Assembly (NCBI RefSeq): GCF_032118995.1 | Contig: NC_092648.1 | Span: forward strand, 19,806,450-19,870,449 | Source: Asterias amurensis | Taxonomy: Eukaryota; Echinodermata; Asteroidea; Forcipulatida; Asteriidae | Length of the DNA stretch: 64,000 nucleotides | Direction of reading: 5' to 3' | Shown: piece after piece, positions 1-64,000 of the stretch | Layout: each line of letters starts with the position of its first letter | Position numbering within the stretch: the first letter of the stretch is position 1 | Program-made: the position numbers and the translations under genes | Notes under the pieces: generated by a model | The model's database searches: none | Seen by the model: only the letters and a program-made list of their open reading frames with translations | What the model was told of the DNA's origin: nothing

Positions 1-171
1 TGACAGCTAAGAGCAACGTTAAAAGGTTCTCGGAATTATACTGCATTCCTCTCACTCCTGTGTCAATGCAAAGACACTTTGTAGAAAATCGTTGAAGCTA
101 AAATAATACCTGACACTATAGACTTCTGCACGTACTTCATACCTGGACGTGTTTTTAAAAAAATATTTAAA
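1..171 (+). promoter_or_regulatory. 5' flank / 5' UTR of the stathmin-domain gene
   Basis: This is the sequence directly before the start codon at 172. No TATA box or initiator stands out, so the transcription start is not placed. The A-rich run just before the ATG ends in AAAATGG, a good metazoan start context. Confidence 0.4.
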
Positions 172-3100
172 ATGGGTTGTGGAAGCTCACAGAGTGCATC
201 AACGTCAAGCCTTGGGTCAAACGATAAACTCAAACCAGAGAAATCGCCGTCATCTTTACGGAAAAAAGTCCTGATTTCCCAGAGTGAGTCCAAAATCCGA
301 GATAGCCAGTCATTGGAAGGTGACAACGAGCAGAGACCAGACAGTAGAAGCACGGGGAGAGATAGCGGTATAGATAGCGCTAAGACCACTGATGGTAGTA
401 GTAGGAGAGCTGGGAGGCAGACCACAGATGACGGAAGCCAGTCAAGACAAAACGAAGGTAGGAATGGCACAACTCTAGGAAATTTCAAGGACAAACAGAA
501 TTTCAATTGAAAATGTATACAACCTTGAGTTTCTACTATGTGATAGAGTTCAAGAAACCTACTGAATACATCGATAAAATTCATATTTCAAATCAATGAT
601 GGGCATCAATGATGGATGTAAATTTTATCACCCTAAAAGTAAAACAAACTGCAGTTGCAACTATTCGAGTTTTGTCATTTTTGTAGTATGATGCATTCTG
701 CATTTGATGTATCAATATATTATTTATAAACTACAGCCCTACTTATATCCGGTATTCCAGGTAATCCTGCTCTAAAATATGAAAAAGCTCAAAAGGTTTC
801 AAACTACAATGCAAAGTAAATTGATAGATTTATCAAATTACATGTATCACCATCATGTTTACTTTGTCCTTTATATCTTGCAACCTATTTTTTAAAACAG
901 TATCAAGCGAATCCCATTGATCAGAATTTGTTCTGTACACCAAAGTCCACTCTTTTGTATTATGTGCTGTTTTCCTAATGTACAAACAAATATAAAAGGC
1001 AAGAATGTAAGAGGCAAACAGTTATGAGAGGTGTCCAAATCCTAAGTAAATAGAACCCCAATTGTATTCCATTCATGTCACTACAATCTCTGATAAATAA
1101 AGAGAGAGCAGATAACGAGATGTGTTGAGATCGTTTCCCAACTTAACCCCCCCCCCCGACCCCCCCCCCTTGCAATTTAGTGTTATTTACACTGGTGGCA
1201 GCCTAAGTAGTTAGTCAAATGTTGGAGACAAAATTAAACTGTTTGCTGAATGCACAGACATGATTGTTCATTTTATAATCAAAGCACGCAGCGTCAAAGA
1301 GTGGATTTTTTAAAAGCCTCACTAACTGTACAGGAAGTGAACAGCAGCTGCAGACCAGCGCTCCTCGATGACACTTGAAATTGACGGCTATTTTTGGCCA
1401 TTTTACGGGTTAGAATTAATCATTTACTTGCAATGTATAATGAGGACATTGTACAGTGTGTGATGGAGGAATCAAAATCAATTTTGTGGTTCATTTGATT
1501 TTGAAGGGTTTTGGTTGGAGATATGATTTTAATTAAATTATGTTTGTATTGTAGTTCAAGCATAGAGTGTTTTCTTATGGTTTTTAATTTGATTTTTTTA
1601 TAGAAGGTTTCAAAATCTTATTTGTTTTCTCATTAGGGATTTTTTTTTATTAAAATATCTATAAAAAAGATAAATAAATTTCTAAAAGTTATGAACATAT
1701 TTACTTTTAGCCTTTTCCAAGCCTCTTTACGCAAGCACCAGCCCGCTCTGACTTCACGAAGTGCATAGATACTATACCGCACGGCACAAAACAGTACTTG
1801 ATACCGCGGGGTCGAAGCATGGCTTTTCGAGGTATCAACAAGGTTACAAAACGATGCCGGATCATACGTTTTGTAACCTCATTGATACCGCGAAAAGCCA
1901 TGCTTTGATCCCGCGGTATCAAATACTGTTTTGTACCGTGCGGTATAGTATCTATGCATTACGTGAAGTCGGAGCGGGCCGGTGCTTGCGTAAAGAGCCT
2001 TGGACAAGGCTAGTTTACTTTATATGAGTCTCTCACAGAACAAGATCATCCTGTCCATGAATATTGGCAGAAAAAAACCTGTTATTTATGAGAAGTTTAT
2101 TTTCAAAATATCACCTTGTGATTCTTTTGTTCACAGTTCCTACTCCTGTTGCCTTTGAAGTCGTCGTCGGAGAAACCAAGGGTCAAAGTATAGTGAAGCA
2201 ACATCCGCCAAAACGATTACAGGTAAAGCTGTCAATAACAAACCAAATATATACTATCTTCACTTTCTCATTGCATTTGGTTCACGGTAACCCCACAGTT
2301 TGATCTTGTAGATTTTGTTAGAACTTAGAAGTTGTCTCAAGTGCTGTTCGTTCTACTATTGCAGAGTAGATTCTTAAAGGCCTTCTTAGTTTTGAAAAGA
2401 ATTGTCCAGTTTTAAATGGACTACTTTAGCTTAGTGGGTCTATATTTAAACGCAACCTGATCTATGTAGAGGAAGAGTTAGGTATTGCCACTAAAAAGCC
2501 ATTGCTGCTCAAATTTCATTATGCAATTGCAGCTCATTCTATTAGAAAGCAGATAAGCAGAAGATGTTCTTTTTTTTTTACAGATGAAGATGGTGGATGA
2601 TGAAGACCGTAAAGTTACAGCTGAAGATTTAGCCACGAGACAAAAACTTGTTGAAGAGAGGAGGTTTCAGGTAATTAGTCTTTTTTTTTTTCAAATAGCT
2701 AAGACTTTGCCCTGTGGTTTGTTAAATCACGTGTTTGTTTGTCGGGCAATGAGTTATTCAATTGTTCATTGTTGTTGTGTCCCTTGTCAATTAAGTTGTC
2801 TTCTTCTTCTTTGTTGTCTTTGACCTCTTCTTCTTCACCTTCTTCTTCTTCTTTGTCCTCTTCTTCCTCTTTTTTGTTCCTCTCTTTGTTCTTTTTCTTT
2901 GTCTTATTTTCTTTTCCGTTCTTCCAGGGTTTTGTTTACAAGCCAGAGCCAGGGATAATATTCCTCTATCTAAGGACAAGAAGAATTAGCTGTTGCAAAC
3001 TGCTTACCAGCCAAAAGGATCTATGGTAGTAATGAAAAAACAGTTAATGGCCTAAACTTTTGTTCCTAGCAGAGTCTTTCACAAAGGCTAAAATGAGAAA

Positions 3101-4920
3101 GACTTTGCTCTGGTAGAAATGTCAGGTCATTAACAATGTTGCAAGGACACTTCCATTTAAAAATCACAGCACCTATGAAGAGCACTTCCAATCCAATTTT
3201 TCTATTAAACTACATTTTACAGGAGCTACAGAAGCGAGCGCAGAGTGCTAAGCGGACATCAAGAAGACGTAAAGATATCTTAGCAGCCAAAGAGTTTGAC
3301 ACCAACCAAACCACTGAAGCACAACAAAGGAGGGTAGGTAGAATGGACTATTGACAAACAAACAAACAAACAACAACAAACGAACATTAACGGTTGGCCC
3401 TTACTGTTTTGGCACATTTGTTACTGTATGGTGCAAAACACATTTGAAGCATTAAAAAGCTGGTTTAAATTTGCATGCCAAGGAAACTTATTAGTTTTTG
3501 TTTTTAAACTCAATCAATATTGCTTTGTACACTGGTAGAACATTATTGCTGTTCAAAAGTTTTGATCATTTCATTTAAGTTTGATTGATAGATTGAGTTA
3601 TTGACTAGTTATGATTGACTGATCATGATTGCTTGATTGATTGACGTTGATTGATGGATTGGTTGAATAATTATCGATTGATTGATCAATTTTTTATTGT
3701 TGATTGATTATTGATTGATTTATTTATTTGTTGATTGACTTAATGATTAGTTAATTAATATCATGATTGACTGAACATGATTGTCTCATAGATTGTTTGA
3801 ATAATTGATCAATTTCTGCATTGATTAATCATTTATTTATATATTGTTAATTGATTAATTAATTAAAACCATGCATGCATTATTTTATCTGAAGCTTGAA
3901 GACAAGATTACATCAGCAGAGAAGAACAGAGCGAGACAGAGCGCTGAACTCCAAGCAAAACAAAGGATTCGAGAACTCAAAGCATCGCAGGCGCGGGAGA
4001 AGGCAAAACGTCTCAATCAAAATCTTGAAGATGATGTGAACTTTGATGTGGAGAAAGATGAGACGTTTAATGCAGACGATGGTAAGTAGTCGTCTGTTTG
4101 GATGTCTGTCTGCTGCTGGAGACATTGATTTTTTTCTACAGGGAGAACTTCTTCAGTCTCCGGAATATTTGATTGTTCGTCTTCCAAGAACTCCATTGTG
4201 TAATAGGGAGACAGATTCAGTCTGTTCTTCTTGAGGATTTAATGGATGTTCACACTTTGATTCATAAGAAAAAAAGAGATTTTTTTTGATGGGCATTAAA
4301 AATAACGGATCAATTAATTTCATTTTCGTTCAATAGCATGGAGGTTTGCAAAGCTGTTTTAGCAAATGGAAATTCCAGTATTACTCGTGTCAGATTCAAA
4401 CCAACAACATTTGCCATTCTAGAGCACAGTACACCACCAGACTAGCCCATTAGCTAGAGGCAGTTTAAATCCTATTTAAACAGTGGGTACTGCAACAATT
4501 TTTAGAGAATTCAAATTTGCATCAAGGATACAGAGTATTAATTGAGTTTTAACCATATAACTATAGTACTTTGTAGTAATAGTATAATAATTGTTACAAA
4601 AAACACATACATGTATATATAACCCTATTAATTATCATTGTTTTAATTTTTTACTTATTAAAGCTGACTCATGGTTGGATGGAACAAACAACAACCCCTT
4701 AACCAGCAAGGGCTCAGCATCCACAAACAACTCAGAAAGAATCTACGACGGGCGTAGCAGTCCAACAAAGAAATACCACCCTCTATCGAGTGCTGAGGTG
4801 AGAAAGAGACAACACAGCCTCGGCAGTGAAAGCGAGGATGACGAAGGGGCAGCGGGGAGCCAGTGGGCCAGCCATGCAACTGCCAACGCTGATACCCAAG
4901 ATACCTTCTTTGATGACTAG
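172..4920 (+). CDS. STMND1: Stathmin domain-containing protein (STMND1-like), six exons
   Basis: Coding exons are 172-457, 2137-2222, 2584-2670, 3223-3333, 3895-4081 and 4664-4920. All have GT-AG borders and matching phases, giving 337 residues. The protein starts MGCGSS, a typical N-myristoylation signal with a palmitoylatable cysteine; vertebrate STMND1 also starts MGCG. Residues about 10-95 are polar and serine-rich. The stathmin-like domain begins in exon 2 (VPTPVAFEVVVG, then KQHPPKRLQ), matching the AFELIL...PPKKK start of stathmins. It continues as a charged helix with VEERR near residue 150, up to about residue 240. The acidic tail ends DTQDTFFDD. Stathmins bind tubulin dimers and alter microtubule dynamics; membrane anchoring here is inferred from the N-terminus. 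Exons 2, 3 and 4 are short, and introns 1, 3 and 4 hold repeats. The call is firm for the domain and slightly less so for one-to-one orthology. Confidence 0.85.
1708..2013. mobile_element. Foldback DNA transposon with about 140-bp inverted arms (Mutator- or hAT-like MITE)
   Basis: The element is almost wholly palindromic and lies in intron 1 of the stathmin-domain gene. The left end reads TAGCCTTTTCCAAG; the right end reads CTTGGACAAGGCTAG. TTTACTTT occurs immediately outside both ends (1700-1707 and 2014-2021), giving an 8-bp target duplication, or 9 bp with one mismatch. It has no coding capacity. Long arms with an 8-9 bp duplication fit Mutator-like or hAT elements; the superfamily is inferred. 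The TAGCC end is shared with the element at 43364-44046. Confidence 0.75.
2796..2930. repeat. Pyrimidine-rich CTT/CCT low-complexity tract
   Basis: A long C/T strand built of imperfect TTC and CTT units lies in intron 3 of the stathmin-domain gene. Its reverse frame gives a lysine/arginine-rich open stretch that is an artefact of composition. Confidence 0.85.
3042..3135. mobile_element. Short foldback element, family E (GTTAATGGCC ends)
   Basis: The left arm GTTAATGGCCTAAAC...AGCAGAGTCTTTC pairs with the right arm GAAAGACTTTGCT...ATGTCAGGTCATTAAC. A half copy with the same arm lies near 63625-63668, and an eroded one near 16026-16060. The element is non-coding. Confidence 0.65.
3575..3868. 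repeat. Degenerate GATT tetranucleotide repeat
   Basis: Many imperfect ATTGATTGATT units fill most of intron 4 of the stathmin-domain gene and end just before the acceptor of exon 5 at 3895. Confidence 0.85.
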
Positions 4921-4924
4921 CTGC

Positions 4925-5300
4925 TTAATAAAGGCACAGGACACTTTTGGCAATGACTCAAAATAATTGTTCGCATAAAAACTTAATTTGGTACTGAGCA
5001 ATGGAGAGCTGTTGGTAGTATAAGACACTGTGAGCAACAGCTCCCTCTCATAATGTAGTTTTTGAATAAGGGAGGTAATTTCTCACTCAAATAATAAAGA
5101 AAACTTCAGGCCTTCTTTAGGCATCTGAAAGCGCACACATTGTGCGGCAAGGGTGTTTTTTTCTTTCATTATTCTTGCGCAACTTCGATTTAAAATAACT
5201 GAGTCTAAATTTTCACAGATTTGTTATTTTATTCATATGTTCAAACACCAAGTGAGACTAATGGTCTTTGACAATTACCAAAAGTGTCCAGTGCCTTTTA
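4925..5300 (+). mobile_element. Family A TTAA foldback MITE, copy A1, in a 3' UTR
   Basis: The left end AAAGGCACAGGACAC and right end GTGTCCAGTGCCTTTTA are inverted repeats of the family A type. The element starts five bases after the stop codon of the stathmin-domain gene, so it is transcribed as part of the 3' UTR if no earlier cleavage occurs. It is diverged from the other copies. Confidence 0.8.
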
Positions 5301-5429
5301 TGTATTATCCACACACGGCATTTTTTATGTACATTTTGTAAAGTCAGTTTTCTTTCAAACAAAGTTCCAAGCCAAATTCTAAAATATGCACTCTGTCTGT
5401 TATTACTAAGTGCAAATATTTTTTATCAT

Positions 5430-5446
5430 AATAAAAAGTTAATAAA
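5430..5446 (+). terminator. Probable polyadenylation signals for the stathmin-domain gene
   Basis: Two AATAAA hexamers (5430-5435 and 5441-5446) lie about 510 bases after the stop codon, in an AT-rich region and beyond the family A copy. An earlier AATAAA at 4927-4932 sits at the edge of that transposon. Which one is used cannot be told from sequence. Confidence 0.4.
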
Positions 5447-6910
5447 TGTATTTTTCAAAATAAGATCCTGTTGATACACTTCCTGCATCTTAGCAGGAGT
5501 TATGCACATTTTATTTTTCTTAATCTTCTTGGGGAAGTAGTCAAGATGCGTCTCAGTTCTTGTAATTTTGTAAATCCAAATCTTGAGGGGATCAACGCAG
5601 AAGGACCTTCATGTATAAATTGATTGCATATTGCCGTATTCATTGATGTCTATTCAAAGCATAGGACTGATTAATACATGCGTCGTACAAGATCTTCATC
5701 ATGAGAACTGCATCCTGTTTATCCTGCCTTGGATGTCACGCAGACAAAGAAGACAATTTCCTTTTTTCTTTGTCTCTGTGCTTGGCTTTGAAATATTCTC
5801 AAAGAAAATAGATTTCACTCATATTATTATAGGGGTTTTAACAAAATGCTAATTGCATGCTTAAGTTCAGAGCTTAAATGACAATTAAAGTCTAGTTCAT
5901 ACCTCACACGACAGTGAAAGCAAAGTGAATTTACTTTCATTGCAAAAACAACCCGTACCGATTTTAACGTCTCAAAATTTTGCTTCATATGAACCAGGCT
6001 TGACACAATAAAAGGGGACCACTTTGCATCCATCGCTTAAGCATTTTTTTTCCAATGGTTGCACCTAAAAACCATCCCAAAAAAGCATTTCAATATATGT
6101 ACCAGGAATATTCATGAAACTGAAACAAGTTTTAGTGTATAGGATTTATTTGATATTTAATTTTTTAATTTTTTTTATTACCTTAAAATTTCAACCAAAT
6201 AATGGACCGAAAAATCATGTAACTTCATCCATTTTCTTTATGATAATTTGAAGGTGTTTTAATACAAAATATTCCAAAGTTAAGAAATGAATCAACTCCA
6301 AATAATTTAAGTCTGGGGCTATATCCAAATTGACAGATACGACTGTTGCTAAGGGTGTTGTTAAGAACAATCTGTATTTCAACCCATGATGACGCACCGA
6401 TCCATAAGTTGTAGTTGGAGCTGACAATACAGACAAATTCAAAATTTGTTGGATTTTTTGGGGGGTGGTTTCAGATACTTGCCAAGAGGTCGTACTTTCT
6501 GTGTTTCTTATTGTCAAATGCTTATAATGTCTGCTTCAAGTTTGTTCAAATACAATTATTTGCTTGACATTTTAATTCTCAGGTTATCCTATGCAAAATT
6601 ATAATACAATTAGTCTTCACTCTGCTTGTGTTGGAATATACCATTTTCATAACAAGTTCTTCCTAGTCTTATTCCCTGATTGCATTTGCAAACATTGATG
6701 CTGATTCTCATTGTACCAGTATAATTTTGTCCTTCCAGCCTCGGTTTGATCTCATTGATGTGAACGTGAGACATACAAGATGGTGCCACCATGCATGATA
6801 AGGTTTATGTATGAATTTTGTTTATGTTTTAAATGCAAGGCAAACAAGACATTTTTTTTTCTTCCTGTTTTATAACCTAAAATTATTGCAGTTTTGGACA
6901 CAGTGGTCCC

Positions 6911-7410
6911 TTAAATGCACTGGACACTATTGGTAATTACTAAAAATAATTGTTGGCAGAAATAAAATATACTTGGTATTGAGCCAAGAAGAGCAAATTT
7001 GCCCTGTAAAGTAACATGTAGTGTTTGAGAAAGAGGAAATTTCACACTCAAATACTAAACGACTTTCTCATGCAAGGTTTATGACTAAGTGAGCCCAAGT
7101 CTTCACAGATTTAAGTTATTTTATGCATGATAATATGTTGGGATACACCAAGTGTCATTATTGGTCTCAAGTAATTTTGAGGAATTTTCCATGGATTTGA
7201 TTTCAAGACCTCAGATTTAGAATTTGAGGTCTCGAAATCAAGCATCTGAAAGCACACATATGTGACAAGGGTGTTTTTTCTTTCATTATTATTTCGCAAC
7301 TTTGACGGCTAATTGAGTTTAAATTTTCACAGGTTTGTTCTTTTGTGCATATGTTGAGATGTGAGAAGACTGGTCTTTGACAATTACCAATAGTGTCCAG
7401 TGTCTTCAAA
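6911..7410 (+). mobile_element. Family A TTAA foldback MITE, copy A2
   Basis: The left terminus is TTAAATGCACTGGACAC and the right terminus is GTGTCCAGTGTCTTCAAA. The internal short palindrome GACCTCAGATTTAGAATTTG is present near 7208. At about 500 bp it is longer than the usual 375-390 bp of the family. Confidence 0.85.
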
Positions 7411-8162
7411 CGGGTTCTCAAGATTACAAATTTGGTCCTTAATCTATGGTCAAACACACTTACTTAAAACTTACTGAATCAGTATTTGTGGTTGCAAAAA
7501 AAATATTCAAGACTTTCATGTTGGAATCTTTTTAAATTTCCATTGTAAATAAAATCATTAAAACTATTGCTGTGCATTATTCCATCCATCCTTTTTCTTT
7601 TGGCTGAAATGTTCTATTATTATGATAAACCACACTGCATTGTGTATTATTTATAGTAAGAGTGTTTATATATTCATATTTGCTGTTTATGGCTTATAAT
7701 ATTTCTTAATAAAGTAATTGCGTTCAAGTCAAAAATATAGTTAAATTGCTGTTTATTACAAGTCATGGTTATTGTGTGTGTCTTTTTTAGTTTTTTTGAA
7801 GGGTAAAGGGAAACCAATTTAAGAGATTGGTAAAAAGACACACGAACATACCGACTGAAAACAAATCAATCAAAAAGTCTCTTGCCGCGCTCAAAATGAT
7901 AAACCAAACTCATTATTATTCATGAGCCTCCTTGAACTTTTGGAAAAGTACCGAAGTCTGTGTCGCGTTTCCACCAAGAGAGGGCGCTAACCTAACAAGA
8001 TGTCAGCCTCCACCAAACATGTCGGAAGCAAACGTTTCTGAAAGAAGTTGGTTACAAATATATAATTAAATGGTACATCATGTTTAAGAAAAGTATGCGA
8101 ACGTTTGAATAGACGTCGCATATTATTCACGGTTATCATTAGTGTATTAAAATACGTTGAAA

Positions 8163-11100
8163 ATGTCACGCAAACCGTTATTTCCGAGTGCAAACACAAG
8201 ACTTGATCAAGTGCGAGATGCCATTTCGCCTTCCGCAGCAGAATCATTACTCGAGATTAATGATACAACCAAAGTTAGTTTAATTTCGACTGGTGTTGTG
8301 CAAAGCACATCGTCTGAAATACAACAAATAGGTATGTTACATAACCATGTTTATTTATTTAATTTGGGGAAACTTATACGTTGTCTTGTGCCTAGAAGAC
8401 AATTAAATAACAGCAAGAAAAGAGTTGAGAAAAAACTGAATTATTTATGTATCTTTGGCTTTTTAGGGAAGTTAAGTTTGCTAGCCCCATCCTCATTTTT
8501 TCAAGGATTGCAAGTGGATTCAAGGTACTTTTTATGCAATGGTAATTGTCAAAGACCAGTCTTCTCACTTGCTGTTTCTCAAACATATGCATAAAATAAC
8601 AAACCTGTGAAAATTTGAGCTTGATTGTTCGTCGGAGTTGCGAGATAACTATGAAGAGAAAAAAAACGCTTATCACACGAATATGTGTGCTTTCAGATGC
8701 TTGATTTCGGGACCTCAAATTCTAAACTTGAGGTCTCGAAATCAAATTCGTGGAAAATTACTTCTTTCTCGAAAATTACTCCACTTCAGAGGGAGCCGTT
8801 TCTCACAATGTTTTATACCATCAACCTCTCCCATTACTCGTCACCAAGTAAAGTTTTATGCTAATAATTATTTTGAGTAATTACCAATAGTGTCCACTGC
8901 CTTTAAATGTAGCTTTATATTCCTAATGATTGATAATGGAACTTCACACCAACTTATTTAAGCAGTTCAGTAAAAAAAACACAAGGGAAACTGACCGGGT
9001 AGAACTTCAAAGACAATGAAGAAATTTCATTCTTTTAGTTTTAACAGGAGAGAAACTCCCAAGAATTACAAAAAAAACACCCGGTCAGGTACGGACTGAA
9101 AACCCAGCTCCACTTTATGGCCGATTCTTTTTTTATTCAATCATACTGTATTTACAATATTAAATGTAAAATGCAATTTTAGATAGAACAAGTCTCTTAC
9201 CTTGATAAGTGAAGAAGTGATAGTTGGTTGCAGTAACCGTCCCTTAAATTTAAACTTAGATATTTAACATAAGTGTCGTGTTATTCATTTTTCTAGACAA
9301 TTTAGACTGGCTGACTAACCAGAGCTTTCGTAGTGATGATGCAATCACCATTGCAAAGCAGCATGCAGTTAAAACGGATGAATACGACAGGGAGGCAGTC
9401 CGTCAAGTTTCTTCACTCCATCAGAAACACAAGGCTGAGGAATCTAACTCTAGTGAAGATTCAAGCCAAGATAACAACACTGAGTCGAACTCAAAATCAA
9501 GCATTGCTCAACTTGAAAAAGACCATCACAAATCAAGGTCCATTTCTCATCATTCACACAAAAAGAGCAAAAAACACAAACATAAAAGAGACTATGAGTA
9601 CAGCTCTGATGATAGAAAGCAGAAACAAAGTCATCATCGTGATAGACACCACAGAGATAAGAAGAAGAAATCTCACAGGAAGAAAAAGAGGAGGAGAGAT
9701 GACTCAAGCAGCTCTAGCAGCGATGAGAGAAACAGTGTCGCAAACTCCACACACGGGTCTGAAAAGTAGGCAAATTGTTTTGATAAATTATATAAAATAA
9801 TTTATATAAACTTTCCATCTTTTGTTTTTTTGCCATTTACTGATCATACTGATGCAAAGTTGTATCGCAGTTTTTACAGGAGCTCCTTAGGCAGAAACAA
9901 ATCCACAGAAGCCTTTTGTAAGCAAAGGTCACATTGTTTATTAGACATTTATACACCTAAAGAAATCCCTTAAAAATCCCCAGTTGCTCATCAATGATCA
10001 AGTTAAGATTTTCGGTTTGCATTTATTTACTTGTTTTTTTTTCTTCTAAACTTTCTGTTGTCTTTCTACAGAACCGTCCCAGCAATTGAAGAATTCTGTA
10101 TTGATGTCAAAGCTAATCGGAACAATCTCTGTTTTGACAGTCTTCATTTCACCGACACGGTTGCCTACCATCGTCTCGGTCACTCGTGTCTTGGGCTCGA
10201 CAAACGCCGTCAGAACGTGACTTGGAAAGATGTCAAACCAAAGAAGAAACAAAAAGAAGGGTCAATGGGTTTCAGATACTTCACCTCAGCTCCACTTGAG
10301 GTAAATGAAGATGCGGTTGACACGGGGGCAAACCCTGGAGCAACTAATCCACTAAGGTTGCACTCAACAAACGATTCCCTATCGTACATCCCAATAGTTG
10401 ATCCTGGCAGCAGCCGAGCAAAGCCAGAGTGTGATCCTCTTGGAGTCTACGATCAATCTACCCGAGCATATCTTCAGCCTAGTACCACTTTGAACCCTTC
10501 CTTTCTACCCCTGGTTAAGTCTGAAACATCCACCAGCCCAGCAACTCACACTACTGCACACTACAACAGACATTTACATGACAACCCACTAGATGTTCAT
10601 ATGTGGCTTGAGTTTGTCAGATTTCAAGACTCCACTGAGTATGATAAACTAGTTCCGACCGGTTCCAACCAGTCCCAGCAGGATAGCGACTCAAGTAAGA
10701 TGAGCAGTAATAGGCGAAGAACGGCCAAACTGATTGCTGAGAGGAAGCTTGCGATACTTGACAAGGCTCTACTGAGGAATCCGAACAGTGTCCCGTTACA
10801 TCTTGAGCAGCTGAAGATCGGAAAAGAATTATGGGATGTATCAGAGCAGATGAAACAATGGGAGAGGCTTCTTCGGTTGAATCCTGATGATGTGTTTTTG
10901 TGTAAGGAGTATCTTCTCTTCCATCAGACCTGTTTTTCTAGATTCTCAGTTTCCAAGGTGGCTGGGCTGTATGGAAAATGCTTTACAGCTTTGACTTCTA
11001 GGTTGGCAGAACTCGATGAAGATGAGACTTCCGATATGGAGAAACACTTACTGGGTAAGTTTGACCTTTCTTATCCATTGAAGTGAAAGACAATACTAAT

Positions 11101-14100
11101 GGGAGACTTTCAGGACGCTTGGTGGCAGCAGACTTACCAGGTAAAATCCATTGTTCTCGGTCATGTGCGCATGCTCAGAACTACGTAAACAATGGAAATT
11201 TACCTGGTAAGACTGCTGCCACCTAGCGTCCCAAAGTCTCCCATTGTATATAACAATAATGAGGAGCTGTATGGTCAAATTCAGTTTTGTGATCACTCAT
11301 TTTCAAAATTGATTAAGTGATTGACTGATGGATTGATTTAAAAAGACATCAGTGATTGACCAGAAATGCCCTAAAAGTAACAGTTTACAAAGTTCAAAGT
11401 GTAAACAGAATGAAAGTGAACGAACTATTTTTGTCTCTAATCTGAAGTAAAAATGTCTATAATGCCATTTTATCTGATTACTGTTTATCAAGATCATTGG
11501 AACAAGAAGAAAATTGTTGAGAGTGTTCAGCCAGTTTTTCTTTTTTCCCAGTTGCCCAAAATTATGTTTGCAATTTTTGTGCCCTGATCAACGTAGATCT
11601 GTTTGTTGGCTTATGTCATTTCTGGAGGCAGTCCGGTCATACAGAGAAAGCTGTGGCAGCGTACCAGGCTATGATTGAACTCAACTGCTTCTGTCCATCA
11701 GATATACAGCAAGACACTCACCTTGAGGGACAGGTAATTGTAACATTCAAATCTGTATTTAATTCCTTCACATCGGATTTGAGTATATAGGCCTGAGCCA
11801 AACTTTTCTGGGCTGGCCTCTGTATGCTAGATGCAACAATATGCACCAAATGGTAATAGTTGTTGTAATCTGTTGCATTTGGCAGCCAATTCAGATGTCT
11901 TTCTTTGGATGAATTTGTTGCATTTAGCAGTCAAGTGACTCACTTCATATTGGTGTTGCATTTTGTTGTATTTGGCAGTAAACTCAAACTCATATTGTTG
12001 CATTTGGCAGAGTTGATGGTCCTACCTATTAGGCATGTCACCACTACACTTATATGTATACTGTTGCATTTAGCAAAGCAAACACCCTTGCTCAGTCCTA
12101 ACAAAAACAACGTGCCTGCACAATGCAACAAAATCCCTTGTTGCATTCTGTTGCATTTGGTATGGTTCTCTACTGTTTTACATTCTGTTGTATTTGGCAG
12201 GGTATGTTGAGGGAGCCTAATAGTTGTTTGGGTTGTACGGAACAACTTTTTTTGCTGACAGTAGGATGGCTGACATGTATATCGGCCGGGACATTCCATT
12301 GTTTAGTGTGCACCTAACCATGCTAGGTTTTTTTTTCCCTGTACACAGAGGGCAGAAGGTACTGGTAATCACGCTCGTAATGTCCCTTTTCTCGTTGATA
12401 TTATTTCAAAATGAATGATACTTCAAATATCAAGTAAAATACAAGATAATTTCACAGACTTTGAACATTCTTTATTAAAGTTCTGCTCTAACCAAACACA
12501 GTCAGCTTTAACAATAGAGTGTGCTTTCCGCCCTACAAAGTTCAATATTCAAATCCATTCAGTTACGTCAAACTTTGATGGGTAATTATTTTTTTGCCAG
12601 GTTGCCTTTCTGGAGACCTTCTGGGATAGTTCCAAGCCACGTTTTGGAGAGAAAGAGGCCAAAGGATGGGCAAACTGGATGCAGAAGAAATCACGAGGAG
12701 GATGGGAGGAAGTTAAGATGCCTCGTAAGTGCAACTTTTGCCAACATTTTAAAATGTTCAATGAGGTCACATTTCAAATTATGGTCTGTCCACTTTTGAT
12801 GATATTCAACCCAATTTAATTTAACCTTTTACCTGGCATAATAAAGCCATGTTTAAATTTTCAATCTGAAAGAGTATCAAATAAAGTGTCATTTTACACC
12901 ATTTTAACAGGAGGTTAGAGACCTGTAATTTGTCCCCAATTTTATGAGGATTCTATTGGAAAATGAGCGCATCACAAAACTCAATTTGCCATCTTCAACA
13001 AAAATGTGTTAGCTTGAAGATCAAAATATAAACTACAAATTACAACTACTACTAGAAATGACTTTTGTTTTGACGTTGCTTTATAACTCTGAATTATATT
13101 TAATAGAAGTTAGTGAAGTCGATGATGAGCCATCAAGCCCAACAGCAACCTTGACTGACATACCCCTGTGGCAGGCCTGGGTGCAAGAGGAGATCTCCAG
13201 AGAAGCTCAACAGTTTGCCCCTTGGAGTCCCGACGAGACCAAGGGAGAAACTGAAGACGATTGTGAGGATCCGGAGCGTATGGTCCTCTTTGATGACATC
13301 AGTCAAGTTCTGTTCAGACTAACCTCTCATCAGGAGAAGCAATTCCAACTCGTCTGTCACTTCCTGGAGTTTCTAGACGTATCAGTTCCTCCCTGTTTGG
13401 TTGGAAAGGAAGGCTCGGACACGTTACAGCTTTATCTAGACCAGCCAAGCCAGATACTCTCCTCTGTGAAGACTTCCGTTGGTGTTGGTAAGCTGCCGTC
13501 GGGATGTTCAGGAATAGCTAGCAACTGTAGGTCCTTAGAGCAAATGACAAATGCTACTTCTGTAAAGTTAATTGTTGAAGATGCTAGCATGGACTACAGA
13601 ATATTGGAAGATTTTGTGGAGGAGGTATTTCAGCAAATAACACCGGTGTTTCATGAACCGGCTTGCACGCAGCTTTTGTTGATGAGGCTCGACTGTAGAA
13701 TGCAAAGAGCACTGATTGCAAAAGATAAGAAACAGCAAAGGAAGAAAGTGAAGGAAGCCAAGAGGTTTGCCAAGAAGCTGCTTAGCCAGGAGGAGAATCG
13801 CAATAATTTAGATCTGTGGGCTTCTCTAGCTAGATGGGAGGGGACAATGGGGAACACAGAAGAGGCGCAACGTGTACTACAGACAGCTCTCAGATTTTGT
13901 GGGCAGCCACAAACCAAGAGAGACAAACAGGCAGCTACGAGGCTTGTGCAAACATTTACTGAGCTGTTTCTCTGCTTTCAGTCCAAATCATCTAATGTTG
14001 TTGTCGGACAGGAAAACAATGTAGAAGTCCTAAATGTGTTGACAACGCTCGGGGAAGGGATGGCGTACATTCCTCTGAAAGATATTCCAAGTCAGAGTGT

Positions 14101-16560
14101 GTCCTCCGTAAGACTCCTTAAAGCAAGGAGGAATTATCAAGAGACAATCACAGAGGTATTGGCCACTTACTCAAGGAGTGATAGTCAAGACACTGATGCA
14201 GCAGAGAGGATGAAGTGGTTAATCCCATCCGGAACACATGCTGTGCATCTCACTCTGTGTTTTGCAATCTTCCAATACCTCACTGTGGGTATGCAGGCAG
14301 CGTCTGTTGTTTTCGAGTCCAGTCTGTCGTCACTGAAAAAAGGAAAGCTCACAGACAACTTTATTGTTCAACAGCTTAGATTGGATCAGGAGCTAATAAC
14401 TGAAGCCTATGTCGGACTGTTGTCCGCTCATGTGTACAGTAACCCCACTCCGTTAGGCTCCTTGAGGAACCTTCTTAAGATTTCCATGGATGATTTTCCG
14501 ACCAACCCAACCTTACTGGAGGCATTTATCATCTCCGAGTCCAAGTCACACATTGCTGGGCGAGTAAGACGATATTTTGATCGAGTGACCAGACAAAAGG
14601 ATAGTCTTGTGCAGTGGTTGTTTGCCATCAGGGCTGAGATGCTGAGACAGGAGGCGCTGGTTACTTATGCAGCGGCTGGAATGGAGACTGTACATGGCCA
14701 ACAAAATGAAGGTAATTCAAAAGCTGCTTTTTCTAAAAAACTAAGTATTTTATTCCTCTCTCTCTGCCTTGTATAACAATATACACTGAACTTCATCTTA
14801 AAATCTCAAAGTTATAAAGAAATCTTTGCAATTCTATCTTACACTTGTTTTTTCACTTAACTGACACTGTCTTTTAACGATGACTTCATATAATCAATCA
14901 ACCACAAAAAAGCAAGTTCGAGTGGGCGCATTTAGTCACCCCGTGGTTGACCACTGACTAGTGAAGTACTTGCACAGTGGCGTACTCACAAAAAATTGCA
15001 TTTGGATGTCTAGTCAACCAACGGTACTCAACACTTCCTTTGCCCTTCGCCATTTTGCTACAGTATCACTGGATCCCCTTTGCGTTTTACACAAGTTAGT
15101 ATGAAAAACAACAACCGGGATTAGGGAAGCAACCATGGTCCTGAGGCTGGTTCCACAGTAGTCAACCAATGGTCCACCAGCCTTGGTTTGAATCAAAATA
15201 ATGAACCTTAAGTTAACCATGGTGCGCACTCCATCTTGCTGCACACATGTAGTTCAGACAATCATTCTAACATTTTACTTTTTGTGTTTAATCTAGTACC
15301 GATGTCTGAGACCGGGATCAGTAATCGGATCCGTTCCTTGTTCCAGAGAGCAACTGAGTCCCAGACTGCTCGTCATTGTGTTCTTCTTTGGAGAATGTAC
15401 ATGCAGTTTGAGGTAATCATGACAAGCCATCACTAGGTGGCAGCAGATAATAACTAATTCTTATAGAGCGCATTTTGCAATAACTGTATCAATGCACATT
15501 AAATTAGTGCCCTGGTCATTGAGCCAATAACATTCCTTTAATCTCAGCTCCCTGGGGAGTGTACAGCCCTGGGTTATCGTGGTGCTCCAGAGGCTTTTTC
15601 ATACACAATATCAACCTCTACACTCACAAGTACCCATGTATACCCCTGGTTGAAGAGTAGCAATTGTAGTCAAGCATGTTGCTCAAGGACACAAGTGTCA
15701 TGACCGGGATTTGAACCCACACTCCAAACCCCTAGAACTTAACTTCAATGCTCTAAACCACTCGACCATGACACCCTTACAGCCTTTCAAATGAATTTTT
15801 GATAGTAAGTTTTATGAGTACTCCATGATTGTGAGACAATCTTTGTGTTTTTGTGTCTCCAGATGCAGCAGGGTAACCCAAAACGAGCTGAGGCAATATT
15901 CTACAGTGCTCTACAACACTGCCCTTGGGCCAAGGTAGGTTTAATGTCAATGTAAGAATGTCACACAGTTATCTTTACATATTGTCTTATCATGGACATG
16001 TTGTGCAATCATAGTTATATGTAATAGCCTGACATTTCGACCCGAGCAGAGTAAAAGTCTGTAATTAACAAATAAGGAATCAGCTAAAAATATACCTGTT
16101 CTTATCCCATTTATTTTGAAATTGATTTCCTTTATGATAATGCTCTTTGGAAACGTCCACAGAAACATGCCTTGGTCATGAGGTGACGTCGCTGGTAAAA
16201 CAGGGAACTTAACTAAAAGGATTCATTTTCTTGTCATAGCCAGGTGTTTTATGTGGTGCAACGATTCTTTACATATCTTGTTTCAACAGTGACACCATTA
16301 TGTATTTGAAGCAACATTTTACATGGCAGTACAATTTGAAAACTACTTCCAATAAAATGACAAAACTAATTGACCATTAGTACAGGGAGGTGGTTTTCAT
16401 CGTTTTCTTGTCATTGCTGTTGCAGGTGTTGTATGTGGATGCAGTAAGGCATCAACCATTGAAGCTTCAAGACTGTCAAGATCTGCTCATTGAGAAGGAG
16501 CTTCATATCCGTGCTCCTCTTGAAGAAGTAGAACTACTGATGAAGAGTAGACCCAGTTAG
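8163..16560 (+). CDS. NRDE2: NRDE2, nuclear exosome regulator / RNA surveillance factor, nine exons
   Basis: Exons are 8163-8331, 9297-9765, 10072-11054, 11552-11733, 12601-12724, 13107-14711, 15297-15412, 15863-15934 and 16426-16560. All are GT-AG and join in phase to give 1284 residues (human 1164). ATG 8163 is the first in-frame ATG of exon 1. Exon 2 starts DNLDWLTNQSF, the conserved N-terminal motif, and then becomes rich in lysine, histidine and serine, as expected of a nuclear protein. Residues about 215-265, with SCLG near 251, correspond to the MTR4-interacting segment. DPLGVYDQST follows, then HAT-type helical repeats including DCEDPERMVLFDDI, LLWRMYMQF and CPWAK. In other animals NRDE2 binds MTR4/EXOSC10 in the nucleus and affects exosome targeting and splicing. 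Introns carry several repeats. The last exon has been triplicated (see 16561-16956). Confidence 0.95.
8535..8906 (-). mobile_element. Family A TTAA foldback MITE, copy A3, in NRDE2 intron 1
   Basis: The copy is in reverse orientation and ends at GTGTCCACTGCCTTTAAA. The other terminus is shortened, starting within AATGGTAATTGTC. It lies about 200 bases after the first NRDE2 coding exon. Internal features match copies A5, A6 and A8. Confidence 0.85.
11096..11246. mobile_element. Foldback MITE of Tc1/mariner type (TA target)
   Basis: The 151-bp element in NRDE2 intron 3 has inverted arms of about 60 bp, with TAATGGGAGACTTTC on the left and AAGTCTCCCATTG on the right. It is flanked by TA on both sides (11094-11095 and 11247-11248). 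The right terminus reads CAATGGGAG on the opposite strand, so it starts with CA like Tc1 elements. It is non-coding. Confidence 0.65.
11869..12201. repeat. Degenerate minisatellite with a TGTTGCATTTGGCAG core
   Basis: At least seven copies of the core recur in NRDE2 intron 4, near 11870, 11910, 11953, 11993, 12061, 12140 and 12183. Spacing is mostly 40-44 bp, or larger where a unit has decayed. The linker sequences are poorly conserved. Confidence 0.7.
15450..15776 (-). mobile_element. tRNA-derived SINE in NRDE2 intron 7
   Basis: On the minus strand it starts with a tRNA-like head. The stem GTGTCATG pairs with CATGACAC, the A-box-like part is TGGTCGAGTGG, and the B box is GGGTTCAAATCCC. The body follows with TGTCCTTGAGCAA, CCCAGGGAG and a tail resembling the fragment at 56683-56805. 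It is a SINE and not a tRNA gene, because the head is fused to the body. Confidence 0.7.
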
Positions 16561-16956
16561 ACTATTCAAGAGGTGTATCAGTCCTGAGAAGTGGGGTTCT
16601 CATCATTTTCTGCTCATTGCCCGGCGTTGTATGTGGATGCAGTAAGACACCATCCACCGAAGCTTCAAGATTGTCAAGATCTGCTCATTGAGAAGGAGCT
16701 TCATCACCGTGCTCCTCTTGAAGAAGTAGAACTACTGATGAAAAGTAGACCCAGTTAGACTATTCAAGAGGTGTATCAGTCCTGAGAAGTGGGGTTCTCA
16801 TCATTTTCTTCTCATTGCCAGGCGTTGTATGTGGATGCAGTAAGGCATCAACCATTGAAGTTTCAAGACTGTCAATATCTGCTCATTGAGAAGGAGCTTC
16901 ATATATGTGCTCCTCTTGAAGAAGTAGAACTACTGATGAAGAGTAGACCCAGTTAG
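16561..16956 (+). repeat. NRDE2: Two extra tandem copies of the NRDE2 terminal coding exon
   Basis: Two 198-bp units (16561-16758 and 16759-16956) each hold a full 135-base copy of the last NRDE2 exon (16624-16758 and 16822-16956), in the same frame, without internal stops and ending in the same SRPS-stop. Copy 2 reads CCG where the acceptor AG should be, so it is probably not spliced in. Copy 3 keeps a normal acceptor (CTCATTGCCAG) and could act as an alternative last exon. Copy 3 differs from the first exon at five bases; four change the residue (V to A, L to F, D to Y, R to C). Copy 2 also carries several replacements. Both lie in the 3' UTR if the first copy is used. That copy 3 is ever used as an exon is inference. 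Confidence 0.9.
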
Positions 16957-17038
16957 ACAATACAACTATTCAACATGCTTAACTGTCTTAATATCTTGAT
17001 TGAAGATAACCAGGGCCCAAATTCATAGAGCTGTTTAA

Positions 17039-17237
17039 AGACACTGGAAACCTTTGGTAATTGTCAGAGACCACACTTCTCACTTGCTGTATCTCAACAT
17101 ATGCATAAAATAACAAACCTGTGAAAATTTTTTTAACTCAATTGGTCAAAGAAGTTGCGAGATAATAATTGAAGAAAAAACACCCTTGTCACCCTTGTGT
17201 GCTTTCAGATGCTTGATTTTGATAGTGTCCAGTGGCT
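17039..17237 (-). mobile_element. Family A MITE, internally deleted copy A4, inserted in a family D repeat
   Basis: TTAA lies on both sides (17035-17038 and 17238-17241). The surrounding sequence reads CATAGAGCTGTTTAA on the left and TTAAGCAG on the right. An uninterrupted family D copy at about 17800 has CATAGAGCTTCTTAAGCAG, so the pre-insertion site can be read and the target is TTAA. Confidence 0.8.
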
Positions 17238-17647
17238 TTAAGCAGTAAATATAAAACAAGTCACAAAACACAAAAAAGTTCTAACCAGTTATGGTATTTA
17301 TACCATAACTGGTAAATTTACCGTTTTACATGCTATTAAAACTGAGACGAAAATTATTTTTGTGACATTGTTTTACTAATTTCTCAAAAACTACAGCACC
17401 TCAGCAAGTAATATTTTAAGGGAAGCTTTCTACAATTATTATCTTCAAACTGTGTAAGTTTAATGTAAATCTGAAGACATTGTGTTTTGTGTTACAAAAA
17501 GTAACTCAGGCACTTTAAGCAGCTCCGTGAAAAAGGTCCTGCTGGTTTACAGCGCATAGAAGCATGTGGGGGTTCATTTGTTTGTTTTTCCCTTCTTCAA
17601 ACAATGATTATTAATATTGTACATTTTGTGGGATGAGTTTCAAACTC

Positions 17648-17653
17648 AATAAA
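17648..17653 (+). terminator. NRDE2: Probable NRDE2 polyadenylation signal
   Basis: AATAAA follows the last exon copy by about 690 bases in AT-rich sequence. It is the clearest signal before the minus-strand gene, but its use is unproven. Confidence 0.4.
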
Positions 17654-17789
17654 ATAATTTGACAAAAAAGTTAAATCATCTAGTTTTCTGTCATACATGT
17701 GCATGTTAATATTTTGATGAATAAATAAATACTAAAGGTAACTGTACCAGTCTGAAAGGAACCCTTTTTTCTTTTTAAAGGGTGTACAT

Positions 17790-17970
17790 GACCCAATTTC
17801 ATAGAGCTTCTTAAGCAGAAAATAATGCTTAACAATTTCTTGCTTTGCAGAAATGGGAAGGATACCAGTCACACATTTTACATAGTATTTGGGGTTGATC
17901 TGGTAAGCATAATTTTGTTATGCTTAGCTACTTTTTGTGCTCAAGTAACTCTATAAAATTGGGCCCAGAT
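17790..17970. repeat. Family D foldback repeat (CCCAATTTCATAGAGC ends)
   Basis: The left end CCCAATTTCATAGAGC pairs with the right end CTCTATAAAATTGGGC, with the AAGCAGAAA and GCTTAGC words of the family inside. Related pieces lie at about 17015-17034, 18310-18440, 24447-24600, 35185-35320, 39105-39235, 43030-43150, 50685-50765 and 55915-56030. Autonomous relatives are not known to me. Confidence 0.6.
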
Positions 17971-19278
17971 TGTTAATCATTTAATTTATTTATCTTAAAA
18001 TAAAATAAATAAAAAATTATGTCCACTGAGTCCCTTGTCGTCTCTAGTCCAATCTCACATCAGGTTTCAACCGTAATGCACACATTGCTGTAGCAAATGT
18101 TTGTTGCATGTTAAATGCGTTGGTTTTATTGACATGCAAAGTTTAATTTCCTCACCGTAATTGAATCCAGCTATGACAATGATGACGTTTCCGGTGTATT
18201 GAGAAAGCCGCGTGTTTAATTTAGCGGGAAGCTCAGAGAGCCGACTTCAAGTTAGGCTGAAATGGTGTAGAGTATTGACGGGTGAATTAAATGAGATTTG
18301 CGTGCAAACCAGGCGCCAATTTCATAGACCTGCTTTAAAAAAAAAAAACAGAAAACATTGCTTCACAATTTTTTGCTGGGCGCCTTTGCAGGAAACTAGC
18401 CACAAATGTATGTGAAATAGTTACGTTTTCCTAGCTACTTTACATGAAATCAGGAAGGTGTGAAATCAGTGTTGGTTGGTTCTACCATAGAGTAAGTCTG
18501 TCCTTACTCTATGGTTCTACCGTAACCAGGTTACGTATTCTCCGTTTCGTTTACTTGTTTTCTTTTCATCTTTTGTGTCTTTGTGGACACAGGCGTGCGT
18601 ACATATAACGGTGTGTTATTTGCATTCGGAACGCCGCAGCTCCTTCCGATGGTGAGATTATAAATTGGTGTGCCCGAAATAATAACAATTTCCATCGTGC
18701 AACACTAGTTTACGCGCCTATTCCCACATTTGTCAACTGGTCTTGTTACAACAGGCCGCACACATTTACTCTGGGGGAAAACAGTATACGACCCATGGGT
18801 TCAGTCAAACTAGTGGAGTGTTAAAAAAATTGTAGAGAAAGCAACCAAAAAGAAATTGATCCAGTATTAGATATGTTAACTTATTTTTGTTTATAGGCCA
18901 AAATCAAAATTCAGGATCCCGACAATCGAATTATTATTTGGATTTTAGATATACCAAATTTTAGAGATACCAACTTTTAGAGATACCAACTTTTCTCAAA
19001 CTTAAAAAAAAAAAAAAACGAACTTTCGGGTCAATCGGCAAGAAAACGGACATAACTTGTACTGGCACTTCAATAAACATGCCTTGCTGCATGAACTCGT
19101 CTTTTGTTACAATTTGTTGTAGTAAAAAAATTCATATAGTTCAAGAACATGATCCATAGGAGACAAACTTGTTTTGTACGAAAGGTAAAGCTTAACATTG
19201 TCAATATTGCCGAAATTTGGCGTAGGGTCCGTACGTCCGTTCGCCCGTAATTTTGTAATGGTTTTAACAGACATTTTT

Positions 19279-20430
19279 TTACAAACTGTCGTCACTACTG
19301 CTCACGTCAGACACCGAGCTGGTGGAACCTCCTTGCAGAAACTTTTCTAGAGTTTGTAGATTCTGTGCCATATGGATCATCGTCTCCTCTGCGTGTTTCA
19401 CGTCGAATTCCTCTCCGGGGGACACGGCCCGCTTCTCCTCCTCCGAGATCGGGGTCATCGCAGCTTCGAGCGCCTTGGCAAATGACTGGGCAAGAGAGGA
19501 CTGGTCAATAGACCTTCTCCGGACAACCCGAGGGGAAGTACCCGGTCCTTGGGGTCTGCGTCCCGGTAATGATCCAGGGGCGAGAGACGAGCGCCGTCTC
19601 TGCTGACCGGAGTTTGAGGCAGCAGGGGAACGTCTTCTCGGTGTCGGCATCTCATGCTCTGACGTTGACTGTGCGGCATGAGGCCGAAGATTTGCCAGCT
19701 CGTCCTCCTGCTCGTCATCGTCTCCTGCATCTGATGATGACAACTCGTCCTCGTCCTCGCTACTACTGAGGACAACATGCAGGACGGGAAAGACACTCAA
19801 GTTGACACTTTTATGACCCGTGGATTCTAACTTGATTCTGCCCGTCAGGTAGTTGGTAGTGACGACAGAGTGACGTCTCGTTTCAGTTTGTACCTGTATG
19901 GTATCTTTCTCCGCAGCCTCTGTACATTTCTGCATGAGTAGCGGGAAGAGTCCACGGTATCCTGCGGCACCTCCGCTAACGATGGTGCTGAAGGGTTTAT
20001 ACGCCCAGTCGTCAATATCAACGGGCTGTTCAATCGCTAAGACGGGTAGCTGTCCGTCCGTCGGATCCATACAGGTACATCTCGGTGCAATCGGCCTTCG
20101 CAATATCTTCTTACACACCTTTGGCTCGTCGTTCATTTGTGATGTACGGTTGGCGGCTTTGATGCACATATCACAAGGTCCTCTTGGTATTAGGCTTTCC
20201 TTTTTACTTCTTTCAAATCTTGCCGCTTGTCGTTGTTTCTCCTCTTCCAGCCGACTTTGCTCCTCATCATCGAGTCTTTCCTCCCGTTTCGATGATGCAT
20301 TTTGCAGCTTCTTCTGTGCACGGCGCTGGATGTGTTCCAATTCAGTGTAATTTTTTGAACTGAAAAATCCTTCATTCGGCGTATTCCTGCCGCTCTGTGG
20401 TGACTTTGGTATCGACCTTTCTCTTAACAT
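19279..20430 (-). CDS. Unrecognised single-exon protein, 383 residues
   Basis: An uninterrupted frame runs from ATG at 20428-20430 to TAA at 19279-19281. It is markedly richer in G+C than its flanks, which supports real coding. Residues about 28-78 are charged and likely helical (EERLDDEEQSRLEEEKQRQ). Next come six cysteines at 86, 89, 106, 118, 120 and 169, with CDMC and CTC motifs that could bind a metal. Residues 121-220 look folded (DDWAYKPFSTIVSGG). Residues 222-250 are a serine/aspartate/glutamate run, 256-320 are arginine/proline/serine-rich, and the tail is serine-rich, ending SSSDDSL. No signal peptide or membrane segment is seen. I do not recognise a family and assign no function. 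The lack of introns could mean an old retrocopy or a naturally intronless gene; a non-coding 5' exon cannot be excluded. Confidence 0.75.
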   Translation of the reverse strand: MLRERSIPKSPQSGRNTPNEGFFSSKNYTELEHIQRRAQKKLQNASSKREERLDDEEQSRLEEEKQRQAARFERSKKESLIPRGPCDMCIKAANRTSQMNDEPKVCKKILRRPIAPRCTCMDPTDGQLPVLAIEQPVDIDDWAYKPFSTIVSGGAAGYRGLFPLLMQKCTEAAEKDTIQVQTETRRHSVVTTNYLTGRIKLESTGHKSVNLSVFPVLHVVLSSSEDEDELSSSDAGDDDEQEDELANLRPHAAQSTSEHEMPTPRRRSPAASNSGQQRRRSSLAPGSLPGRRPQGPGTSPRVVRRRSIDQSSLAQSFAKALEAAMTPISEEEKRAVSPGEEFDVKHAEETMIHMAQNLQTLEKFLQGGSTSSVSDVSSSDDSL

Positions 20431-23400
20431 TTTTGTTTCTCAGACACAGGTTAATTTCAAGCTTCCTGAATTAAGATGTTGGATGTATGTTGTGTTAAAA
20501 AATACATGGCACACAAACACACGTCAACGAAATCGCTATGGCACAGTGGTAACAATGCGCGCACGCGTTGCACTGTCTCCTGTGACGTCTTACTTTAATT
20601 ATTAAAAACTCTCAAGCAAAAATAAAGGAAGGATTCATCAAGCCACGCGTGGTTACTTGCTTTGAGATGGGGCGAGAGTTCGAAGTCCAAGTCGCGCACT
20701 GACTGCAGCCCTTCAATTCAAACAAAATTCAGTAGGTCAATACCCATACCATGGTTAATGCACACTAAACCTTGGCAACCAACAGAGTACGTTGAGGGCA
20801 CCGGGTTTTTGTTGGTGGGACTTAGCTGGAAAACCCTGCACTGCACATTACGTAACTTTGAAATAATTTACATTATGGGTAGCTAAATTTTCGAGACTAG
20901 GGATGCTTCTCACGTCGTGGGAATGCTCTGACGCCACCTCTGAACTTCCAAACCAATCTTGAGATTTGATTGGCCTATTAACCGGGTCCAGTTCGGCCAA
21001 CCCTGTCGTCCTTACTCCTATCCTAGATAAAGGATGGCCGGTTGATGCTTGTATCAAACACGACTGGCAAAAGGTCATGACCAGTAGGCTAAGCACTCTA
21101 CGGGATGAAGTTAAAGTTTTTCATGATACAGAAGCTCTCGCTGGGGAAGTTGAGCCATGCATTTGCAATGAGATTTTCAGAGCAACTGGTCTGGTGAAGT
21201 TGTTCATATTATTTTGACCACAGGTAGATGAAGAAATTATGCACAAAGGTTGCTTTAAAACCTGTCATATAATAATAACATGGTTCATTTAAACTCAATA
21301 ATAGTAGAGAGACTAAAACTGTTTCATTCTCTGCAGAGGGAAATGTAGTTCAGATCATGGAGCCACCACAGAGTTATGCAAAACATTCAAAAGTTTAGAT
21401 TTTGCTTGCAATGAACTCACTGGCAAACTAAAAGTAGGCCTAATCTATTGCGGGAGTGGCTATACAATTTAACAAACTTTGAATAGTGTGACATAAAGAC
21501 ATACAGACATTCATCTCAAAACTAAAGAAATAACTTTGCTTGCAGAAAAAAGCTTGCACAAGAAAACAAAGTACACCTGGAGTAAAATTCATTCACACAC
21601 CGCGGGATGGGACAATGAAGAGTCAAGGTTTTTGCTAGCAGCCTCTAGTCTTCTTCTTTGACTTCTAATAATGACTTAGTCTTGTTGTATTGCATAGCCT
21701 TTATCGAGTTTTGTGCATGCGAGTTATTTTGCACTGCGATAATGTTCTCGCTCTTCTTCACATTATTTGCAAACAACTGTTTATCACATGTCAAAACAGT
21801 CGACTTGTTTATTTACAAAACAGCTGATGATGAGTTTTGTTGTACCGCCCTCTTGTGAGTAAGATTACCTACACATTTTATAAAGCTAAAGTTGACCAGT
21901 CTCATTCTCTTTTAGTTTGCATTTTACTAAATAATTCACATCAAATGCCTACAAGAATCTGCTAGGAGGGTTTCTGATAACCAAGTAAGGATTTTTCATT
22001 GCATTTCTGACTAAACCAGATTTAGTTATGCTTCTTCAGGGATTATAAATCTTGAGAACGCTGAGGCCGAACGATATAGCTTCCTTTGGACTAGGACAAG
22101 TTTAGTAAAAAAGGCCACTCTCAAAGTCACTACTGCCATGTGAAATTATTTATGATCTCCAAGACTCCATCCAACTCCGCTCTCACAAACAGTTACACTT
22201 CCCAGAAGGATACGTGTTGGCTTGTTTTCCGTTACTCCACACTATACACTGATCTATTGAACTTGAAAAAGGTAAGTTGTACGATAATGGAATTGTGCTT
22301 TAACAATTTTTTCTTGCCAACGGATCAGCGGTTGTTGTCGGTACGGATGCCATTGGTACCACACGTAACGCCGTTATTTTCAGAGTGTGAAGTGCTTTTT
22401 ATGAATGATGGTCGGATCAGTCTATGGTCGGATTGCCGGCTGATTAAGTTACTGCCTAGGCTGGCTCTGTTGGTTGGGAAGACTACCTCAATTTTTGGAT
22501 CATATTCAAGTAGAAATCATAGAGTCCATGATCTTTCTTGGTTTACTCAGTTGGGGCCCTCATCAGTTGTTAAGTCCTCCATTTGTTGGACGGGATTGCA
22601 TTTCACATTATACTTTTATATTGTAGACGATCAATTCATTGTTACAATTGACCCATACATATGTTTGAAGTTAGTTGAACAAACATGTGTCTAATGATGG
22701 TATTTAAACAAACTGATTCTATTGAATATGGAGGAAGTGTTGTTTCTTCATTTTTATTTATAAATGTCTTCCTTTGTCGCTAGCCAATCGGTGAAGACAA
22801 GTACTTTATGATTGTTATTTAGTCTGCTGAGCTGAGGAGATTGGAAATTGACTATGTAAACTTGTTTAGTACTACTGTACTACTCTATATATGAACAGGA
22901 ACAACAGTATGAGTCATGGGTGGTTGACTGTTGTATGATCGGCAAGGAAGTGTAATTTATATTAGGCACAAACTCTGTAGAAGGTGTAGACACCGATTCG
23001 GGGATGTTACCTGGGAGGGATCCCAGCAAATAAAACCAAATAAAACCAGAAAAAAAGTGTCTGGACGTTATTAGCTATGATTGTTTATTTGACGGAAGCT
23101 TGCAGTAGAATATATTATGATTTTCATTTGACGAGCGATAGCACCAAGGCATTGGCAAGTAAAGTGCATGCTCTGACAATAAAAATGGCGGATGCGAGTG
23201 AGTTATTTAAGAATTTATAGCTAATGAGTGTTGACTTAGAAATTTTACCACTGAGCTTAGGTCTGTAGCGAGATGCGGCAATAATTCACAAGTTTCTCTG
23301 TGGATAGCGCCTTATACATTGTTATAAAATGTTTTTAAGAAAATGGGAAAAGAAGTGAAAACAGAAGGTCGTCAAGAAAAAGGGGAGGGGGTGGGGTCTT

Positions 23401-25341
23401 GACCCAATTGACTGTATGAACTGTACAAACCCATTTTTTTCAGAATGATGTCATTTGATGTTTTTTGTTGACAAATCAGTTATCAAGTGCACCTTATAAT
23501 TTCAATTACCGGTTTCAATACAAGCAAGTTGACTTTTGAGCCTTCAAATGTTATTTTCTCAACTTGAAAAATACTTTGGACAAAATGTTTTTCTGGAAAT
23601 TAAAACAAATTGTATACAAATAACAATTGTGCAGGACCTCTTAGTTTATAATGCAGGATCTTAAAATAAGAAATTCAACCACAGAAACCATCATTTGCAA
23701 AATTGTGCTTGTTTGGTTTTCTATCATAAAGCACACTTTGGTTTAACAGTAAAATTGCAAACTAAAATTCCTTGTGTAGGCCTATAATATTTACAGCGTC
23801 TGTGCTTTTCAAGATGTTAATTGATTATGGCATTTGAAAAATGGTTTTGCCTAAGGCCACTGCTGCCTAGATCATAAATTAATTTCTAATCCACCATGAA
23901 TAAACAAATAAAAACTGTCAATACTTATGTACTTCACATGCACTTCACTTTGAATGCTCAAGTTGGCCATTACATAAATTATAGTTTGTATTATGTCAAC
24001 CATTTTCTCAGCTCCATACACTACATGTAGCTGCATGATATGTGAACAATAGTGTAAAGTTTCAACTTCTATTTTGCAATAATATTTACAAAACCATAAA
24101 TATTTGTTGTGTTTTGTTTTAACTTGATTATGGTACATTTATAAATCAATGAAGCTGTTGCTGATTTAAATAAAGGAATTAAGGGACAATTTTGTAATAC
24201 ATTTGTTCATCACTTTAGTGACAGGCATTTTTGCTAGCATGTTGCCTATAGACATCCCATTTCCTCTTTTTCTACGTCACTCCACACCAATTTGTTTGGA
24301 CTAAGATTTAAGATTGGAATGCCTGACACTGATATGCACTTGTTGTTTGGGCCTACTGTCCCCAGTCCTTCTGAATCCTTCACTGTAGCAATTAGGATTT
24401 GGGACTACCACATGTATTATATTAGTTTTTGAGATCAAAGCACTGGGCTTAATTTTTATAAAGCTGTTTTAAGCTGAAATTTCTTCTTGACTGTGCAAAA
24501 ATTAGCAGGGAACCAGTCACTAACAATATATTTTTTGGCTGGTAACCTGTGTCTGCCTAGCAAAGTTTCGCTTTTTAAAACCTTCTTTGTTTGTTTAACA
24601 TCTGTACGAAAGTGGGCCCGTGGTTAAAAGTCTGGCATCTGTTAAACCTTGATGAGTGTTTTAGAGTGAATTCAAAACAGGGTGCATGAATTTAAGCCCA
24701 ACCCATAGAATCAACATGCCGTCTTTTCTCCATTGGTTTAAATAAATGATCATTGAAATGACAGAAATGTATTCTCAGAGTCGTACACAGGATGCACAGG
24801 TATGACGTACATAGTGCTTGACGCCATACCCTCCAAACCCCCCTCATCATTGGCTTGGGCACTGCACTTAATACCTACTGGATATCATCTTGAACCCTCT
24901 GTGTTTTCAGTTAAACACGGGAAGCCTTGAGGGAAATAATGCTATCAAGTCACTCCCGCGTCCTCGCAGACAGCCAAATAATTTTTATTTGCATCACTCC
25001 GGCGTCCTCGAAGACAGCTAAACAATTTTTACTCGCAGTACGTGCGCAGTGCGGGAATACTCGTGGAGTTTATGGTACATTTGAAGTTGGAGCATTCCGT
25101 TGCCTAATAGTCTGGAGACTGTTAATAGATTGTGAAATGTGTGGCAATGCACTTCTGGTATTCCAGACCTGTAGATTATACTCCTAATAACACAGTCAAA
25201 GTCAATTTGTTCAGCAGCAAGTCACTCAGGTGGTTATTAAATTTAATTTTCTCCCTCATTTTATGTATGTATAAACCTACTTTTCAGAGTGTGATCTGCA
25301 AAGTGTAGAGAGAGACTGAGCTGCTTGAGGGGCAGCCTACA
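20431..25341. other. Intergenic region; no gene supported
   Basis: The first 200 bases should hold the promoter of the minus-strand gene. The rest has only short frames lacking recognisable motifs (for example 22140-22694 and 20966-21217). A family D fragment lies near 24447-24600. A start-like AATGGCGG followed by a donor-like GTGAGT occurs near 23187-23205 but leads to no identifiable exon. Confidence 0.5.
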
Positions 25342-25449
25342 ATGGCGATGGGGAGAGGATGGCGGCTAGTGGCGAGCATCTGCATCATCTTGGTGTTAGT
25401 CTCTTGTCAAGTCTCGGGACAGCGGAGGAAAAACCTGCAAAAGATGAAG
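25342..25449 (+). CDS. QPCT: Candidate signal-peptide first exon of QPCT (secreted form)
   Basis: ATG 25342 opens 36 codons ending at a strong donor (AAG|GTAAGT), phase 0. An internal ATG two codons later could also serve. The sequence MGRGWRLVASICIILVLV, then SCQVSGQ, is a classic signal peptide with a small-residue cleavage region. A basic stretch (RRKNLQKMK) follows and would join directly to exon 2 at 49979 (MDHKVKKLTQ). The secreted product would be 358 residues, close to human QPCT (361). It is 24.5 kb upstream of exon 2, with no other open signal-peptide acceptor in between. Assignment to this gene rests on phase, fit and absence of a competitor; another gene's first exon is the alternative. 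Confidence 0.55.
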
Positions 25450-25810
25450 GTAAGTTTAGCAGTGAGATTCATGATGTTATCAATGCTTTTGTCAGTGTTG
25501 CCGACCAAAAATGATCTACTCCTTCATTCGTGACTGCCCTGACTTCAGACCACCTGAAGGCGAGCAGAGACTCGGAGACCTCGACGAGGGCACCATCAAA
25601 TGGCTTGAAGTCACTAATTGCCAATTTAGTTACAGTCAATGTTCACCTTGGTCCAGAGAACAAGCGAAATAAGACAACTGCATAAGGTGTCTCCATAGCA
25701 AATGTTTTAAAATTGTCAGAATTGTGTGTAAATGTTAATGGCAGCTGTACAGCATCAAATAAGGCCTTTGAAATTTCTCTGAAAAGAATTTAAATTCACC
25801 AAATTACAAT

Positions 25811-26172
25811 TTAAAGGCAGGGGACACTATTGATAATTACTCAAAATAATTATTAGCATAGAACCTTACTTGGTACGAGTAATAGGAAGAGGTTGGTAGT
25901 ATAAAACATTGTGAGAAACGGCTCCCTCTGAAGTGACATAGTTTTTCGAGACGATTTTGATTTCGAGACCTCAGATTTAGAATTTGAGGTCTCGAAATCA
26001 AGCATCTGAAAGCACACAACTTCGTGTGACAAGGGTGATTTTTCTTTCATTATTATCTCACAACTTTGACGACCGATTGAGCTTTCACAGGTGTTTTATT
26101 TTATGCATGTTGGGATGCACCAAGTGAGAAGACTTGTCTTAGACAAATACCAATAGTGTCCAATGTCTTTAA
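25811..26172 (+). mobile_element. Family A TTAA foldback MITE, copy A5
   Basis: TTAA stands at both ends (25811-25814 and 26169-26172). The termini are AAGGCAGGGGACACTATTG and CAATAGTGTCCAATGTC. The central palindrome GACCTCAGATTTAGAATTTG is near 25968. The copy is complete. Confidence 0.9.
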
Positions 26173-27016
26173 ACAGGATTGTCACCAACGAACCAACAAT
26201 GAAAGCTAGTGAATACTGCAACAAAATCTCAGTGTTTGTACACACATTTAGGTCTAACCCATGAACGTTTGTCTGACCTTTTCATGTGTAGAGAGCACTT
26301 GATCCATGTCGACCTAATCCTGCTAGAGAGTTGGGTTGAAGGTTTTTGACTCATCCAGCAAATTCAATACATGTGCAGCAAAATAAAACAACAAAAACTG
26401 ATTTTGCATTGGGCAGTGTAAAGGTAGACTGAACAGATTTGATGAAGAAAAATGGATTGTTACTTGTAATTTGTTTTGTATCAAACACAACAGAGCTTGA
26501 CAGTTCAAACAGGCTTGTTAGATATTAGTGATTCTGGGTTTAATGTATACCATCACATACGGAAACCAATAAAAAATGTATTTAATCTAGATAATTGAAT
26601 TATATTTTATCGCATTAAAGTCTATGAATATTGTGGAATATTTTATTTAATAGACTCAGTGCCTTCAAACCATGTGTCGAAACCTGAAACATTGATCAAG
26701 TCGCTTCACTGAAAGAATGTCTTTAAGAGTCTTCATTTCATGGAAAGTTTATGTTTAAATACATAATTGCAAAAGCAGAAAAACTTAGTTTGTTTACAAC
26801 GAACCACCCCTTTAATTAAAAACTATTACATTTAATCATTCTTCAATATTATTCATCAGTATTGAAAAACAAAAGAACAAGACAAAGTACAAAAATACAG
26901 ATACTGCTGATAGGAACTTAAAGAGTGAACCTGAACACTGTTGCCCTTGAGCAAGTAGCTTCGATAATCGATAATGTTCACAATTTAATTGAAAATAATA
27001 AAACCCACCTTCAAAA

Positions 27017-27118
27017 TGGTTTTTGAAAAGAATTTAGATGGACCAAATTAGAATTTATGGTTTTTGAAAAGAATTTAGATGGACCAAATTAGAATTTATG
27101 GTTTTTTAAAAGAATTTA
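27017..27118. repeat. 41-bp tandem repeat, about 2.5 copies
   Basis: The unit starts TGGTTTTTGAAAAGAATTTA and repeats at 27017, 27058 and 27099. The first two copies are identical; the third is partial and diverged. Confidence 0.9.
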
Positions 27119-27516
27119 GACCGAATTAGAATTTTAAATGGATGTTTTTATTGACCAATAGTGTTTAAGCTTAATTGATGACCAAATATTGACACGTGGG
27201 GAAAACTATACATATCCGGAGCTGTAATATCTGGTACGTCAGATTAAAACACAAAGGCGCCAAACTACTTTACAGATCAGACTGGTTGTATTGGTTGTAT
27301 ATTGCCTGAAGGCCAATTAGTGAAACCAGATCTTGTGTTGTCATGTTGGCTGAGGTCTGGAGGGACGAAGCATAGAGCTAGGTACTATAACATTGTCACT
27401 TTGAATCCAGTAGGGATGTGTGATTGCCAGTGCCACAGGAGACTTATAATCAAACTTTAAGAATGAGACGTTATTTTTCAGTTCATGACCTACTGTGATT
27501 AGACAACCCCCCCCAC

Positions 27517-27726
27517 CCGCTTTCCGGCAAGGTTTTAGCAAGAATTTGCCAAAAGGGTGTCCAAATTTGCTTGAAATTAAAAAAAATTGGTGTCCAACTT
27601 GGTGTTTACTTACAATACATTTACATTTGCATACATGTGGAAATATGGTGTCTAAATTAAAAAGAAGGTTTCCATATTTGGACACCCTTTTACCATGCTT
27701 TTACCAAAACCTAGCTAAAACCTTGA
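27517..27726. mobile_element. Foldback element with GGTTTTAGC ends
   Basis: The left arm AAGGTTTTAGCAAG...AAAAGGGTGTCCAAAT pairs with the right arm ATATTTGGACACCCTTTT...CTAGCTAAAACCTT. The interior is AT-rich and non-coding. Target duplication was not resolved. Confidence 0.55.
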
Positions 27727-27866
27727 GTCACGATGTTGGACTGCGTGATCATCATCCATGGATTAGTGGATTCAGAATTCCCCCTCCCCCCTCAACCCTA
27801 TCGATCAATCCATCTATCTGGAGGACACTCAATGAAATTTCAGCAACATTGCAATATCACAGCCTT

Positions 27867-28256
27867 TTAAAGGAACACGTTGCCTTGGATCGGACGAGTT
27901 GGTCTATAAAAAAGCGTTTGAAACCGTTTGTTATGAAATGTATATGGTTAGAAAGATGTTTTAAAAGTAGAATATAATGATCCACACAAGTATCACTCAA
28001 AATTGCATGGTTTTCATTTTACGTCACCAATTACACGGTCGGCCATTTAGGGGAGTCAACTTTTTGACTCCCGTAAATGGCCGACCGTGTTAATCGACGA
28101 GGTAAAACGAAAACCACGCAATTTGGAGGCATATTTGTGTAGATCATTGTATTCTACTTTTACAACATCTTTCTAACCATATCAATTTTATAACAAACGG
28201 TTACAAACGCTTTTCAAAGACCAACTCGACCGATCCAAGGCAACGTGTTCCTTTAA
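27867..28256. mobile_element. Family C TTAA foldback MITE, copy C1
   Basis: TTAA is present at both ends. The left terminus AAGGAACACGTTGCCTTGG is matched by the right terminus CCAAGGCAACGTGTTCC. Nearly the whole element folds back; the centre is a long stem around ACACGGTCGGCCATTTA at 28035-28090. Confidence 0.9.
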
Positions 28257-28584
28257 CATCCATTCTTTGGCCTGTGAAATAACCTCCAAGCCTTGGTGTA
28301 GCATAGCAGCCGAATTCACAAGTACACTGTATAGTTCAGGAACAGGTTGTTTCCCATGCCCCTATATGCCATTAGGGCTCACCATTAGCAACAGCCAAGC
28401 ATAAATGTATGCTGTCTACTAAAAAATGCAAGGGCTAGAAAATACCACTTCTGGACTTCTGGCTTGTGCAACCTTTGTTTATAATGCTCAAAAAAAAAAA
28501 TCATTTTCAGATGTGCTTAAAAACTGTCTATCTTTGAGTGTGGGAGTGTAATTTCATTTAACCAAAAGCTGGTTGTAATCGCTA

Positions 28585-28960
28585 CAGGATTTGGGTACTT
28601 TTTGTAACACAAAACATAATGTCCACAGATTTACATTAAACCTACACCCTTTGAAGATAATGATAGAGAAAGCTTACCTTAAAATGTTAGTTGTTTGTTA
28701 AGGTGCTGTAGTTTTTGAGAAATGAGTAAAAATATGTTACAAAATACGTTTTACATGCTGAAATAATTTTCGGCTCACTGAGACAAAATATATTTGTTTG
28801 ACTTGTTTTACTCATTTCTCAAAAACTACAGCACCTCAGCAAGTAATATTTTTAAGGGAAGCTTTCTACCATCATTATCTTCAAACTGTGTGGGTTTAAT
28901 GTAAATCTGTGGACATTGTGTTTTGTGTCCTACAAAATGTACGTACATGTAGACCCTTTA
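28585..28960. mobile_element. Family B foldback MITE, copy B1
   Basis: Both arms carry the family words: ATTTACATTAAACCTACAC and CTGTAGTTTTTGAGAAATGA on the left, with their complements on the right (TTTCTCAAAAACTACAGCAC and TAATGTAAATCTGTGGACA). The ends are eroded. The right arm contains a TACATGTA at 28944-28951 that copy B2 lacks. Confidence 0.85.
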
Positions 28961-31446
28961 TCAGAATGATACATTGATGACTACAGTATTAACATTCTTT
29001 AAATGTGGATGTGCCATTTTATTAAAACTTTAAATGCATTATTGATTTATGTAGGCACTTCAGGTACATAATGGAAAGGAAAAAAGGAATACGTGATGCA
29101 ATTTAACCTCATGCCCTTAATTTCTTTGGATTCTGGTTGGAATGAAACTCTGATCTCGGATGTTTACATCTACCCATCATTCATAGGGTCAGAAAGTAGA
29201 AAGGTGTGGTGGGAAATGTTGTCGTCGTTGTTTGGTGGGGTGCAAGGGGTTCAAACAGCATACATGTAGCTTTAAAGGGTCTGTATTCGTTTGGTATTAC
29301 TCTGAAAATAAATGCAAAAAAAACTTACACGGCAAGAAGTACTGCTGCAAATTTGGATAATATAATGTATTTTGAGAAACATTTCAATTTGAAGTACTGC
29401 GGTTATGGGAAAAGATATCACAATTCTTATCCCCCAAAGTTTGTATTTCTTTTAGGGATTATTCTTCCTGCGTGGACATATTCGCTCCGGATTTTTGGTG
29501 ATATCTAAAGAAACAAATGCGACCACCTTTTGATATAAAATATTCATCTGTTAGTTTATTGTACCCTACATTGAAACATTCAAACAGTTCCAAAAACCAA
29601 AAGTATACTTTTCCTTTAAGAGCGCAAGCAATCCACTGCAGCTATTTTGGCTCAAATTTAAAATGGTGAAGCAGCAGCATTCGATGACGGGCAAGTATGT
29701 AGAAATTTCCTTAAAGAGCAAGGTCTATTAATAGGGCCTATGTCTTGTCATTTAGTTTTGTGTGACCTCAATGCACATCCTGTATTGTTCTAATCAGTAA
29801 TAGTGAAACTAGTTTTATGACATTGGCAAATCTGTTGAATAGTGATCAGAGGATACTAAATACTCAATGATACAACTGCAATCCTGCTATGTGCACGAAT
29901 GTTGCCCAATTGCTGGGGGGAACCTCTTTAAAAATGACAATCCATTCAAAGTTGACATCATAACTTGCCTGAAGTTAGTCTAGACTGTAGCAAAATGGAG
30001 GGAAATACTGAAGTGTTAGTTGTGATAAAACGTGCCATATTAAATCCTTACCTGACAAGGGGTGAAGTGACCAGGGTGAGGGGTGTTTGAGCTTCAGTTG
30101 TCAAATGAAGCAAAGTCACCCAGACTACAAAATCAGTAATTTTGCGTGGCCTAAAGTCTCAATTTTTTCTCTTTCTGCACTGAATTATTTGCAAAATAAG
30201 ATTGCTGCTTTGATGTTATTGAATGCAGTGGGGATATATTGGTAGTCTGCAAGTTGGCAAACTTGATTCCATACACCCCTCTCAAAAGAAAATGCTAGTT
30301 GGCAATTTTGCAACTTGCCAAAAGGAAACGCCCTCATCACTACACCCATGGTCCGCACCTTCCAACCTGTGACATAACAAATGTTTTACGTATTCCATTT
30401 TCTTTTGAAATCCAGAGAGATTTGAACACACAATGTACTACAGTTTCAAAGAACCAATGATGTAACATCCCTTAAAAAGAGAAACAAAGTCCAAAGAACA
30501 GGTGCCCCTGCACTTTAAAGCATGTTTCATTTCCGAGAACATCTACCTGTAGGATTAGCCAGTCAGACTTATGTCTCTCTGTTACCCAGCTCAATCTGTT
30601 CCCCGATCACTGAGCGTTATTCACATTTCAGCCCCTCTCTGAACAGTGAACCTTGGGCGATAACCGTGCAAGTCAATTGTATTATTTGCAGCAGGCTTGG
30701 TGCTCTCCGAGTGCAGGGAGTATACCTATCCCCCACTTCAACAAGACACCTTACCGAGTCGATCATCGATTGACTTGGGAGAATTCACTTTCGGTCAGAT
30801 TCAATTTGTCTTCGGCTGGGAAATTGCCTTTTCACCCGAGCGGAATTTAAGAAAATGGGAAGGACCGCCGTTGCAGCAAGCGGGAGAGATTCTTCTTGTA
30901 TTGAGTTTGGAAGTCAGTGTTTGTCCAGAGCGGTGGATGTGCCTACTGATTTGAAAAATGTATGCGCATAATTGTTGTGATGTGAAACGTGAGGCGTTCC
31001 TTTTTTCCCCAGTCTTTTCTCCTGTGTTTTTTTTTTACTGAAAGAGTAGTGTGGTCGGTCTCAATTATTTGTTTAGTGCTCTCTGCTGTTCTGGCAGTGT
31101 AAATGTCATACTATAATTGTTTGTCATGCAATGTTGATTCAAAGTATTAACCCATATTCTGCATAATTTAGTTTAGCAGAGCATCGGCATGTTTTTGTCA
31201 ATATAAGTTACCTCCCACGTCTCTTAGCTTTGTCACAGTGTCTCCTGGTGGTGTTGTTTTTGTTAGGAAGAACTGTAAGTTTGCCGATACAACTTCGTGT
31301 AAATCTTATTTTGTGGGAGTGTTGGCTTCTTTTGCTCTGAAAAGGTGCGTCGGTTTTTCCTTTATGAAACTGGAAATCTTCTAAGAGCCTAATTAATACG
31401 TCACAGGAAACTCTTTTTTTTTTTTTCTAATTGACAATTTTTTGTC

Positions 31447-31796
31447 AGGTATCAAACCACAAAGAAAAAAACTGACTGGGTAAATTTTAAATCATTTTAG
31501 GTTGATAGAAGAAAAAATGACTAGAACGGAACATGAACCTGCAACTTCTGGATTGACATGCCAGCGCTGTCTAGCCCTATGTTGGTGGTCTCCCTATTTC
31601 GTCAATATCTTTTATTATGGATTGCCATTCCGAGGCCATTCAAACTGTCATATATCTAGGGATCACACCCAAGTGTACAATACAACCTGGGTAGGGATGG
31701 GATCACCTTTTTAATGCTGATGGTGCCTATATTTATTTCAAATATCAAGTAATAAACCACAAAGTAAAACTGTCTGGGTAAATTTTAAATCATGAA
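31447..31796. repeat. SINE fragment between two direct repeats
   Basis: A direct repeat of about 45 bases (AAACCACAAAG, then CTGGGTAAATTTTAAATCAT) occurs at about 31453-31495 and 31752-31793. Between them, at 31520-31640 on the minus strand, is a tRNA-like SINE head; GGTTCATGTTCC takes the B-box place. This looks like a local duplication carrying the SINE. Confidence 0.5.
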
Positions 31797-33618
31797 GCAT
31801 TTATTGGTGAAACTAAGAAAAATTTAACTAATTGGAGCCACATAATTACAAAACTGATTTTACTACACCCTGTTTTTAAAAGTCATATCCTGTTTGTGCA
31901 ATCAAAGAGCAAGGACAGAGATCTCTAGAAATAACCTCTCCTAGCACTGAGCTGCAGTGCATGTGTAGTGATGCTCCTTTGTACAGTCATGATAGTAATA
32001 AGAGCTGAACTACTTGCTTATGCTTGCCGGAGAATAATAACGGAACAATCAACATTGTCCGTCAAATTACATACAGATGAAGACGTGAGACTTGCGTGTT
32101 ACAGTCTGTTACACTTTGAAGAGCAACTGTACTGTACCTATTTCATATTTCCCCATCAATGCCGTGACACAAGCATGCACTGTGCAAGTTTAATGAAGTT
32201 CATCAGCATTGACAAAAATATACATTGTCTGTCTCTAGAAAAAACCCAAAGTACAATTGAACTTTTTAGTTTGTGTTCCATTGTGAACAACTCAAGAGGC
32301 ACCAAAGCAATGTCCGGGTAGGGGCATGAAGGCAAACAATTGCCCCCCCTCCCTGAAAGTTGTTAGGTCTGAATGCTATCATCAAAACTTGGCTCTATCC
32401 CCGATCAATCATAATTAGTGCACATAGTATTTTTACAACAAAGGACTATCGTGATATATTGTTATTGCTTGCAAGGCAAGTTAATATTGTCTTGCCTTAC
32501 ATAACTATACTTTGTTGAAAAAATATATTGTCCAATTAGGCAGTGTCAATCAAGTTTCCTGAAATTGGCAATTAAGTTTTGCTCAGCTTTTACGCTATTG
32601 GTAAAATTTACAAATCACACACTATTACTCTACACCAATGATTTCACTTTTGCTGGAACCAGTCGCGTTTAACAATTCCCACTTTAGTATCATTCTATTA
32701 ATTCTTGTTTTAATGTCTTTCAGTTCAATTAACATGCCAGTTTTAAAACATTTTTACTGGATATTTTGATCCATTGTGTAGTTGGCACTTGTACAGTTGG
32801 ATACCAAAAAAATAGAATAGAATTAAATTTAAATAGATCCAATTCAACAAACTTGACAATTAGGCAGATGGACAGGTGCATAGAATGTGATGAGATAAAA
32901 GAAAAACACAAAATGATTCATGCAATAATTATGGTAAATTCCTCTTTCCAAACTCCAAGCAATTGCAGTCAGAAACTGCAGAATTATTACAATTAGAATT
33001 ATAATTTTTATTTAGCCAACGTTAAAAAAGTTAAAAACCAAAAACATCGTAGTGCACCCAAGCTCTCTAGATTTTGCAATAAAAAAAAAAATCTTAAAAC
33101 ATTAACAAAGAAGATAAAAATATATAAATATGCATAAATATATAGGCTACAACAATTGCAAAAAACTATTTCCCATTTAAAGCATGAACATGCAGTTTGT
33201 GCATCAAATACCAAAGATTTTTCTTAATTCAATCTAAGAAATTACAAGTAGGGTTCAGTTTCACCTTAAAAATCTACTCATCGGAACTTACAAAAATAGA
33301 CATGGATGGATTTCAAATAGTGGCTTAATATTATGGCCTTTGCTCGTCGTTAGGTTCAGCGCCATCGATCGCCATTCTCTGATTTCACTTGGCAAATTCT
33401 GGGTGTCTTTTCATGTCATGCAAATGCTGGCTTATTTTTTAACAGAGAAAAGGGTAAGTGAAGATTCCTTGCTAGTCGATGAATTGTGTATTATTTAGTT
33501 ATTGTTGTTTTTGTGATAAGCTCTGTATTCTCAGTGCTTTTAGAGTCCTGTGGGGAAAAAATAACAATAATACTGCGCAGAGGCACGGTATTTTTTGTTT
33601 AATATCGACATAAAGTGG

Positions 33619-34011
33619 TTAAAGGCAGTGGACACTGTTGGTAATTACTCAAAATAATTGTTAGCATAAAACCTTACTTGGTAACGAGTAATGGAGAGAG
33701 GTTGGTACATGTAGTGTAAAACATTGTGAGAAACGGCTCCCTCTGAAGTGGAGTAGTTTTTGAGAAAGAAGTAATTTTCCCCGAGTTTGATTTTGAGACC
33801 TCAAGTTTAGAATTTGAGGTCTTGAAATCAAGCATCTGAAAGCACACAACTTCATGTGAAAAAGGTGTTCTTTTCTTTCATAGTTATCTTGCAACTCCGA
33901 CGACCAATCAAGCTCAAATTTTCACAGGTTTGTTATTTTATGCATATGTTGAGATACAGCAAAGTAAAAGACGGGTCTTTGACATTTACCAATAGTGTCC
34001 ACTGGCTTTAA
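33619..34011 (+). mobile_element. Family A TTAA foldback MITE, copy A6
   Basis: TTAA lies at both ends (33619-33622 and 34008-34011). The termini are AAGGCAGTGGACACTGTTGG and CCAATAGTGTCCACTGGCT. Compared with the other copies it has six extra bases that create TACATGTA at 33706-33713. Confidence 0.9.
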
Positions 34012-34564
34012 CAGTCACTGACAGTTAAAGCAAAGTTTCATCATTTTTAAATTAGAACAATGTAGACAGAAATAAAGGACCAGCTTAGAATATTGACAAT
34101 CAGTAGACATTGAGAAAGGACCTGCCTTTTTCTCTATGCAGTAGGCTTCCAGTTAAAATCTCTTGTAAATGAAACTCAAGCAACATGTACTTGTGTGAAT
34201 AGGCAACCTCAAAACTTTGTGCTCCGATTTATCTTCAAAAGTAAAAACAAAATGGCGTACTGGAGGTAGTGCAAAGTGATCCTGAATTGATCTCTTACAA
34301 GATTTAGTAAGCCGGATAAGCTTGGGGAAAATATAAGCTGAATTTGAGACTGAGCTCTCATCTCTCCATGCATTAGGAGGACTGATATGAAGATACTGTT
34401 TGCTGTTGGGGGAGACAGCCTGTATTTTAAGAGCGTCACCTCATCTCTGTCCTAGTGACACATGACACCCAGCAAGCCGTAGGATTCAAACCTACTCATT
34501 CAGGGTGACATGTAGCTTGAGTTGCGGCTTGCTAAGCCCATCTCCAATGATACTGCGGCAAAGC

Positions 34565-34935
34565 TTAAAGGAACTCGATGCCTTGGATCAGACAAGTTGG
34601 TCTATACAAAGCGTTTGTAACCGTTTTTAAAAAAAATGCATATGGTTGGAAAGGTGCTTTAAAAGTAGAATATAAAAACAATGATCCACACAAATTTGGC
34701 TCGAAATTGCGTGGTTTTCCTTTTATACTTGCGAACTAACACGGTAAAAAAATTTACTCCCATAAATGGTCGACCGTGTTAGTCAATAAGGTAAAAAGAA
34801 AACCGTGCAATTTCGAGGCATGTTTGTGTGGATCATTGTATTCTACTTTTAAAATCTTTGTACACAAACCCATAAAATGTTACAAACCCTTTTCAAAGAC
34901 CAACTCGACCGATCCAAGGCAACGTGTTCCTTTAA
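34565..34935. mobile_element. Family C TTAA foldback MITE, copy C2
   Basis: TTAA is at both ends. The termini match copy C1 (GATGCCTTGGATCAGACAAG at left, CGATCCAAGGCAACGTGTTC at right). The central stem is present but more eroded than in C1. Confidence 0.85.
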
Positions 34936-35360
34936 TACAACAGCATTCTGCTGATGGCTACGTATCAACAATCTGACAAGATCTTCGCCAGGATGCGGGA
35001 AATTGACCAACATGTTGAGTATCCGATGTCGCTGATTTTATGTTTCCACTGGCTGTTGAATGAGGCACCAGTAAAATTTTGATGATTGAAGCCAAATTTA
35101 TAGTCTGCAAACAGACAAGATTTATCATGTTTGAGTAGGTGGACACTGTAGACTGTATGTAGGAGAGCACCTAGGCTCAATTACAGCTCAACAAATTTCT
35201 TTGCAAAGCAAAATTTTAGTCGGGCACCAACCCCAACAATGCAAACTTAATGTAATTTGGGCTGGGAACCTGTTTCTGCCAAGCAATACTTTCCTGTGCT
35301 TAGCAAGTTTTTGTGTATACAGGCTTTATGTAGGGCTCTGCTAACCCCGGAATTCTGTGC

Positions 35361-35722
35361 TTAAAGGATTTGGGTACTTTTTCAAATTGTCCATAGATTT
35401 ACATTAATCTTACAGGGTTTGAAGATAATGATAGTGGAAAGCTTCCCTTCAAATCTTATTTACTGAGGTGCTGTAGTTTTTGAGAAATGAGTAAAACAAT
35501 GTCATGAAAATACGTTTGTAAATGATTAAAATAATTTTCGTCTCATGAGACGAAAATTATTTTCATGACATTGTTTTACTCATTTCCCCAAAACTACAGC
35601 ACCTCAGTGCGTAATATTTTCAGGGAAGCTTTCTACTATCATTATCTTCAAACTGTGTAAGTTTAGTGTAAATCTGTGGACATTGTGTTTTTTGTCCTAC
35701 AAAAGTTACATAGACCCTTTAA
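35361..35722. mobile_element. Family B TTAA foldback MITE, copy B2
   Basis: TTAA is at both ends (35361-35364 and 35719-35722). The arms are near-perfect complements, with the centre ATTTTCGTCTCATGAGACGA at 35535-35555. A half copy of the same family lies at about 17322-17515. Confidence 0.9.
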
Positions 35723-36739
35723 GGTCAATAGAAGCTTTGCAGGGCACTGTTAGCGCAGAATTTTGCGGGAAGCAGAGTCACGAAATTGGGTCCTGTGCTG
35801 TTTGCATGTAACAGAGTTGCCCAAATCATACACATGTAGTGTCGTTCACCATCTCAAAATGGCTAATGCAGTCACTCACACAAATGGGCATCGATTCTAC
35901 AGATTCATATCGTGAGTTCTTAATACACGGAGGTCAAGGATACAGATCAATACTTGCATTATGAGCGAAAAAGGAACATTTTGGTTTGTAATTCCTTATT
36001 GGCAAATCGTTACAATGTTCAAAGTGGTAATATTGGAAGAAGAAAAAAACAGCTGAAGGTTCGCGAGGTCTTTCGCCGTCTCTTCTAGCTGGCAGGGGAA
36101 ACACTGCTGATAACTCTACGGTCGTTTGTCAAAACTGCTTTAATATTTCTACATGTTTGACAGATAAAGTAGGGTGTCCATCATAAAAAATAGGATTCCT
36201 CCCTCCCCAAAGTGTAATCTCAAAGCCCATATGTTCTCGGTGTGTTTATGTTGATGGTGTTGCTCATGATATAGGGTGTTCATCTGAAAAATGGGGTCGC
36301 CCACCCCCCCCCCCCAACCCTGATGTGCCAACAATATATTCTTTGCTCTAAATGTTGGCATTTGTCAGTTATTTAACCTGGGGATTGTTACACAACTCAA
36401 GTACTAGTCACAGCAAACATGCCCTTGTCCCCCGGTGTAAATAATTCAAGTGTACATGTAGAGTTGATGCCTTCAAGTTCAAGTTTAATCTCAAAGCCTT
36501 CTGCGCCTTGAACACAAGTGTGCACATTACAAGTCTTTATGATTATTAACGCCCATAGTTTCTCGTTGTGTTTTGTTGATGGTGTTGTTATTATGTATTG
36601 TGATATTTGACTTGCTGTTTGTTTTCTTGTAAAAAATACAAGTATGATGCTTGTGAAGTGCATTGACCATTTCTGGAATTGCGTTATACAATGTATAAGA
36701 GCAGTTATTGTGGCCATTATTAGTATTATAAATGTAGCA

Positions 36740-36972
36740 CATGTAGTTTTCTTCACCTGCCTTTCATCTCTGTGGACACTGGTTCGAATCCCACCTCGGA
36801 CCAGAGCCTTGCATATGGATTTGGTTTTCAGTTTCCTACCGGACAGCGTGGATTTTTCCTCATTTGGTGTTTTCCTCCCACCTAAAACTGAACATTTCTT
36901 CTCACTTCCTATCCATCCTGTTATGGCACTAATTGTGCTGTTTGGTGTGCAGTAAATAAATAAATAAAAAGG
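36740..36972 (+). mobile_element. tRNA-derived SINE with (AAAT)n tail
   Basis: The B box GGTTCGAATCCCACC is intact at about 36782; the A-box region is eroded. The body includes TTTGGTTTTCAGTTTCCTAC and GTTTTCCTCCCACC, and the element ends in repeated AAATAAAT. Confidence 0.65.
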
Positions 36973-37414
36973 TGTTTGATTACAACGTCATTCCTTGCGT
37001 AAATTGTGTAACAATAACAGCATGCGCGTAGCATCGGGTCCTGGATGATTAAAGTGCACCGCCGTTAAGCAGAGTATTAAAAACTAAGCTTTGTTTTGAA
37101 TAAACACCCTGCATTGAGTCTATGAGTGGGTCATTCCTGTTCTCCCCAGGCTTTGTTTAGTACCAAGGAGTACAGCTAAGTACTGTGGCCTAGAGTCATA
37201 ATTCTATTCGATACTCCGAAGCTCGGGGGCTGGTAAAGCAATCTATTCTCTAATCTAATGACTAGGCCATCATCCTGCCGATAATTAGATGGAGTGCTCT
37301 CTGGGAGTTATAAGGAGGAGAGAAGACAATTGCATCAGATTTAGATTTGATAGGAACGCGATGTCTGAGCTACTGCCACGGGGAGAAGATGGTGAAGACA
37401 AAAAATTCTTCATG

Positions 37415-37870
37415 TCTTTGGAATTCGTAAACAGGTTGATGAGACAGCGAGATTTGTATCGATTTGTAGTTAAAATAAAAGTCTGGTCACTGTTTTTATA
37501 GAGCACTAGAATCAGGCACTGAACATGAGCGTAAGACATGGTATAAATTCTTTGAGTCTTAGGAATTCGTAAACAGATTGATGAGACAGCAAGATTTCTA
37601 TCGATGTGTAGTTTAGGAAAAAAATCTGGTCACTGTTTTTTTGAAAGCATTAGTTGTATATAGGAAATCGGGCATTTAAGGGTAAATGAGCGTAAGACAT
37701 GGTTTTCAAAATTATGGAGTCTTAGGAATTCGTGAACAGGTCGATGAGACAGAGATATTTTTATCGTTGTGTAGGTAAAAAGAAAAAAAAGTCTGATTTC
37801 TGTTTTTTTGTGTTAAGTGCAATAGTTGGAAATAAGAAATTGGGCAGTGAAAGGTAATGAGCATAAGACA
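37415..37870. repeat. Three tandem copies of a 142-163 bp unit
   Basis: The unit contains GAATTCGTAAACAG, GATGAGACAG, TCTGGTCACTGTTTTT and GAGCGTAAGACATGG. It starts near 37421, 37563 and 37726. In each copy the segment after GAATTC can be read as a 17-residue open peptide (EFVNRLMRQ type); no gene was found around it. Confidence 0.8.
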
Positions 37871-39699
37871 TTTTCATTTGCACTGCTAGCCATATTTTGA
37901 GTCAGAAGCTCAAATAACTTTAATTAATGGTCTTATTGCATCTGGTTTAAATACTAACAAATCTTTATCCCTGTTGCAATTCATACACCATAAACTGTTT
38001 CTGGTATCTTTCAGTGTTGTAGTTAAGACCACAAAGTTCGATACCAAGAATTTCCTTCAAAGACCGAGACCTCAATGTCTCAGGTGGAGGGGAGACAAAG
38101 ACCAAGACTGAGACCTCAGACAAATTTGTAACTGTAAACAATGAAACAACTTTCATTGCCAACTGTCTTTATTTTCAATAGACTTTTAATGCTGAACCAC
38201 GGCTTTTTCTTTGTATCAGTCCTCACTTCGGGTATCTCATAACGAGTGGTACTGGAAAAAAGTTTGATTGTGCTGATCTACTCTCCAAAAACATTCGCAG
38301 TGAGGATTTGTTCCTTTTTTCCCCAAGTACGAGTGTGGCTCACAGCTTTAAGCCTCAAGTTCACTACAAGTCAAGTTGACTTTGAGTCTTGTATCTATAA
38401 ATTTTGTTGAGTGTCTAAGGCAGCAGTACCATGAAAACAAATTAGATAAGTCCTCTCTCGCAGCTTCTTCAAATAAAGGAATTTACACATAAAATGTGAA
38501 ACTGCATAGAAAGATCTTTCTCTTAGACTCTGGTCTTGTAAAATAAATTCTGCTCCTGGAAAAAAAAGAAGACTTATAAGCCAATGCAGTCTTGGTTTTT
38601 TACACTTAATTCGAGCCCTGGTTGTGATTGTTAATCAGAATTATTATCTGGTTTTCAACCTTAAAAGCGGTTCTGTCATGTTTGAAATAATCCCTCTAAA
38701 TACCCAAATGAAAATCTTTTTCAAATGTAGTCTGCTTCATGTAGAAACGAAAAATCCATGTTGTGCTTGAAATAAAATTGAATTAGAGAAAACAACAATG
38801 TTACACTTGAGTTAACAATGATACTTACACGTTGTACATGTATGTGAACGTGTCGATGCATCTCCTGATTTTAAGATCCTGAAATAATTCAAATCACGGA
38901 ACCTGTGCTCAAGGGAGTGTGTTGTTGGTCTCGGGTTAGTAAAGATGTGTCTTCAGTGGAATCGAAGATCAGAAATAAATGTGTACATGTACGTGTTCTG
39001 CATTTCTAAAATCTGACAGTGCTGTTTGTTTTTGAGAATTTCTTTAGCGATTCTGCCTTTGAGCTCTATGTCTCTGTTTTTTTCGAATATTTCTACAATC
39101 ACAATTGGGCCAAATTTCATCAAAATGTTAAGCACAAATAAAATAAAATTTGCTTAGTAATGCTTGTAATGTGTACTGTACATGTGACTGGTTCCCTGCT
39201 CAATTCTGCTTAGCAGATATAAAACTATGATAAATGTTTGGTTTAACCCATATATCGCAGGCATTTTACTCTAATGGGATATAAAACTGTCAAGCAAAAT
39301 TATGTCCTGCTTAACCGTTTTGAAATTAGAAAATTAGTCTCCTTCACACAAAGGCAATAAACACGAAGGTCCCTAAAAGTGCTGTAATAATCCTGCTATA
39401 ATTGCACAGTCTATTAAAAGATATCAGCCGTATTGGGAATATTTGAGCCGTCAATACATGTAGCCGCTGTATGTGAATAAGTCATCAGCATAAATCTTCC
39501 CCATTAGCTCAGTCCATCAACATTAGCCTCCTTCGGGGATTGAAAATCCTCCCTACAAATTTTAAAAATTCATGACTGTCGCGTCAGGTGCTGTTGCTAA
39601 CACCAATAGCACACCCACCACAGAGTCTGAATTCACAGTTATATCACATAAAAAGTCAGTGGATTGAGAAGAGCAAGCTAGTCAAAACGTTGAGACCAA

Positions 39700-41044
39700 T
39701 TTTAGAACTCACTCCTCGGTAGTGCAGTTAATAACGATCTTATAAGCTAAAGTAGTAGTCCCAGCCAATTTTCTATACCTTCCACACAGGTAGTTGTTAA
39801 AAAGAAGGACAGTTCTTTTCAGAAGTGAGAAGTCTCCCGAACAATCCGATAAATCTACCCGGCTATAGTAGAATATACAGCAAGACAGTTCTCTTAAGAA
39901 CAAACTCTACCTGGCAATTAGATACACACATGGTGTTACCGCAAACCAATAGATATTATATCTAAGAAAAAGTATGCAACTCTTTTTCATAAGCACACCC
40001 CACTTGTCATGATTGATATAGGCATTTTCTTTTTTCAAATTAATTCCAAATGGTTGTGTTTTGACAGAAAAACCACAGTCTACTCTCGAGATTAAAAAAA
40101 AAAACTTGATTGTCAGAGAGATGGATTCTTTAATCAGTGCCAGTACTAACCGTACAGCTATTAATTCCCGAGCCCAAACTTGTCAGATTGTCAGAATTGA
40201 TCAGTAATAAATGCAACAACGTGACTTGGGTCTATGCAAGCTCCCTTTACAAAATTATGTGCGATATCGTGTTTCCCTTTAGGGCACAGTACACTTCAAT
40301 TTGACCAAACCTCTAATGGAAGTGCTACAATGTATTTGTGTGCAATGGAGTTTTTTCCTCAGGCAGCTGTTTGGAATGTAAAGTACAGTTCCATGATATG
40401 AAACTAAAATTCTTTTTGAAATAAGATTATATTTATACACCGAGTTGAAACCAACGGTTCTTTTCAGAACCACATCAACTTATATAGAGATTATCGTTAC
40501 ATGGTGTTACCGCAAACCTTTACTAAGGGAATAAAAGTCTAGCGACGAGTTCTTAAACTGTCGTTTAAAATAGGCAGGGTCGTTGCCGTGTGATAAAGGC
40601 CCGAGCCCAAGGCGAGGGCCTTTATCGCATGGCAACGACCCTGCAAGGTTTTAAATGGACGTTTAAGAACGAGTCACTACTCTTTTATTCCCATTCATAA
40701 ATGCCCTTTTGTTAAAAAACATTTATAGACACTTTAACAATTGAAAATTTGAGGTTTGAAATATTTTTTTCAAAAACTTTGTGAAGAATCTGTTTCATGC
40801 GCATGGGTTTTGTGTTCGCGCGAGCGCTTAGAAATAGATTACGCAGGTGCGCTTACATATATTACGCGCTGTATAGCTATGAATTGTGTTCCGTGTGATA
40901 ATCTTGCGCGCGCATGCCCGACACGCGGAAGCCAGCCGGTCTTAAACAGCTTCAGCTGTGTCTTTATCAATTATTTAAACACCCCCACGTGACACGCTCT
41001 CCACCAATAGGAGTAGAGAAACTGTCTGGGGTATTTATGAATAT
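39700..41044. mobile_element. Large non-autonomous DNA element with hairpin core (H1)
   Basis: The core hairpin at about 40550-40680 has CAGGGTCGTTGCCGTGTGAT pairing with TCGCATGGCAACGACCCTG around a GGCCCGAGCCCAAGGCGAGG loop. ACATGGTGTTACCGCAAACC occurs at about 39929 and 40500. The right end (CACCAATAGGAGTAGAG, GGGGTATTTATGAATAT) and left part (AGTAGAATATACAGCAAGAC) recur in the element at 53885-54835. No transposase was seen. Confidence 0.55.
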
Positions 41045-42059
41045 ATTGTAAATTTCCAACATGCAAAGTTTCAAATCCTACTTAGGATTATATTTCATGT
41101 AATAGTGATTGTTGTAGTCATTTTTAGTTAAAATTTTGTATTACAAATCATCATTTCATAACAATATTTGATGGTGAGAAGTCCATCAATTTATACTTTT
41201 AATCTAAGGCCTTTGTCATGCAACTCAAGTTTAAGTCGCTATATACAATGGATTTTAATTCCTACTTATCCACAAAACTCTATCTACTAAGTCACTAAAA
41301 GCATTCCTGCGCAGGAAGCACTTTCATTTTTTTTCTTGGCCAATAGTAACCATTACCCCATTGTTGTATTTCCTTGGCAACCAAGTATGGATGTCTTCCT
41401 GTATGAGCTATAGGATGCAACCCAAATGGCAGTTACTTGCCTGTATAGCGTTTGACGTCATAACCAATGAATCACTATTATTAATGGCAAGCACAGAGCC
41501 CCATTCTTGGTGATTTACGTGATGTAGAATCCCATAATCACTTTGCATGCTCGCATGCCTGTGAAATTTAGGAAAGTGTAGAACCGATTCAGAAACCTTT
41601 CAATCGGAGGTTAAGTCTGTAGTTAATTCAATTTATTGGCGTTAATTGAAATTGGGGAAGTCTTGAAGGAAAAGGTCATTTTTAAGCATCACTTAAACGA
41701 CAAAATTTGTAGATAAATTATGTTTAATGAACTAAATTCACAAGGAAATCTAATGCTTAATAATTTATATAGTAGTTTTTGGAACAGTGAACATGAATGG
41801 TTCTTTTTACTTTATCTGGACACCAGTTATTTTTGAGAAGAAAAAGAAAAACAAAAATAGTTTTTTGTGTTTACTTTAATAATTCATAACAAAATGTAAT
41901 GTCTTGTTCCAAGTTACCAGTAATTAATTTTACAGATGAGTCAATATTTTCATAAATCATACATGACCTGAGAAAAAAACTAAGATAATTTGTTTGTTTT
42001 TAAATCATAGTTTTTTACCAAAATTTCTTTCTTCGGTTTTCTTTGTTTGACATACCAAG

Positions 42060-42087
42060 TCATTCATTCATTCATTCATTCATTCAC
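42060..42087. repeat. (CATT)n microsatellite
   Basis: Seven perfect ATTC/CATT tetranucleotides. Confidence 0.95.
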
Positions 42088-43363
42088 ACACCCTAAAGTC
42101 CAAGAAACATGATTTAAAAAATTGTAAACAGTTTGAGAATATAAAACTGTGGTTAACATTCAATATTCAATCTGAATATTCAACCAGTAACCATTGTATA
42201 CTCATTCAACGTGGCTGGCCAAATTGTTTACCCAATTGTGGCAGTATTTTAAGTGTAACCAAATACGGAAACGAAACAGAATCCAGTTCAAGTTTTATTA
42301 AACGACAGCGGTAAGAAACTGAGCTGTTTATCCAGTCTCATTCTATTGAATTGAAACGAACATCTTAGATTGAGTTTCAATAAATGATAACATCAGGTGA
42401 AGAATCTCTATTTTGAGCACACACACAGGCTTTCTTATTGCAGCTGTTTATTTATGGAAGAAAGAAAAAAAAACAATTTCAGAATGTCTTCATACTGGAT
42501 GATCTGTGTGACATTTTCTTTTCTCTCAACTTTTTCCAAACAAATTGACAGAATGTTGTTGAGTCAAACTGCTCTTCTAAAGCAATCTAATCAATGTTTC
42601 TTTAGAACAGCAATCAATTGTTGTCAGATTTAATATGTTTAATATCAATGTTATCATTCGTGACTTGAATATCATTGGTTTATTGAATATCATGAGTAGC
42701 AGGCAAACTGGCAAAGATAAATTGAGCATGCTTTACCATTTTAAAACCATTTATATGAAGTCCACAAATGCATTAACAAAATTTTTTTTTTTTTAAATAC
42801 AATTTGGATTCGGCATTAAATAATCTTATATATCTTAACAGTGTTTAATAGAGTATAATTTAGAACTATTCTGCATTATGAAGAAGTCCTGCAGCAAATC
42901 TGGAATAGATAGTTCTGGATCTAGGCAACTTCACTTTTTGGGCTTGAGCTGTGTCAAGTGTTCTAAATTGTTCTACTCAGTCAAATGGTTCGCCAACCAA
43001 CCATGCAAGGAATTTGATCAAACTCCTGGCCACAATTTCATGGCTCTGCTTACCAGAGAATTCTGCCCTTACGGCGTCTTGTAAAGCGTATGGTTTTAGG
43101 GGCCGTAAGCGCAGAATTCCAGGGTAAGCAGTGCCATGAAATCGGGTCAAGCATGCTGCAAGTGGTATTTACGCCTAACACAGAGTCTTGCGTTCAAAAA
43201 AATGATTTATCATTGCTCGTTTATATGGCGGACTTGACACTGTGCGTCGTCAAGTGGGAATTATCTGTGGTGCTCTTTGACCAATCTGCCCTGACAAAAC
43301 AATTAATTTTAAATGCATAGGATATGTTACTGTTTCTGTTTCCTTTAAAGGCACTGGACGCTA

Positions 43364-44046
43364 TAGCCTTGCTCAAGGCAGTTGCATTATTCGCTCCGAA
43401 AAGACGCAGCTGTAAACCCACCCGCCGTATACCCTGTGCATGGTGTGTGCGATCACACCGAATGACCCACCCGTATACACACTGTCACATCGCACGAATA
43501 CTGTTCACACAAGTCATCGCACTCATACACCACTAACCGCATGCGGAGGCCGTCAGGCCGACAGCCTTGTCGGGTCTGTATCTTCCCGTTTTAATGTGTT
43601 GGTTTAAAAAAATTCCAATAGTGGACGAAATTGGGGGGCTCTAGGATATGCTAGTATGCAGCTCATGAATATGTATATCGTTCGTCAGACCTATCAGACA
43701 ACACAGGATGTGAGGCAAATGAATTATTCATTTTGACGTCCAATCACACACGCCTACCATGCTCGCTGAGCGTCCGTGGTGGTGGTGTGTGATGATGTAG
43801 ACATGTCTCATCTTTCGCGGGCATTATGGTAATGAGCTGACCGTGGGAACTCTTCGCTTATTATAGTAATGAGGTCAGTGGCTTCAACACAGACCCTACA
43901 AGGCTGTCGGCCTGACGGCCTCCGCATGCGGATAGTGTACGGGGGCATCGTGTCGTGCGATGTTATGCACAGTGAATACGGGTGGGTTTTTATACAGCGG
44001 TGGTCTTTTTTCGGAGTGAATAATTCGACTGCCTTGAGCAAGGCTA
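43364..44046. mobile_element. 683-bp element with long inverted ends, nested in family A copy A7
   Basis: The left end is TAGCCTTGCTCAAGGCAGT and the right end is CTGCCTTGAGCAAGGCTA; the arms extend over 200 bp and include GCATGCGGAGGCCGTCAGG and its complement. It is flanked by TGGACGCTA on both sides (43355-43363 and 44047-44055), a perfect 9-bp target duplication within the terminus of a family A MITE. Long arms plus 9 bp suggest a Mutator-like element. It is non-coding. Confidence 0.85.
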
Positions 44047-44316
44047 TGGACGCTATTGGTTATTACTCAAAACAATTATTAAGTTGATAGTATAAAACAT
44101 TGTGAGAAACGGCTCCCTCTGAAGTTACATACTTTTTGAGAAAGAAGTAATTTTCCACAAATTTGATTTCAAGACCTCAGAATTAGATTTTGAGGTCTTG
44201 AAATCAAGCATCTGAAAGCACATAACTTCATGTGACAAGAGTGTTTTTTACCTCATTCAAATCTCGCAACTTTGACAACCAATTGAGCTCAAATTTTCAC
44301 AGGTTTGTTATTTTGT

Positions 44317-45204
44317 ATAGGATAATGCCCGAGGTGCGCGCCATTCGTGGGTAAGAATGGCCCGAGGGCGAAGCCCGAGGGCCATTCGTACCCACGAATG
44401 GCGCGTTCACCGAGGGCATTATGCGACTTAACCCACACCTGTGACGTCATGCTATTGTTAAAATCGCTCCATTATTTCGCACGAATGGCGCGATATTGTT
44501 TATTTTTTAAGTCAATTGTTTGTATGTATTACATAAGCTTCGTCCATGAACACCACTGGTGGTGTGTGAACAATGGACGAAAACCAACATTTAGGAAATA
44601 TGCTCGTTCCTTCGATAGTGGCATCATAGATCGGGAGCGAAAGTGGCAGCAGATAAGTGATTTTGTTTCTTGACTTAAAGTAAATTTAGACCAGTTAGTG
44701 ATAGAAACAGATGATCAGATGATGTTGTAGCCGACTTTCTCGGTCTACAAAAAAACCAAAAGGTGAAGATAAAAGAAGTGACCTACCCGCGTACAAGCCT
44801 GTAGTTTCAGATTTGTTTTTAATAAACAAATTTAAGCTACCTTTATGATCAACAATTTCAGTTGAATTCCTGTTATTTTATGATGATATTGAAAAAAGTA
44901 TCTTTGCAATCTTAAATTTTAGGGACTTTACTCACTTACCATGTTTGTGTATGATAAATTAAGCATTTTGAATTAATAAAAACAAAAAACAAAAATACTG
45001 GTTAAAATGAAATTTCAATAAACCTGTGTTTAAAACCATTAAAAACAAAATAATTTATGGTCCATGGCGTCATTGACTTCATTTACTTTATTCCCTAACT
45101 CTTTTATGCACACTGGGTGAATAGATGTACCCATCGCGCCATTCGTGCAAAATAATGGAGCGATTTAACAATAGCATGACATCACAGGTGTGGGTTAAGT
45201 GCAT
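44317..45204. mobile_element. Second element inside copy A7, with 100-bp hairpin and inverted ends (G)
   Basis: At 44322-44425 a near-perfect hairpin (ATAATGCCCGAGG paired with CCGAGGGCATTAT, loop GAGGGCGAAGCCCGAGGG) precedes an arm at 44423-44493 (GACTTAACCCACACCTGTGA). Its complement ends at about 45203. The interior is AT-rich, without a gene. It replaces the part of family A expected between its TTGTTATTTT and ATAGTGTCC words. Confidence 0.7.
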
Positions 45205-47785
45205 ATAGTGTCCAGTGTCTTTAAAAGGAGTGTACAATTATTGTACATTGGAAACAATAAATCAAAGTCAAATATCTTTCGATCTCTACCCAACTCTGAA
45301 GAAGATATTATTTTACATGAATCTTTTCGTGAATCCCTGGACGAAATGCATACATTGAAAGTAAGTTCCAGTTGGCTGTTCTAAGATGCATTGGTGTAAA
45401 TAATGAGGAAGTCTATAGAAGGAATCAGTTTACCAGCCAAGATACAATATCATGTACTGTCTTCGTCTGGTTCCCACTTGGCTTTGCTAAGCAAATTCGC
45501 CACTTCCATAGCAAAAGAGGCCATCTCAAAAAATTACATCTTGGGAAAAGCAAGTACAGAGATTAGCTGTTTTGCCATAAACCCCCCCCCCGGATAAAAG
45601 TGTTAAAAGAGGACGAGATAGGACATTAATCACAACCATGTACATTGTAGTATGTATTTGAAATTTAAAATGGAAAAATGTCCTTAATATACCCCTAAAA
45701 CTTTTAAGAAACCAAAATGTTTGTGTTAGGCTGTATGATGCCATGAAAGGGCTGACTTGTAAAGCCGCATTTTCTGCTGCAAGCAGCTCTCTGGAATTAG
45801 GCCTTGTTTCTAATGTGATAGCCAGTCAAGGTTGACTAATGGTGGTGTGTTGTGTCATGATCAATACACATTCCCTATGCTACAGTTCGGTCAGTATAGG
45901 GCGCATTAACCACGCTGAAGATTTACTGTTATTGCCCCAAGACGAGTCTCTCCGTCTTTTTGTTTTCTCACGTTTATTTACATCCATGTACATGTATCAA
46001 TGTCTTTGAAGAAGGAACTCTAAAAGTCTTTGTATATGTGAACCATGTCATGTAAACCATAATTGGAATTAATATTCAGGAAACAAACACTTGAGTGAAA
46101 ATTATGACATATATGATATCTATTTTGTTTACAATAATTGAAATCATTGTAGGTACGTAGGTGTGGTGATTTAAGCCCATTAAAAATATACTTCCATACA
46201 GAAAGAGAAGACATTCTTAAACGTAGTAGAAATATTCATCACAGAGGAGCTCTAATAGGGGGCACTGTACACAAAAATGGATTACACAATAAACCCTGGT
46301 TAAAAGGGAGATTACAAGCACAGACTCCAGTGCCTTCTGATCCTCTTTTTACAGGGGAAATATAGTACATGTATAGCGTGATAGTTGTACTCTGCACAAT
46401 GGAATGTCTGAGTGGATATAAATAAGCTGTCCAAAACTTTGAGGGTGCAGAAAAAACGCATGCCGCAAGCTAGATAAGAAAGTTTTGGAGAATATACACC
46501 TCATCCAACCTGTTTAAGTTGTTTGCATAAATGCAGTTATATGTAGTAGTGGTAGCCTTTGAAATTATTACCAGATCTCTCCACTTTAGTCAAAATTCCA
46601 GCTCTTCCTGTTTTCCTTGAATGAAAATAGTAACAAAAACAATCTGGAGTCGGGGGACACTCAAGTCCGCTAAATATTTATAGATTCATGATCATGCTTT
46701 TAAATGGTTAGAGCGGGAGGGCAATTTATTTCAATTAGCGGAAGGGCAAGGGGTGAACTAAAGCAACTGTAGTGGGATATGCCGGCAGGGGGTTGATAAA
46801 TGTATCAGAGTAAATGCGGAAATGCAATTGAATTAAATTCTCTCAGAGCATTTATGGTTTCATTATATTTAATCGAAACTCTGGCAACCCACGTTAAATG
46901 ATAAATATTCAAGAATAATAACCACTCCCCCACTGGGTTCTTTTTTAAAAAGAATGTTATAATTTTGTCCAGCTTCTGAAATAAAAAGGTAAATTTGCAG
47001 CGACATCTTAAGTTCAGTTTTCTTTTTCTACAAACTGTAGACTTTCAGAGCTACGTCCATCAAAATAAGAAAGAGCCTTGCCGCTGAGTTGGCGGACTCC
47101 TTATTTTTATATTTTATTATTATTATTAAATTTCTTCTTTTTTTTTTGGGGGGGGGTGCCAATCACAAGCCATACAACCTTTTTCTGCCAGTTATGCCAA
47201 TTTAGTTAACTGTATTTGACCGAGGGAATAAACAGCTTGAAAAAAACATAAGCCGTCATTTACACATACAGTCAAAACGATACAAACTTAATATGTCATG
47301 ATATTTTCACAGGTTTGTTTGGAAACTTGAGGATGTAAACAAAATAATTACTCAGCTTTTAATATGTAACTCTTGAATTTATGTGGAAATTATGACACAA
47401 AATGTAAAATTTTCCGTAGGATTTTGCCTGCCCAGAAAGGCACTGGACTGTACAAGGTCACTCAGTTTGTACAAACAAAAGTTTGATCTTTGTTTTTCAG
47501 TACAACCACCGCCCATTTGAGGTGCATGATAAAGGAGTTAATAGTAAAAGAGTCAACAATAGCGACGGTTCCACATGAATGAGCACATCCAAGAGTACAC
47601 CCGTGGTGTTGATCCAGTGATGGTTGTCAGTGAGTGGTTCCGCTATACACTGATTAGTGGTCTTCACCTATGGTGTAGGTTTAGTCAGTTTTACAACAGA
47701 TAACAACTGGTCTGCTGCGAGGTATTCGCTGCATATAGACTCCAGTCACATTTCCTGCATAGGCTTGGGAAGTTCAACATAGTAC

Positions 47786-47795
47786 TATATAAAAG
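47786..47795 (+). promoter_or_regulatory. QPCTL: TATA box of the QPCT anchor-exon promoter
   Basis: TATATAAAAG lies 165 bases upstream of ATG 47960, which would place transcription start near 47815-47820 and give a short 5' UTR. No TATA of this quality was seen before the signal-peptide exon at 25342. Confidence 0.55.
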
Positions 47796-47959
47796 CAGTT
47801 CACGAAGTTGCTTCACGTGTCTAATTGGTACTGGGTTACATGCAGTAAGAAGGTGCTATCTAAACTGTTATTACCAATTGTATCGCTCTTATGTTGATGG
47901 TACGTGGATGATTGTGATGACATAACTGCTGTATTCGATGAAAAGACCAACCCTGAGCA

Positions 47960-55044
<7,085 letters not shown>

Positions 55045-55774
55045 CATACTGCGCCGGTTAACCGTCCACAACATGTGTTTTCCAGCACAGCTCTCTTGAA
55101 ACCAATGCAGTCTGTTCTAGTGTTGCTTTCTCTGTTGCTTTGTTGTTTCTATGCTTAGATGTATGTGTTGTTTAGGTTTACCGGCCCAAAGTGAGTAATG
55201 ACAGAAGACAGTTGCTGAGATGACAATCTTGATTTCACCATGAATTAAAAAACCCAAAACAAACAAAAGTTCAAACTTACAGAAAAAGTTGGTGGGTATC
55301 GTCTTTAAACAAGTCAATAATCATACAAGATACCATAAAGGTCAACAAACTTGGATATTCTGCTTTTCAGTCTGAAATTGTTGATGCAATTAAAAGATAT
55401 TTTCGAATCCATCTTTGGCATATTCACCAGGAAAACGAAAACAAAGAATTGATTGGAAGTCACAACAGTAACTGTCTTTAAGATTGCATGCCACCTTCTA
55501 CTCAGATTGCTTGACCAGCATGTTCAAGAGATGAATATTTATAGTAGCATGAATCGAAACTGAGAATTGCTCTTTTGGGGAGGTAATCAAGTCTAGTATA
55601 ACAAGATTGTTTTGAGATATTTGTGTTTACCCGCTAGCATTACTAAGTTGCATTTAAAATGGGTATAACTAAGAAAGACGCAAAGACGCAATATATTTTT
55701 TGAGAGAATATTTATGGTATGACCATAGTTATATATTTTCAAGTGTACTGGCTGGCTAAAGGGTCACAATGAAA

Positions 55775-55780
55775 AATAAA
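55775..55780 (+). terminator. QPCTL: Probable QPCT polyadenylation signal
   Basis: AATAAA lies about 730 bases after the stop codon, before the first downstream repeat. Confidence 0.45.
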
Positions 55781-56682
55781 TGCTTTCACATTCCAAGCCA
55801 AATGTACATATCATATGGGTCAATTTCAGAACGCTTTTGAAAACAAAGCACAGAACAAAATTGTACTTGCTAGTCAAAAAAAAAGAAGAAAATGGCTTGT
55901 TACTAGTCTCACATGGGCCCACTTTCATAAAGCTGCTTGTGCACTAAAAGTAGCTAAGCACATCACCAAATTATGCTGACCAAATTAAAGTTGGCATCAG
56001 TCACATGTACCATCTGTCTGATTTGTATGCACAAATTTTCCTTCCATCGAGATAATCGATATTATAAAGCAGGACCGTTTGTGTGGGTTTTTTTTTGCTT
56101 GTTAAACTCATCTGATAACAAATGTTATATCATTTTTACTATTTGTGTGTGATGCCCATGCATTTATTACTTTGTAAACTTATGCAGGGTATTTATTTTA
56201 GGTTCAGGCAAAACTGAAACTTAAACCCAATTTTAAAAAGTTACAATATTTGTGTGTACATCAACAGTGATCCCAGCAACGTTGCAGAGTTTGTCTCCGT
56301 CCACCAGAACATAGAGGGGAAGTTCTAATTACACCTTACGCGTAAACTTGTACATCACAAGCTTCATGTACAGAAGATGACTCTAAAGCCAGGTTCATTT
56401 GCCAGCAAATGCGAATGCGAAGTGTATTTTGACACCACAGAGCTGTTTTCGCAGCGATTGTTTGCAGGAGTTCAGCACAACTGAACTGTTGTGAATTATT
56501 CATTGTGAATTTGTGATGTCAAAATTTGTATCACATTCACAGGAAGTATGAACTGGGCTTTACCTGGTAGTATTCATTATCTTCGAATTGACTTGAAGCC
56601 TTGATTCTGATTGGTGGACCCATAGCAACAAGAGGTGTGATGTAAACTTAAATTGCCTGTATCTCACCCTACTTCAGGCTGC

Positions 56683-56805
56683 ATACTCCCCACCAGGGAG
56701 TTGAGATGGTTTAAGGAGTGATTTAAGGCCCAGTGACCAGGGGTAATAATGTGAAGCGCTTTAAGATGCCCTCCGGGTGTGAAAAGCGCTATATAAAATT
56801 GGGTT
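56683..56805 (+). mobile_element. 3' tail of a SINE or LINE
   Basis: Words CAGGGAGTTGAGATGG, GTGAAGCGCTTTAAGA and AAAAGCGCTATATAAAATT are typical of tails shared by CR1/L2-type LINEs and their SINEs. The SINE at 15450-15776 carries related sequence on the other strand. Confidence 0.5.
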
Positions 56806-57443
56806 GGTACTAATTGCGCTGTTCTAACTCTGCCTATTTCGCTATTTTTCAGCTACACCTAAAACCGTCTTTTACACAAAGCTGCAGGTCAAGTTTGCTT
56901 GAAGATAAACTTGTTATCACATGCGTGCTCATGGGAAACGGAAAATATAGTGAGATAGCGACCTCATTGGTGGATATGGGACACAGACGCACCATATTTT
57001 CCGTATTCCACTTGTGCTTTTGTGATAACTAATAGTATTAACCATGAGTTTGAGTAAAGAATAAAATTGGGGGAGGGGGGACTTAATGATTTCCAGCGAG
57101 GAGCTGAATATTGATAAAGATTCCTTTTTTATCAGATACTTTTGTTAAAACAGGTTACACCAATTGTCTTAAATGTGTCTAACTTGTGCTTGTTGCTGCT
57201 CAATTAATTAAGTTTGAGGTAATTACTTAGATGTATACTTGTAAAATTGTAAGAGAGAGTTTTATTGTAAAATAAAATGTAAGATAACATTTTAAATTTA
57301 ATGTATTGACATATGTGGTTTTTAAGCTTCAATATTTTGTAAGTTTGTCCCATTTTTCCCCCCAAAAGATACTTTGATGCCGATTATAACTTGTGTGCCT
57401 AACAGATATTTGTAGAACCTGCTGAACCGTCTTGTAATGTATA

Positions 57444-57780
57444 TTAAAGCCATTGGACACTTTCGGTAAACAGGGTTGTCCAAGGCCGACACTTCGTGTA
57501 CCACAACTTATATATAAAATAACAAACCTGTGAAAATTTAGGCTCAATCGGTCATCGGAGTCGGGAGAAAATAACGGAAAACCCACCCTTGTTTCCCCAT
57601 GTTTCACCGTGTCATGACATGTGTTTATAATAAATCGGTAATTCTCGCTATCGAGAATTGATATTGTTTTAGTGTTTTCTCAAAAAGTAAAGCATTTCAT
57701 GGAATAATATTTCAAGATAAGTCTTTCACCATTACCTTCTGTAAACCTAAATTATTTGTAAATCTGCGAACTTTAAAAAA
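57444..57780. mobile_element. TTAA element related to families A and B
   Basis: It starts TTAAAGCCATTGGACACTTT like family A, shares AAATAACAAACCTGTGAAAA with it, then has TTGTAAATCTGCG and CTCAAAAAGTAAAGCA like family B. It seems a mosaic or a parent-type relative; the right end is not clear. Confidence 0.5.
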
Positions 57781-58829
57781 AAATTCTGTACCAAAAGTGT
57801 TGTAAAATGAGAGAGTGCATGATGTTTTAAAGTGAGGATTAAAGCCATGTTTGCATGGACCTTGGAGCTATTTGAACGCAGAGCCCCAAGTCTAAATTTA
57901 GTTTGAAAATACACATGAATTTGTAGCATGGCAGGTAGGCGATGGGATTGAGTTGATTCAATTCAAGTAAGTACAATGAATTGAATGTTACTACAATTGT
58001 TGTTTGGCACACTATGGTCACTGACATGGAGAAAGAAATTATTTCTTCCGTGGGAGTATCACGAGAAAGATATTTGGCTATGTAATAACAAATACTAAAG
58101 CAAGCTGCAGATTTTTCCTTTGAAAAAAAACACAGATAGAATAACCAGCACTGCAAACATTTAGAGAATTTTGAAAACAATTCGTTATTCTACCGATATT
58201 TTGTTTAATAAAGGACAAACACAACACAAGTGACGACCTTGCAGACGACGCGTCATTTACCTGAGTCAAAAACTGTTAGGGCGACCTCTATTGCTCAAAG
58301 TCAATTATTAGTAGTCTGGAGAAGCAAACTATTGCGTATGTTAAACCACGATAATAACACTGGGAACCACTCAACTTAAGGACGAATAAAATGGTAGGTA
58401 CCCGCTGCTTCCGGTGTGTACGCATGCCATTAACTATTTCTGCACTTATTATTGTGGAAAGCCAGCGAATGTTCAGTACGTGTGTGTTTCGACTGTAGTT
58501 TTTCAATCTGGAATCTGCTAGATAGTGCTATAAATTTCCATTCGTCGAGCCAAAGTCTGTGGAAATGTGTTGAAGAATGAATTCACAGTGTGGTAGAACT
58601 TGATTCCGTCTTAATAAACAACAACTTCGACTCGGTAAGAATTTGAAATTGAATGTGTTTTATTGATTTCTGAAAAGATTAACACTAACAATAATTTGCA
58701 GCAGTGAGAACTAGTTCCGTTTCCGTCCAGTCTGCTGTCGTCTGGTCATTTCTATTTTGAATGTTGTTTATTGACTAAGTAAAAACTTATGACACAAGCG
58801 AGCCCGAGCTTGGGCATAGTGAAGGATAG

Positions 58830-58961
58830 GGAAAAGTTTCCGTATGGCGCCACCACTTTTTCATTCGATATGAAATAATATAGTATCTAATTTACCTCAA
58901 TGAGATATCCCTTTTTGTAAAAATGAGTGAAAAGGTGGTGGCGCCATACGGAAAGTTATCC
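58830..58961. mobile_element. MITE with 8-bp target duplication (hAT-like)
   Basis: The left arm AAGTTTCCGTATGGCGCCAC matches the right arm GTGGCGCCATACGGAAAGTT. AAGGATAG flanks it on both sides (58822-58829 and 58962-58969). The element is 132 bp and non-coding; an 8-bp duplication points to hAT. Confidence 0.8.
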
Positions 58962-60164
58962 AAGGATAGTGAGTAGGGTAGGGTAGGCTGATGAGTTACT
59001 CAACAAAATATAAGCAAGAAAACAAGAATAGAAAATGTGTGAGATGAGGTGCAGATGGGCATGGGACTGACACTGGAGTGAGAGTGAGTGTAAATTCAAT
59101 AACACAACAATTATTTTACATTTTATTTAGCCTATTTTTGTTAATAATAATACATTTATGCATGATTGTCAAATCTGAACGAAGACTTGAATGTCAATGG
59201 TCAAAGCTGGCTGAAGTCTCCATCTCCATCTCATCTCCATCTCCATTGGTTCAGTCAGCAAAATATCCTGCCGGATACATCTACGCTAACTTGTGACATG
59301 TATTGTAAGTTGTTTTTACTGTAATTATTATAATTATTATTGTGTTATAACAATTATATTCCTGTACTTCTTGCACACCATTCTTGCACACCTTTTCCCC
59401 TGTCGAAGTTACATTGCTTTTAATCCTGCTCAAATATGCTTGTCTGGCCATGCCCACTTACTACAGAGACCGGAACCGATCTTTAATATAAACTGTCAAC
59501 TGAGTATTGACTTAAAAATCATCAATATTTATTATTTGGGAAGTTCATCGAGGCGCTTGCCTAGAAGTATAGTACGAAAAGGAGTACAGTGCCCCAGTAA
59601 CTTACTGTGTCATCAGAAATAGAGACATGATAAAATAATACTGTAACATTTGATTTTGCTGAATGGCCATACTACACTGAGGCAGGTACTGTAGTGTAAC
59701 TGCGGTGCTGTGCTCTCTTAGTTTTTTGTTTGACATCCTACACTGTAGGCTACAGTCTTTAATGTCATGGCCCATTTTGGATCTGGGGTGTGCAGGAACA
59801 TCCTGCATTTAATTGTACTCATGAATCACAAGTCTGTTTTTCGTCACTCAAATTGATGTTTTGGAGTCCAGAATAGAAAAAAAAACAATGTTGATCATGA
59901 TAAACCCTCATAATATCACTTTCAAAATGGACGGATTCCCTGCTGTCATGGCCGTAGATCATGTGGTTGCATGTAGTCACATGATTACAAGGGAACTCGG
60001 CAAACTCCCACAAGGAGATTTCACCAAGGTGGCAACAGCTAATCTCTCTCATACAAACATTTGATTATCGTCTATGATTATGAATTGCACTAACAAATCA
60101 AGAAGTTGTGATAACAGTAACTAGACGACAATACTTAAATTCTATTAATTGAAAAATCAGCGGA

Positions 60165-60245
60165 TAGCGTGATTGGATTCGAACTCACAACCTTGCAGTT
60201 GCAAGTCATGCAGTATAACCACTGAACTGGGAAACCCAACACCCA
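60165..60245 (-). mobile_element. tRNA-derived SINE head
   Basis: On the minus strand: CAGTTCAGTGGTTATACTGC (A-box region) and GTGAGTTCGAATCCAATCAC (B box). The stem ends do not pair well. Confidence 0.5.
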
Positions 60246-60321
60246 AACTGTTGGATTCCGATGGTGTTATGCCTGATCCTACATAAAGCACAATCTGTTT
60301 ACTGGTGCAGTAATCATAAAT

Positions 60322-60705
60322 TTAAAGGCAGTGGACACTATTGGTTTACTCAAAATAATTATAAGCACAAAACCTTACTTGGTAACGAGTAATGGGGAGC
60401 AGTTGATGGTATAAAATATTGTGAGAAACGGCTCCCTCTGAAGTGACTTAGTTTTCGAGAAAGAAGTAATTTTCCATGAATTTGATTTTGAGACCTCAAG
60501 TTTAGAACTTGAGGTCTCGAAATCAACCATCTAAAAGCACACAACTTCGTGTGACAAGGGTGTTTTTTCTTTCATTATTATCTCGCAACTTCGACAATCG
60601 ATTGAGCTCAAATGTTCACAGGTTGGTTATTTTATGTATATTTTGAGATACACCAAGTGAGAAGACTGGTCTTTGACAATTACCAATAGTGTCCACTGTC
60701 TTTAA
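60322..60705 (+). mobile_element. Family A TTAA foldback MITE, copy A8
   Basis: TTAA lies at both ends. The termini are AAGGCAGTGGACACTATTGG and CCAATAGTGTCCACTGTCT. This copy is complete and one of the best preserved. Confidence 0.92.
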
Positions 60706-62181
60706 CTGGAAACTTCATAGGAGTATGCTGTGTTTCATGTGTGGTTAGGATATTATTTAAAGGTGAGGGTACAGCTTGTTCAGTTTGGGAAAATATTATC
60801 GGCTAGTTAAATGTAAGCGTGCAATTAAAATGTCTCAGAATGGCAAATTATTAGTGAATGGTTCAGTAACTCTGATCATAATTTTGTTGCCACACTGAAT
60901 ATTTTATCTGGCTTGTGCTGTTACAGTATCATTCGTCCAAATTTGCATAGTGTGGAGACAAATTTATGTATTGATTCTAATCACTATGAGGTGAACTTAG
61001 TGAAAAGTTCGTAGCCGCTTAAAAAAGTTCCTAACACATTGTTTTTTACTTTTTAACTAAATAACACGTTGGACTTGACGTCTTATCTAAAAGTACAGTA
61101 CAGACGTCATATGGCATCATCACTTTTTTCCAGAACAGAAGCACAGCATGCAATGTTTTCATGCACATAGTGTGGTGTTTATCGCATACACTACTAGATT
61201 GTATCTCCACAAACAAGTGCAAAGTTTCAAACCCTACTACATGCAGTTTTGTCGCCATGTGGTTATAAATGGTGAGCTAAATTCAGCACTTATTTGATAA
61301 TTTTGAAATGAAGTCACTCCGTGCGCCCCCCGTTTACAGTTTGAGGATGAGGTTGCCATGGACACAATTCTTTGCCGAATGATGAAGTCGCTCTAATGGC
61401 ATGATTTACTTCCTGTGTGACTGTCAATTTGGGGGTTTTGTTTTTAAAAAACACTAATTGCATTGAGCGGCCGGCATAAGGTATAGTGTGTGGGGAAACT
61501 GGCAATGATTAAAAGTTGATATGATGATATGTGTTTTAAATAAACTTGAAGTGCATGATGAAATCATTAGGATGCAATATTTAGAATATATTATACACCC
61601 ATGCCTCAATAAAGTGGATATTGAAAGCATTACAGCTGTGTCGGTTAGTAGTTAAAACAACAACGTCTAAGGACAGCCTGGTGTGACATGGCTGCGTTTG
61701 CAAATAACATCTTTTTCAAGCAGTACAATCACAAGCCCTCTGTGTATGTCTCTGCAGCCTTACACTTGCATGGCCAGGGGATAAAAAATTCGATAGATTA
61801 GAAAGAAGCTAATTGGAAAGATGAAAACTGGGAAGATTATTTTATACAGGAAGTCCTCTTGCCTTAATTTATTTCCATGATGGTTGGTGTGTGGAAGCCA
61901 ATGCGCACAAATGAACATGACCCTTTGCACCCCCATGGTTGATTGAAGAGCTCAAAAGCAGTTTTAATGCATACATTGCATACATGTGATAGTCACATAC
62001 ATGTACTACCAAAGTGTATGATAAAGGCCCATTCAGTCAATAATAAATTTAAAAAAAGGTATTTTATTTATGTCATCTTTATTGAGGGTAAACTCCAATC
62101 AGCACCCAGCATCGCTTTCCATTGAGGCCCTCAGTTACAAAAATTATATTGTTTTTGTTTATATTTTTTTGTTTTTCTGTT

Positions 62182-62202
62182 TCCCCCCCCCCCCCCCCCC
62201 CA
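62182..62202. repeat. Poly-C run
   Basis: A nearly unbroken run of about 20 C. Shorter C runs occur at about 1147-1169, 36303-36315 and 45584-45592. Confidence 0.9.
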
Positions 62203-62270
62203 CACGGAAACCACTTAATCATTAGGCCCTACTAAGAATGTTCTTTTTTGCTTGTTCAAATACTGGGGTT

Positions 62271-62384
62271 GATTTCACAAAGAGTTAGGACAAGTCCTAG
62301 CTTAGGACTAGACCTAGGAGATGGCTTGTCCTGAGTAACTCGTCCTAACTCGAGATAAGACTAGTCTTAACTCTTTGTGAAATC
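62271..62384. mobile_element. Foldback MITE with GATTTCACAAAGAGTTA ends
   Basis: GATTTCACAAAGAGTTAGGA at left pairs with TTAACTCTTTGTGAAATC at right; the interior repeats AGGACTAG and CTAGTCTTA words. Part of the right terminus is repeated just outside (ATCTTTGTGAAATCCAC). Confidence 0.75.
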
Positions 62385-62600
62385 CACTCAAATCTTTGTG
62401 AAATCCACTTCAGATGAGAAGTAGTACATGAAAATATGTAATATGCTACAGGCCTGGATCTTCCTCTTTGAGAGGGCAAGGATGTTGTGTTGTTATCTGC
62501 TCTCAAGACAATCTGCATCATTGATAATGACACTGTCACAGCAAAAAGGGCTAGTGTAGCGCCAAAATGTTACGTAGGCAATAACACCAAAACATTGTAC

Positions 62601-62833
62601 AATGGACCCTTCCCACGAAATATGCTAATTACCTTCCTGCATGCGTACAGACCCTGTTGGTTGGCAAATGCCATAGAGTTGTGCACTAAGCAGACGCGCA
62701 ATCGCGCTTGCGTCACGCAGCCATTAGCCATGTACAAAACAGCGCGATATTCCCTCATTTTGCCAACCAAAATGTTAGTGCGCACGCACTACATGTATTT
62801 GTGCAATTTACATATTTCATGGGAAGGGTCTAT
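62601..62833. mobile_element. Foldback MITE with GGACCCTTCCCA ends
   Basis: ATGGACCCTTCCCACGAAAT at left pairs with ATTTCATGGGAAGGGTCTAT at right. Inner arms TTGGCAAATG and TTTTGCCAACC also pair. A TACATGTA interrupts the right part at 62790-62797. Confidence 0.7.
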
Positions 62834-63900
62834 TATGTTATATTTATTTTTTTGAAAGTACACAAAGTATTCAAAACACTAAAGTCAAGATTGAAGAACA
62901 GATTAGAGATGTTTGTACTATTATTTAGGCTAGAATATTCAAATTTGTATGCCACACACACAGTTCCTTGTCAATTGATTAGTTGGAACACGCTTGTTGT
63001 GCTTTATTTTCCCATGTACACAGCCGAGGCACTCCAAAATTCACAATATAATATAGTAAAGTCCTATGGATAATTATGTAGGACACTCCAGATGTGGTTT
63101 CCAAAATGATCATTCACAAACCTGTTTGTCCAAATAAGGCAAGGTTGTGTTATGACGGACAAGGTTGGTGTCTACAATGGAGTTGTTGACGTTCAATATT
63201 TTTGTGGGGCTGTGCCTATGTTGTGTTATTGATAATCAAAAACGAAGCTTCAAATGACAAGGATCTATGTGTGAGTTATAGAAACAAATATTGAATGTAT
63301 TTTGTTTGTGCATCGTCACAAATGCAATCACTCTGTGATATCTGGCTTTTCCATTTCAGTGGGCTTCAGTTGAAGTGGAAGAGTCCAGATTTCACCTTGT
63401 GATTATGTTCTCCGAAAAAGAACTCGTGCACAACCTCGTATGCATCCAATGTAATTTAAAAAAAATCAAGAAGTTTTTTGTTGTCTTTTTTTAAAGCATC
63501 TATTGGAAACTTGTCAAAAAGAAAACAATAAATAAATTGTTATAAAAATATTAGTGTTGACAGATTAATTTTAAGTATACATGTAGATTTAAATTATAAA
63601 AATTATAAATTAGATTTAGCCTTTTTTAAGAAAGACTCTGCTAGGGTAGAAATGTCAGGCCATTAACTATTTTTTGCATTAAATTATAAAACTCGGACTT
63701 TACGTTAACACATTTTTTGTACAATTTGTAGGCATCTACATGTGCACGTAAGACAGTTTGGATTAACTTCTCCCAAAAATCCTTAAAAGAAAGCTTTAAT
63801 TCAAATTCTATGCCATGGCGAGCTGATAAACCTTTTGGCATGGCACCAAGTCTTGTGACACCTTGCCAAGCTGGGCGAGAACGTTTCAGAAGGGAAGTCA

Positions 63901-64000
63901 TCATTTGATTTCTCCACCTCCAGACTTCACGTACACATCCCTCCCAGTCTCCGAGTCACATGTCTGTTTGTGTACAAGCCGGGGAGGGGACTGGCACTGT
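63901..64000. other. Possible exon of a neighbouring gene at the right edge
   Basis: On the plus strand a strong acceptor (TTCTCCACCTCCAG, ending 63922) is followed by 78 bases open in all three frames. On the minus strand a frame entering from the edge reads CDSETGRDVYVKSGGGEIK and stops at 63901-63903. Either could be real; neither can be matched to a family from so little sequence. Confidence 0.25.

Follow-up and report, generated by a model that had tools for sequence, protein, structure and literature searches.

Most of the excess of the palindrome TACATGTA in this genome is very probably a population of excision scars, left by elements that inserted at TA and carried CA ends. The word, a classic Tc1 footprint, was found as an exact gain of CATGTA recurring at three TA positions of one MITE family, and these gains support the sequence-only reading of TACATGTA as a Tc1-type excision scar. 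In the proposed mechanism, IS630-Tc1-mariner-type elements with CA...TG ends would insert at TA, and a transposase would later excise them, its cuts staggered by two bases and placed two bases inside each 5' end, so that two terminal bases stay on each flank. End joining with all bases kept would then yield TA-CA-TG-TA, which adds six bases overall. From the length of the scar, a DDE transposase would have made cuts offset by two bases. We infer that the result obtained on the MITE extends to most of the genome-wide excess and that most of the source elements have by now been lost or have diverged. Excision scars are usually studied locus by locus; in this case they seem to influence which words are frequent across an entire genome, and to preserve traces of transposon activity that would escape ordinary annotation, the elements themselves being gone.

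Abundance of the palindrome in window and genome

The window, i.e. the whole analysed stretch of 64,000 nucleotides, contained 19 copies of TACATGTA against expectations of 2.06 from base composition, 1.42 from dinucleotides and 2.02 from a third-order model. A sixth-order model expected 16.8 copies, but is built on the very 7-mers that compose TACATGTA. Besides the two copies residing in compared repeats and one with a weakly aligned partner, which are described below, word counting placed the copies, without strand assignment, at 839..846, 4608..4615, 24022..24029, 29261..29268, 36453..36460, 38835..38842, 38984..38991, 39455..39462, 45989..45996, 50208..50215, 50916..50923, 52426..52433, 53617..53624, 61998..62005, 62790..62797 and 63578..63585. 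All copies counted in the sequence-only reading were thus present, one of them starting at 53617 instead of the 53618 given there. That no copy lies in an exon held for the stretches with Pfam matches, but the copies at 36453 and 62790 were inside long open frames. Among 64 composition-matched palindromes of the window TACATGTA was the most frequent, followed by CAAATTTG with ten copies.

In the genome (491.5 Mb, 23 contigs) 96,940 copies were counted, about 6-fold over composition. The expectation amounts to ~16,000 copies when the composition figure of the window is scaled up, and to ~10,500 to 15,700 when scaled from the local values of 6.5 and 9.7 in 304 kb; the genome-wide surplus is about 80,000 copies. 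The backward-read word ATGTACAT, a palindrome of equal composition, occurred 41,404 times genome-wide, also more often than composition predicts. The local values derive from a 304-kb set consisting of the window and 24 random loci, with the satellite locus L017 excluded. In this set TACATGTA had 53 copies, where the dinucleotide model predicted 6.5 and the third-order model 9.7; its 24 one-mismatch neighbours averaged 9.6 copies apiece. With z values taken from the third-order model, TACATGTA came second among the 256 8-base palindromes, behind TGACGTCA, whose higher value is explained by the location of 31 of its 66 copies in a single locus. The raw count of CAAATTTG was 58 and exceeded the 53 of TACATGTA, with 19-21 copies expected for CAAATTTG. 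Twenty random loci taken alone, L017 included, contained 28 copies of TACATGTA versus 4.2 (dinucleotide) and 7.3 (third-order). Several further palindromes exceeded their expectation in the 304 kb, though an equal enrichment of the composition-matched palindromes, named beforehand as the outcome contrary to a scar, did not occur.

Short gains at TA positions of a MITE family

An all-against-all alignment of 339 kb contained 74 distinct six-base gaps, two of them of the ACATGT class (MITE copy A6 and position 6530 of locus L011); the A6 gap appeared one more time in a different register. Comparable repeat copies were few in this alignment, and genome-wide patterns were therefore studied on a high-copy MITE by querying the whole genome for bases inserted at chosen positions of the element. 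The family measures ~390 bp, has TTAA-type ends and gave 8,336 first-look candidates genome-wide, of which 40 were scored. Copy A6 (33619..34011 of the window, + strand) carries TACATGTA at 33706..33713, where the family consensus is TA. The exact six-base gain at a TA that had been proposed for this copy was borne out by comparison with the other copies: the copy at 25811..26172 (+ strand) has a plain TA at this position, and two copies without TACATGTA have GATGG there (60322..60709, + strand; 8540..8910, - strand).

At the A6 position (site 1), 138 genome matches had 2-10 extra bases. Among the 100 matches listed, 37 had exactly six extra bases, compared with 6 that had five and 5 that had seven. 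CATGTA accounted for 16 of these 37 six-base gains, the same gain at the adjacent TA for four and a variant for one. A second TA of the element (GCATA/TGTTGAG) had 394 genome matches with 4-8 extra bases, and 89 of the 100 gains listed ended in TA, thus presenting the form TA-X-TA, a TA on both sides as in a footprint. The most common X among these 100 was CATG (16), ahead of AT (11) and TA (9), for which slippage could be a source. CATGTA was also the commonest six-base gain at this second TA, with 16 of 37 among the matches listed, so that the two end bases per side of a footprint, CA and TG, were recovered at both positions. Rarer among the 100 listed were CAGTA (5), CTGTA (2), CGTGTA (5) and GGCCTA (3); such CAG/CTG, CGTG and GGCC gains look as would be expected of elements that differ in their ends or their stagger. 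The double scars TACAGTACATGTA and TACATACATGTA were present at the second TA as well and suggest repeated hits. Two CACGTA gains occurred among the 100 site-1 matches listed; CGTGTA and CACGTA may have been left by an element whose two ends differ (CA and CG), or may represent an altered CATG scar.

Not every TA of the MITE was used, since a fourth one (GGTA-ACGAG) had nine matches with 4-8 extra bases and none with CATGTA. A control position without TA yielded five short-insertion matches genome-wide, with the inserted letters seen for one of the five. Intact 26-base flanks numbered, in 314 kb, eight for the control, two each for the second TA and site 1 and one for GGTA-ACGAG, all of them small counts. 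Short gains in the MITE are plainly concentrated at some TAs.

These gains bear on a reading of TACATGTA as a transcription-factor site kept by selection, for instance of the Iroquois type. Iroquois proteins bind a TACATGTA-like site, and the word is palindromic, sharp and, as far as checked, non-coding. Selection for binding would however leave the exact six-base gains at TA in MITE copies unexplained, as well as the TA-X-TA gains of other kinds that accompany them at these positions, and we regard it as extremely unlikely to be the cause of the excess. An over-represented palindrome is not necessarily a regulatory motif.

The recurrence of the gains was studied on a tree of MITE copies. Carriers were A6 and 20 TACATGTA carriers among the site-1 matches listed, 21 in total, of which three fell below the alignment filter; the carriers kept were 13 scarred at site 1 and five scarred at the adjacent TA (site 2). 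Together with 20 local copies lacking TACATGTA at these places, less two very divergent ones that were left out, the tree comprised 36 rows. It was poorly resolved: stars marked four of the 33 inner branches, and the main clade was nearly star-like. If the carriers had inherited the word from a few master copies, the gains would not be recurrent and the genomic excess would have another cause. Some carriers of the GGTTGG type are indeed mutual nearest rows. Against a few masters, the 13 site-1 carriers on this poorly resolved tree required 11 changes, no fewer than the mean of 10.8 after shuffling (as low in 358 of 500 shufflings), and the five site-2 carriers required five (shuffled mean 4.8). 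Site-1 scars were moreover seen on two sequence backgrounds, GGTTGA (7) and GGTTGG (9), and two neighbouring TAs were used. Descent from few masters is accordingly judged very improbable. The copies without TACATGTA were somewhat clustered, needing nine changes versus a shuffled mean of 12.4, a value that 22 of 500 shufflings were low enough to reach; this group includes an older clade of five. Since the carriers are scattered on the family tree, the gains look recurrent, and many separate CATGTA gains at site 1 would be the simplest reading. Separate rather than inherited gains, as in a footprint, were thus indicated at site 1, within the poor resolution of the tree.

Other repeats and a second scar-like word

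Fifty-four TACATGTA sites were found in 314 kb, seven of them with a partner sequence aligned across the site. A six-base gap at TA was present at three of the seven: A6, position 6530 of L011, which lies in a tRNA-like repeat, and position 6941 of L007, where one of two partners aligned with the gap. Point differences were seen at two of the seven (L006, 6324; L017, 9283). Outside the MITE six of 53 sites were comparable, presenting two six-base gains, two point differences and two ambiguous cases, namely the window copies at 46366..46373, which has a single, weakly aligned partner, and at 62790, with a single partner alignment. A second example of an exact gain claimed in the sequence-only reading, in repeat family B, did not stand: opposite the TACATGTA of copy B1 (28944..28951), copy B2, as read by eye, has TACATA and not a plain TA, though the B2 stretch is six bases shorter. 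The L017 case belongs to a satellite-like array (G000:C3:10000001-10010000), in which a point change sets this TACATGTA apart from its neighbours. A tRNA-like Rfam match (38.7 bits), absent from the ARAGORN output under bacterial settings, is located at 53272-53343 of the window on the - strand, and repeats related to it occur in L011, L014 and L052.

Should the TA-X-TA gains be scars, the other common insertions X would be expected to appear as enriched words, and GGCC is one of these insertions. Its palindrome TAGGCCTA, the GGCC counterpart of TACATGTA, had 21 copies across 11 loci of the 304-kb set, with 2.3 and 2.0 expected, and the two words are the outstanding pair among the 16 TA-NN-NN-TA palindromes. 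Genome-wide, TAGGCCTA numbered 28,910 copies versus ~5,800 by composition, some of them in tandem clusters. The reversed word had 1,985 copies and is a weak control because of the CpG inside. As TAGGCCTA had already shown up as enriched, its excess is a consistency check and no blind prediction. TATATATA, with 22 copies in the 304 kb and 4.1-6.6 expected, is a simple repeat. The bases next to the scars were biased: A followed directly after the TA of the scar in a fraction of 0.11 (106 flanks), compared with 0.33 for all TA. Tc1 prefers a CA-TA-TG-like target context, and this is matched by the second TA of the MITE, with the context CA-TA-TG.

TA occurred 20,455 times in the 304 kb, or ~33 million times genome-wide. 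With a surplus of ~80,000 copies, this corresponds to one scar per ~400 TA, if all of the excess consists of scars. We lean slightly towards a view of the genome as a fossil bed of TA-inserting transposons, in which the scars (~80,000 of the CATG class plus the GGCC, CGTG and CAG/CTG classes) far outnumber the surviving elements. If this is true, high-copy repeats would serve as a recording tape, in which gains at one TA can be compared across thousands of copies and reveal the end bases and the cut stagger of transposon families that have otherwise vanished. A word count combined with a spectrum of insertions into repeats could be applied wherever a genome harbours an old repeat in high copy number, in order to learn how frequently cut-and-paste elements come and go and which repair outcome dominates.

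Source elements and known footprints

A CA-ended Tc1-like element, whose presence in the genome had been proposed as a check, was found in locus L026 (908-2631). It has the ends TA-CACTACCGTGCAAATG...TG-TA, and HTH_Tnp_Tc3_2 and DDE_3 domains were recognized in two open stretches. Its exact end word was present genome-wide only at the two ends of the element itself, and the PF01498 profile had four genome matches, three of them above the cut-off; these results point to no abundant source element in this genome. In the local sample, a search for CA-ended, TA-flanked inverted repeats returned mostly the L017 satellite and MITE noise. Without L017 four CA-ended inverted pairs remained; L026 among them is convincing as an element, and L011 has a 312-bp structure that may be a second one. 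Long inverted ends were also seen at L025 and L027, with matched stretches that start without CA. For five sequences found after TACA at site 1 of other MITE copies, the local sample offered no convincing second occurrence as the end of an element. At the second TA, 92 matches started with CA after removal of the common scars, selected by a filter that passes only about four of ten random sequences; 51 of these were readable, and two of the 51 were judged by eye to be resident foreign ends. The makers of the scars seem to be largely gone, diverged, or members of other groups such as pogo.

The scarcity of source elements and the low number of resident foreign ends, two among 51 readable rows, would also be in line with a transposon-free repair, in which breaks at TA are mended by templated or palindromic fill-in and CATGTA is added. 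Such a process has to account for identical bases recurring at several TAs whose flanks are unlike, and for the CAG/CTG, GGCC and CGTG gains that share the TA-X-TA form; we consider it very improbable. Excision by transposases that leave terminal bases behind is the preferred reading, and it may be compared with footprints of known elements.

Excision footprints themselves are long known. The scar of Sleeping Beauty is of the CAG/CTG type, which matches seven among the 100 second-TA gains listed. The Sleeping Beauty type has three bases, CAG, whereas CATG implies two bases per end. Tc1 has a TA target, and its excision leaves two-base non-complementary 3' overhangs (PMC4490562); ISY100, a bacterial member of the family, is cut two bases inside the 5' ends (PMC2170065). 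For Tc1 excision in germ cells of Caenorhabditis elegans, 103 animals were described as yielding 26 distinct products (PMC4490562). The TA target is alike in worm and in this genome. The worm outcomes were varied, whereas here the scar with all bases retained outnumbers every other X among the gains listed for the second TA, the phenomenon is of genome scale and Tc1-like transposase matches are few. For Stowaway MITEs of the Triticeae, TA-flanked remnants of terminal bases placed on a phylogeny were used to infer repeated losses (PMC1925063). The remnants are alike, but that work concerned one intron and a known resident family, compared with a genome-wide word and a putative source here. ZB leaves zero to three bases on excision (PMC7913693), and shares with Sleeping Beauty and the scars described here the TA target and short remnants. 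The pogo element Passer leaves zero to four bases at the excision site (PMC9976928), and a source of the pogo type would therefore fit the scar length too. A full-text literature search, which covered few subscription papers, retrieved no genome-scale excess of excision footprints.

Further features of the window were recorded during the analysis. Two stretches of the window translated with X at stops gave no family, among them 15500-18000, which had no Pfam match in one frame. On the + strand, exons of the NRDE-2 family (PF08424) were recognized at 10007-11083 and 13013-14773 and an exon of the Peptidase M28 family (PF04389) at 51041-51382. The region 16425-17018 (+ strand) consists of three tandem units of 198 bases, the second and third being 94% and 77% identical to the first. 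A match to the histone 3' UTR stem-loop (36.5 bits) is located at 40451-40497 on the + strand, where nearby ATG frames have at most 55 codons.
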